From: Sipunculus nudus
Lineage: Eukaryota > Annelida > Sipuncula > Golfingiida > Sipunculidae
DNA: 64,000 nt
Direction: 5' to 3'
Assembly (NCBI GenBank): GCA_026874595.1
Contig: CM049322.1
Coordinates: 60,392,886-60,456,885 of the forward strand
Shown here: positions 1-64,000 of the stretch, one piece after another
Numbering within the stretch: position 1 is the first letter of the stretch
Layout: the number at the start of each line of letters is the position of its first letter
Notes under the pieces: model-generated
Databases searched by the model: none
Told to the model about the DNA's origin: nothing
What the model saw: the letters and a program-made list of their open reading frames with translations, nothing else
Program-made: the position numbers and the translations under genes

Positions 1-2950
1 AGACCTTGTAGCATCTTTACCATGGAGAGATACACCACTGGGACACATACCCTTACCACGATCAGGCAGACCTTGTAGCATCTTTACCATGGAGAGATAC
101 ACCACTGGGACACATACCCTTACCACGATCAGGCAGACCTTGTAGGATCTTTACTGTGGAGAGATACACCACTGGGCCACATACCCTTACCACGATCCGG
201 CAGATCTTGTAGCATCTTTACCATGGAGAGATACACCACTGGGCCACATACCCTTACCACAATCAGGCAGACCTTGTAGCATCTTTACTGTGGAGAGATA
301 CACCACTGGGCCACATACCCTTACCACGATCGGGCAGATCTTGTAGCATCTTAACTGTGGAGAGATACACCACTGGGCCACATGCCCTTACCACGATCGG
401 GCAGATCTTGTAGCATCTTTACCATGGAGAGATACACCACTGGGCCACATACCCTTACCACGATCGGGCAGATCTTGTAGCATCTTTACTGTGGAGAGAT
501 ACACCACTGGGCCACATACCCTTACCACGATCAGGCAGACCTTGTAGCATCTTTACTGTGGAGAGATACACCACTGGGCCACATACCCTTACCACGATCG
601 GGCAGACCTTGTAGCATCTTTACTGTGGAGAGATACACCACTGGGACACATACCCTTACCACGATCGGGCAGATCTTGTAGCATCTTTACTGTGGAGAGA
701 TACACCACTGGGACACATACCCTTACCACGATCAGGCAGACCTTGTAGCATCTTTACTGTGGAGAGATACACCACTGGGCCACATACCCTTACCACGATC
801 GGGCAGATCTTGTAGCATCTTTACTGTGGAGAGATACACCACTGGGCCACATACCCTTACCACGATCGGGCAGATCTTGTAGCATCTTTACTGTGGAGAG
901 ATACACCACTGGGCCACATACTCTTACCACGATCAGGCAGACCTTGTAGCATCCTTACTGTGGAGAGATACACCAGTGGGACACATACCCTTACCACGAT
1001 CAGGCAGACCTTGTAGCATCTTTACTGTGGAGAGATACACCACTGGGCCACATACCCTTACCACGATCGGGCAGATCTTGTAGCATCTTTACTGTGGAGA
1101 GATACACCACTGGGACACATACCCTTACCACGATCAGGCAGACCTTGTAGCATCTTTACTGTGGAGAGATACACCACTGGGCCACATACCCTTACCACGA
1201 TCAGCCAGACCTTGTAGCATCTTTACCATGGAGAGATACACCACTGGGCCACATACTCTTACCACGATCAGGCAGACCTTGTAGCATCTTTACTGTGGAG
1301 AGATACACCACTGGGACACATACCCTTACCACGATCGGGCAGATCTTGTAGCATCTTTACTGTGGAGAGATACACCACTGGGACACATACCCTTACCACG
1401 ATCGGGCAGATCTTGTAGCATCTTTACCATGGAGAGATACACCACTGGGCCACATACCCTTACCACAATCGGGCAGACCTTGTAGCATCTTTACTGTGGA
1501 GAGATACACCACTGGGACACATACCCTTACCACGATCAGGCAGACCTTGTAGCATCTTTACTGTGGAGAGATACACCACTGGGACACATACCCTTACCAC
1601 GATCAGGCAGATCTTGTAGCATCTTTACCGTGGAGAGATACACCACTCGGCCACATACCCTTACCACGATCGGGCAGACCTTGTAGCATCTTTACTGTGG
1701 AGAGATACACCACTGGGCCACATACCCTTACCACGATCAGGCAGACCTTGTAACATCTTTACTGTGGAGAGATACACCACTGGGACACATACCCTTACCA
1801 CGATCGGGCAGATCTTGTAGCATCTTTACTGTGGAGAGATACACCACTGGGACACATACCCTTACCACGATCGGGCAGATCTTGTAGCATCTTTACCATG
1901 GAGAGATACACCACTGGGCCACATACCCTTACCACAATCAGGCAGACCTTGTAGCATCTTTACTGTGGAGAGATACACCACTGGGACACATACCCTAACA
2001 ACGATCAGGCAGACCTTGTAGCATCTTTACTGTAGAGAGATACACCACTGGGACACATACCCTTACCACGATCAGGCAGACCTTGTAGCATCTTTACTGT
2101 GGAGAGATACACCACTGGGACACATACCCTTACCACGATCAGGCAGACCTTGTAGCATCTTTACTGTGGAGAGATACACCACTGGGACACATACCCTTAC
2201 CACGATCAGGCAGACCTTGTAGCATCTTTACCGTGGAGAGATACACCACTGGGCCACATACCCTTACCACGATCAGGCAGACCTTGTAGCATCTTTACTG
2301 TGGAGAGATACACCACTGGGACACATACCCTTACCACGATCAGGCAGACCTTGTAGCATCTTTACCGTGGAGAGATACACCACTGGGACACATACCCTTA
2401 CCACGATCAGGCAGACCTTGTAGCATCTTTACTGTGGAGAGATACACCACTGGGCCACATACTCTTACCACGATCGGGCAGATCTTGTAGCATCTTTACT
2501 GTGGAGAGATACACCACTGGGACACATACCCTTACCACGATCAGGCAGACCTTGTAGCATCTTTACTGTGGAGAGATACACCACTGGGCCACATACTCTT
2601 ACCACGATCGGGCAGATCTTGTAGCATCTTTACTGTGGAGAGATACACCACTGGGACACATACCCTTACCACGATCAGGCAGACCTTGTAGCATCTTTAC
2701 CATGGAGAGATACACCACTGGGACACATACCCTTACCACGATCAGGCAGACCTTGTAGCATCTTTACCATGGAGAGATACACCACTGGGACACATTCTCT
2801 TACCACGATCGGGCAGATCTTGTAGCATCTTTACTGTGGAGAGATACACCACTGGGACACATACCCTTACCACGATCAGGCAGACCTTGTAGCATCTTTA
2901 CTGTGGAGAGATACACCACTGGGCCACATACCCTTACCACGATCAGGCAG
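1..2950. repeat. 67-bp satellite array, about 44 copies (delta-COP intron 11)
   Basis: Head-to-tail 67-bp units containing CTTGTAGCATCTTTAC, GGAGAGATACACCACTGGG and CATACCCTTACCACGATC. Copies differ at a few recurring sites (CTG/CCA, GGGACAC/GGGCCAC, ATCAGG/ATCGGG, GACC/GATC), showing homogenisation. The array continues past base 1. It starts 59 nt inside intron 11. On the gene strand each unit holds a donor-like GTG/gtaagg and an acceptor-like ctccacag. It does not encode a credible protein. Confidence 0.97.
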
Positions 2951-3009
2951 ACTCCTTGTTATATCTAGACTCACTAGGACTTAACTATAAATGACAGCTG
3001 GCCACTCAC

Positions 3010-3214
3010 CTCTATATCACAATAAGATTTCTTGGACATAAAGGAGACATTAACTGGGAAGAAATCGTCAGGATGACCATTAATGCTGAACTCCATGGTT
3101 GCGATTTTGTTGCTGTCATCCATGACAGCCAGCTGCCACTCCAGCATGCTCTTGCGGCTGTCGTGGTGGTACTCCCCATCACATTCATTAACTACTGGCG
3201 CCCCCACACCTGAC
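3010..3214 (-). CDS. ARCN1: delta-COP exon 11, mu-homology domain; last exon present
   Basis: Acceptor tctccag, donor gtgagt after ATAGAG; 205 nt (1 + 68 codons). It encodes [38 protein letters not shown] and KKSYCDIE, matching animal delta-COP closely. The open frame continues 16 codons into the intron before a stop, but the consensus donor sits where conserved sequence ends. A final exon for the C-terminus is therefore expected outside the window. Confidence 0.96.
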
Positions 3215-6200
3215 CTGGAGAATCAATGAAATATATTTCATGGGACTGATCTGCCAATCAAATAAAGACCATATGACTGATCTGCTAATCAAATGACAAG
3301 GTTTTAACAGCCTCTTACAAAATGTTTTTCCTTTATCGTAATGTTTAGTTCAAATTCTTTATTTTTAAATTAACAAAAATTCACTTTGGACATTCATGTC
3401 ATTTTAACATTTAACACTGTTATATGATGGTGAACTGTCAATATTATTAATTTTGCAAAACCTGTCTTATCACTTCTCTTAAACAGTTTTCTTAACATTC
3501 TGATTAGTCAGGCCCTCCGGGAGAGCTACACAATGAGAGAGGCTGTTCTCTTCAAGTTGTTATAGGTTTAAACACACTGGCAGATCTGAGTTGCATGATA
3601 TGATAGATTAAAGTTGTAATGTAACCTGTGTGGTACTTATGGTAGTGATATGACAGATTATAGTTGTAATGTGAACCATGTGGTACTTACAGCAGTAGCA
3701 TGACAGATTAGTTATATTGTGAACTGTGTGGTACTTACAGCAGTGGTATGACAGATTATAATTATACAGTGGAGAGCTGTTCATCTGAACACCGTTTAGC
3801 TGTAAAACCATTTATCAGTAATTGAACCTAGAGAACCAAAATAATGACCTTTTATCCTAAATTTCTGTGACAAAACTAAACCACCCATTCATTTAAGCAG
3901 TTAAATGTCTGAAAACTACCACCAGTCAGGTCCCCAAATTTACCTTTTTTCGTGCCTAGTACCGGGTTGTTCACACCGGTAAACCATCCGGCAATGACAG
4001 CATGTAGATTCTGTGCTGATAAAGTATGACTATGATACGCTCAAACTTTTACTCATCTGAGCAGTTTCACACTGGAAGCAAATCTGTTATATAACCTTAA
4101 TCGTTTATGTTGTTCATTCACAATTTAGCAACCCTTTACCTGGAAAACACCAACCACAGCACTCAAGTTTCATGTCAGATGGAGTTGGTGTCTCGCAAGC
4201 TCAAGCGACATGTCCTGTCACTTGAAAGCAAGTGCTTTTTTTCTTAGGCATTTGGAGATACTTGACTGAATTGCCTGTGGCCAGAGAGTTCAATGTAGTT
4301 GAAAATATAATATTAATATTTACTTTGATGAACGTTTGATTTGTTCAATTGGTGTGAGTAAACTTGCATTTATCCCATATTATTCCGTTCCGGATTCTTT
4401 TTTTGGTACTCTGAATGCTAACTGACACCGTGCCCCTATTTATAGTAGTAATATCAGGCTGATGGTATTGATGCCACGATGGTACTTAACACATGACCTT
4501 TCATCCGAGCGTTTGCTTAACCGAACAAAAACCTTGTCCCCTGCAATAATCGGATGAATGACCCTCCACTGTAACTGTACTGGTGAACCAGGTGGTACTT
4601 ACAGCAGCACTTTGGTATGACGGATTATAGTTGTATCAGGAACTGTGTGGTACTTACAGCAGTGTTACGACAGATTATAGTTGTATCAGGAACTGTGTGG
4701 TACTTACAGCAGCACTTTGGTATGACAAATTATAGTTGTATCAGGAACTGTGTGGTACTTGCGGCAGTGTTACGACAGATTATAGTTGTATCAGGAACTG
4801 TGTGTTACTTACAGCAGTGTTACGACAGATTATAGTTGTATCAGAAACTGTGTGGTACTTACAGCAGTGTTACGACAGATTATAGTTGTATCAGGAACTG
4901 TGTGGTACTTACAGCAGTGTTACGACAGATTATAGTTGTATCAGGAAATGTGTGGTACTTACAGCAGCACTTTAGTATGACAGATTATAGTTGTATCAGG
5001 AACTGTGTGGTACTTGCAGCAGTGTTACGACAGATTATAGTTGTATCAGGAACTGTGTGGTACTTACAGCAGTGTTACGACAGATTATAGTTGTATCAGG
5101 AACTGTGTGGTACTTACAGCAGTGTTACGACAGATTATAGTTGTATCAGGAACTGTGTGGTACTTACAGCAGCACTTTAGTATGACAGATTATAGTTGTA
5201 TCAGGAACTGTGTGGTACTTGCAGCAGTGTTACGACAGATTATAGTTGTATCAGGAACTGTGTGGTACTTACAGCAGTGTTACGACAGATTATAGTTGTA
5301 TCAGGAACTGTGTGGTACTTACAGCAGCACTTTAGTATGACAGATTATAGTTGTATCAGGAACTGTGTGGTACTTGCAGCAGTGTTACGACAGATTATAG
5401 TTGTATCAGGAACTGTGTGGTACTTACAGCAGTGTTACGACAGATTATAGTTGTATCAGGAACTGTGTGGTACTTACAGCAGCACTTTAGTATGACAGAT
5501 TATAGTTGTATCAGGAACTGTGTGGTACTTGCAGCAGTGTTACGACAGATTATAGTTGTATCAGGAACTGTGTGGTACGTACAGCAGTGTTACGACAGAT
5601 TATAGTTGTATCAGGAAATGTGTGGTACTTACAGCAGCACTTTGGTATGACAGATTATAGTTGTATCAGGAACTGTGTGGTACTTACAGCAGTGTTACGA
5701 CAGATTATAGTTGTATCAGGAACTGTGTGGTACTTACAGCAGTGTTACGACAGATTATAGTTGTATCAGGAACTGTGTGGTACTTACAGCAGTGTTACGA
5801 CAGATTATAGTTGTATCAGGAACTGTGTGGTACTTACAGCAGTGTTACGACAGATTATAGTTGTATCAGGAACTGTGTGGTACTTACAGCAGTGTTACGA
5901 CAGATTATAGTTGTATCAGGAACTGTGTGGTACTTACAGCAGTGTTACGACAGATTATAGTTGTATCAGGAACTGTGTGGTACTTACAGCAGTGTTACGA
6001 CAGATTATAGTTGTATCAGGAACTGTATGGTACTTACAGCAGCACTGTGGTATGACAGATTATAGTTGTATCAGGAACTGTGTGGTACTTACAGCAGTGT
6101 TACGACAGATTATAGTTGTATCAGGAACTGTGTGGTACTTACAGCAGTGTTACGACAGATTATAGTTGTATCAGGAACTGTGTGGTACTTACAGCAGTGT

Positions 6201-9200
6201 TACGACAGATTATAGTTGTATCAGGAACTGTGTGGTACTTACAGCAGTGTTACAACAGATTATAGTTGTATCAGGAACTGTGTGGTACTTACAGCAGTGT
6301 TCCAACAGATTATAGTTGTTTAATGACCTGTGGTACTTACGGCAGTGGTATGTTAATAACGACATCATTTAGCTCCATGTCTGTTTGCTTCATCTCACAC
6401 TCGATGTTCACATCACATCCCGTCCCTGTCTCATTCGGCCAACAGTTAACTGTAACCAGAAAACAGTTCAGTTAAAACACTTAAAAACTCCAATGCCTTT
6501 CCACAATAATTACCCACTACTTAAATTTTCTTTCAATTTTCTGATAACAAAGTCTTTAAAATCAACACTTTAACAGCCATAACAGGATAACATGAGAGTT
6601 GCGCTCCCAATATGCAAACCCACCATGGTGCAAGTTAATCCTTAAATAACTTTTATGAAATTCTATATTAGAGAGGTCACTAAAACATAGCATGTCCCCA
6701 TTTTCCTACAAGGTATCAGGAGTGAATGCATGAAAGGTACCAAGTCTGAAGCTTCAATGTTCTCTTTGTTCTGACATTGTATAGTGACTGTCACAATTCT
6801 ACACTGAATTTGATCCAAATAAATCACAGTTGGTAGCAAGTATGAAGTGAGCAGGACAACAGATAGATGTAGTTGGTAGCAAGTATGAAGTGAGCAGGAC
6901 AACAGATAGATGTACGGTGACAATGTGTAGACATATCATGGCACTGTGTAGATGTAATGTGACGTGTAGGCATAACATGACAATGTGTAGACATAATGTG
7001 ACAATGTGTGGACACAATGTGACAATGTGTGGACATAATGTGACAATGTGTGGACATAATGTGACAATGTGTGGACATAATGTGACAATGTGTGGACATA
7101 ACATGACAATGTGTGGACATAACGTGACAATGTGTGGACATAACGTAACAATGTGTGGACATAATGTGACAATGTGTGGACAAAATGTGACAATGTGTGG
7201 ACATAATGTGACAATGTGTGGACATAATGTGACAATGTGTGGACATAACATGACAATGTGTGGACATAATGTGACAATGTGTGGACATAATGTGACAATG
7301 TGTGGACATAGTGTAACAATGTGTAGACATAATGTGACAATGTGTGGACATAGTGTAACAATGTGTAGACATAATGTGACAATGTGTGGACATAGTGTGA
7401 CAATGTGTGGACATAGTGTGACAATGTGTGTACAAAGTGTGAAAATGTGTAGACTAGTAGTGGGCCGATCATCAAGTTTTTAGAAAGTCAGTCGGTTTGC
7501 TGCAACTTTCAAGCGCTCTAGGCAACTATTCTATTACATCATACTCATGATTGTTATTACCAGAATTTCTTTAAGTTATAGGCAAAAATTACTCTTCCAT
7601 TTTTAACAACATTCCGTGCTACATTTAATGAGTCTGTGTTCCCAAATAACCTCCGTATATAACTGAGTATGACACGGTAGATGAGAGAATGGAGGACTTA
7701 TTAAACCTCTGTGAACTGCTAGGGAGCTGCAGAATTAGTGCAGAGTCTTCTAACGAGATGTTCATTGCAAAATATGGGCGGTATGGCGTTTAAATGCTCC
7801 AGGTCTATGCCAATTTTGCAAGATTCTCCTATAAATAATCTCATCAGCTGAGGTCAGGTACCGCAGCCAAATGAGTAATTATATTTTTAGCTTTCAATTA
7901 CTTATTTTTTTATTTTTACCAAAAATTATGTGGGCCTGTAATTTTTCTGGCAGGCCTGTGACACCAGTATGCATGTCGGCAGTCATAATTGTTATAAAAT
8001 AAAAGTCCTGGTAGTGAAGTTGAAATGATATGCGGGAGTATTCATGAGAGCCAGCAAGTAGATGTCCTGGACTGTGGTTTAATTCTTGATTATTATAATT
8101 AATTAAAATGAAACTTTGAATAGCCTATCTTAGTGATAAAAGGAAAATATAAAAAAGGCAAGAACATCTTTTCGTCAGGTAGAATTTCTAAGACATGCGG
8201 GCTGGGTTAAGAGAGTACAGTTTCACAGATGATTGCACATTTCTTTATATTTGTCTGAACCGATTAATAATCAATCATCGATCGGTTTGCCCAAACCGAT
8301 GATTGATTATGAAAAAGGAACCGACTCCCACCACTAGTGTAGACATAACGTGATAATGTGTGGACATAACGTGGCAAATGTGCAGACAAAATGTGACAAT
8401 GTGTAGACATAGCGTGACAATGATTAGATGTAACGTGACTATGTGTAGACCTACTCGCTAGCGGCATCATGTCATCATCCTGTGTCTGGTACCTCCATTT
8501 GAGGATGCCTAAGTCTTGGTTCAGAGGGAACGGTTTAGAGGGGTTCTTAGGCTGAATGATGGACTGTGCCAAAAATGTTTTCTTGTCTACATTTGGATGT
8601 GTCTGCAATAACCAGAAAACAAACATTTAACATGTGTATACAAAATTCAAAGGGCTTATGCACAAGCAATGTGTTAAGCTGAGCTTGACACGGATGGAAC
8701 TGACATGGGTTACTCCAAACAAGGGACCTATTGGTCATGGCGCTCAGCTGTTATATATGATAAAAAAATATGATTTAGAAATGAGGCACATGCTGGTTTT
8801 ATGTGGTAATAAAAATAAGCTGTATTATGAGTTGTTGTTGTTTAGCTTATGTATGATTTTGATAGTACCTTTGGAGACAGGAAAGAGGATTAATTTCATT
8901 TATTTTATTAACAAATGGAGTGCGATTGTCACACAGATTTTGACTTGGCCATATAACTTATAAGCAGAACATATAATATAAGAGTTTAACTATTTATTAA
9001 AAAAATTACAAATATTGTCCCAAATATAATTTTTATTAAAAATAATAAGAGAATAGTATGATTTTTTCAAATAAAATATAACTGAAATGATTATTAAAAT
9101 AATATTAAAGAATATATTCATGAATGCATTCATTAATACATTTTGAAAGTATTTGCACTGGTATTCATATACTTTCATTTTTACCTGAATTCCCATTCTA

Positions 9201-12200
9201 TGAAAGAAATTTTATAATGGAGTACATATTCATATTCGTGTTTAAATACAATTGCAAAGTATTCACACCATGTCTGGTATTTATTCAGTTTTCACCAAAC
9301 AATGATGTTGAGAATCCAGAATAAACAAAATTCACACATTTAAATAATGATCATCAGTACCTCGTTTTATGGCTTTTATTTATATTTAAAAAAAATGTAA
9401 TATATTCATTTTGGACTAATTTCACATCAATGTACTAACTATAGACACAGTAGGAATCTAGATAATAATATTATCAACTGCATCTTTGTCTATCATTAAT
9501 TTCCTTCATATGATCCCTAATGATAAGTAATGAATAATATGATTTACTTTTTTATCATTAAAATTGAACTGAAAAATACCATAGGTGACTGCATTGTGTT
9601 ATTTGGAATACGTGACATTCTATCCATCGATACAAGATTCTTATATCATCGGTAACTGCAAGTTAATTTCCTGTTATTAATAACTAACAAATTCCTTTTC
9701 TATTTTTCTTTAATTTGTTATTAAAAACCAATGAAAATTGATTAATTTATTGTTTATTGTTACGTTGTTGGTTAAAACTACTAGATGAGTTGGGTTGGAC
9801 ACCTGGATCAACTGTGGCTGGCCATTATATAATAAGCTGCCTGGAGCCCCAGTTTATGCCTCGCCTCAAGCATGTATAATTTGCTGAAAATTCAACAAGG
9901 TCAACATACAGGTGACTCAAGAGTGGCTGGAGAGAGCCAGGGTCTGACATGGCCTCATAAAAACATAAATAATAGCTACAATTTTTGGCCAATTTCTTTC
10001 AGCTTTTTAAACTTAAAAGCTGAAATCTCTATGTGTGCATGATATGAAAATTATATCAACAGTGCTTACAGGAAACAAACATGCCATGGTCAAAGTTGGG
10101 CAAAATTTAAGGTACTAATTTTATATTTACACTAATAACTTATAAAATTTGAAAAATTCAGAACTAATTTTTGGTATTCAATTGAATCTTGATTAAATAA
10201 GGTTACATCCCTGACAAAAAATCTCTAACTTCAGCAATCCTCTTGTTAAGGGAGAAAATATATTTCTTGATTTTTTACAAAGTGCATTATGTTTGGGCCC
10301 ATAACTTAAAACAATTACTCAATACTGACATCATTTCTGGCATGTGAATAGAGAATGTATAGAAAAATATGTATATTATATATGATTAAAGTCAGATCAG
10401 TGGTTTTGATATTAGGCAGTCTTAAAGTGTAACAATGGGTTTTTAATGGAAAAATGAAGTTTTCATTAATATCTCGAAGGTATTAAGTCCTAGTGACCAA
10501 ATTCTTGGCATGGTAGGGGATTTTTGAGACATCTAATTGCATGCCAAATTTTAGGAACTGAGAGCTGAAGCTGGGGAGCTGAGCACTTGCAAACTGCATG
10601 ACACTAGCTTGATGTAAACAATATGTTACATGGTGCTTGAAAACTTGAATAAATCCACAGTTTTTGATCAACTGGTTTCAAATTTTTGGTGTTTACAGAC
10701 AAAATGCTAAAAAAAACATGCTGTGAAAATTAAACCCACAGTACTTACAGGAAAAAAACGTGCCATGGTCAAAGTCAGGCAAAATTTAAGGTACCAATTT
10801 TTTATTTTTGTCAATATTTTAAAAAATTTAAAAGATTTTGATCTAATTTTGGGTATACAGTGTAATTTTGATTAATTAAAGTTATATTACTGGAAAAAAA
10901 GTCCATAGCTTCAACATGTTTTGTGTTAAGTGATCAAATATCTTGCCTGATTTTTTTACAAAATGCATTATGTTTTCGCCCATAATTTTTTTAAATTATA
11001 TAATACAGAAATAATTTCTAGCATGTACATAGGAACTATATAGAGGAATATTTATGGTAAATATGAGGAAAAACAGATGAGTGGTTTTGATATTAGGCAG
11101 TCCTGAAGTGTGAAAATAGGTTTTTAATAAAAAATTGAGGTTTTTCCTTAATTTCTCAAAGGAATGAAGTCGCAAAGACCCAGTTTTTGGCTTGGTAGGA
11201 GATCTTGGGAAAATCTAACATTATGCCAAATTTTGGATTCCTAGGTCTTACGGTTTCAAAACGTGCCACATCTACGGACGGACGGACGGACGACGGACAA
11301 TGGACCACGACTATAGCTCAGATGACTTATAGTCAGCTGAGCTAAAAAACAGTGGTTGCTACATGAAGAACTCTTCAAGTAACAGACAGGGGCTGTTCCA
11401 ATTTAATCCTTGACAAGGTAACACCAAGTTGAGAGGATAGAGCACAGCCAGTGGTGACTTCCCTAAGTCAAGGTGAACAGATATAGCACAGTTAGTGGAT
11501 ACCTACATTAGTCGAAGTAAATGGATAGAGCACAGTCAGTGGTGACCTAAATTAGTCTAAGATGAATGGATAGAGCAGTCAGAGGTGACCTACATTAGTC
11601 AAGGTGAATGGATAGAGCAGTCAGTGGTGACCATCATGAGTCAAGGTGAATGGATAGAGCACAGTCAGTGGTGACCTACATTAGTCAAGGTGAATGGATA
11701 GAGCACAGTAAGCGGTGACCTACATTAGTCAAGGTGAATGGATATAGAGCACAGTCAGTGGTGACCTACATTAGTCAAGGTGAATGGATAGAGCACAGTC
11801 AGTGGTGACCATCATTATTCAAGGTGAATGGATAGAGCACAGTCAGTGGTGACCTTCATTATTCAAGGTGAATGGATATAGAGCACAGTCAGTGGTGACC
11901 TACATTAGTCAAGGTGAATGGATAGAGCACAGTCAGTGGTGACCTATATTAGTCAAGGTGAATGGATATAGAGCACAGTCAGTGGTGACCTTCATTAGTC
12001 AAGGTGAATGGATATAGAGCACAGTCAGTGGTGACCTACATTATTCAAGGTGAATGGATAAAGCACAGTCAGTGGTGACCTACATTATTCAAGGTGAATG
12101 GATAGAGCACAGTCAGTGGTGACCTACATTAGTCAAGGTGAATGGATAGAGCACAGTCAGTGGTGACCTACATTATTCAAGGTGAACGGATAGAGCACAG

Positions 12201-15200
12201 TCAGTGGTGACCTACATTAGTCAAGGTGAATGGATAGAGCACAGTCAGTGGTGACCTACATTAGTCAAGGTGAATGGATATAGAGCACAGTCAGTGGTGA
12301 CCTATATTAGTCAAGGTGAATGGATATAGAGCCCAGTCAGTGGTGACCTACATTAGTCAAGGTGAATGGATATAGAGCACAGTCAGTGGTGACCTACATA
12401 AGTCAAGGTGAATGGATATAGAGCACAGTCAGTGGTGACCTACATAAGTCAAGGTGAATGGATAGAGCACAGTCAGTGGTGACCTACATTATTCAAGGTG
12501 AATGGATATAGAGCACAGTCAGTGGTGACCTAAATTAGTCAAGGTGAATGGATATAGAGCACAGTCAGTGGTGACCTACATTATTCAAGGTGAATGGATA
12601 GAGCACAGTCAGTGGTGACCTACATTAGTCAAGGTGAATGGATATAGAGCACAGTCAGTGGTGACCTACATTAGTCAAGGTGAATGGATAGAGCACAGTC
12701 AGTGGTGACCTACATTAGTCAAGGTGAATGGATAGAGCACAGTCAGTGGTGACCTACATTAGTCAAGGTGAATGGATAGAGCACAGTCAGTGGTGACCTA
12801 CATTAGTCAAGGTGAATGGATAGAGCACAGTCAGTGGTGACCTACATTAGTCAAGGTGAATGGATATAGAGCACAGTCAGTGGTGACCTACATTAGTCAA
12901 GGTGAATGGATATAGAGCACAGTCATAGGTGACCTACATTAGTCAAGGTGAATGGATATAGAGCACAGTCAGTGGTGACCTACATTAGTCAAGGTGAATG
13001 GATAGAGCACAGTCAGTGGTGACCTACATTAGTCAAGGTGAATGGATAGAGCACAGTCAGTGGTGACCTATATTAGTCAAGGTGAATGGATATAGAGCAC
13101 AGTCAGTGGTGACCTATATTAGTCAAGGTGAATGGATAGAGCACAGTCAGTGGTGACCTACATTAGTCAAGGTGAATGGATATAGAGCACAGTCAGTGGT
13201 GACCTTCATTAGTCAAGGTGAATGGATATAGAGCACAGTCAGTGGTGACCTACATTAGTCAAGGTGAATGGATATAGAGCACAGTCAGTGGTGACCTTCA
13301 TTAGTCAAGGTGAATGGATAGAGCACAGTCAGTGGTGACCTACATTAGTCAAGGTGAATGGATAGAGCACAGTCAGTGGTGACCTACATTATTCAAGGTG
13401 AATGGATATAGAGCACAGTCAGTGGTGACCTACATAAGTCAAGGTGAATGGATATAGAGCACAGTCAGTGGTGACCTACATAAGTCAAGGTGAATGGATA
13501 GAGCACAGTCAGTGGTGACCTACATTATTCAAGGTGAATGGATATAGAGCACAGTCAGTGGTGACCTACATTAGTCAAGGTGAATGGATATAGAGCACAG
13601 TCAGTGGTGACCTACATTATTCAAGGTGAATGGATAGAGCACAGTCAGTGGTGACCTACATTAGTCAAGGTGAATGGATATAGAGCACAGTCAGTGGTGA
13701 CCTACATTAGTCAAGGTGAATGGATAGAGCACAGTCAGTGGTGACCTACATTAGTCAAGGTGAATTGATAGAGCACAGTCAGTGATGACCTACATTAGTC
13801 AAGGTGAATGGATAGAGCACAGTCAGTGGTGACCTACATTAGTCAAGGTGAATGGATAGAGCACAGTCAGTGGTGACCTACATTAGTCAAGGTGAATGGA
13901 TATAGAGCACAGTCAGTGGTGACCTACATTAGTCAAGGTGAATGGATATAGAGCACAGTCATAGGTGACCTACATTAGTCAAGGTGAATGGATATAGAGC
14001 ACAGTCAGTGGTGACCTATATTAGTCAAGGTGAATGGATAGAGCACAGTCAGTGGTGACCTACATTAGTCAAGGTGAATGGATAGAGCACAGTCAGTGGT
14101 GACCTATATTAGTCAAGGTGAATGGATATAGAGCACAGTCAGTGGTGACCTACATTAGTCAAGGTGAATGGATATAGAGCACAGTCATAGGTGACCTACA
14201 TTAGTCAAGGTGAATGGATATAGAGCACAGTCAGTGGTGACCTATATTAGTCAAGGTGAATGGATAGAGCACAGTCAGTGGTGACCTACATTAGTCAAGG
14301 TGAATGGATAGAGCACAGTCAGTGGTGACCTATATTAGTCAAGGTGAATGGATATAGAGCACAGTCAGTGGTGACCTATATTAGTCAAGGTGAATGGATA
14401 GAGCACAGTCAGTGGTGACCTACATTAGTCAAGGTGAATGGATATAGAGCACAGTCAGTGGTGACCTTCATTAGTCAAGGTGAATGGATATAGAGCACAG
14501 TCAGTGGTGACCTTCAATAGTCAAGGTGAATGGATATAGAGCACAGTCAGTGGTGACCTTCATTAGTCAAGGTGAATGGATAGAGCACAGTCAGTGGTGA
14601 CCTACATTAGTCAAGGTGAATGGATAGAGCACAGTCAGTGGTGACCTACATTAGTCAAGGTGAATGTATATAGAGCACAGTCAGTGGTGACCTATATTAG
14701 TCAAGGTGAATGGATAGAGCACAGTCAGTGGTGACCTACATTAGTCAAGGTGAATGGATATAGAGCACAGTCAGTGGTGACCTACATTAGTCAAGGTGAA
14801 TGGATATAGAGCACAGTCAGTGGTGACCTTCATTAGTCAAGGTGAATGGATAGAGCACAGTCAGTGGTGACCTACATTAGTCAAGGTGAATGGATAGAGC
14901 ACAGTCAGTGGTGACCTACATTAGTCAAGGTGAATGGATATAGAGCACAGTCAGTGGTGACCTATATTAGTCAAGGTGAATGGATAGAGCACAGTCAGTG
15001 GTGACCTACATTAGTCAAGGTGAATGGATATAGAGCACAGTCAGTGGTGACCTTCATTAGTCAAGGTGAATGGATATAGAGCACAGTCAGTGGTGACCTA
15101 CATTAGTCAAGGTGAATGGATATAGAGCACAGTCAGTGGTGACCTTCATTAGTCAAGGTAAATGGATAGAGCACAGTCAGTGGTGACCTACATTAGTCAA

Positions 15201-18200
15201 GGTGAATGGATAGAGCACAGTCAGTGGTGACCTACATTAGTCAAGGTGAATGGATAGAGCACAGTCAGTGGTGACCTATATTAGTCAAGGTGAATGGATA
15301 TAGAGCACAGTCAGTGGTGACCTACATTAGTCAAGGTGAATGGATAGAGCACAGTCAGTGGTGACCTACATTATTCAAGGTGAATGGATAGAGCACAGTC
15401 AGTGGTGACCTATATTAGTCAAGGTGAATGGATAGAGCACAGTCAGTGGTGACCTACATTAGTCAAGGTGAATGGATAGAGCACAGTCAGTGGTGACCTA
15501 CATTAGTCAAGGTGAATGGATAGAGCACAGTCAGTGGTGACCTACATTAGTCAAGGTGAATGGATAGAGCACAGTCAGTGGTGACCTACATTACTCAAGG
15601 TGAATGGATACAGCACAGTCAGTGCTGACCTACATTAGTCAAGGTGAATGGATACAGCACAGTCAGTGCTGACCTACATTAGTCAAGGTGAATGGATACA
15701 GCACAGTCAGTGGTGACCTACATTAGTCAAGGTGAATGGATAGAGCACAGTCAGTGGTGACCTACATTAGTCATGGTGAATGGATAGAGCACAGTCAGTG
15801 GTGACCTATATTAGTTCAGGTGAATGGATAGAGCACAATCAGTGGTGACCTATATTAGTTCAGGTGAATGGATAGAGCACAGTCAGTGGCGACCTATATT
15901 AGTCATGGTGAATGGATAGAGCACAGTCAGTGGCGACCTATATTAGTCAAGGTGAATGGATATAGAGCACAGTCAGTGGTGACCTACACAAGTCAAGGTG
16001 AATGGTTAGAGCACAGTCAGTGGTGACATTCATTAGTCAAGGTGAATGGATTTAGAGCACAGTCAGTGGTGACCTACATTAGTCAAGGTGAATGGATAGA
16101 GCACAGTCAGTGGTGACCTACATTAGTCAAGGTGAATGGATAAAGCACAGTCAGTGGTGACCTATATTAGTCCAGGTGAATGGATGGAGCACAGTCAGTG
16201 GTGACCTACATTAGTCAAGGTGAATGGATAGAGCACAGTCAGTGGTGACCTTCAATAGTCAAGGTGAATGGATATAGAGCACAGTCAGTGGTGACCTACA
16301 TTAGTCAAGGTGAATGGATAGAGCACAGTCAGTGGTGACCTATATTAGTCAAGGTGAATGGATAGAGCAGTCAGTGGTGACCCGCATTAGTCAAGGTGAA
16401 TGGATAGAGCACAGCCAGTGTTGACTCACATTATTCAAGATGAATGGATATAGCAGTCAGTGGTGACCTTCACTAGTCAAGGTGAATGCACAGAGCACAG
16501 TCAGTGGTGACCTTCATTAGTCAAGATGAATGGATATAGCAGTCAGTGGTGACCTTCATTAGTCCACATATTGAAACTAGATGTGTTGGAAAGACACGAA
16601 TGCCCCCGCCTGGGGCAAATTAGAAACATTTGTAAAATTTTGAAAAATTGTTTAAGTTCAGGAGGTGTCGTATGGTCAAAAGTAGGTCAACAAGGGCAAA
16701 ATGCAATCTGTAACGGGTCATTATCAAGCAACACACCAAAAATCATGCCAGTATATGCAGGCATTGTGAAAAAAAGTCCATACATGTGCATTTTCCATAA
16801 AAATTTCTGTCTTTCATGAAATTTTCTATGTTTAGAAGCCGTAAAACAATCAAAAGTAGGTCAACCGGGACGAAACGCGAACTCGATCTGTAACTGTCAT
16901 TATCTGCCCACACATAAAAAATCAGGGTGGTATCTGCAGGCAATGAGGAAAAAAAGTCAGTACATATGCATTTGTTATGAAAATGTCAATTTTTCATGAA
17001 ACTTTCTATGTTCAGGAGCAGTCAAATGGTCAAAAGTAGGTCAACTGGGACAAAACAAGAACTCGATCTGTAACTGGTCATTATCTGCCTACACACCAAA
17101 AATCAGGCCCGTATCTGCAGGCACTGCGAAAAAAAGTCCATACATGTGCACTTTTTTATGAAATTTTCTATGTAAGAGCACCGTCAAACGGTCAAAAATA
17201 GGTCAACTGGGACAAAACTTGAACTCGATCTGTAACTGGTCATTATCTGCCCACACACCAAAAATCAGGCCAAAATCTGCAGGTATTGCGAAGAAAAGTC
17301 TGTACAAGTGTATTTGTCATGAAAATTTATATTTTACATGACATTTTCTATGTTCAGGAGCCGTTAAACAGTCAAAAGTAGGTCAACTGGGACGAAACGC
17401 GAACTCGATCTGTAACTGGTCAATATCTGCCCACAAACCAAAAATCAGGCCAATATCTGCAGACATTGCGAAAAAAAGTCCGTACATGTGTATTTGTCTT
17501 GAAATTTCATATTTTTCATGAAATTTTCTATGTTCAGGAGCCGTAAAACGTTCAAAAGTAGGTCAACTGGGACGAAACGCAAACTCGATCTGTAACTGGT
17601 CTATATCTGCCCACACACCAAAAATCAGGCCAATATCTGCAGGCATTGCGAAAAAAAGTCCGTACATGTGTATTTGTCATGAAAATTTCTATTTTTTATG
17701 AAATATTCTAAGTTTAGGAGCTGTAAAACTGTCAAAAGTAGGTCAACCGGGACGAAACGCCAACTCGATCTGTAACTGGTCTATATCTGCCCACACACCA
17801 AAAATCAGGCCAATATCTGCAGGCATTGGGAAAAAAAGTCCGTACATGTGTATCTGTAATGAATATTTCTATTTTTCATGAAAGTTTCTAAGTTAAGGAG
17901 GTGTAAAACGTTCAAAAGTAGGTCAACCAGGATGAAACGCAAACTCGATCTGTAACTAGTCATTATCTGCCCAAACACAAAAAATCAGGCCAATATCTGC
18001 AGGCATTGCGAAAAAAAGTCTGTACATGTGTATTTGTCAAGAAAATTTTTATTTTTCATGAAATTTTCTAAGTTTATGAGCAGTAAATCAGTCAAAAGAA
18101 GGTCAACCGGTACGAAACGCGAACTCGATCTGTAACTGGTCTATATCTGCCCACACACCAAAAATCAGGCCAATATCTGCAGGCATTGTGAAAAAAAAGT

Positions 18201-21200
18201 CTGTACATGTGTATTTGTCATAAAAATTTATATTTTACATGAAATTTTCTATGTTCAGGAGCCGTAAAACGTTCAAAAGTAGGTCAACTGGGAAGAAACG
18301 CAAACTCGATCTGTAACTGGTCTATATCTGCCCACACACCAAAAATCAGGCCAATATCTGCAGGCATTGCGAAAAAAAGTCTGTACATGTGTATTTGTCA
18401 TGAAAATTTCTATTTTTTATGAAATATTCTAAGTTTAGGAGCTGTAAAACTGTCAAAAGTAGGTCAACCGGGACGAAACGCCAACTCGATCTGTAACTGG
18501 TCTATATCTGCCCACACACCAAAAATCAGGCCAATATCTGCAGGCATTGGGAAAAAAAGTCCGTACATGTGTATCTGTAATGAATATTTCTATTTTTTAT
18601 GAAATTTTCTAAGTTAAGGAGGTGTAAAACGTTCAAAAATAGGTCAACCAGGATGAAACGCAAACTCGATCTGTAACTAGTCATTATCTGCCCAAACACA
18701 AAAAATCAGGCCAATATCTGCAGGCATTGCGAAAAAAAGTCTGTACATGTGTATTTGTCAAGAAAATTTTTATTTTTCATGAAATTTTCTAAGTTTATGA
18801 CCAGTAAATCAGTCAAAAGAAGGTCAACCGGTACGAAACGCGAACTCGATCTGTAACTGGTCTATATCTGCCCACACACCAAAAATCAGGCCAATATCTG
18901 CAGGCATTGTGAAAAAAAAGTCTGTACATGTGTATTTGTCATAAAAATTTATATTTTACATGAAATTTTCTATGTTCAGGAGCTGTAAAACAGTCAAAAG
19001 TAGGTCAATTTAGACAAAATGTGAACTCGATCTGTAACTGGTCAATATCTGCCCACACACAAAAAATCAGGCCAATACCTGCAGGCACTGCGAAAAAAAG
19101 TCCATACATGTGTATTTGTCATGAAATTTCATATTTTTCATGAAATTTTCTATGTTCAGGAGCCATAAAACAGTCAAAAGTAGGTCAACCGGGATAAATC
19201 TCGAACTCGATCTGTAACTGGTCATTATCTGCCCACACACCAAAAATCAGGCCAATATCTGCAGGCATTGTGAAAAAAAAGTCTGTACAACTGTTTGATT
19301 TTGGAATGACGGAAGGACGGAATGACGGATATGGGTAAAACTATGCCCCGGCCACTTTGTGGCGGGGGCATAAAAAGTCTGTACATATGCATTTGTTATG
19401 AAAATTTCTATTTTTCATGAAATTTTCTATGTTCAGGAGCAGTCAAATGGTCAAAAGTAGGTCAACTGGGACAAAACAAGAACTCGATCTGTAACTGGTC
19501 ATAATCTGCCTACACACCATAAATCAGGCCTGTAGCTACAGGCACTGCGAAAAAAAGTCCGTACATGTGCACTTTTTTTTATGAAATTTTCTATGTTAGA
19601 GCATGATCAAATGGGCAAAAGTAGGTCAACCAGGACAAAACGCGAACTCGATCTGTAACTGGTCATTATCTGCTCACACACAAAAAATCAGGCAAATATC
19701 TGCAGGAATTGCAAAAAAAAAAGTCCGTACATATGTATTTGTCATGAAAATTTCTATTTTTCAGGAAATTTTCTAAGTTAAGGAGCCGTAAAACGGTCAA
19801 AAGTAGGTCAACTAAGACGAAACGCGAACTCGATCTGTAACTGGTCATTATCTGCCCACACACCAAAAATCAGGCCAATATCTGCAGGCATTGCGAAAAA
19901 AAGTCCATACATGTCTATTTGTCTTGAAAATTTATATTTTTTATGAAATATTCTAAGTTTAGGAGCAGTAAAACGGTCAAAAGTAGGTCAACCGGGACAA
20001 AACTCGAACTCGATCTGTAACTGGTCTATATCTGCCCACACACCAAAAATCAGGCCAATATCTGCAGGCATTGTGAAAAAAAGTCAGTACAACTGTTTGA
20101 TTACGGAATGACGGACATGGGTAAAACAATATGCCCCGGCCACTTTGTGGCGGGGGCATAAAAATACAAATAAATCAAAATGCCTTATCCATGCCCAAAA
20201 ATATATATATATATATATATAAATTAAATATATTATATAATTATGATAATACATAACTCTGTATTTACGCTGAGTTATCAGACCAATAAACATCTTAGCT
20301 TCCAGCATGAATGAATCACTTATGCTGTAACAAACCACTGACAGGTGTGGCCTGTTTTGTAACAAACCACTGACAGGTGTGGCCTGTTTTGTGTGACAAC
20401 TAACTTTATCTTATGAATCTAGGGCTGATAAAACAAACTCGTAAACATTCACAAACGAAGAGTTTATTTGTGATACAAGGCATGAGAGTAACCAAAACTC
20501 ACCTGAAGTAAAATCCCTTTATTGTCTCTGTTATCCACCATGATTTGTATTTTACTTGAGTTTTCGTCGGATATTTTGAGTGTTACCATGCCTAGGACCT
20601 CCATGTTCTGTAAGCCACCATCTCGTCCAGCTGTGAGATTAATTTTTTCTTCCACTCGAATATGAACACTGAAACATATAAACACTGATTCATAAAAACA
20701 CTGAAACATATTAACACTGATACATATAAACACTGAAACATATAAACACTGATACAAATAAATACTGAAACATAAACACTGAAACATGTATACACTGATA
20801 CACATAAACTGTGAAAACACTTAAACACTGAAACATAAAAACGCTGAAACATTTAAACACAAGGTTAAAGGTGGTTCCTGAGACTTCTCTAGTTTTTATT
20901 GCAGACTCCAAGTAAATACAGCCTTAAGGTTTCCATATTATTGAACTATGGACCGATGGGTTTTGATGCTCAGCTGAATTTGTCTGAAAGGTTATGTTTT
21001 TGAGCATGAAGAAAATGTGGGTCCTGTGATAAAGTAAGAAGCCACTCTGTTTACCAATACTGGGGTTATCATTCATTAACTAATATGTGAATAAATGGGC
21101 CTTGTGACCTTGACCTTTGGGCTTGTGAACCAAAAATCAAAAAGAATCTTCCCCCATCTTGACCTGTTGCCTAATCTGATACAGCTGGCAGTCTCAAAAA

Positions 21201-24200
21201 GCTTTAAATAGATCCAGTCTGACCTTTGGCCTGTTGCCAAATCAGAAATAGCTGGCAGTCTGCCAAGCTATTTATAGATACAGACACAATCTTGGCCTCT
21301 GTTTACACATACTGAAAGACTTTGGCAAAAATGCTTTTTTTTCAAGCTGATGTATTCAAAAGTTTTTTTTATATAAATGTTAAGAATAACTAGACATTTC
21401 TTAGCACTGCAGGTGCCACAGTATCCCATGACATAGTAATCTCCCTCGCCCACCCCCCCCCCCCCCCTTTAAGAATAGGCCCCCATCTTCGGCAGCATAC
21501 ACTGACACTTGGCAAGCAACCATGGTTTCTTTCATCTATCAACTTGAGAAACAATCGTTTTCACCAACAAAGGGGGGCAATACTGTGAATCACTCTTGAA
21601 ACAAGGGACCCTTGGGTCACATCACTCAGCTGAATTTTGGAAAAAATTAGTTAATGCAAAATATTTTTATTTCTTTTGGTTTTTCATGTATATTACCATT
21701 AGAAAAGCTATGAGAAAATGGCCCAGCTAAAATGAAACTCTGTAAATTATAGAATAATGGACATGAGCTAAACCATTTAGTGATGCACCAAGGAAACAAA
21801 TAGGCCTACGGTAGGTGTTATATAAAAGTAACATTTCATAGACAAATAATGTGTGAAGGTAATTAAGTTTTCAAAAGTTCAATATATGGCCATATGATGG
21901 GGGGGGGGGGGGGGGGATTGCCAGAGAAAAAGGCTCCCTGTGGTATGGTATTAACTGCAGACAGCCTGGTCAAGCTCAACTCAGTGGAGAGAGCTGCACT
22001 GAATGACCTACAGTCACCAAAGTGGACTGCTTGACAATGTGAGGGAATACAACAAGAGCCTCCAAAAAAAATTCAATTACTAGCCCAATTTTGCAGCTTT
22101 TATTTTCAAATTTCAGGTTTTACCTGATTAAACTGATTTTAACTTATGTGCACATGCTGTGAAGATTAAATCCACAGTGCTTACAGGAAAAAACGTGACG
22201 TGGCCAAAGTTGGGCAAAATTTAAGGTACCAATTTTTATTTTTGCTAATATTTTAAAAAATTTAAAAGATTTTGATCTAATTTTGGGTATACAATTTAAT
22301 TTTGATTAATTAAAGTTATATTACTGGAAAAAAAGTTCTTAACTTTTACATGTTTTGTGTTAAGCGATCAAATATCTTTTCTGATTTTTTACAAAATGCA
22401 TTATGTTTGAGCCCATAACTTTTTTAAATTTTAAAATACAGACCTTATTTCTGGCATGTATAAAGGAACTATATAGAGGAATATTTATGGTAAATATAAG
22501 GAAAAACAGATGAGTGGTTTTGATATTAGGCAGTCCTGAAGTGTGAAAATGTTTTTAATAAAAAATCGAGGTTTTCCTTAATTTCTCAAAGGAAAAAAGT
22601 CGCAAAGACCCAGTTTTCAGCTTGGTAGGAGATCTTTGGGACATCTAACATGCGAACAGCCTGGGGAGCATAGTGATATGCACTGAATGACCTACAGTCA
22701 CCAAAGTGGACTGCTTGACAATGTAAGGGAATACAACAAGAGTCTCCAAAAAATTCAATAACTAGCCTAATTTTGCAGCTTTTATTTTCAAAGTTCAGAT
22801 TTTAACAGATTAAATACTTATGTACATGCTGTGAAAATTTATTCCACAGTACTGACAGGAAAAAAATGTGCCATGGCCAAAGTTGGGCAAAATTTAAGGT
22901 ACCAATTTTATATTTTTGCCAATATTTAAAAAAAATTAACAGATTTTGATCTAATTTTTGGTATACAATTAAATTTTGATTAATTAAAGTTGTATTACTG
23001 AAAAAAAGTCCCTATCTTTATCGCTTTTGGTCTTAAGTGACCAAATATCTTTCCTGATTTTTTTACAAAGTCCATTATGTTTGGGCCCATAACTTTTTTA
23101 AATTGAATAATACTGACCTAATTTCTGGTATGTACATAGGAACTATATAGAGGAATATTTATGGTAAATATGAAGAAAACCAGATGAGTGGTTTTAATAT
23201 TAGGCAGTCCTGAAGTGTGAAAATAGATTTCTAATAAAAAATTGAGGTTTTTCCTCAATATCTCGAAGAAACGAAGTCCTATTGACCCAATTTTCAGCAT
23301 TGTAGGAGATTTTGGGGACATCTAACTGTATGCCGAATTTTAGATGCGTAGGTCCAATGGTGTCGAAACGCGCCAGTCTTACGGACAGACATCCGGACGG
23401 ACAACGGACAATGGACCACGTCTATAGCTCAGATGACTTATAGTCAGCTGAGCTAAAAAGGGGATTAATTTTTACTATAAAAATGGTAAGTTAGGTGCCG
23501 CCACCTTTCTGGTCAACGAGAAAACTCTCCAAGATGGATGTACATGCCAAATTTGACAGGGGTGTAAGAAGGCCCGTAGTACCCCCTACAAAACAGAAAA
23601 CATTTCCTTGTGGATTTTACAGTGTTTGTGGTCCAAAGCTATGGAATAGCATTCTAGATGAACTGAAAGCAATATCACATTTTGAACAATTAAAGAAGGA
23701 CATTAAAACTTCCCTTTTTAGAAAATACTTTACAATATAGGACAGAAAGAAAGCAAAAACAATACAAAGGACAGGTGGCATCACCTGTCTTCCACAGAAG
23801 ACAAATCAATCCAAGATCTTAAGTAATTTTTATTTTTGTACCAATCCATGCATCCCTTATTGAGATATTTATGATTTTGTGTGATTTTCACCATATATGG
23901 CAATATTCAAGGTCAAGGTCACTCTCACAGGAAAGGTCATGACCCCAATATATATAAACATCATCCCACAACCCATACCTAGGTATATGCATAATATGAA
24001 AGAAATTTGTTCATAAGTTTCTTACATATAATGCTCACAGAACTGTCAAGTAGCAACGATGGGGGTATAAAACTGCATGAAAATATGAAAAGGATAATAG
24101 GTATCACCACCAATTATTGGTACATGACAACACCATCCACGATCATTTAGTCAACTGGATTTTTGGATCAATCCATGCCAGATATATTTAAGAATTTGTG

Positions 24201-27200
24201 TGATTTTCCCCCAAAATGAACTTTTTCAAGGTCAAGGTCACCCTCCTAGTAAAGGTCACAACCACATTTAATATAGCCTTCATCCTCTCACCCATATCTA
24301 TGCACTTGTCAAGTTTGGTAAAGATCCCTAAAATATTTTTCGAGTTATCTCACCTGAAAGAAATCTCTACGGCAGCAGCGTGACCATGCTTAACCATACT
24401 TTCCCCAACTTTGTCTTGGGATACAATAAAAGATGCAGTCCTTTAATTTTTTAAGGTCTAATAGTTGTACCAAAAATCATTTAAGCAAACTTGAACAAAA
24501 GCCACCTAAGAATCATTTTTGTGCAATGTTACATAAATTAAAACAACAGTGTTGCAGAAGAAGACTTTTGCAGTCCTCAATTTTAAATAGGCTTACAAAT
24601 GGCCTCAAGACCAACTTGAGCTTATTAGACTGTACCAAAAATCAATGAAACCAACCTATTCTTATGCAAATTAAAAAAACCATATCCTAGAATATTCTTG
24701 TGAAAAATTAAACCATTCAGCTTGACAGTTTCATTATAAAGGATTTTTTTATGCTGAAAGAGGCTATAAGTACAGTTTATTAGGTTTCTGACTGTAAAAA
24801 ACAGGTTGATGTAGGTAGCGCTACAAAAACTGCAATTTCAAATATGAGTCATGTGACCGAAATTTGCATAAAATTTGGGGATCCTAGCTCCTATTGTTAC
24901 TGAGATTGTTGATATGCTTACTTGCCAAATGACTGATTTCAAATTCCTGTAACTTGGCCAAAATTCATCAAACCTAAACCATGTGAACAAACATGAGAGA
25001 GCTGGTCTCTGGGATCATTTCTATCAAATATTTAACAATTTGGTTGAATGATTTCAGAGAACATTTTTTAAACGGTATCAAGCTTTTACCCTGTAAAACA
25101 TATGTGGAAGCAGGCTGTACAACAAAAAGCTCAATTCCCAACATTTGACATTGGACTGACTTTTGCATAAAATTTGGGGATGCTAGCTTCTGCTATTCCT
25201 GATTTATGATAGGTTAATGTACTGATGACTGGAGGTCCCCTCACAAAAAAGGTTGATGCAGGTGGCTCAACCAATACCTCCATTTCAAATATGCCTCGTG
25301 ACCAATATTTGCATAAATTTTGGTGATGATAGCTCCAGCTGTTTCTGAGATTGTAATTTTTGAACATTTTTTGGCCAAATGACCAAGTTCCTCTTCTTGT
25401 AACTCAGCCAAAAATCAACTTATTGATACCATTCTAACAAACTTGAGATTGTTTCTAGGATTATTTCTGTGAAATACTGAATAATTTGACAGGATGGTTT
25501 TAGAGAAAGTTTTTTATAGTTTTTTTTTAGCTCTTTCCTCATAAAATCAAAGTAAATGCAGATAGCAACAAGGGACCTATGGGTCACGACGCTCAGCTGT
25601 TATATATGATAAAATAATATTATTTAGAAATGAGGCACATGCTGGTTTTGTGTGGTAATAAATATAAGCTGTAATATGAGTTGTTGTTGTTTAGCTTATG
25701 TATGATTTTGATAGTACCTTTGGAGACAGGGAAGAGGATTGATTTCATTTATTTTATTAACAAATGGAGTACTATTGTCACACAGATTTTGACTTGGCAA
25801 TATAACTTATAAGCAGAATATATAATATAAGGGTTTAACTATTAATTAAAAAAAATTACAAATATTGTCCCAAATATAATTTTTATTAAAAATAATAAGA
25901 GAATCATATGATTTTTTAAAATGAAATATAACTGAAATGATTATTAAAATAATATTAAAGAATATATTCATGAATGCATTCATGAATACATTTTGAAAGT
26001 ATTTGCACTGGTATTCATATACTTTCATTTTTACCTGAATTCCCATTCTTTATGCAAGAAATTTTATTATGGAGTACATAATCATATTAGTATTTAAATA
26101 CAATTACAAAGTATTCGCACCATGTCTGGTATTTATTCAGTTTTCACCAAACAATGATGTTGAGAATCCAGAATATACAAAATTCACACATTTAAATAAT
26201 GATCATAAGTACCTGGTTTTATGGCTTTTATTTATATCAAAAAATAACTGTAATAAATTCATTTTGGACTAATTTCACATCAATGTACACACTAGACACA
26301 GTAGGAATCTAGATTAATATTATCAACTGCATCTTTGTCTATCATTAATTTCCATCATATGACCCCTAATGATTAGTAATGAATGATATGATTTACTTCT
26401 TTATCATTAAAATTGAACTGAAAAATACCATAGGTGACTGCATGGTGTTATTTGGAATACGTGACATTCTATCCATCGATACAAGATTCTTATATCATCA
26501 GTAACTGCAAGTTAATTTCCTGTTATAATAAACTAACAAATTCCTTTTCTAATTTTTATTAATTTTTTATTAAAAACCAATAAAAATTTATTAATTTATT
26601 GTTTATTGTATGTAGTTGGTTAAAACTACTAGATGAGTTGGGTTGGACACCTGGATCAACTGTGGCTGGCCATAAGCTGCCTGGATTCCCTGTATGCCTC
26701 GCCTCAAGCATGCATAATTTGCTGAAAGTTCAACAAGGTCAACATACAGGTGACTCAAGAGGGGCTGGAGAGAGCCAAAGTCTGACAGGGTCTCATAAAA
26801 ACATTAATAAAAGCTACAATTTTTGGGCAATTTCTTATATCAAAATATAAAAGATATGAAAATTATATCAACAGTGCTCACAGGAAACAAACGTGCCATG
26901 GTCAAAGTTGGGCAAAATTTAAGTTACTAATTTTACATTTATACTAATAACTTATACAATTTGAAAAATTCATAACTAATTTTGGGTATTCAATTGAATC
27001 TTGATTAAATAATGTTACATCCCTGACAAAAAATCTCTAGCTTCAGCAATCCCCTTGTTAAGGGAGTAAATATATTTCTTGATTTTTTACAAAGTGCATT
27101 ATGTTTGGGCCCATAACTTAAAACAATTACGCAATACTGACATCATTCTGGCATGTGCATAGAGAATGAAAAATATGTATATTATTTATGATTAAAGTCA

Positions 27201-30200
27201 GATCAGTGGTTTTGATATTAGGCAGTCTTGAAGTGTAACAATGGGTTTTTAATGGAAAAATGAGGTTTTTCATTAATATCTTGAAGGTATTAAGTCCTAG
27301 TGACCAAATTCTTGGCATGGTAGGGGATTTTGGAGACATCTAGCTGTATGCCGAATTTAAGGAACTAAGAGCTGAAGCTGGGGAGCTGAGCTCTTGCAAA
27401 CTGCATAACACTAGCTTGATGTATACAATATGTTACATGGTGCTTGAAAACTTGAATAAAATCTACAGTTTTTGGTCAACTGGTTTCAAATTTTTGGTGT
27501 TAACAGTTGAAAAGGTAACAAAAACATGCTGTGAAAATTAAATCCACAATACTTACAGAAAAAAAACGTGCCATGGTCAAAGTTGGGCAAAATTTAAGGT
27601 ACCAATTTTTTATTTTTATTAATATTTTAAAAAATTTAAAAGATTTTCATCTAATTTTGGGTATACAATTTAATTTTGATTAATTAAAGTTATATTACTG
27701 GAAAAAAGGTCCATAGCTTTAACATGTTTTGTGTTAAGTGATCAAATATCTTTCCTGATTTTTTACAAAATGCATTATGTTTGGGTCCATAACTTTTTTA
27801 AATTATATAATACAGACATATTTTCTTGAATGTACATAGGAACTATATAGAGGAATATTTATGGTAAATATGAGGAAAAACAGATGAGTGGTTTTGATAT
27901 TAGGCAGTCCTGAAGTGTGAAAATAGGTTTTTAATAAAAAATTGAGGTTTTTCCTTAATTTCTCAAAGGAACGAAGTCGAAAAGACCCAGTTTTCGGCTT
28001 GGTAGGAGATCTTGGGGACTTCTAACATTATGCCGGATTTTGGATTCCTAGGTCTTACGGTTTCAAAACGTGCCACATCTACGGACGGACGGACGGACGG
28101 ACGGACGGACGGACGGACGGACGGACAGACGGACGGACGACGGACAATGGACCACGACTATAGCTCAGATGACTTATAGTCAGCTGAGCTAAAAAAGGAA
28201 GCAAAATCTGATAAACTTCTTAAGTTAACTGATTTTTTATATTAAATTTGGTGATGCTATCTCCTGCCTTTTTGAGAGCATTAAGGGTAAGCGCAAGGAC
28301 GATGGTTGACAGTGGACGAACGATGATGCGGCATTGCATACACAGGTTCGCTAAAAATACAGGTGGCACCATGTTTTCAGGAAATGACAACCGTAGCCAT
28401 GGTCAATATTCAAGACAAGATTCAGGGCAGTCCATGCATTATTTATCCACATACTGCAGGTTTTGTATAAAAATTTTAATTATTCTTAGGGGTACTTACA
28501 AGCCCCATAACTCGGAGGATATAGGTCACAGTGACCTTATTTTAGGTTTCCAATGAGATTTTTTAATTACCTCCCTTGATATTTAGTTACAGTTTTCTAG
28601 GGCCAGAGGTTACTCTTTGTGCCCTGATAACTGACAGCCAGACGGCCAGACACACAATGGACAAAGCCCCATTCCTATTTCTCACTTGACTTTCAGTCAT
28701 CCGAGCTAAAAAAAAACATATGGAACTATATGTGGTCGGACAATGGTCCTCAGAGGTTCCCACATTTCTACTAGTGCTAGACTAGTTTACATATTGGTGA
28801 AAAATTTATGTTAAAGTTGAAAAATAAGACAAACAGAAACAGGTTTTTATACATATGTATAAGGGAAAAAAATCCTACTGGTTTAAATAATATTAAAGAT
28901 ATGTCTGAAATAATGTGTGCTACAGAAAATCACCATTTGTACTCTGTTTGCCATATTTTCAATAGTCTGTATTTCAATAGGTCAGAAGTCCTCATGGGCA
29001 CCAATTATCCCTGTGAATTTAAGAAAGATCAAGCATGTTGTTGTTGAGTTATAGCAAACAAAAGAAAATCAGCGATGGGGCTGTGGCTGCCATATTGGAA
29101 TTCTGACAGGTCTGTAATTCAATAGGTCTGGATTAGTGGTGGGCCGATCATCGAGTCTTATCGAAAGTCAGTCGCTTTGCTGCCACTTTCAAGCGCTCGA
29201 TTACCAAAGGCAACTAGAGATTACATCATAATAATGACTGTTTTCTTTCCAGAATGCCTTTATGTTATAGGAAAAAATTATTCTTCCATTTTTTACCACA
29301 TTCCGCGCTTCATATAATGAGTGTGTTCCCAAATAACTTCAGTTAATAACTGAGTATGACACCGCAGATGCGAGGACGGAGGACTTATTATCTGTGAACT
29401 CGCAGGGAGCTGCAGAATTAGCGAAGAGTTTTCTAACAAAATGTACATTGCAATATATGGGCGGGAAGGAATAAAATACTCCATAAATTCTCCAGGTCTA
29501 TGCCAACTTTGTGAAATTCTCTTAGAAATAATCTATTCAACCGATGCCAGGTGCCGCTGTTTAGGCCGTCCTTAAAAATATCATTGTTGGGGCTAATCCG
29601 GCCGGTCGAGTATTTGGATTTCAGCAGGAAGTTTTGTTTTGACCGGTCTGCAATTTTTTTTTTGGTATGATCTGCCCCAAGCGCACCTGGGCCCGTAAAA
29701 TCTGCCTTCATGTGCTAGAAAAACAGCCCCTCTGTAGGCCTAACATTCTTAGATGTTCTTAAATTCCATTATGAAAGATATTACCCGACGTTGCCGATCG
29801 TTAAATTTGATCCTTAAAATTAGTCTGTGTCTTTATATGTGGAAGGATCGTTTCACTCATGCACGAGAGGAGAATACCTGCCGGAGAAACGTAGGTACAG
29901 TTTCACAGATAACCGCGTATTTCTTTGATAATTGCATATATTTGTCTGAACCAATTAATAATCGATCATCAGTCGGTTTGCTCAAACCCATGATGGATTA
30001 TGAAAAAGGAACCGACTCCCACCACTAGTCTGGATTCCTCATATGTACCAATCATCCCTGTGAATTTAGGAAAGCTGAAGTATGTTGCTGTCGAGTTATC
30101 ACGTGTGAAAGAAAATCAGCAATTCGGCTGTGGTGGCCATATTGGAATTCTGACAGGTCTGGAATTCAATAGGTCTGGAACCCTCATATGTACCAATCAT

Positions 30201-33200
30201 TCCTGTTAATTTGGGAAAGCTGAAGTATGTTGTGGTTGATTTATCACACGTAAAAGAAAATCAGCGATTGGGCTGTGGCGGCCATATTGGAATTCTGACA
30301 GGTAGGTTATTCAATAAGTCTGGAGCCCTCGTATGTACAAATCATCCCTGTGAATTTGGGAAAGCTAAAGTATGTTTTTGTTGAGTAATAGCATGGGAAA
30401 GAAAGTGTCACTGGCGATAGGACGGAAGAACAGACTGACACGGTGATCACTGCAGGGCAACACTTATCAAGGGGGCCCTAATAATTGTGCAAGCAATGAA
30501 TACTTCAAAACTAACCATGTGTATGGGTACAACCTGAGAGAAATCACTGTTGATTATCTCCTTAATTATTACCGATACAAGAAAATAGACAGTAAAAGCT
30601 ATTGATAAAATAAAGTTCCAATATTCCATATCAAAATTTTGGGAGTCAGTCATTTGTAAAATTACAGGTTTCATTGATTTAATCTTCATTCCAGTGTTAA
30701 CCTGTTCTATTTCAATTTTTAAGACAACAAATCTGGTGTCAAAAGATGCAACCCCTTCTATCTACAGTCCAGTCCGTTAAAATTTTCCAACTGGACCCAC
30801 AGTTTTGGAGTTGTGACAGACATATTCTGTCACAGTTTTGGAGTTGTTACAGACATATTCTGTCACAGTTTTGGAGTTGATACAGACATATTCTTACACA
30901 GTTTTGGAGTTGTTACAGACATATTCTGTCACAGTTTTGAAGTTGTTACAGACATATTCTGTCACAGTTTTGGAGTTGTTACAGATATAATCTGTCACAG
31001 TTTTGGAGTTGTTACAGACATAATCTGTCACAGTTTTGGAGTTGTTACAGACATATTCTGTCACAGTTTTGGAGTTGTTACAGACATAATCTTTCACAGT
31101 TTTGGAGTTGTTACAGACAAAATCTGTCACAGTTTTGGAGTTGTTACAGACAATCTGTCACAGTTTTGGAGTTGTTACAGACTAACAGTTTCTTATTTAT
31201 GACAGTCCCAAGTTTCTAGTTGTTTCTAATCAGTGTACTCACCCCTCCTGGTTGGCTGCTGGTATGGCAGCTTTTGATACAGCACTGGTCTTGGAACGTG
31301 TGTCAGCAACCTCTGAAAATAAAATGTGACAAAATGTATCATGACTGATTGTTATCATGACTGTTTTGGTAGACTGTCCCTGGTCTTCACTTGACAGGGG
31401 GTGCTGAACGGATACATACACTAGCATGGCCATAATAAATATCTCAGCTTATATTATATCAAAATTGATAATCAAAATCTAAAGACTTACAGCTTTTGAT
31501 TTCACAATTAGTGACAGAATAATAAAGATATTAATGGTCACTGCTCAAGGGTTCAATCTAGTATAATGTGAAATTAAACCATGATACTATGTCTTCAAAT
31601 TGAACTTCAAATTTCAATGCTATGTTACAGTCTTAATCAGGGAGCATATCTCAACTAACTGCTACTGATGTTTATGCTGTATCTTTTGTTATTGAGACAA
31701 GAAAATGATCATCTGATACTACTAAATTAGAGTCAAATATAAATAAAATTGGTTTGTGTTTGGTATGTCTTACAGATTCCATTGTTAAATATTGCACCAT
31801 CAAACTGTAATAGTATCTAAAAAGAAAAGATGAAAGTATCTGATGTCAAGAGAAAATACTTAACCTCTCTTGGCCTTACTAAAAAAACTATATAACCTAC
31901 TCTGTCCTTCTGACTGTAACTTGTCTACAAATGTGTCAACGTCCTTGGCTTTGCTTCCGAGCTTCATAGCCCTACCAGTGCCTGTAGGTTTACTGTAAAT
32001 ACACCAAAAAATATGTTAACAATACCCACTAATACCAATTATTATCACCAAGATATGCATGTAAACAGTACTCACTAATACCAATTAACGCCAAGATATA
32101 GGTGTTAACAATTCCCAATAATTCCAATTATCACCAAGATATACATGTTAACAGTACCCACTAATACCAATTGTCACCAACATATACATGTAAACAGTAC
32201 CCACTAATACCGATTAACACCAAGATATAGGTGTTAACAATACCAAACTAGAATACGGGTAGTCGACAAGCGACTACATGTATCCGTCAAAATCAGAGTA
32301 AGACGGGTGAAGTGAGGCATGGATTGAGTGGCAAGGGGAAATAAGAGTTACATGTGTTACATATTAGAATGGATCTCTGCCACGTAAACATGATTTTAGG
32401 TGGCGCCACCTGTTATTTGAACGAGAAACTATCCAAGATGAATACACAAGCAAAATTTCAGGTGGAAAAGTCAAACCACTGCAGAGATATGAGTGATTTT
32501 ATCCCACAGCAGACATCCAGATGGTCTGCGCAAAAATGGCTGCAGGTGGCGCCATCATTTTTGTGTATGTTATAGCTATCCAAGGGCTACATTTGTGTAA
32601 ATTTTTTTTCCTGATTGGTCAAACGAGTCCGGAGATAAAAGCATTAACGTCTGCAGTGTGCACGTGAATGAAGCTCGCGCCACCTGTCATAAAATCAAGA
32701 AAGCTATCCAGGATGTATACGCATGCTGAATTACAGGTAATTTAGTCAAACCAATGCAGAGATATTAGTGATTTTAACCCAAGGCAGACAAACAGATGGA
32801 CGCTGTGCTAAAATGGCTTCAGGTGGTGCCACCATTTTTGTGTATGTTATAAAGCTATCCAAGGGCTACATTTGTGTAAAAATTTCTTCCTGATTGGTCA
32901 AACGAGTCCGGAGATATAAACATGGATGTCTACAGTGTGAACATGAATGTAGGTGGCGCCACCTGTCATAAAATCAAGAAAGCTATGCGGGATGTATACG
33001 CATGCTGAATTTCAGGTAATTTGGTCAAACCACTGCAGAGATATGAGTGATTTTAACCCAAGGCAGACAAACAGATGGACGCTGTGCAAAAATGGCTGCA
33101 GGTGGCGCCACCATTTTTGTGTACGTTATAAAGCTATCCAAGGGCTACATTTGTGTAAAAAATTTTTCCTGATTGGTCAAATGGTTCCCGAGATATGAGC

Positions 33201-36200
33201 TTGGATGTCTGCAGGGTTAACGTGAATGTAGGTGGCGCCACCTGTCATAAAATCAAGAAAGCTTTCTAGGATGTATACCCATGCCAAATTTTAGGTGAAT
33301 CAGTCACACCACTGCAGAGATATGAGTGATTTAAACCCAAGGCAAATGAACAGATGGACACTGTGCAAACATGGTTGCAGGTGGCGCCACAATTTTTTGT
33401 GTATGTTATAAAGCTATCCAAGGGCTACATCTGTACAAAATTTTTTTTCCTGATCGGCCAAACGGTTCCCGAGATATGTGGGTTTATGTGTGGAAACAAG
33501 ACACACAAATGGATGCTGGGCAGAGAAGAAAGGTCAGAGATCAACGCAAATTGGTTAGGCACCAGTTCACGTGACCCGATAATTGGTGTAAGTTTTGGAA
33601 AAACCTGTCCAGTTGTCTCAGTGGAAACAAACGCCTTGGTGGTGGAACCCAGCCAAAAATAAAGTATCCGCAAAACTTCGTTTTGGCGGATACAATAATA
33701 ACCTCAAGCTGTAGGTAATGTCAATAAACAGGTGATAAAAAAATAATAAAAACCTCAAGCTGTAGGTAATGTCAATAAACAGGTGATTAAAAAATAATAA
33801 TAATAATGACCTCAAGCTGTAGGTTATGTCAATAAACAGGTGATAAAAAATAATAATAATAATAACCTCAAGCTGTAGGTTATGTCAATAAACAGGTGAT
33901 AAAAAAATAATAATAATAATAACCTCAAGCTGAAGGTTATGTCAATAAACAGGTGATAAAAAAATAATAATAATAATAACCTCAAGCTGTAGGTAATGTC
34001 AATAAACAGGTGATAAAAAAATAATAAAAACCTCAAGCTGTAGGTAATGTCAAATAAACAGGTGATAAAAAAATAATAATAATAATAACCTCAAGCTGTA
34101 GGTTATGTCAATAAACAGGTGATAAAAAAATAATAATAATAATAACCTCAAGCTGTAGGTTATGTCAATAAAAAGGTGATAAAAAAAAATTATAATAATA
34201 ATCTCAAGCTGTAGGTAATGTCAATAAACAGGAGATAAAAAAATAATGATAATAACCTCAAGCTGTAGGTAATTTCAATAAACAGGTGATAAAAAAATAA
34301 TAATAATAATAACCTCAAGCTGTAAGTAATGTCAATAAACAGGTGATCAAAAAATAATAATAATAACCTCAAGCTGTAGGTTATGTCAATAAAAAGGTGA
34401 TAAAAAAAATAATAATAATAACCTCAAGCTGTAGGTTATGTCAATAAACAGGTGATAAAAAAATAATAATAATAATAACCTCAAGCTGTAGGTAATGTCA
34501 ATAAACAGGTGATCAAAAAATAATAATAATAACCTCAAGCTGTAGGTTATGTCAATAAAAAGGTGATAAAAAAAATAATAATAATAACCTCAAGCTGTAG
34601 GTTATGTCAATAAACAGGTGATAAAAAATAATAATAATAACCTCAAGCTGTAGGTAATGTCAATAAACAGGAGATAAAACAAGTGACCCAGGGGTCATGA
34701 CGCTCAGCTGACCAGGAAGACATTGACAAAAGTAATTTTATCATCTGATTGTCAAATTTGAATGAAATACTTTTTCCAAACTTGACCTTTTGTATAAAAG
34801 CATCCAATATTCATTGGGGTACTATGGAGCTCTGTAGCATGAAGGATATGGGTAACACACACCTATTTTCAAGGTTTACAAGATGACTTTTCAGGGGTCT
34901 CCCAGCATGTCAAAAAATAAAATTCTAGGTCCAGTTATTATGATTTGTGCCCTGTTAACAGATGACCAAATGTTTATTCTTGGGGGGGTATTTCAAAGCC
35001 GCATAGGATGAAGGATATGGGTAACAGAGATGTAATTTCAGGTGCACAAGGAGACTTTTCAGGGGCCTCCCAGCATATCAAGAAAGGAGATTCTAGGTCA
35101 AGTCATTATAATTAACAGATGACCAAATCTTTATTCTGGGGAGTACTTCGGAGCCCCAGAGCATGAAGGATATGGGTAACAGAGACCTAATTTCAGGTTT
35201 CCAAGATGTTTCATGGACCTCCCTGCATGTTAAGAAAGAAGATTCTAGGTCAAGTCATTATGATTTATGCAAAGAACCATGGGGGAAAATGCATCAGTTG
35301 TTTGGATACTTGAGCTTTTGTATCAAATTTTCCTTTATTCAGGGGGGTACTTCGGAGCCCCATAGCATGAAGGTTATGGGTAACAGATACCTAATTTCAG
35401 ATTTCCAAAGAGACTTTCCAAAGGCCTCCCTGCATGTCATGAAAGAAGATTCTAGGTCCAGTCATTATGATTTGTGCCCTGTTAATATATGACCAAATCT
35501 TTATTCTGGGGGGTACTTCAGAGCCCCATAGCTCACAGAATATGGGTAACAGTGACCTTATTTCGGGTTTCCATGTAGACCTTTTATGGGCTTCCCTGGA
35601 GGTGAGGACAGAAGATTCTAGGTCCAGTCATTATGATTTGTGCCCTGTTTACAGATGACCAAATGTTTAAAGATCACAAAAGTAGAGAAAAACAAGGGAC
35701 CCATGGGTCACGGCGCTCAGCTGATTGTGATTGGACTATAAATGTTTCTCCACTATGATACTATATCGAGTCGATAAAGCTTATGAATATCATATACATG
35801 TTGGGCTATTATAAAGGAATGTTATGTAATATGTGAGTAAATGATAAATGAAATTACCTGACTGATGGATTAATAGAGTCAAATAAAGTGGTTTATTTTT
35901 TATTTATTTAGGAGGGGTTGAAAATTGTGATATATTTGAGCAAATATGAATGCAATGACAGCAGTAATAAGCAGTAGTAGAATGATGATAAGGCTATTTG
36001 TTGAAGGATCTAAAGTGTATGGTAGTCTGCAAGCATTCAATTTGACAGATATGATGTTATGATTAACTATGCTGATGAAGTGATTTATGAATATGTGACT
36101 GTATGACACAATATCTCTTTAGTCTTGACAAGGTACATTATTGTGATGCCCACTATGTCTACATATTACACAATATTGACATAATTTCTGGCATGTACAT

Positions 36201-39200
36201 AGGTACCTATGGACGAATAGTTATACAAAATATTAAAGTATGAATATATCTGATTCGTCTTGTTCTTGCTTACTGAGGCTGACTTTGGGATGGGGTTCGG
36301 AGAAGGGAAAAGTGAGGGCAGCACGAAGGTGGATGTAGAAATATTCTATTGTAATGTTTTTCATTTATATAAGAATATGAAAAGCTAAGAGGAAAGGGGC
36401 CCTCCTACTTGGTTAAAGTAAAGTTCTAAATATATGATTGCAAACTAATACTCTGACAAGACTGTCATGAAGAAAAACAGTAAAAGTTTTGAGATACTGT
36501 GTTGCATACGAAAATTTACAGATGGACAGGCAAGTGGACAGAATGGACTAATACCTTTATTTCACTTTCAAGAGAATAATGCATTTAAGTTTATATATAA
36601 TCCTATTTTTTAAAGCAGATCCACTTTTTCCATTAAGAAGTTTTTATCTGAATCATTTTTTTATTTACAGGTTTATAAATTTTTAATTAAAAAACCTGAA
36701 AATATAAGTTAAAATATTAGAATTGTTGCAAAAGTTGCAATCATTATATATACAGAGTAAAAAACATTGGGTCATATTATGCATACACATATATTTTATT
36801 ATTTTTAAATCATTAATGTTTAAACTAATTTTAAAAGAAAATAATGCCACAACATGGCATCTACAAGAATATTCCTTGAATCACTATTAAAAAGTTTTGC
36901 ACATTGGAGTTTTCAGGACATGCTTAATTTTATTCACCAAAATAAAATAAAAGTAAATTTGATAAAATTAAAACATCTTTTCAAATAAAGTATACACACT
37001 GTTGGTTGAATGAGGGACAAACAATATCATTGTGCTAATTACTATCCCAGTTTTAATTAATTACTGGAATTAATAGTCAATTTCACACCTGGTGAAGTTT
37101 TTACTCTTCTGAAGTAAGGAATTACTTATCTCATGAACATCCACACTTTCACAGCAATACACCACTTTGTGGACACAATTAAATGTACACTTTAATCATT
37201 GTAACCCTGGTGGTTCAATACAAAATCTAAAATGTAGCATGTCCAAGAATAAAATAAAATAATAACATTCATCTAGTTTATGCACCAGCTGGAGGGGGGA
37301 TGAGTGCAGGGCAGAGGGGAAGCCTGCTAGTAGTGGCCAAGCTGGGCCAAGGTAAGCTGCCTGGGGTGGGTTACATAATGCAAGTGAAGGCTGTACTACT
37401 AGGTGGGCTAGATGTAAACAACACTTGACATGGTGTATGAAAACATGAATAAAAGCTATTCAATCCTATCAATTTCTTTTGAAAGTTCAGACTTTAAAAG
37501 ATTAAATCCTTATGCATATATGCTGGGAAAATTAAATCAACAGTGCCAAAGTTGGACAAAATTTAAGGTATTGATTTTTTATTTATGCTAATAACTTGAA
37601 AAATTTGCAAAATTCAGATCTAATTTTGGGTAAACAATTGAATCTTGATTAGATAAAGTTATATTCCTGAAAAAAAGTCTCTAGGTTCAGCAATTCTCAT
37701 GTTAGGTGAGTAAATATATTTCCTGATTTTTTAAAAAATTGCATTATGTTTTGGCCCATAACTTCAAAATAATACCCAATACTGACCTAATTTTTGGTAT
37801 GTTAATAGAAAATGTATAAAAGAATGTGAATACTAAATACGATCAAAAACAGATCAGTGGTTTTGATATAAGGCAGCCTTGAAGTGTAACAATGGCTTTT
37901 TTTTATGGAAAACAGAGTTTTTTTCCTTAATATCTCGAAGGAACAAAGTCCTAATGACCCAATTTTTGGTATGGTAGGAGATTTTGGGGACATCTAAAAT
38001 AATGTCAACAGCCTGGGGAGCATAGAGATGTGCACTGAATGACCTACAGTCATCAAAGTGGACTGCTTGACAATGTAAGGGAATACAACAAGAGCCTCCA
38101 AAAAAAATTCAATAACTAGCCTAATTTTGCAGCTTTTATTTTCAAATTTCAGATTTTAACAGATTAAATCCTTATGTATACATGGTGTGAAAATTAAATC
38201 CACAGTACTTACAGGAAAAAAAACGTGCCATGGCCAAAGTTGGGCAAAATTTAAGGTACCAATTTTATATTTTTGCCAATATTTAAAAAAATTTAACAAA
38301 TTTTGATCTAATTTTTGGTATACAATTAAATTTTGATTAATTAAAGTTGTATTACTGGAAAAAAGTCCCTACCTTTAACACTTTTGGTCTTAAGTGACCA
38401 AATATCTTCCTGATTTTTTTACAAAGTCCATTATGTTTGGGCCCATAACTTTTTTAAATTATAAAATACTGACTTAATATCTGGCATGTACATAAGAACT
38501 ATATAGAGGAATATTTATGGTAAATATGAAGAAAACCGGATGAGTGGTTTTGATATTAGGCAGTCCTGAAGTGTGATAATAGATTTCTAATAAAAAATTG
38601 AGGTTTTTCCTTAATATCTCAAAGGAACCAAGTCCTATTGACCCAATTTTTGGCATGGTAGGAGATTATGGGGACATCTAACTGTATGCCGAAATTCAGA
38701 TTCGTAGGTCCAACGGTGTCGAAACGTGCCAGTCTTACGGACGGACATCTAGACGGACAGACGGACAGACAGACGGACGGACGACGGACAATGGACCATG
38801 ACTATAGCTCAGATGACTTATAGTCAGCTGAGCTAAAAATCGTAAAAAATAAAAAAATATAGGTGGCGCCACCAATCTCCAGAAATTGATGAAACACTCC
38901 ATGATCAATATCCATGCAAAGAATCATGGTGATTAATGCATTAGTTGTTCAGATACTTGAGCTTTTTTATTAAATTTTGCATTATTCTGGGGGGTACTTC
39001 AGAACCCCATAGCTCGAAGAATATAGGTCACAGTGACCTAATTTCAGGTTTACAAGGAGAATTTCCATAGACCTCCCAGGATGTCAAGTGAGAAGATTCC
39101 AGGTCTAGCGGTTACGATTTGTGCCCTGTTAACAGACAGACGCCTGGATGGCCAGACGGAAGACGGACAAATGGTGATCCCTATAGCTCAGATGACTTTC

Positions 39201-42200
39201 AGTCAGCTGAGCTAAAAATTGAAAAAATACAGGTGGTGCCACCAGAATGCAGAAACTGATGAAACATTTCATGATCAATATCCATGCAAAGAATCAAGGT
39301 GATCAATATAATAATTGTTCAGATACTTGAGCTTTTGTATCAAATTTTCCATTATTCTGGGGGGTACTTCGGAGCCCCATAGCTCAAAGGTTATGGGTAA
39401 CAGAGACCTAATTTCAAGTTTTTAAGGAGACTTTTCATGGGCCTCTCAGCATGTCAAGAGAGAAGATTCTAGGTCCAGTTGTTACGATTTGTGCCATGTT
39501 AACAGATGACCGCATCTTATGAGGTCTCAAAAATAGAGAAAAAAATTCGTAAAAATAAAAAAAAATACAGGTGGCGCCACCATACTGCAGAAACTGATGA
39601 CACATTCCATGATCAATATCCATGCAAAGAATCATGGTGATCACTGCAATAGTTGTTTAGATACTTGAGCTTTTGTATCAAATTTTCCATTATTCTGGGG
39701 GGTACTTCGGAGCCCCATAGCTCAAAGGTTATGGGTAACAGAGACCTAATTTCAGGTTTCCAAAGAGACTTTTTATGGGCCTCCCTGCATGTCAAGAGAG
39801 AAGATTCTAGGTGTAGTCGTTACGATTTGTGCCCTGTTAACAGATGGCCTCATCTTAAGAGGTCTCAAAAATAGAGAAAAATATTGGTAAAAAATCGAAA
39901 AAATACAGGTGGCGCCACCAGTCTGCAGAAACTGATGAAACACTCCATGATCAATATCCATGCAAAAAATCATGATGATCAATGCATTAGTTGTTCAGAT
40001 ACTTGAGCTTTTGTATCAAATTTTCCATTATTCTGGGGGGGGGGGGGGTTACTTCGGAACCCCATAGCTCGAAGAATATAGGTCACAGTGACCTAATTTC
40101 AGGTTTACAAGGAGAATTTCCATAGACCTCCCAGGATGTCAAGTAAGAAGATTCCAGTTCTAGCGGTTACGATTTGTGCCCTGTTAACAGACAGACGGCC
40201 GGACAGACGACGGACAAAAGGTGATCCCTATAGCTCAGATGACTTACAGTCAGCTGAGCTAAAAAAATAATAATAACCTCAAGCTGTAGGTAATGTCAAT
40301 AAACAGGTTATAAAAAAATAATAATAATAATAACCTCAAGCTGTAGGTAATGTCAATAAACAGGTGATAAAACAAGGGACCTATGGGTCACGACGCTCAG
40401 CTGTTATATATGATAAAAAAATATTATTTAGCACATGCTGGTCTTGTGTGTTATTAATTTAAGCTGTATTATGAGTTGTTGTTGTTTAGCTTATGTATGA
40501 TTTTGATAGTACCTTTGGAGACAGGGAAGAGGATTGATTTCATTTATTTTATTAACAAATGGAGTACTATTGTCACACAGATTTTGACTTGGCCATATAA
40601 CTTATAAGCAGAACATATAATATAAGAGTTTAACTATTTATTAAAAAAAATACAAATATTGTCCCAAATATAATTTTTATTAAAAATAATAAGAGAATCA
40701 TATGATTTTTTAAAACGAAATATAACTGATATGATTATTACAATAATATTAAAGAATATATTCATGAATGCATTCATGAATACATTTTGAAAGTATTTGC
40801 ACGAGTATTCATATATTTTCATTTTTACCTGAATTCCCATTCTTTATGCAAGAAATTTTAGAATGGAGTACAAAATCATATTCGTATTTAAATACAATTA
40901 CAAAGTATTTGCACCATGTCTGGAATTTATTCAGTTTTCACCAAACAATGATGTTGAGAATCCAGAATATACAAAATTCACACATTTAAATAATGATCAT
41001 AAGTACCTGGTTTTATGGCTTTTATTTATATTAAAAAATAACTGTAAAAAATTCATTTTGGACTAATTTCACATCAATGTACACACTAGACACAGCAGGA
41101 ATCTAGATTAATATTATCAACTGCATCTTTGTCTAATTTCCTTCATATGATCCCAAATGATTAGTAATGAATAATATGATTTACTTCTTTATCATTAAAA
41201 TTGAACTGAAAAATGCCATAGGTGACTGCATGGTGTTATTTGGAGTATGTGACATTCTACCCATCGATACAAGATTCTTATATCATCAGTAACTGCAAGT
41301 TAATTTCCTGTTATTATAAACTAACAAATTCCTTTTCTATTTTTCTTTAATTTGTCATTAAAAATCAATAAAAATTTATTAATTTATTGTTTTTTGTTAT
41401 GTTCTTGGTTAAAACTACTAGATGAGTTGGGTTGGACACCTGGATCAACTGTGGCTTGCCATAAGCTGCCTGGATTCCATGTATGCCTCGCCTCAAGCGT
41501 GCATAATTTGATGAAAGGTCAACAAGGTCAACATACAGGTGACTCAAGAGGGGCTGGAGAGAGCCAAAGTCTGACAGGGTCTCATAAAAAACATTAATAA
41601 AAGCTACAATTTTTGGAGAATTTCTTTCAGCTTTCTAAACTAAAAAGCTGAAATCCTTATGTGTGCATGATATGAAAATTATATCAACAGTGCTCACGGG
41701 AAACAAACGTGCCATGGTCACAGTTGGGCAAAATTTAAGGTACTAATTTTATATTTATACTAAATAAAATTTGAAAAATTCAGAACTAATTTTGGGTATT
41801 CAATTGAATCTTGATTAAATAATGTTACATCCCTGACAAAAAAATCTCTAGCTTCAGCAATGCTCTTGTTAAGGGAGTAAATATATTTCTTGATTTTTTA
41901 CAAAGTGCATTATGTTTGGGCCCATAACTTTAAACAATTACACAATACTGACATCATTCTGGCATGTGCATAGAGAATGAAAAATTTGTATATTATTCAT
42001 GATTAAAGTCAGATAATTGGTTTTGATATTAGGCAGTCTTGAAGTGTAACAATGGGTTTTTAATGGAAAAATGAAGTTTTTCATTAATATCTCGAATGTC
42101 CTAGTGACCAAATTCTTGGCATGGTAGGGCATTTTGGAGACATCTAACTGTATGCCGAATTTAAGGAACTTAGAGCTGAAGCTTGGGAGCTGAGCTCTTG

Positions 42201-45200
42201 CAAACTGCATAACACTAGCTTGATGTTAACAATATGTTACATGGTGCTTGAAAACTTGATTAAAATCTACAGTTTTTGATCAACTGGTTTCAAATTTTTG
42301 GTGTTAACAGTTGAAATGCTAACAAAAACATGCTGTGAAAATTAAATCCACAGTACTTACAGGAAAAAAACGTGCCATGGTCAAAGTTGGGCAAAATTTA
42401 AGGTACCAATTTTTTATTTTTATTAATATTTTAAAAAATTTAAAAGATTTTCATCTAATTTTGGGTATACGATTTAATTTTGATTATTTAAAGTTATATT
42501 ACTGGAAAAAAGGTCCATAGCATTAACATTTTTTGTGTTAAGTGATCAAATATCTTTTCTGAATTTTTTACAAAATGCATTATGTTTAGGCCCATAACTT
42601 TTTTAAATTAAATAATACAGACATAATTTCTGGCATGTACATAGGAACTATATAAACAGGTGATAAAAAAATAATAATGATAATAACCTCAAGCTGTAGG
42701 TAATGTCAATAAACAGGTGATAAAAAAATAATGATAATAAAAACCTCAAGCTGTAGGTTATGTCAATAAACAGGTGATAAAAAAATAAAAATAATAATAA
42801 CCTCAAGCTGTATGTAATGTCAATAAACAGGTGATAAAAAAATAATGATAATAACCTCAAGCTGTAGGTTATGTCAATAAATAGGTGATAAAAAAATAAT
42901 GATAATAACCTCAAGCTGTAGGTAATGTCAATAAACAGGTGATAAAAAAATAATAATAATAATAACCTCAAGCTGTAGGTAATGTCAATAAACAGGTGAT
43001 AAAAAAATAATGATAATAACCTCAAGCTGTAGGTAATGTCAATAAACAGGTGATTAAAAAAATAATGATAATAACCTCAAGCTGTAGGTAATGTCAATAA
43101 ACAGGTGATAAAATCTTACTGGTGATACAAAAATCAACTTTTCCTGCAGAGATAATATCTTCCAATACAAGATGAATCATCACCTTGGTGCAGTGTAGGA
43201 TGGTTTGACCGGTTCTGAAGGTGTCGACTCAATGATTGGTGCACCGCTCCTACTTCCACCTCCCATGCTAGAAGACCCGCTCCCAAACCCTCCGAACCCG
43301 GGTGCCCTGGTGCCCTTCTTGGCTGCATCTCGTCTGGCCTGCTCCAGCTCCTTGGCTCTTCTCTTCATGTTCTCCCGTGCTTCACGCTCTTGAGTCTGTA
43401 ATGAACAGTCATTGATACTGTAAGAATATACGGTTTGGGGCAGGCCCTGGCCTGTGAAAACCCTAGCGACTCACGCAAGATTGACTGAACTCTCATTGGT
43501 CAGCTCATTAATATTCATGATAAACAAACCCTCACTAGTGAACATCTCACCATCCCAGAAATGAACTGACCAATGAAGAGCCCGTTCAATCTAACATGAG
43601 GCGCTAGAGTCCGTCACAATCACAATCAGTCATAGCCCTGCATGGTGACAGCTACAACAGGAAAACCTGACAAATGTCTGTATCAGCTGTTGAATATGTG
43701 TGGTCAGAGACCAAAATATGAGTTGATTATGTCTGTCTAAATCACTGCAGTAAGTTTTATGTGTGAGTTAAGTTCATGAAATTCTGTCCTAAGGTAGGGA
43801 ATAAACAGTTTTATACTGCTTATCACTGAGGACACTCCTGTTTCTTACCTTTACTCTTTATTATTACAGAGGTATAATCTATAATCATATGATTTCCAGA
43901 GCTTGTGGCTGTGCAATATGATACTATAGAAGTGGTTTGGTTAGCGGGTTTTTTTTTTCATGCTTTTTGCGGGAGCGTGATTTGCGCTAAATTAAGAACC
44001 CACATTATTTCAAACACCCTAGACATGTCTGTTTAGTTTATTTTTTTTCTGTCAAGTGCCGACACTATTGAGAGATACAAGTAAAGAGTATTGGCAAATT
44101 GAATGGACATTGATGTGTAATATAGATCGTTTATGTTTAATGGGGCACTGAGAAATTAAACCACACTTTTTTATATACAACGTTTATTTTGGATATACAA
44201 AAGACTTGTGTTTTCATCCTAATTTTGGTATTCTCCCCAGTGGCGCTTGGCAGGTTGTGATCTGACGTGATCTTTCTCCACTTGGATGACTGCAGAATTC
44301 TTGCCCGACACAGTTTACGCGAGTCTGGGAATCCCTCCTTGTGGGGTCGCTGCGTTAAAGACTTCTTCAATCAGAATGTTAGGGTAGTCATGTTGCATAT
44401 GTCAAACAGTGTGTCTGGGTGCAGTACCATAGCAAAAGTAATTTGTCCTGGTAATTACGTATTGTTTACCCCGTGCAATCATGGTACTCACTAGCCTGTA
44501 GCCAGGTAGCATGTACTCAGAAACCTAAAGCTTGTTAGGTGGAAGGTAGGTTGCTTCACAAACCTATCTTTTTTGTAATTGTTTAAATATTCTGATAATT
44601 TGATACAAATTGATAAATCCAATACATACTGATTTGCGCAAAAATTCAAACTGCGCTAATGCTGTAAAATGGAAAAAGCACAAAAAGTCAGACATGCCAA
44701 ATTAACCACTTCCACAGTACCATCCTTCAAGGACAGTCATTGTACCTGGCCTTACCTGTCTGTTATTTAATTAATGTACCTGGCCATACCCGTCTGTTAT
44801 TTAATTATTGTACCCCGCCTCACCTGTCTGTTATTTAATTATTGTATTCAGCCTCACCTGTCTGTTATTTGATTATTGTAACCACCCTCACTTGTCAGTT
44901 ATTTAATTATTGTACCCAGTCTCATCTGTCTTTTATTTAATTATTGTTCTCATCCTCACCTGTCTGTTATTTTATTATGTAGCCGGCCTTACCTGTCTGC
45001 TATTTTATTATTGTACCTGGTCTTACCTGTTTGTTATTTAATTATTATACCTTACCTAACCTGTCTGTTATTTAATTATTGTACCTGTCCTTACCCAGTT
45101 TGGTTTATTATTGTACATGGCCTTACCTGTCTGACTGCATCATACACCTTTTCTTCATGAGAGTCCATCTCTGTGAATGTTCGGATTTGAGCAAGGTTGA

Positions 45201-48200
45201 CATTTTCTCGGTAGCCAAGGGCAACAATTTCATCAAACGCAAAGATGAGAGGGAAAGCCTGGTCTGTGATTTCTGATTCTTCTATTGATTTACAATACTC
45301 AGGAATCTGCAAATACAGAGTCATCTACAGCTCACAGCCACACACACACATATCAGCAAATACAGTCATCTACAGCTCACAGCCACACACACACAAATCA
45401 ACATATACAGAGTCATCTACAGCTCACAGCCACACACACACAAATCAACATATACAGAGTCATCTACAGCTCACAGCCACACACGCACATATCAGCAAAT
45501 ACAAAAAGTCATCTACAGCTCACAGCCACACACGCACAGATCAGCAAATACAGAGTCATCTACAGCTCACAACCACACACGCAAAGATCAGCAAATACAG
45601 AGTCATCTACAGCTCACAGCCACACACACACAGATCAACATATACAGAGTCATCTACAGCTCACAGCCACACACGCACAGATCAGCAAATACAGAGTCAT
45701 CTACAGCTCACAACCACACACGCACAGATCAGCAAATACAGAGTCATCTACAGCTCACAGCCACACACGCACAGATCAGCAAATACAGAGTCATCTACAG
45801 CTCACAGCCACACACACACAGATCAGCAAATACAGAGTCATCTACAGCTCACAGCCACACACACACAGATCAGCAAATACAGAGTCATCTACAGCTCACA
45901 ACCACACACGCAAAGATCAGCAAATACAGAGTCATCTACAGCTCACAGCCACACACGCAAAGATCAGCAAATACAGAGTCATCTACAGCTCACAACCACA
46001 CACGCAAAGATCAGCAAATACAAATAGTCATCTACATTTCACAGCCACACACGCACAAATCAACATATACAGAGTCATCTACAGCTCACAGCCACACACG
46101 CACAAATCAACATATACAGAGTCATCTACAGCTCACAGCCACACACACAAAGATTAGCATATACAGAGTCATCTACATTTCACAGCCAAACACACACAGA
46201 TCAGCAAATACAGAGTCATCTACAGCTCACAGCCACACACACACAGATCAACATATACAGAGTCATCTACAGCTCACAGCCACACATGCACAAATCAACA
46301 TATACAGAGTCATCTACAGCTCACAGCCACACACGCACAGATCAGCAAATACAAATAGTCATCTACATTTCACAGCCACACACGCACAGATCAGCAAATA
46401 CAGTTATCTACATTTCACAGCCACACACACTCAGATCAGCAAATACAGTCATCTACAGCTCACAGCCACACACACACAGATTAGCATATGCAGAGTCATC
46501 TACAGCTCACAGCCACACACACACAGATCAGCAAATACAGTCATCTACAGCTCACAGCCACACACACACAGATCAGCAAATACAGAGTCATCTACATTTC
46601 ACAGCCACACACGCACAAATCAACATATACAGAGTCATCTACAGCTCACAGCCACACACACACAGATCAGCAAATACAGAGTCATCTACATTTCACAGCC
46701 ACACGCACAAATCAACATATACAGAGTCATCTACAGCTCACAGCCACACACGCACAGATCAGCAAATACAGAGTCATCTACAGCTCACAGCCACACACAC
46801 ACAGATCAGCAAATACAGAGTCATCTACATTTCACAGCCACACACGCACAGATCAGCAAATACAGAGTAATCTACATTTCACAGCCACACACGCAAAGAT
46901 CAGCAAATACAGAGTCATCTACATTTCACAGCCACACACGCACAGATCAGCAAATACAGAGTCATCTACAGCTCACAGCCACACACACACATATCAGCAA
47001 ATACAGAGTCATCTACATTTCGCAGCCACACACGCACAAATCAACATATACAGAGTCATCTACAGCTCACAGCCACACACGCACAGATCAGCAAATACAA
47101 ATAGTCATCTACATTTCACAGCCACACACGCACAAATCAGCATATACAGAGTCATCTACAGCTCACAGCCACACATGCACAGATCAGCAAATACAAACAG
47201 TCATCTACATTTCACAGCCACACACGCACAGATCAGCAAATAGAGTCATCTACATTTCACAGCCACACACAAACAGATCAGCAAATACAGAGTCATCTAC
47301 ATTTCACAGCCACACACACTCAGATGAGCAAATACAGAGTCATCTACAGCTCACAGCCACACACACACAGATCAGCAAATACAAAAAGTCATCTACAGCT
47401 CACAGCCACACACTTACAGATTAGCATATACAGTCATCTACAGCTCACAGCCACACACACACATATCAGCAAATACAGAGTCATCTACATTTCACAGCCA
47501 CACACGCACAAATCAGCATATACAGAGTCATCTACAGCTCACAGCCACACACGCACAGATCAGCAAATACAAATAGTCATCTACATTTCACAGCCACACA
47601 TGCACAGATCAGCAAATACAGAGTCATCTACATTTCACAGCCACACACACACAGATCAGCAAATACAGTCATCTACATTTCACAGCCACACACACTCAGA
47701 TCAGCAAATACAAAAAGTCATCAACAGCTCACAGCCACACACACACAGATTAGCATATACAGAGGCATCTACAGCTCACAACCACACACACACAGATCAG
47801 CAAATACAGAGTCATCTACAGCTCACAGCCACACACGCACAGATCAGCAAATACAAATAGTCATCTACATTTCACAGCCACACACGCACAGATCAGCAAA
47901 TACAGAGTCATCTACAGCTCACAGCCACACACGCACAGATCAGCAAATACAGAGTCATCTACAGCTCAAAACCACACACGCACATATCAGCAAATACAGA
48001 GTCATGTACAGCTCACAGCCACACACGCACAGATCTGCAAATACAAATAGTCATCTACATTTCACAGCCACACACGCACAGATTAGCAAATACAGTCATC
48101 TGCAGCTCACAGCCACACACGCACAGATCTGCAAATACAGAGTCATCTACAGCTCACAGCCACACACACACAGATCAGCAAATACAAATAGTCATCTACA

Positions 48201-50477
48201 TTTCACAGCCACACACGCACAGATCAGCAAATACAAATAGTCATCTACATTTCACAGCCACACACGCACAGATCAGCAGAGTAATCTACAGCTCACAACC
48301 ACACACGCACAGATCAGCAAATACAAATAGTCATCTACATTTCACAGCCACACAAGCACAGATCAGCAGAGTCATCTACAGCTCACAGCCACACACGCAC
48401 AGATCTGCAAATACAAATAGTCATCTACATTTCACAGCCACACACACACAGATCAGCAAATACAGTCATCTGCAGCTCACAGCCACACACGCACAGATCT
48501 GCAAATACAAATAGTCATCTACATTTCACAGCCACACACACACAGATCAGCAAATACAAATAGTCATCTACATTTCACAGCCACACACGCACAGATCAGC
48601 AGAGTCATCTACAGCTCACAACCACACACACACAGATCAGCAAATACAGAGTCATCTACAGCTCAAAACCACACACGCACAGATCAGCAAATACAGAGTC
48701 ATCTACAGCTCACAACCACACACTCACAGTTCAGCAAATACAGAGTCATCTACAGCTCAAAACCACACATGCACAGATCAGCAAATACAGAGTCATCTAC
48801 AGCTCACAACCACACACTCACAGGTCAGCAAATACAGAGTCATCTACAGCTCACAGCCACACACGCACTGATCAGCAAATACAAATAGTCATCTACAGCT
48901 CAGTCACACATGCACAGTTTAAATTATAAACAAATCTTTATATTCAGTTAACTAAAACATTCAAATGTCTCCTCCCACAAAGCAGTTATCTGTTTAAGTC
49001 AACCTTTCTTTCTTTTGGGGAATAATTCTTGGCTCATGTAAAATTCTATGGCAATCTTCATGTCTACATGAAACAGATGTTTTCTGTTAAATATTTCAGC
49101 AGTGACGATGGTGTCATATTAATAGTCAATTGTTTCTTACAAACTTTTAATGGATATTTGAACACAGGTTTTAAAGTGGTACTTAACATATACACAAATA
49201 ACCGCTAACCCAAACAGATGATGGAAAGAACTAAAAGTCATAAACCAGAAGGAAACTGGTTTCTCACCACCCTGGCAAAGAGCCTCAGTGTTTCCAGATC
49301 CTCGAGGATATTGGACGCCTTTGTCGTGATGAGGAGCACGTATAATTTCTCTAATGGTTGGTACACATAGCGGACACTCTCTGTCTCAACAAACGTGTGT
49401 TGTTTCCCTCCACCTGATGTCATCAGTTTAGGAAATGCCGCAAGAAGACCCTCGATACGAGCCCGGTTCATCTCTACAAACTGGCGGGAAACGATGGCTG
49501 CAAAGAAAATAATTACAAAATATCAACTTTTTTTGTTGGGGGGGGGGGGGGACATAGGTTTAAATGCAGCTTAAACTGCCCTAGCAACGATAGTTTTACT
49601 CTTATGGTATGTGCATTCTGTGTCAGAGATTGCAGACTGCAAATTTATATCCAAGGTGTCATCTTAGGCTAACCAAGCTGGTTCTGTACACATTAACATG
49701 CTGCCTGTTATTGCACCTGAACTAATCACACAGCCTGCCATCTCCTTCTAAAACACTGATGTAACCACCCACAATGATAATTAGGTAGACTGGGGCAAGG
49801 AATGCTATCTGAAAAACCTACTCATCTGTTTTAGTAATGTTTGAAAATGCAGCAGTAGAAGGAGTTTAAGCTCGTCAAGCAGCTACAGGTTGCTGTGGTC
49901 AAGTTCTCAGCCCTGTGTGCTCCTTAAGCATGTTCTCTGAGCCAACAGATGCGGTGCCACACCAAGCCAAGCAAAGAGCTGCGAGAGACTGCCACCGTAC
50001 ATCCCAAACCGGTGAATGCAGCATGGGCCACCATTTGTTACTGTTACAATCAGACCCTTACCTTTAAGTGTATTAACTCAGTTGTCAGACTCAGACAGGT
50101 GCCCTCATTAACAGGTCACACCTCAAACAGTTTTATATGATCTTGGCCTGCATTACACCTTCACAAAGCAGAACAATTTACATACTCTGTAGCCTGGAGT
50201 CTGGTAATTTCCAATATGATGCACAACGAGTCCACAAAGGTGATAAAATATTATATAAAGATACCATCAACTTTTCTAGTTATTAGAAAAGTATATGTTA
50301 AGAAGAATGTATAGAGATTCTCAGAAATCATGAATGGAAACAATAATGGGGGAAGTAAGGTTGATATCATCATATCTACCTAGATAACACTGGCCTTTCC
50401 ACTGCATTAGTGTTTCTATGATTCTATTAATAACAAATTATTCGGGCTGGCATGATGAATCAATATATAATATCAAC

Positions 50478-50534
<57 letters not shown>

Positions 50535-53500
50535 TATATATATATAAATTGATACTGGTGGGCCAATATGATGATCGTTGAGACTGCTAAGAATCGATCT
50601 CATAAAATGAAGCCAAATTTAATCAAGAAATCCCTAAAATTGACGGAGTTTCTTATTTTACATTGTGTGTTTGATTAAAATGTTTAATGAATATGGAAAT
50701 GACTATTAATATTGGTATCAATGCAAATGAAATGCACCGATACACCAGGCCTTTCACCCAAATTTAATTAAGAAATCCCTAAAATTGACGGAGTTTCTTA
50801 TTTTACATTGTGTGTTTGATTAAAATGTTTAATGAATATGGAAATGACTATTAATATTGGTATCAATGCAAATGAAATGCACCGATACACCAGGCCTTTC
50901 AGACTTTCTGTGTTGCATTAGTGAAAAACAGCCACAAGCATGAACAGGCCACCCACCGGCCAGTTACAAAGGACATTTTTTCCAATTACATTATTGTTAT
51001 CACAACCAATCTTATCTTCGAAATATCTGCTTACCCACACCCACATTCAATCCCAATGGTTACAGTTGCATTATATTTTGGCTTTGGTATTCTACGCTTT
51101 GGTATCATCGCTTATAAAAACTCTCCGAAAATTCTCCACAGATTCTCCAGCTCTCCGCGGATTCAAAGACCACCATGAAAGAGGCCTTCTGTAATCTAAG
51201 GAAGTGGACTGGGGGAGGGTGGCCACCTTTGATGATATCACAGTTTCCTATATCATAAGATTACTCTTGGAATTATCCCTTGATATTCAATAAGAACTTT
51301 TTCCAGAAAGTATGTGGTTTTAATATTTTTTTTTGACAAACATTTTGAAAAAAAGTAGGAATTAGGTCCAAAAAGTAGGAATAAGTAGGACAGGTGTTGA
51401 AAAAGTAGGAAAAGTAGGATGAGTGGGTGGCCTGCATGAAGTGACAATGAAAATGTCAAATTATAACAGGCACAGTGAAATAAAATCATGGTAGTTTACT
51501 GTATATGACTAATGGAGGGTGCGGCAATCCCCTGCCATGTTTTGTTCAGAGGGGGCATTAATGTCCACCATCTTGCTGTTCAAGAGGCTTGGCATAGGCT
51601 AGAATTCCTCGACAACCCATTTTTTTTTTATTTCTCTTATTTAATATATATTCTGTGTAACATGTTAACTGCTTAAGTGATGCAAAGAGAAGTGTCTTAA
51701 CTTCCTGTATTATCACCCACTGAGGCCAACCACAGTCCTGAACAACAATGAAATAATTTATGTGCATGACTATTTAACTTTACTACTGGTAAATCTCTTT
51801 CCAAAACAATACCGATATATTTTTTTTCTATGATGGACTGCCAAAACTGAGCCAATATTAAAATCAATATAAACTGAGGTCCCATGGGTCTCGATGCTCA
51901 GCTGAATTGGTCTGAATTTTTCAAAATATGGATCATGTGATCAGTTTGAACTTTGAAGCCAACCTGTCTACCCAAACTGGAGTTATCATCCATAAACTAA
52001 ATTTTTGAATGGATTGGCCCTGTGACCTTGACCTTTGACCCCAAAATCAACAGGAAATTTCCCCTTTTGGCAGATACGCCACATGTGGAAGACGGAAGGT
52101 TTGAGATAAAAAATTTGGATTAAAATGCATCCACAATCTTTCTCAAGTAGTGGGTCCTGTGACATTGACCTCATGACCCCAAAATCAACAGTTCTTACTT
52201 TAGTAGTTGGCCATATATAAGGAAAGTTTTAAACCAATATTTCAATCCAAACTGGTTTAATCATTATGAAACTAACATGTGGATAGATGGCCCCCGTGAC
52301 CTTGACTTTAAACCCCAAAATCCATGTTTCTTCCACTATTGGCAGGTTAGAAATATCTGGAAGATGGAAGGTTTGGGATGAAAAGTTTGGCTCACAATAC
52401 ATCCACTATCTTTTTAAAGAAGTGGGTACTGTGACCTTGACCTCATTCTTAGATTGTTGTCATTTTATAGTTGAAAAAAAAAGAAAAATATTCCTGAAAA
52501 TAACAAAAAAAAATACAGGTGGCCCCACCACTTTTTGGGAACTGACAAAACAAGTCATAATCAATATTCAAGGCAAGATTCATGACAATTCATGCAATAA
52601 TTATCAAGATATTGGAGGTTTTATATAATATTTTTGATTATTCTGGGGGGTACCTTCAAGCCCCATATAGCTCGGAAGATATAGGTCACAGTGACCTAAT
52701 TTCAGGTTTCAAAGGAGATTTTTAATGACCTCCTTGGAAGTTTACTAAGAAATTTCTACAACCAGCAGTTACGATTTGTGCCCTGCTAACGGACAGCCCA
52801 CGGACAAAGCACCATTCCTATACCTCAGTTGACTTACAGTCAGCTGAGCTAAAAATGAGTAAAATACAGGTGGCGCCACCAGTTTTTGTGAACTGACAAA
52901 ACAAGTCATGTTCAATATTCAAGGCAAGATCCATTGGAATCTGTGCTTTGATTATCAAGATACTGGAGGTTTTGTATCAAATTTTTAATCATGGGGGGGG
53001 GGCCTACTTATGAGCCCCATATCTGGGAGGATATAGGGGGCAGAGACCTAATTTCAGGATCCCAAGGAGATTTTTTATAAACCTACCTGGATATTCAGTT
53101 ACAAGTTTCAAGGGTTAGCGTTTAGGATTCGTGCCCTGGCCCAGCCAGCCGGACGATGGACAAAGCGCAACTCCTATACCTCAGTTGACTTTGTCAGCCA
53201 AGCTAAAAAACTTCTGAAGTTCCGATTGCTAGTCCTATAAATTATCTGAACACTACAAAGTAAAACCCAGCTTTCAGGTCAAATTTGGTATCACCAAATG
53301 ATGTTTCACTATTTAGTGCTCAAGGTGGTTGGGTAACAGTAATACAGTCATATAAAGTTTGTCCAACAAGTACCTCAACATTTAAAATGGTCTGTCCTAG
53401 TGAGTTGGCCATATATATAAAGCATTAATGTCTGACTGATAATCTGTACTCACCTTTGCCAGATTTATTGCACACAGCAGCTGCCAGCAACACCTGAAAA

Positions 53501-56500
53501 CAAAAATAAATCACATGACACAACTGGTGAAACACGAGGTGAGGCACACAAGCAAAACCTGTAAACATAAACAAATCACATGTCACACCTGGTGAAAAAC
53601 GAGGTGAGATCAGGCTTCTGTGTTACAGATTATGATATATATTACATATTCTGCAATCAATATTAACCAATTTATAACTGCTATGATGAAGAGATCACAA
53701 TAAGGAATCCATGAAACCTATCATAGAAATAACATAACATCTCTTGGTGAAAGTATCATGTCTAGCTCAGCTGACTGGAATTGAGAATCCAACATGGTGT
53801 CCTTAACCACTCAAACTTTTTCATCATTTTTATATATTCTTGACATCTGTCTCATTTATGGACAGATGATACAAAATACACAGGAATAATTAGTACAAGC
53901 CCAACACTACATTCAAGTACGGCATAATATAATGATATCACTGCTTGTGTCTAACAGGTGCCAATTATCAGGTAAAATATTTGGCCAAATTATTACAAAG
54001 TTGTGCCAAATGAACATTATAATCAAAGTTAAAGGTGCCCATTCACCTGCCCTTTGAAAAAGAATTTGTGTGCTTTCTGGCTTCCTCTGTGTATATATAA
54101 ATAATCTAAGGGTAATTCTGTTTATGAAAATTTCTTATGAAGCCTACGTAAAGGAAGTGTGAACTTGTTTATCAACAACATGTTTCAAAGCACAGCAATG
54201 TTGACCAGACATGGGGTAATAGTAATAAGTAATAGTAATAGACTATTACAGCTTTTTCCATGTAATAGTAATAGTAATAGACTCAAAAATTTGAGCAGTA
54301 ATAGTAATAGTAATAGAAACAGAAGGCAAAGTAATAGAGTAATACATATAACATTCTATTACTTCCTGTGAGCCCCTTTATCATGAAGCATATCAGCAAA
54401 TAATGCTGAACAGACTCAGTTCTTGTCCAGTGATTGCCCAGGATGTGTCTGTTGTTGAGGCAAGCATGGGCCAGCTGCCATACTGATGGTGACCACTGGT
54501 GCTAATTACATAAGAGTACTGGACAGAGTAGGTCACAGCCAAATAAGTTACCTGGCACAATCTGACCTTTGATTAGTAAACCATGGATAAACAGAGGCAT
54601 GTTTGATGTTAAGAGACAGATAAATAGTATATTATTATTGTGATATGTACATCTTATCTCATATCCATCAATCAATATGCATATTCTGAAATGTACCTAG
54701 ATTTTTTTTCACAAGCCATTTTGCATTTCAATCATACGGATTGCAATAACACACATTCAAGAAAAATTTAATATGGAACCAGATACAGTGCAGACCCAAA
54801 ATGTTCATGATAAGCTTATGGTGTTTTTCACTAACCATAATGTATTGAAGCCTGCAATGCTATAAACTTATACCAGTACTACAATCACTTGGATAAAGTC
54901 ATACTGCAGGCACATGTATTATCTAGTTAACTTATATACTTATTCTTTTAAAACTATTCTTTTAATACTTGTCTGTTATTTCATAGTATCCATTTTTGCA
55001 GACCTTCATTCAGTATCTCAAATTATGTTATAAAATTTATATTTTGAAAATTAAATGAACAATTTTTTTACAATATTAATTTAATTGATTATATAATAGA
55101 AGAATATAAGTGACAGTTAATATTTTATTATTTATTATCTGAAATTTTGATATCAAATAATAAGATTCTGTTATGTACAAAATTTATAGTACAAGATTGT
55201 TAAATACCAAATTTATTGTGAAAGTGATTTAAATAATATATTATTTGTTTTGTAAAATTGGCGTAAGTTTAAATCACTCTTCATATTCCTAAATTATCCT
55301 GTGCTGATTTTGCTGCAATCAAGAAGGGCATGCCTTAAGAATAAAAGCCATGCATGTTACCATTACTGTGAAGTTTACCACCTCTCTGTTCACTCTCAAG
55401 ATGTACTATGTGATTGAATAAAACAAGGCATCACATCCAAATGAACATATACACCTGAGCAGGGTTGGCAAGTTTTAGGCAGGAAGGTTTTAACCATAGG
55501 TTATAACCTGGTTAAAACTGCCCTGCCTAAAACAGGTTTTAGGCATGTTTTAGGCATCAAACGTGCCTAAAACCTATATTTGTTTAAATTTTGACTTAAA
55601 GATCTATAAAACTACCAAACTGGCTTGGGTTACACAGTGACAAGGCTTTGCTTGGCTTCTGGGAGGTTTCAGGTATAAGTAATACATGATTTATGTTGGC
55701 TGGCATCATGTAGTCTTCAAAGAGTCTGTGTAGGTTTCTTGAGCATGAAACCTTGTTTGTGTGGCACTTAGTTTCAATGGCCAAGGTAATGTCTTTATAA
55801 GAAACTTTTGGTTTGCTGATGAGTGCTCTGCTACCTGGAATGATGCAATAGAGCCTCCAGTATGCCTTTTGTAAGGCAGGGAACCAGAGGCAGAGGCCAT
55901 GCGTGATTAGACCAACTAATTACTATTTATCAGGATGATGGGGTCATTAGACCCAATGGTCATGAGTCCCAATGCTGTGTCTTAGTAGATGTTTATGTGA
56001 ACTTTCATACATACTTTCCCTTGCCCTGAAAACTGTTCCCGAGTCAAACTTTTTACTGCCTGATGCAGTCAGGGCCCCTGACCAAGACATGTAGGTTTCT
56101 CAGCCCTTTAGATTGAACACAGCCCCAAAGTGATTATGCATATTCTGTGGTTTGCAGCATATTCACTGCAATATATTTTCACATTTTTCAGTTTTATACT
56201 TATTACAGTGTTTCATGAGGATTCCATTTTCACAGTCTCATCATACAGTTGACAGAGCATATCCATCATTATAAAGACCATAAGTATGTACACAAAATCT
56301 TAAAATTTGACAAAGGATGACCTAGCTAGGAGAATAAACATCCAGTTGATGTTCTTGTTCATTATCAGATAATGTAAGATATTATCATATTTTTAGTTTA
56401 TGGCTAGCATAAAAGATCTGTTATAATTTAAAAGATCAATCTTTTTGCTCTTTGCTATATGAAGCTACAGGCATACAAAATATACACCAGTATAAGGGAC

Positions 56501-59500
56501 TATTTATCAGTGTAAATGGAACAACTTTAAAAATTCGGGAAAACTTGTTTCGCATAAATCACAAAATTTAGTCCCTTGATTGTGATCAAAATGTTGTATC
56601 AAAGTATCTGGTTATAAGCTTACTGTATGAGCGGTTAAAGGCGGTTTTAGGCAGGTTATAACCTATTTTAGGCAGTTAAAGGCAGGGTTTAGGCTCTGCC
56701 CTGCCGAAAACAGGTTTTGGGCAGCCTAAAACCCAACCCTGCACCTGAGAAGATGGGGAACTTTTGTCTCCCGTTTGGTTCTGTCAAGAATCTTGACATA
56801 AACAGTATTTTTATTGGATATATTTATAAGGACTGGGAAACAGGACACAACCGTACATAAATTCCTCTCCTGATACATAAAGGACTGAATTGTCAGCTTT
56901 GATACTAAATAAAAATATGCAATAATCATGAATAATTCCTCTGGAGACAATTTTTTGTTACACTAAAAATCTTTATTTATTAACTATGAGAAAGAAGATT
57001 AAATCTAAATGGAAGTATGTACTATAAAATAAATTTATGTAAAATATGTATGAAAATAATTTTAAATGTACTAGTATGCTTATAATTATAAAACAATATT
57101 TTACATATGCCAGGGCCTTTACAATGGGTTGCTTTTAAGTTACATGTATTCAAGAGTTCATACAACTATCTTATTATTTCGACTTGAAACGTCTAATAAT
57201 GATTATTGAGGTTTCAAAATATAAAAAAAAACAGAATTAAAGAAGCTGAAATAATTAAGATCTCCAGTATCATTAGGCTTCTTGTAAATGACAGACACAG
57301 TACAAGAAAACTGTGTAGGTAACTGGATGATATAGGTGCTTGTAATATTATTTAACATGTGATTGTAGTGCTAGTTTATAGCACTCATAGCTGCCCAAGT
57401 TCTAGAATCCTCCCATCAGTTTAAGTAATAGTAATAGTAATAGATACCCCAGTAATAGTAATAGTAATAGATGATAAAATGTGGTAATAGTAATAGTAAT
57501 AGTAATATCAGAAATTGAAAGTAATAGTAATAGTAATAGAACCACTGTAATAGACCCCATGTCTGAATTGTTGACAAATGGTGGAAAACATGTAACTTAA
57601 GGGGGGAGGTTGCATATATGCCAAGGTAGAAAGGTCACTTGTTGCAAAAACACATTTGCAAAGCTCTGGCTCATCTGACTTGCTGCCAGATGCCTCTGTT
57701 GAATTTGTGTTGATTGTTTTGGCGGGAACCCATATATCATAAACACGTTGATATAAACAAAACAAGCAGCCTGTGTGCGATGATATCCACATTTTTTTAC
57801 CTATTTTTATGAAAGCTCCAGGAGTATATTTCGTTTATAGGGGTCAGATAGGTGATCGGGTCCCTTTAAAGAATATTTCTGCAATGTCTTGCAATTCCAC
57901 GCCCAATCAAAGTTGGTTTTCTCAACGAGTTTTCCCCCCTAAAAAAGCCAAAGGCAGTGTTCCAAAGCCTCATGCAAGCCATTCAAATTTATTAAACGAT
58001 ATATTAGGCGTAAAAAAAGTCTTTTTTTCAGGTTACCCGACCGACCCTAGATTTACTGTGCAACCCTACAATTTTTATTTGGATTTTGATTGCAAAACCA
58101 GTAAAAGTCGATGTTTGCGCATGGAATTTTTAGGTGAAGTACGACTTCATGTCAACAACTTTAATCTGTCATACAATACAAGTTCTGAGATCGTCACTGA
58201 CGGTTCAAATTTACTTTGAAAACGGCGTGTGGACGGTCATATTCATAAGCGGGTTCGTCAGCTTAGAACATAGTCCTGCGCAACAATTTTTTTTTAATTT
58301 ATAGGAAGCAGATAAATATCAAAAGTGTTCCACTGGAGCAATAAGCAGCTTCGTTCAATCTATGAACGTGGCCTCCTCCGCGAATGTCTGATAACCGTGA
58401 CCCATCTGAGAACTGATTCGTGATCGTTCAAATTTGCCCTAAGCCTCGAAAAGTTGCATCTTCCGTAAGGCCTCATTAATGGCCCACTTGTATGCATGGT
58501 CTCTAGTCGGCAATAATCGGAAGTGAGTGCCCTCTTCGGCTATACAAATGAACTGAAATGAACCATGACATGATGTTTCGTCACTGCATGTAACCGCATA
58601 TTCGGGTACACATGTTCCCGTTTTTGTTCTGTCAATGATCACCTGAACCTGTGCTCGGGCGCTGGCAGGAGTGAAAAACAAATGATTTAATGAACGCGTG
58701 CCGGTCATTTAGCCAAAAGTTAAACGCAAATTTGGCGGTAACACGTGGTGATCATTCAGTTTTGGTGATATTTTTTTATATAACGGCAGTAAATAATAAG
58801 AGCATATTCATAACTGCAATGTCAAATTTGACACCGGCGGTTTGCCGATGTACATTTTTTATTTTAAACAAATATACCGATGACGATGTTATGATCACTT
58901 TATTTCCCCCCAACTTAATGCGTGCGTACTACATCATGGTTCAACAGTGTCATTTCCCAATTTCTGAGGGCGAATGAATGGCCGGCCGCTCATGTTAGCC
59001 TAAGAAGGTAAACCTGTCTGATCGCCAACTTTAATTATTTGTCAGCGACCAGCTGATCATTCCTTGAAAGTTACTTCGCTTCACGTCTTATAAGAGATTG
59101 AACAAACACCTATTTCTCCAAAAGAAAATGGTTCTAATGGGTCAATATTTGATCATACTGCACATGGACTGGCACAGATATGCATAAACATAATTCTATT
59201 TACCATTTTATTCTGAAAATATGTCGCATAAAGCCATAAACTGAATAAAATAAATTAAAAAAAAAAATCCTGACCTACCTACCCTATTTTTCTCTGGCAT
59301 GTAATCGGAAACAAAGACTTTTTTAGGCCTTACCTCTGTGACACTTTTTTAGTTTTACATGTTATTGAAAAACATGTGCTCTTTTTCAAATGGCAACATT
59401 TAATCTGTATCTATTTGGCCATTCAAGGTGAGGTGTGGCCCTACCATATCACAACTTCACACTACCAGGTCTGTGACACGAACAAACATTCATACTACCA

Positions 59501-60803
59501 GGTCTGTGACATGAACATGCATTCATACTACCAGGTCTGTGACATGAACAGGCATTCATACTACCAGGTCTGTGACATGAACAGGCATTCATACTACCAG
59601 ATCTGTGTCATAAACAGGCATTCATACTACCAGGTCTGTGACATGAACATGCATTCATACTACCAGGTCTATGACATGAACACGCATTCATACTACCAGG
59701 CCTGTGACATGAATAATGCAATGGAACCAATCAAATAACTTGTGTACCCTCCTTTTATATGGATGTCTGGTGCAATGTTTTGATCAAATGTTTAGCACTG
59801 CAAGGAAAGCATCAAGAAGTGAACCAATCAAATCAGGCTATGTCGTATCTGGTACAGGTGTTCTTGTTCAGATTGGGAGCAAACAGTTCATTGCTTACAT
59901 TCTATTAGTTGTGTTTGATTGAAAGTTGTGATTTTGTCACGGAATGGATGCCTCATGGACAGAGGTCTGAGAATGTGTGGCCATGTCACTTGGTAGTTTA
60001 ATGATGGCAGAATCCTTTATGGGAGCAGCTTTAAGAAAATTTCACTGAATTTCATTGAGATATTACGTGAGAAAACAGACAGATAAGACTTAAAGAGGTG
60101 ATCATAAGTCCTCTGCCTAATTTGTTGGTTACAGGGACTATACCTTAGAAAGCTACTAACCGTACCACACTGCACCCAGTATATCACTCATCAGAAATAA
60201 CGGAGCGAGTATAGAATCTGGTCTACATTGATGAGGCTATGGGTGTATACGGACAGACTTAATGATGTTTAGGATTCATGTAACGGAGAAGTAAGAGGCA
60301 TGTCGATGTAATATCACCTGGCACGTCATGGTTTAAGTCAATAACTACTAATATAAGAGAGTTCATTCAGTTTAGACCAATTTTGGAAATGAACACCGGA
60401 TTCTAGACTTGGGCCGAAATAACTTTCACAGTTTCAGCTTATTAATATTATTAAATTAAGCCATGAGCAGACCCTTAGACAGAAATTCCCAAAACCTGCC
60501 ATGCCCATGGAAACAAATCACAGCACACCAATAAGAACTAAACTGTAAAAACTATACAGAAAAATTAATATGTCCCTCCTGCTTATTAACTTTAGCGTAA
60601 ACCTGCCACGTTTTGCAAATTACACCTCGAGGGGGAGGAGGTTAAAAAAAAACACTTGTTGTTGAACGAATGGTCATCTTGCACACACACACACACACCC
60701 TCCAGAAATGCATATTTATCGAGTCAGAACTGAACAGTTTCCTCTTTTTGCAAAGCAACAGGTTCTTAACATGTGATTTTATGTCATTTAACATACTAAC
60801 CAT
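3010..60803 (-). CDS. ARCN1: Coatomer subunit delta (delta-COP / archain), 11 of about 12 coding exons
   Basis: Delta-COP is a subunit of the COPI coat, which moves cargo from Golgi to ER and within the Golgi on the cytosolic membrane face. Coding exons, 5' to 3' on the minus strand: 60803-60801, 53493-53454, 49497-49268, 45306-45127, 43395-43184, 31992-31901, 31312-31243, 20668-20503, 8602-8455, 6449-6341, 3214-3010. All junctions are GT-AG and phases agree, giving 1455 nt or 485 codons with no stop. Residues 1 to ~140 are the longin-like N-terminal domain, ~150-275 the basic/helical linker with the APGFGGFGS motif, and ~276 onward the mu-homology domain. Human delta-COP has 511 residues; the missing tail (about 29 residues) would be in a last exon beyond base 1. 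The gene is over 60 kb because its introns are filled with satellites and transposons. Identity rests on family knowledge of delta-COP; exon structure is read from the sequence. Confidence 0.96.
3596..6334. repeat. 50/55-bp array running into the exon 10 splice donor, interrupted by a hAT-like element
   Basis: Old copies lie at about 3596-3766 and the main block at about 4572-6334 (about 34 units). Units are 50 bp (containing GGTACTTACAGCAGTGTTAC) or 55 bp (with AGCAGCACTTTAGTATGAC). For much of the block they alternate as 50+50+55, a 155-bp higher-order period. The last unit merges with the real exon 10 donor. On the gene strand each unit carries CTGCTgtaagtaccac (or a gcaagt variant), almost the same as the true CTGCCgtaagtaccac. 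Apparent ORFs of ~84 codons are products of the 155-bp period. Confidence 0.97.
3767..4571. mobile_element. hAT-like non-autonomous DNA transposon inside the 50-bp array
   Basis: Begins CAGTGGAG and ends CTCCACTG, short terminal inverted repeats of hAT type. It is flanked by imperfect 8-bp target duplications (TAATTATA / TAACTGTA, 6 of 8 matching). Array units lie on both sides, so the element landed in an existing array. No transposase frame is visible in its 805 bp. Confidence 0.7.
6341..6449 (-). CDS. ARCN1: delta-COP exon 10, mu-homology domain
   Basis: Acceptor ggttacag, donor gtaagt; 109 nt (2 + 35 codons + 2). It encodes [19 protein letters not shown], then [12 protein letters not shown], matching the human segment NCWPSE...CDVNIEYEL...LNDVVITIPLP. 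Its last 12 bases and donor recur in the adjoining tandem array. Confidence 0.96.
6829..6913. repeat. 43-bp tandem duplication (two copies)
   Basis: Two copies of a 43-bp segment containing AGTTGGTAGCAAGTATGAAG and GAGCAGGACAACAGATAG lie end to end, just before the 21-bp array. The rest of 6450-6828 holds no recognisable feature. Confidence 0.85.
6914..8448. repeat. 21-bp array reaching the exon 9 donor, split by a hAT insertion
   Basis: About 25 units of GACAATGTGTGGACATAATGT lie at 6914-7454, and about 5 more degenerate units at 8337-8448. The right end meets the donor of exon 9: on the gene strand, gtag is followed by gtctacacatagtcacgtta, which is one unit. Because 21 is a multiple of three, all frames stay open on both strands; these are not genes. 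Confidence 0.95.
7455..8336. mobile_element. hAT non-autonomous element, copy 1 (882 bp)
   Basis: Terminal inverted repeats TAGTAGTGGG and CCCACCACTA, with an 8-bp duplication GTGTAGAC on both sides. The duplication is also part of the array unit, so alone it would be weak, but copy 2 confirms the boundaries. The right part holds inverted segments around CGGTTTGCCCAAACCG, a subterminal hairpin. No transposase is encoded. Confidence 0.88.
8455..8602 (-). CDS. ARCN1: delta-COP exon 9, mu-homology domain
   Basis: Acceptor ttattgcag, donor gtaggt; 148 nt (49 codons + 1). It encodes [10 protein letters not shown], then NPSKPFPLN and [10 protein letters not shown], matching human [13 protein letters not shown] and GVLKWRLQT. 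The split codon A|TT restores the Ile that precedes NCWP in exon 10, which fixes the donor against a GT four bases further in. Confidence 0.96.
8720..11347. mobile_element. Interspersed element of the CAAGGGACC...CAGCTGAGCTAAAA family, copy in intron 8
   Basis: Begins CAAGGGACCTATTGGTCATG then CGCTCAGCTG, and ends with (ACGG)n followed by TAGCTCAGATGACTTATAGT and CAGCTGAGCTAAAA. The last ~30 bases fold into a TAGCTCAG/CTGAGCTA hairpin. Large parts recur at 21602-23459, 25569-28194 and 40373-42654. No conserved protein was seen. A Helitron-like or bivalve pearl-like non-autonomous element is possible; the class is not settled. Confidence 0.7.
11395..16562. repeat. 44/46-bp minisatellite, about 115 copies (intron 8)
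   Basis: Units contain GTCAAGGTGAATGGATA, then an optional TA, then GAGCACAGTCAGTGGTGACC and TACATTA. Presence or absence of the TA gives 46- or 44-bp units. Rare variants (ATAGGTGACC, TTATTC for TTAGTC) recur in the same order about 1 kb apart, so larger blocks were duplicated. Units decay at both edges. The array lies mid-intron and shows no relation to a splice site. Confidence 0.97.
16590..20160. mobile_element. Helitron/pearl-like element with ~180-bp core tandem repeats and 3' hairpins
   Basis: Starts near ATGCCCCCGCCTGGGGCA. The core is about 18 copies of a ~180-bp unit (AACTCGATCTGTAACTGGTC, ATCTGCCCACACACCAAAAA, GGTCAACCGGGACGAAACGC). Two right ends occur, each with (GACGGA)-like sequence and then a hairpin ATGCCCCGGCCAC-TTT-GTGGCGGGGGCAT, at 19343-19371 and 20131-20159. 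The first right end is followed by more core units, so a second element is fused or inserted. Core repeats plus a tetranucleotide tract plus a terminal hairpin are the layout known from bivalve pearl and Helitron-like elements. No coding capacity is visible. Confidence 0.75.
17560..18960. repeat. 721-bp higher-order duplication within the core repeats
   Basis: Four successive core units are repeated almost exactly 721 bp later. For example, CAGGATGAAACGCAAACTCG occurs at about 17929 and 18650. This is a recent four-unit amplification. Confidence 0.85.
20161..20502. repeat. Start of intron 8: (TA)n and a 34-bp duplication
   Basis: A short (TA)n lies at about 20202-20220. A 34-bp segment containing AACAAACCACTGACAGGTG occurs twice in tandem at about 20330-20395. 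The remainder up to the exon 8 donor looks unique and carries no gene. Confidence 0.75.
20503..20668 (-). CDS. ARCN1: delta-COP exon 8, start of mu-homology domain
   Basis: Acceptor atgtttcag, donor gtgagt after CTTCAG; 166 nt (1 + 55 codons). It encodes [33 protein letters not shown] and a segment ending GILLQ. It opens the mu-homology domain, the AP-mu-like beta-sandwich that binds aromatic retrieval signals. The acceptor is embedded in a series of near copies of itself extending 190 bp into intron 7. Confidence 0.96.
20660..20862. repeat. ~16-bp array that contains the exon 8 splice acceptor
   Basis: About 12 units of AACACTGAAACATATA and variants. On the gene strand each reads tatatgtttcagTGTT, the same as the true exon 8 acceptor with its first four exon bases. 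Some units have gtatcag or cacag instead. The real acceptor is the innermost copy. Confidence 0.93.
20863..21601. repeat. Interspersed repeat fragments with a poly(C) tract
   Basis: Contains motifs shared with other dispersed fragments here (GTGACCTTGACCTTTG; CCTGTTGCC twice) and a C-run at about 21453-21467. No coding sequence is supported. Confidence 0.5.
21602..23459. mobile_element. CAAGGGACC...GAGCTAAAA family element, copy in intron 7
   Basis: Begins CAAGGGACCCTTGGGTCAC then CTCAGCTG, and ends CAGCTGAGCTAAAAAG after a short (ACGG) tract. A run of about 18 G lies at 21899-21916. Two related ~650-bp blocks containing GTGCCATGGCCAAAGTTGGG (or a variant) follow each other, suggesting an internal duplication. 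Confidence 0.68.
23567..23740 (+). pseudogene. LINE reverse transcriptase C-terminal fragment
   Basis: A short open frame encodes [20 protein letters not shown], then a Lys-rich segment ending SLFRKYF and a stop. This matches the familiar C-terminal tail of CR1/L2/Rex-type non-LTR retrotransposon ORF2 proteins (FSV.GP.LWNSLP...FK..LKT.LF). The part upstream (about 23490-23565) belongs to a different repeat, with AGGTGCCGCCACCT and AACGAGAAA, so this is a 5'-truncated or fused remnant, not a gene. Confidence 0.8.
23741..25568. repeat. Mosaic of interspersed repeat fragments, no gene seen
   Basis: Holds repeated phrases such as TTCAAGGTCAAGGTCAC (twice, ~300 bp apart) and TTTGCATAAAATTTGGGGAT (twice, plus a degenerate third copy), so older dispersed or tandem fragments make up most of it. 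No consensus protein motif was recognised in the short ORFs. Confidence 0.5.
25569..28194. mobile_element. CAAGGGACC...GAGCTAAAA family element, fullest copy
   Basis: Begins CAAGGGACCTATGGGTCACG then CGCTCAGCTG; ends in a long (ACGG)n tract (about 28080-28142), GGACAATGGACCACGACTAT, the terminal hairpin and GAGCTAAAA. It is collinear with 8720-11347 over about 2.6 kb and is the best copy for defining the consensus. ORFs inside (67-83 codons) also occur in the other copies but are too short and unfamiliar to call proteins. Confidence 0.75.
28195..28712. mobile_element. Fragment of the GGTGGCGCCACC-bearing repeat
   Basis: Contains the degenerate motif AGGTGGCACC, the phrase TCGGAGGATATAGGTCACAG, GACGGCCAGAC and the terminal AGTCATCCGAGCTAAAAA, in the same order as 38839-40260 and 52500-53208. 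It directly abuts the previous element. Confidence 0.6.
28950..30440. repeat. ~150-bp tandem repeat split by a hAT element
   Basis: Units contain GCCATATTGGAATTCTGACA, TTCAATAGGTCTGGA and TGTACCAATCATCCCTGTGA. About one and a half copies precede the hAT element at 29134-30027 and about two and a half follow it. Short plus-strand ORFs come from the repeat and are not supported as genes. Confidence 0.8.
29134..30027. mobile_element. hAT non-autonomous element, copy 2 (894 bp)
   Basis: Terminal inverted repeats TAGTGGTGGG / CCCACCACTA with an exact 8-bp target duplication GTCTGGAT. It is collinear with copy 1 (7455-8336), including GGGCCGATCATC at the left and GAACCGACTCCCACCACTA at the right. 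No transposase frame is visible; it probably depends on an autonomous hAT. Confidence 0.93.
30441..30805. other. Intron 7 sequence without recognised features
   Basis: Ordinary A+T-rich sequence. The minus ORF here lacks familiar motifs and coding-like composition. Nothing else is supported. Confidence 0.5.
30806..31190. repeat. 33-bp minisatellite, about 11 copies, near the exon 7 donor
   Basis: Units contain CACAGTTTTGGAGTTGTTAC and AGACATATTCTGT. The array begins about 50 nt inside intron 7. A unit length divisible by three keeps long frames open on both strands; neither is a gene. Gene-strand sequence between donor and array (GAAACAACTAGAAACTTGGG) looks like a decayed unit (GTAACAACTCCAAAACTGTG), but this is weak. 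Confidence 0.95.
31243..31312 (-). CDS. ARCN1: delta-COP exon 7, variable linker
   Basis: Acceptor attttcag, donor gtgagt; 70 nt (2 + 22 codons + 2). It encodes a poorly conserved Ser/Ala/Lys-rich piece ([20 protein letters not shown]). This aligns in length with the variable human stretch before the mu-homology domain. It is supported by consensus splice sites and exact phase agreement on both sides rather than by strong similarity. Confidence 0.85.
31313..31900 (-). other. ARCN1: delta-COP intron 6, short and repeat-poor
   Basis: At 588 bp this is the shortest intron in the gene and the only one without an evident tandem array or transposon. Only A+T-rich sequence is seen. Confidence 0.85.
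31901..31992 (-). CDS. ARCN1: delta-COP exon 6
   Basis: Acceptor tatttacag, donor gtaggt; 92 nt, joining phase 2 to phase 1. It encodes the segment with [18 protein letters not shown], matching human KALKLGAKGKEVDNFVDKL. The exon is short and has only a moderate donor (CAGA then gtaggt), but the frame closes exactly with exons 5 and 7. Confidence 0.93.
32001..32245. repeat. ~50-70-bp array beginning 8 nt from the exon 6 acceptor
   Basis: Units contain CACCAAGATATACATGTTAA and CAGTACCCACTAATACCAAT; about four to five imperfect copies. They come up to the polypyrimidine/branch region of exon 6 but do not clearly include the acceptor AG. Confidence 0.8.
32250..33693. mobile_element. Element with ~278-bp tandem units, paired palindromes and a terminal hairpin
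   Basis: About four and a half tandem units of ~278 bp. Each contains two copies of AGGTGGCGCCACC(T) about 150 bp apart, GAGATATGAGTGATTTTAAC and CTATCCAAGGGCTACAT. The right end is a hairpin, GTATCCGCAAAAC-TTC-GTTTTGGCGGATAC (33664-33693). The left flank holds ATACGGGTAGTCGACAAGCG. The layout (core tandem units ending in a hairpin) parallels 16590-20160, suggesting a non-autonomous Helitron/pearl-like element. Short ORFs inside are repeat-derived. Confidence 0.65.
33700..34679. repeat. 48-54-bp array with variable (TAA)n, left block (about 19 copies)
   Basis: Units contain CCTCAAGCTGTAGGTAATGT and CAATAAACAGGTGATAAAA followed by a variable (TAA)n run. The same array resumes at 40264-40372 and 42653-43112. 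It stops mid-unit at GATAAAA, where an interspersed element begins. Confidence 0.95.
34680..35692. mobile_element. Interspersed element with ~165-bp tandem subrepeats
   Basis: Begins CAAGTGACCCAGGGGTCATG then CGCTCAGCTG, a variant of the CAAGGGACC 5' end. About four subrepeats follow, with TTTATTCTGGGGGGTACTTC, GGATATGGGTAACAGAGACC and AAGATTCTAGGTC. ORFs at 35163-35658 are repeat-derived. Confidence 0.65.
35693..38838. mobile_element. CAAGGGACC...GAGCTAAAA family element, diverged copy
   Basis: Begins CAAGGGACCCATGGGTCACG then CGCTCAGCTG; ends with (ACGG/ACAG)n, GACTATAGCTCAGATGACTT and GAGCTAAAA. The right 1.3 kb is collinear with 22150-23459. The middle (36100-37500) is A+T-rich with no recognised content. 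Confidence 0.6.
38839..40260. repeat. ~340-365-bp tandem units of the GGTGGCGCCACC-bearing repeat
   Basis: Four units, each starting with AATACAGGTGGCGCCACCA or a variant (about 38865, 39229, 39570, 39908). They continue with ATGATCAATATCCATGCAAA and TCTGGGGGGTACTTCGGAGC. Units one and four have the terminal hairpin TAGCTCAGATGACTT / CAGTCAGCTGAGCTA. ORFs on both strands here are repeat shadows. Confidence 0.75.
40264..40372. repeat. 48-54-bp array, middle block (two copies)
   Basis: Two units identical in type to 33700-34679. The left edge resumes the unit where the left block was broken (GATAAAA then AAATAATAATAACC). The right edge is again GATAAAA, followed by another CAAGGGACC element. 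Confidence 0.9.
40373..42652. mobile_element. CAAGGGACC family element, 3'-truncated copy
   Basis: Collinear with 25569 onward. It stops at GGAACTATATA, where the array unit AAACAGGTGATAAAA resumes, so the family's 3' third, including (ACGG)n and the terminal hairpin, is missing. Confidence 0.72.
42653..43112. repeat. 48-54-bp array, right block (about 9 copies), near the exon 5 donor
   Basis: Same unit as the other two blocks. The array ends 71 nt inside intron 5. Long minus-strand Leu/Phe-rich ORFs are low-complexity products of the repeat. Confidence 0.93.
43184..43395 (-). CDS. ARCN1: delta-COP exon 5, linker with FGGFGS motif
   Basis: Acceptor cattacag, donor gtgatg; 212 nt, entering in phase 0 and leaving in phase 2. 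It encodes residues 152-221 plus two bases. A highly charged helix (QEREAREN then [18 protein letters not shown]) leads into APGFGGFGS, followed by a Gly/Ser-rich low-complexity stretch. This is the flexible linker between the longin and mu-homology domains. The charged helix and FGGFGS motif match the family; the Gly/Ser stretch is less conserved, as usual. Confidence 0.95.
43396..44740. other. Intron 4, distal part; possible TIR element at ~43932-44708
   Basis: Near 43930 the sequence AGAAGTGGTTTGG is followed by a poly(T) run and GCTTTTTGCGGGAGCGTG. Near 44700 the inverse is seen (AAAAAGCACAAAAAGTC then TTAACCACTTCC). These look like degenerate terminal inverted repeats of a ~780-bp DNA element without clear target duplication. 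The minus ORF at 44137-44370 lies inside it; I do not recognise its product. The remainder shows nothing. Confidence 0.4.
44741..45133. repeat. 34-bp array copied from the exon 4 splice donor, about 11 units
   Basis: Units read CTTACCTGTCTGTTATTTAA then TTATTGTACCTGGC. On the gene strand every unit has AGACAGgtaagg or AGACAGgtgagg followed by acaataa, the same as the true exon 4 end (CAGACAGgtaaggc...acaataa). The real donor is the first unit; about ten decoys follow within 380 nt. Confidence 0.95.
45127..45306 (-). CDS. ARCN1: delta-COP exon 4
   Basis: Acceptor tatttgcag, donor gtaagg after AGACAG; 180 nt, exactly 60 codons in phase 0. It encodes residues 92-151, including [26 protein letters not shown] and [14 protein letters not shown], nearly identical to animal delta-COP. 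Both edges of this exon are the apparent origin of tandem arrays: a 34-bp array on the donor side and a 47-49-bp array on the acceptor side. Confidence 0.97.
45300..48912. repeat. 47-49-bp array copied from the exon 4 splice acceptor, about 75 units
   Basis: Units contain GTCATCTACAGCTCACAGCC, ACACACGCACAGATCAGC and AAATACAGA. The true acceptor region (on the plus strand ATCTGCAAATACAGAGTCAT) is nearly one unit segment. Most units have ATCAGCAAATACAG, with the acceptor AG lost on the gene strand, but several near 48031, 48127, 48401 and 48500 keep ATCTGCAAATAC and hence tatttgcag. It fills almost the whole intron. Plus-strand ORFs of 178-290 codons are Thr/His/Ser repeat translations, not genes. 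Confidence 0.96.
48913..49267. other. Start of intron 3, unique sequence
   Basis: Between the array and the exon 3 donor lies A+T-rich sequence without any recognised feature. Confidence 0.6.
49268..49497 (-). CDS. ARCN1: delta-COP exon 3, longin-domain core
   Basis: Acceptor tttgcag, donor gtgaga after AGGGTG; 230 nt, entering in phase 1 and leaving in phase 0. It encodes residues 15-91, including [38 protein letters not shown] and [13 protein letters not shown]. These are among the most conserved delta-COP segments and resemble the longin fold of AP-complex small and medium chains. The segment GGG before KQHTF is slightly longer than in the human protein. Confidence 0.97.
49498..50470. other. 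Intron 2, region without recognised genes
   Basis: Contains a G-run at about 49540-49552 and otherwise ordinary sequence. The plus ORF at 49949-50140 shows no familiar motif. Confidence 0.5.
50478..50548. repeat. (TA)n microsatellite
   Basis: Nearly pure alternating TA with a few AAA interruptions. Confidence 0.95.
50613..50902. repeat. 145-bp recent tandem duplication
   Basis: Two nearly identical copies (about 50613-50757 and 50758-50902) of a segment containing AAGAAATCCCTAAAATTGAC, ACATTGTGTGTTTGATTAA and ATGCACCGATACACCAGGCC. Only one or two differences are visible, so the event is recent. Confidence 0.93.
50903..51874. other. Intron 2, no recognised feature
   Basis: Two overlapping plus ORFs (50921-51194) and several short minus ORFs have no recognisable motif. 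GAAAAAGTAGGAA-like phrases repeat around 51350-51415. No gene is supported. Confidence 0.45.
51875..53208. mobile_element. Two adjoining interspersed elements of the CAGCTGAGCTAAAA class
   Basis: The left one begins GAGGTCCCATGGGTCTCG then TGCTCAGCTG and ends at about 52855 (CAGTCAGCTGAGCTAAAAAT). The second starts at once with AATACAGGTGGCGCCACCAG and ends at about 53208 (GTCAGCCAAGCTAAAAAA). The phrase GTGACCTTGACC occurs several times in the left part. The right part is a diverged unit of the 38839-40260 type. Confidence 0.65.
53454..53493 (-). CDS. ARCN1: delta-COP exon 2 (40 nt)
   Basis: Acceptor ttttcag precedes GTGTTGCTGGCAGCTGC; donor gtgagt follows GGCAAAG. It encodes residues 2-14 ([13 protein letters not shown]) plus one base of Ala-15, the first beta strand of the longin domain. 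It matches the family N-terminus closely. The acceptor and first exon bases are duplicated 65 bp upstream. Confidence 0.92.
53486..53611. repeat. 65-bp two-copy duplication containing the exon 2 acceptor
   Basis: AGCAACACCTGAAAACAAAA at 53486 recurs as AGCAAAACCTGTAAACATAA at 53551, and the match runs on through CAAATCACATG and GAAAAACGAGGTGAGA. On the gene strand the copy has tttacagGTTTTGCT, parallel to the true ttttcagGTGTTGCT. Confidence 0.9.
54206..57565. mobile_element. 3.36-kb DNA element with terminal inverted repeats and subterminal (TAATAG)n
   Basis: Ends are CAGACATGGGGT and ACCCCATGTCTG, a 12-bp perfect inverted pair. Inside each end lie repeated TAATAGTAATAG tracts (54217-54340; 57424-57555). 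Flanks are ATGTTGAC on the left and AATTGTTGAC on the right: similar, but offset by two bases from an exact 8-bp duplication. No transposase frame was recognised. A second element is nested at 55460-56741. Confidence 0.7.
55460..56741. mobile_element. hAT-type element nested in the 3.36-kb element (1282 bp)
   Basis: Ends CAGGGTTGG / CCAACCCTG with an exact 8-bp target duplication CACCTGAG on both sides. Both ends carry subterminal repeats of TTTTAGGC and GGTTATAACC. Two minus ORFs (55596-55784, 55706-55900) overlap and show no transposase motif. Confidence 0.88.
57773..58219 (+). CDS. Unrecognised ORF, 148 codons, in a CpG-richer patch of intron 1
   Basis: I do not recognise the product. The frame is free of low complexity and contains segments such as [20 protein letters not shown] and [20 protein letters not shown]. 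Three ATGs occur early. It sits in a ~1.25-kb patch with more CpG than its surroundings, with two further ORFs packed beside it, just outside the 3.36-kb element. It could be a fragment of captured DNA (viral or large-transposon), an exon of a nested gene, or chance. Function is not assigned. Confidence 0.3.
   Translation: MCDDIHIFLPIFMKAPGVYFVYRGQIGDRVPLKNISAMSCNSTPNQSWFSQRVFPPKKAKGSVPKPHASHSNLLNDILGVKKVFFSGYPTDPRFTVQPYNFYLDFDCKTSKSRCLRMEFLGEVRLHVNNFNLSYNTSSEIVTDGSNLL
58439..58708 (-). CDS. Unrecognised ORF, 89 codons, opposite strand in the same patch
   Basis: An in-frame TAA immediately precedes the ATG, so the start is fixed if translation is unspliced; the Kozak context is weak. The middle is Cys-rich ([20 protein letters not shown]), followed by [20 protein letters not shown]. 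Composition is protein-like, but I know no family match. Its start overlaps by 19 bp the start of a plus ORF (58690-58977, 95 codons), which is less convincing. It lies in the delta-COP intron in the same orientation as the host gene. Confidence 0.3.
   Translation of the reverse strand: MTGTRSLNHLFFTPASARAQVQVIIDRTKTGTCVPEYAVTCSDETSCHGSFQFICIAEEGTHFRLLPTRDHAYKWAINEALRKMQLFEA
59455..59715. repeat. 33-bp array, about 8 copies (intron 1)
   Basis: Units contain CATTCATACTACCAGGTCTG and TGACATGAACA. The 120-codon plus ORF across it is an artefact of the 33-bp period. Flanks 58980-59454 and 59716-60790 hold nothing recognised, apart from (CA)n near 60680. Confidence 0.95.
60801..60803 (-). CDS. 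ARCN1: delta-COP exon 1, start codon only (plus 5' UTR upstream)
   Basis: On the minus strand TCCAAGATG is followed at once by gttagt, a good 5' splice site, so the first exon would carry only the ATG as coding sequence. Joined to exon 2 (GTG TTG CTG...) it gives M-V-L-L-A-A-A, the conserved delta-COP N-terminus. The -3 base is A, and the +4 G comes from exon 2. The 5' UTR extends to higher coordinates for an unknown distance. No other ATG just before a donor was found in the 7.3 kb upstream of exon 2, but a transcript would be needed to prove it. Confidence 0.72.
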
Positions 60804-60859
60804 CTTGGAATCCTTGTATCTGACCCTACAACTCTGATGGTAACTGGTTTGACAGCCGG

Positions 60860-61210
60860 CGATTACATTGACATTTCCAACTCATTCCAAAATGGCAGCG
60901 GCCACGTCAGTCTCGGATATTACTGCGCGCGGCAGGGACTACATGATTTTGAAACGCTAAAGGATGAAACAATTTGGAAAAAAGACCTCAAAGTAATGAA
61001 AATATATCTGCTTTATGTATATTTCGTAAACTTTTTGATTTCTTGATTTATTAATTATGCTATCGGCCTTTCCGGTGAGTTCGTTTGTTCTTGGCCGGAA
61101 ATGTGAGCGACAGACTATTTCATGTGTATAGACATTACCTCCATGAACCAAAACGCTGGATTTCACGCGAGGTGGCGCTGCCTGTTCGAGAACTTTGACA
61201 CGTCTCCATC
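60860..61210. promoter_or_regulatory. Probable promoter region of delta-COP
   Basis: Lies directly upstream of exon 1 and is richer in CpG than the rest of the window (GCCGGCG, GCGCGCGGCAG, TCACGCGAGG). It contains two ETS-type cores (TTTCCGGT near 61070, GGCCGGAAATG near 61094) and a YY1-like CCAAAATGGCAGC near 60887. No TATA box is evident at a suitable distance. These are common in housekeeping and bidirectional promoters. The plus-strand ATG inside the YY1-like site opens only 22 codons. Assignment is by position and motif only. Confidence 0.45.
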
Positions 61211-61273
61211 CGGGCGTCACTCAACATCCAAAACAGAACTAACGATTTATCATTTCCAAAGCTTTGCTCCTGT

Positions 61274-61277
<4 letters not shown>

Positions 61278-61335
<58 letters not shown>
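61278..61335. repeat. (TA)n microsatellite
   Basis: Uninterrupted alternating TA, adjoining the hammerhead-bearing sequence. ORFs of Tyr-Ile repeats here are meaningless. Confidence 0.95.
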
Positions 61336-61336
<1 letters not shown>

Positions 61337-61361
61337 ACTCTGAAGAAAAACAACACTGTTA

Positions 61362-61409
61362 ATTCACAACAGTCTGTTTCACGGGATGCGACCCGATCAT
61401 CAGGTGAAT
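61362..61409 (-). ncRNA. Hammerhead ribozyme motif (type I, short stem III)
   Basis: On the minus strand the order is ATTCAC (stem I), CTGATGA (core), TCGGG-TCGCAT-CCCGT (stem II), GAA (core), ACA-GAC-TGT (3-bp stem III with triloop), T (cleavage base), GTGAAT (stem I). Stem I pairs perfectly over 6 bp; stem II has four G-C pairs after one T-T mismatch at the core-proximal position. All invariant core bases are present. The predicted cut is after the base at 61368. Type I hammerheads with a very short stem III are known in Penelope-like retroelements and retrozymes, including in molluscs. The cleavage base U and the stem II mismatch may lower activity. No reverse transcriptase is seen nearby. 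Confidence 0.7.
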
Positions 61410-62660
61410 GTGGTTAGAATCATATATATATATTTATATTACTTAGTCATTTCAATCAATGTTAAGGAAACGAATGAAACATGGAATTAATACACGTCGG
61501 GCAACGTTGAAGAATTAAATCATAGGCCTATAGAAGACCTTCCTATATAAAACTCTTTGCAAAAGCCTTGGTCTGTGCCTTCAGATGAATTTCATTTAAA
61601 TGTTGATGGTCTGAAGATTTAACTTAAATAAAGTTTTAATCTGTCATCAAGTTGATCGCTGGGAATGAAAATATGTATAGACCTCAGGTCCACCTTAACT
61701 GTATAAACTGAGACACAAGTTTTTGGCGCATAACAATGGTTATATATGCATAATGTGAAAAAGAAAACATAAAATAATTAATAAATGGATATATAAACAT
61801 TTGAATAACATCGTGAAAGACAGGGCTAATGTAAGAAACAGCCATAGGCCCCTATATAAACAACAAAAGAATGAACCATGGTATTTTTAGCAGTCACACA
61901 TAGAATATATTCCTAAAGTGATGGAAATCACATAATTCTTAATGTGCGTTTTTTTTAAAATGTAAACAGCCAAAATAAGAAATTAATATACAACAGGCAC
62001 ATAATAGAATTCTATATAGGTACAGTAGGCCGGGTCTGCGTACACAGGGGCTTATACTTTGTATCCATGCCTACCGGCGAATTTCTCATATGTTAATGAC
62101 GACATGAATTAAGCTTTGATGAATATTTCTTGGCTTAAGAGTCATATATATATTCCTATATCGTTCTGATGATTTCCTGTTTAACAATAAACGTCGGACA
62201 GAATAATTTGGATAGAGTATACTAAAGTGGAGTGTATTTTCTATATTATTTTTGTAACCTGCTGCTGAATGAGTTGAACTGTTACATTGAGATGGTGGTG
62301 GTCATCTTATATAAACAATCACTGTTCATTCCGTCATTAATGTTTCGTAGTTAGTATTTGTATGTTAAGCCATACATCGCTCTGTTCATAAAGACAATAC
62401 GTGCACAGGAGGTTAAACCTATGCATTATTCAATAACATCTTAAAATACACACAAATATCAAAGGAGTTTTGATATTGCATATATCTCATCTTTCCGTCT
62501 TCTTAAAATTTTAATTTAAAATGTTTTGCTTTCTACAAAAAAAATTCTTTGTTTAACTCTTTGTTTAAAATGGTCTGTAACTGCTTAATAAAAACGATAT
62601 CGATAAAAGACAAACAATCATTTTATAGAAAAGAATTTACATTTTTTTAAACATATGTGT
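61410..62660. other. A+T-rich flank without recognised features
   Basis: No ORF, repeat array or conserved motif could be supported. The left part may belong to the hammerhead-carrying retroelement fragment. Confidence 0.45.
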
Positions 62661-62667
62661 AAAATTG

Positions 62668-62985
62668 GATAGCTAGTGTTGCACGAATGCCCTCCCCTTG
62701 GTATTGCCAGGGAAACACCCTATGACATCGTGGCAGCTAGGGGGGATTCCCTTGGTAACGATGTCACCAGATGCATGGTGACCCAGGGCTAGAATTACTG
62801 AAACAGGAGCCGGGGTATTTAATCCAGCTGGAGAATGTTTCAGCGAGCCAACCCTCTCTCGGTTTACATGTATATTTCTTTCTTAATAAATTCCTGTGGC
62901 CATATCTCTTTGTCTTATAGTTCTATAGTTTCTGTTGTATGCATGGAGGAGCATTTGTAATTTCAGCCACGCTACACAAATTAAT
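62668..62985 (+). mobile_element. Possible solo LTR or retroelement end
   Basis: A G+C-richer island begins near TGTTGCACGAATGCCC. It carries a TATA-like GGTATTTAATCC, then GTTTCAGCGAGCC, and about 50 bp on a polyadenylation-type AATAAA with a T-rich stretch. The spacing is typical of an LTR promoter and terminator. Ends and target duplications are unclear, so this is tentative. Confidence 0.3.
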
Positions 62986-63540
62986 CAATTACAAAAACCC
63001 CATCCATGTAATACTGTTTCTCAGAATTAGGGGTGGGGGCCCATTTTTGTAACACTTTATTGCTAAGAGATTGTGAGAAATATCCCTCTGAAGGTGGTGT
63101 ATATAACAGACTGATACTGTTTTCAGTTGAGAAAATAAATAAAAAAAAAGTTTGGGAGGAGTAATTTTGCCCTACGTGGCTGACTGAAATGTGAAAAGTG
63201 ACAGTTTGTATAGCATGAATCCATATTATAATGATTTTGCCCCCTAGCTCCCTCTTGAATAAGACATTATATTAATCCTGCATAGCAAAGGTGTTTTAAT
63301 GCTAATACAGGGGCGACTGGAAGCACCTTACATCTAGCTCATAGAAGGGTAGGTGGATGGATTTATGGGAAAGCTTCACAACCCCTATTGTACGACCTCG
63401 TGTGAATGTTATTATATCGAGCCCCCCCCCCCCCCCTCCAATTGTGTCAAGTGCCTACATGTACTCCACGTATCCTGGATGCTCTTCAGCAACCCTGAGA
63501 GTTAACATTCATTATCACAATTTATTCTTTTTGAATTAAC
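62986..63540. other. Intergenic sequence with a poly(C) tract
   Basis: Contains a C-run at about 63423-63436. The plus ORF at 63357-63539 runs through it (poly-Pro) and is not credible. Confidence 0.5.
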
Positions 63541-64000
63541 ATGTCCTTACTGTACATGTCTTTACTGTACATGTTCTCATGCTTGAATGACTTTTCTTAC
63601 TGTACATGTTCTCGAGGTTGAATGACTTTTCTTACTGTACATGTTCTCGTGATTGAATGACTTTTCTTACTGTGCATGTTCTTGTGGTTGAATGACTTTT
63701 CTTACTGTGCATGTTCTCGAGGTTGGATGACTTTTCTTACTGTGCATGTTCTCGTGGTTGAATGACTTTTCTTACCGTGCATGTTCCCGTGGTTGAATGA
63801 CTTTTCTTACTGTGCATGTTCTCGTGGTTGAATGACTTTTCTTACTGTGCATGTTCTCGTGGTTGAATGACTTTTCTTACTGTGCATGTTCTCGTGGTTG
63901 AATGACTTTTCTTACTGTGCATGTTCCCGTGGTTGAATGAATTTTCTTACTGTGCATGTTCTCGTGATTGAATGACTTTTCTTACTGTACATGTTCTCGT
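63541..64000. repeat. 35-bp array, about 13 copies, running off the right edge
   Basis: Units contain TTCTCGTGGTTGAATGACTT and TTCTTACTGTGCATG. The first copies are most diverged. It lies upstream of delta-COP, so it is probably intergenic. Confidence 0.95.

Follow-up and report, generated by a model that had tools for sequence, protein, structure and literature searches.

The window analysed here is a 64,000-nucleotide stretch of the Sipunculus nudus genome that contains, on the minus strand, exons 2-11 of the gene for coatomer delta (ARCN1, 3010-53493), recognized by homology to bovine coatomer delta. The exons are numbered as in the original prediction, and their edges were set by the bovine homology together with exact junctions: exons 2 (53493-53454), 3 (49497-49268), 4 (45306-45127), 5 (43395-43184), 6 (31992-31901), 7 (31312-31243), 8 (20668-20503), 9 (8602-8455), 10 (6449-6341), and 11 (3214-3010). 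Exon 12 lies ~3.6 kb outside the window, and exon 1 was not located. At each array the exon-side junction is predicted, from protein homology alone, to be the real ARCN1 splice boundary. Tandem arrays occupy 41% of the gene as compared with 2.75% of the sampled exon neighborhoods. The gene also contains a dispersed 180-bp tandem element, and in a genome-wide search with the array units the matches were crowded by copies of this 180-mer.

Four arrays, all on the minus strand, run across an exon-intron boundary and include 7-9 exon bases. (i) The exon 10 donor array (3596-6347) comprises 34 units of 50 bp at 4619-6347 and outlying copies at 3596-3760; the units bear CACTGC(T/C)|GTAAGTACCACA, and the main block, as delimited by TRF, overlaps the exon, which ends at 6341, by 7 bp. 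(ii) The exon 4 donor array (44739-45133) has 11.7 units of 34 bp bearing CAGACAG|GTAAGG with 7 exon bases each, and its TRF overlap with the exon (end at 45127) is likewise 7 bp; each of exon bases 1-7 is matched by 82-91% of 11 units, whereas no unit matches base 8. (iii) The exon 8 acceptor array (20660-20860) has 12.6 units of 16 bp, TATGTTTCAG|TGTTTATAT, with 9 exon bases each and a TRF overlap of 9 bp with the exon (start at 20668); apart from base 5, bases 1-9 are matched in 64-91% of 11 units. (iv) The exon 2 acceptor array (53486-53608) consists of two 65-bp copies and overlaps the exon (start at 53493) by 8 bp according to TRF. The original prediction listed at least five arrays that copy splice junctions, and the observation holds, most clearly for these four. 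The fifth, at the exon 4 acceptor (45305-48917, minus strand, 77 units of 47 bp), ends 2 bp inside exon 4, which starts at 45306, but AG is found at the homologous place in only 1 of 71 units, so this array is better described as adjoining the junction than as copying it.

The remaining arrays near exon edges, also on the minus strand, are confined to introns. The exon 9 donor-adjacent array (6917-8450) has 21-bp units and is divided into a block at 8337-8450 and another at 6917-7454; it begins near intron base +5, as had been proposed, and contains no exon bases. Three further arrays are additional to those listed originally: 43-bp units near the exon 6 acceptor (32013-32244) that end 20 bp upstream of exon 6, 33-bp units near the exon 7 donor (30798-31182) that begin 60 bp into intron 7, and 67-bp units after the exon 11 donor (1-2952) that begin ~57 bp past the donor and extend ~1.4 kb beyond the window.

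The clustering of array edges on ARCN1 splice sites exceeds chance, in a post hoc comparison on a gene that was chosen after being seen. When an array is counted as abutting if it lies ≤12 bp from an exon edge or past it, 5 of the 22 intronic arrays abut an edge versus 0.37 expected (P=5e-5 by placement, intron 1 being left out), and the claim that several junction arrays in one gene go beyond coincidence is to this extent, post hoc, upheld. At score 16 the terminal-unit test was positive for 7 of 21 ARCN1 splice sites (the acceptors of exons 2, 4, 6, and 11 and the donors of exons 4, 9, and 10) as compared with 3.9% of intron positions (P ~1e-5); the exon 8 acceptor is absent from this count because it also matches inward. 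At score 24 the figures were 4 of 21 sites and 2.6% (P=0.002). Plain repeat coverage showed no excess in ARCN1: repeats covered 8 of 21 sites, and the corresponding share for randomly chosen intron positions was 45% (P=0.81).

The original prediction knew of no named system of this kind, but the structure has a name. Two reports on amphioxus (PMC3087553, PMC3902484) describe "mirages", minisatellite-like tandem repeats of 10-160-bp units, many with AG/GT, that lie across 5' or 3' exon-intron boundaries in Adh3, the globins BflGb6 and BflGb9, troponin C, and PGBD5. Further hallmarks of mirages are the presence of the authentic boundary in the transcript and concerted evolution within the array that excludes the boundary units, and regular splicing and length instability are reported (PMC3087553, PMC3902484). 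The ARCN1 arrays are mirages, a structure already known in lancelets, and mirages also occur in other genes of this genome. As in amphioxus, the units span 5' or 3' boundaries, many but not all units of the four spanning arrays carry AG/GT, and more than one gene is involved. The case differs from that account in that a single gene has four spanning arrays together with abutting ones and in that a sampled frequency can be given; regular splicing and length instability are reported for the amphioxus genes, ARCN1 being known from the sequence of one assembly.

Other systems are comparable as well. Human factor VII intron 7, which has 37-bp repeats, is a further parallel, splicing there normally taking just the donor that lies furthest upstream (PMC6627357); this is a single donor array in a single intron, and the use of one copy is reported for factor VII, whereas for ARCN1 it is a prediction. 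In potato RdRp, tandem genomic duplication is tied to splice signals as in ARCN1, but it led to intron gain (PMC4974935), whereas the ARCN1 introns were already present. Internal tandem repeats at exon-intron boundaries of human segmental duplications alter exon or intron structure (PMC2812944) and resemble the ARCN1 minisatellites in sitting at gene boundaries; unlike the ARCN1 arrays, they are variable from one paralog to another, and roughly half of them lie in coding sequence. No junction case was found in the excerpts on earthworm metallothionein (PMC12783039) or on the 27-bp intron minisatellite of abalone TSSK1-like (PMC6905558).

Splice sites of other genes were sampled from 159 exons; 253 of 318 sites were accepted, and 65 were excluded because they scored weakly as splice sites or lay too far from the match. 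The splice weight matrices and motifs were general ones or those of the original prediction. The comparison proposed with the original prediction, of tandem copies at splice sites against random intron positions, was made on these 253 sites. Tandem copies occurred at 9 of 253 junctions (3.6%), whereas 6.4% of random intron positions were inside repeats (lower-tail P=0.04). Terminal-unit junctions numbered 8 of 253, or 9 with locus L013 re-read, versus 2.7% of random intron positions, a ratio of 1.2-1.3 (CI 0.5-2.5) at score 16 and of 1.2-1.5 (intervals 0.3-3.3) over all cut-offs. The L013 acceptor was scored inside its array, and with a later acceptor it would become the ninth terminal case; weak cases among the 8 include L014, L101, L116, and L133. 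At score 16, a control comparison made without the low-complexity filter (4 of 124 sites versus 157 of 1920 controls) was superseded by the filtered test. Clear multi-copy arrays with exon bases were present at 3 of the 253 sites. A kinase exon (L064) is followed up by seven additional copies, spaced exactly 65 bp apart and with 19 exon bases, the 64-bp unit at an adaptin exon (L013) includes exon sequence, and copies at a CCT exon (L002) contain 12 exon bases. Array content was 11% in the 7 loci <5 Mb from a chromosome end versus ~2.4% in the other 125, and among the sampled loci its rank correlation with distance from the chromosome end was not significant.

We consider it rather probable that the mirages come from ordinary tandem duplications that happened to straddle a junction, were tolerated by splicing, and then expanded. 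Slippage, template switching, or unequal exchange would duplicate a segment of 16-65 bp that takes in the edge of the intron plus a few bases of the exon, and the new copy on the intron side would be harmless because the splicing machinery keeps to the exon-side copy. Further unequal exchange would enlarge the array, with the terminal unit held by selection on the exon. This mechanism of duplication, its tolerance by splicing, and the freezing of the terminal unit are inferred. The occurrence of the same structure in other genes (L064, L013, L002, and L166) and a terminal-unit rate at sampled junctions (8-9 of 253) close to that of other intron positions (2.7%) favor ordinary duplication. The exon bases in the ARCN1 units are part of coding sequence that bovine delta-COP has in common (IPLP; AVR and then Q/E; VH and then I/M), those of exon 2 being presumably conserved with delta-COP as well, and the copying therefore ran from exon to array. 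Units differ between introns, with matches of 78-92% that vary by array, so the arrays look like separate events. The abundance of junction arrays in ARCN1 is probably due to the share of the gene that arrays fill, 41% versus 2.8% in the sample.

It is possible, although we think it less probable than tolerated duplication, that a process aimed at transcribed splice junctions, such as R-loop ends, polymerase pausing at exon edges, or co-transcriptional nicking, raises the rate of duplication there. The edge clustering in ARCN1 favors targeting, as do arrays of the donor motif, which were found at 18 versus 4 loci among the matches listed (a 2.7-fold excess, P=0.044 after normalizing); acceptor-motif arrays, at 9 versus 6 loci among the matches listed (P=0.30, not normalized by single-motif counts), argue against it. 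The matches listed were 100 of 256, of 133, and of 213 for three of the searches and 38 for the fourth, and the counts span only the stretch common to both lists of a pair. In a first sorting, 10 of 20 donor arrays had a predicted exon at their first unit, as did 4 or 3 of 20 single motifs, the arrays being 17 of the 18 listed donor loci (one, of unclear extent, was left out) and three from the single-motif list, and the controls being the first 20 of 71 listed loci called single by 600-bp clustering. Four of these 20 controls proved to be in arrays (L164, L165, L166 (53-bp), and L168 (30-bp)), and the 74-locus count from this clustering is slightly too high; L166 is itself an exon-end donor array, with a 53-bp unit of 42 exon and 11 intron bases. 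After a re-sorting made with the data in view, 11 of 22 array loci had the end of a predicted exon at their first unit versus 3 or 2 of 16 singles (P=0.09 or 0.04). The proportion of true donors among CAGGTAAGT singles is uncertain; were it 40%, the first-sorting figure of 10 of 20 would not stand out (P=0.24). A Pfam search of L145 and of nine among the 10 array exons gave plausible matches in 4 of those 9, TPR_12 (4.4e-9) over the cut-off and ABC_membrane (3.4e-5), Xan_ur_permease (1.1e-4), and PH (0.018) each under it. Against targeting stand also the selection of ARCN1 after it was seen and the sampled junction rate, just 1.2-1.5 times control with intervals that include 1. The proposal of a process that amplifies splice-site DNA is partly supported, by the post hoc ARCN1 clustering and a borderline donor-motif excess; the sampled ratio, with its wide interval, and the acceptor motifs add no clear support. 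Two observations run counter to tolerated duplication: ARCN1 is an outlier even given its own array load (5 of 22 versus 0.37, and 7 of 21 terminal sites), and the donor-motif excess is 2.7-fold, with 11 of 22 array loci versus 3 or 2 of 16 singles at the end of a predicted exon.

Selection for spare splice sites or alternative isoforms, by which junction arrays would outlast others, seems to us unlikely. GT or AG is retained in 10 of 11 exon 4 donor units, 10 of 11 exon 8 acceptor units, 5 of 6 exon 10 donor units (a strict scan detected 6 of ~34), and the single exon 2 acceptor copy, and the first three of these arrays are what selection would predict. The real site is equaled or outscored by 5 of 10 copies at exon 8, 5 of 5 at exon 10, and 2 of 10 at the exon 4 donor; in two of the four spanning arrays, then, decoy sites often match the real score. 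However, AG is absent at the homologous place in 70 of 71 units of the exon 4 acceptor array, the largest junction array, and copy offsets in the ARCN1 junction arrays favor multiples of three no more than the unit length itself dictates. A landing of dispersed mobile or satellite DNA next to exons, suggested by the 180-bp element in ARCN1, is highly improbable since each junction array has units of its own, which include coding bases from the exon beside it. Least probable of all is assembly error, for although copy numbers rest on a single assembly, the units are diverged and differ between introns, the contigs are chromosome-sized, and the same structure recurs at unrelated loci.

With 3.6% of sampled splice sites touched by tandem copies and 3 of 253 bearing clear arrays, the genome may hold thousands of such arrays, a figure extrapolated from an assumed intron number and not a count. 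More doubtful is the broader proposition that transcription- or splicing-linked duplication in this lineage repeatedly founds minisatellites, especially at splice donors. Mirages would then be a large class throughout the genome and would continually provide decoy sites, shifted exon edges, and new introns. A targeting process, if real, should be visible here in a genome-wide scan. With that many arrays, the genome would be a test bed for how the spliceosome settles on a single site when many similar copies are present, and for the model that derives new introns and exon edges from tandem duplication.

The minus-strand gene codes for coatomer subunit delta: with exons numbered as in the original prediction, the translations of exons 4-6 and 8-12, taken together, match bovine delta-COP with E = 1.9e-164, and that of exon 3 alone does so with 5.7e-36. 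Exon edges sought by homology were placed for exons 2 to 11 within the window; the exon 12 acceptor lies just outside and exon 1 was not found. The claim that arrays in this gene repeat the adjacent exon-intron boundary, including a few exon bases, is borne out at four exon edges, where TRF arrays on the minus strand extend into the exon: by 7 bp at the donors of both exon 10 and exon 4, by 9 bp at the exon 8 acceptor, and by 8 bp at the exon 2 acceptor, which has two copies. The array at the exon 4 acceptor reaches 2 bp into the exon and abuts the junction rather than copying it. Identity with the exon ends abruptly past base 7 in the exon 4 donor array. As predicted, the exon 9 donor-side array, also on the minus strand, starts at about intron base +5, and its units contain no exon bases. 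The exon 9 (window 6917-8450) and exon 10 (3596-6347) arrays are each in blocks with different sequence between, as if later insertions had broken them.

The exon bases in the units are coding sequence common, wholly or partly, to bovine delta-COP (AVR, VH, IPLP), which indicates that the exon is older and that the array was copied from it. The strength of the resulting decoys is mixed: copies whose score equals or exceeds that of the real site number 5/5 at the exon 10 donor, 5/10 at the exon 8 acceptor, 2/10 at the exon 4 donor, and 0/1 at the exon 2 acceptor. Where decoys equal the real site in score, site choice would have to be decided by position.

Other repeats were also observed. The longest array in the gene (44-bp units, 5.1 kb, window 11435-16564) lies in intron 8, kilobases from splice sites. 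The same intron contains an ~180-bp repeat (16706-20085) that is a dispersed tandem element: the matches listed include copies on numerous further large contigs, C1, C2, C5, C10, and C15 among them. In intron 5, one 54-57-bp unit forms two separate arrays (33694-34679 and 42652-43113), the latter beginning 70 bp past the exon 5 donor. In another locus cut from the assembly (L001), a 33-bp array with 98% unit match lies downstream of the last exon (3838-4794).

Coincidence within this one gene is disfavored by two tests, although simple repeat coverage shows no excess (8/21 splice sites versus 45% of random intron positions). Arrays abutting exon edges make up 5 of 22 intronic arrays versus 0.37 expected (P = 5e-5), and 7 of the 21 splice sites fall within the terminal unit of a tandem array versus 3.9% of intron positions at a copy cut-off score of 16 (P about 1e-5; P = 0.002 at score 24), in a gene selected after the pattern had been noticed. 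At the rates found, 0.08 to 0.3 genes with at least 7 hits among 21 sites are expected per 30,000 such genes, an assumed number.

The proposed process that amplifies splice-site DNA was examined in a sample of 159 exons and flanks drawn from CCT, adaptin, kinase, and Ras-family genes, in which 253 splice sites out of 318 were accepted. Junction arrays do occur elsewhere, with clear multi-copy arrays containing exon bases at 3/253 sites: a kinase donor has seven additional copies, spaced exactly 65 bp apart, with 19 exon bases, the 64-bp unit at an adaptin acceptor contains exon sequence, and the array at a CCT acceptor carries 12 exon bases. Two other donors have farther, partial copies (L023 at +161, L101 at +116). 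At score 16, any tandem match was found at 9/253 sites and a terminal-unit match at 8/253 (9/253 if locus L013 is taken at its later acceptor), whereas of 22,373 control evaluations 6.4% were within repeats and 2.7% terminal. The terminal-unit ratio is 1.17 (0.51-2.27), or 1.31 (0.60-2.45) with L013, and both intervals span 1. Nine equal-score Cpn60-family matches with a 547-aa open frame, on small contigs C61, C62, C66, C72, C73, C75, C89 (two), and C99, suggest bacterial symbiont or contaminant sequence.

Among the matches listed, 18 loci carry triple CAGGTAAGT arrays versus 4 for the reversed motif in the stretch common to both lists, and single-motif loci number 74 in 9.1 Mb for the donor motif versus 29 in 5.9 Mb for its reverse; normalization by these single-motif loci leaves a 2.7-fold excess (P = 0.044). 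For TTTTACAGG arrays, the un-normalized counts among the matches listed are 9 loci versus 6 for the control motif (P = 0.30). A coding score trained on the splice-site sample predicted exons that end at the first unit for 10/20 donor arrays versus 4/20 single motifs at cut-off 18 (P = 0.10) and 10/20 versus 3/20 at cut-off 20 (P = 0.04). Four of the 20 single-motif controls turned out to lie inside arrays; after re-sorting, the counts are 11/22 arrays versus 3/16 (P = 0.09) or 2/16 (P = 0.04) single motifs. One of these four (L166, C1:1,793,632, minus strand) is itself a good example of a donor array: the exon end is followed by 53-bp units, each combining 42 exon bases with 11 intron bases. 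The same unit fills L165 and L164, pieces cut 9 and 16 kb downstream, and is thereby known from three sampled points over 16.5 kb (C1:1,777,139 to 1,793,632).

The original prediction knew of no named system of this kind, but such tandem repeats across exon-intron boundaries have been described in amphioxus under the name mirages. One report gives them for Adh3, with units of 10-72 bp, for a pair of globin genes, and for other loci; RT-PCR showed regular splicing, the repeats were somatically unstable, and a part in intron gain was proposed (PMC3087553). Another adds troponin C and PGBD5 (PMC3902484). In human factor VII, intron 7 contains 37-bp repeats of which normally only the most upstream donor is used (PMC6627357). 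A limited search of the open-access literature found no report of molluscan junction-spanning arrays. The coatomer delta arrays belong to an already known type, with several more loci in the same genome. Most of the pattern can probably be put down to ordinary minisatellite formation at a place where it is tolerated, and splice junctions may be moderately favored, by a factor of up to about 2.5 to 3.
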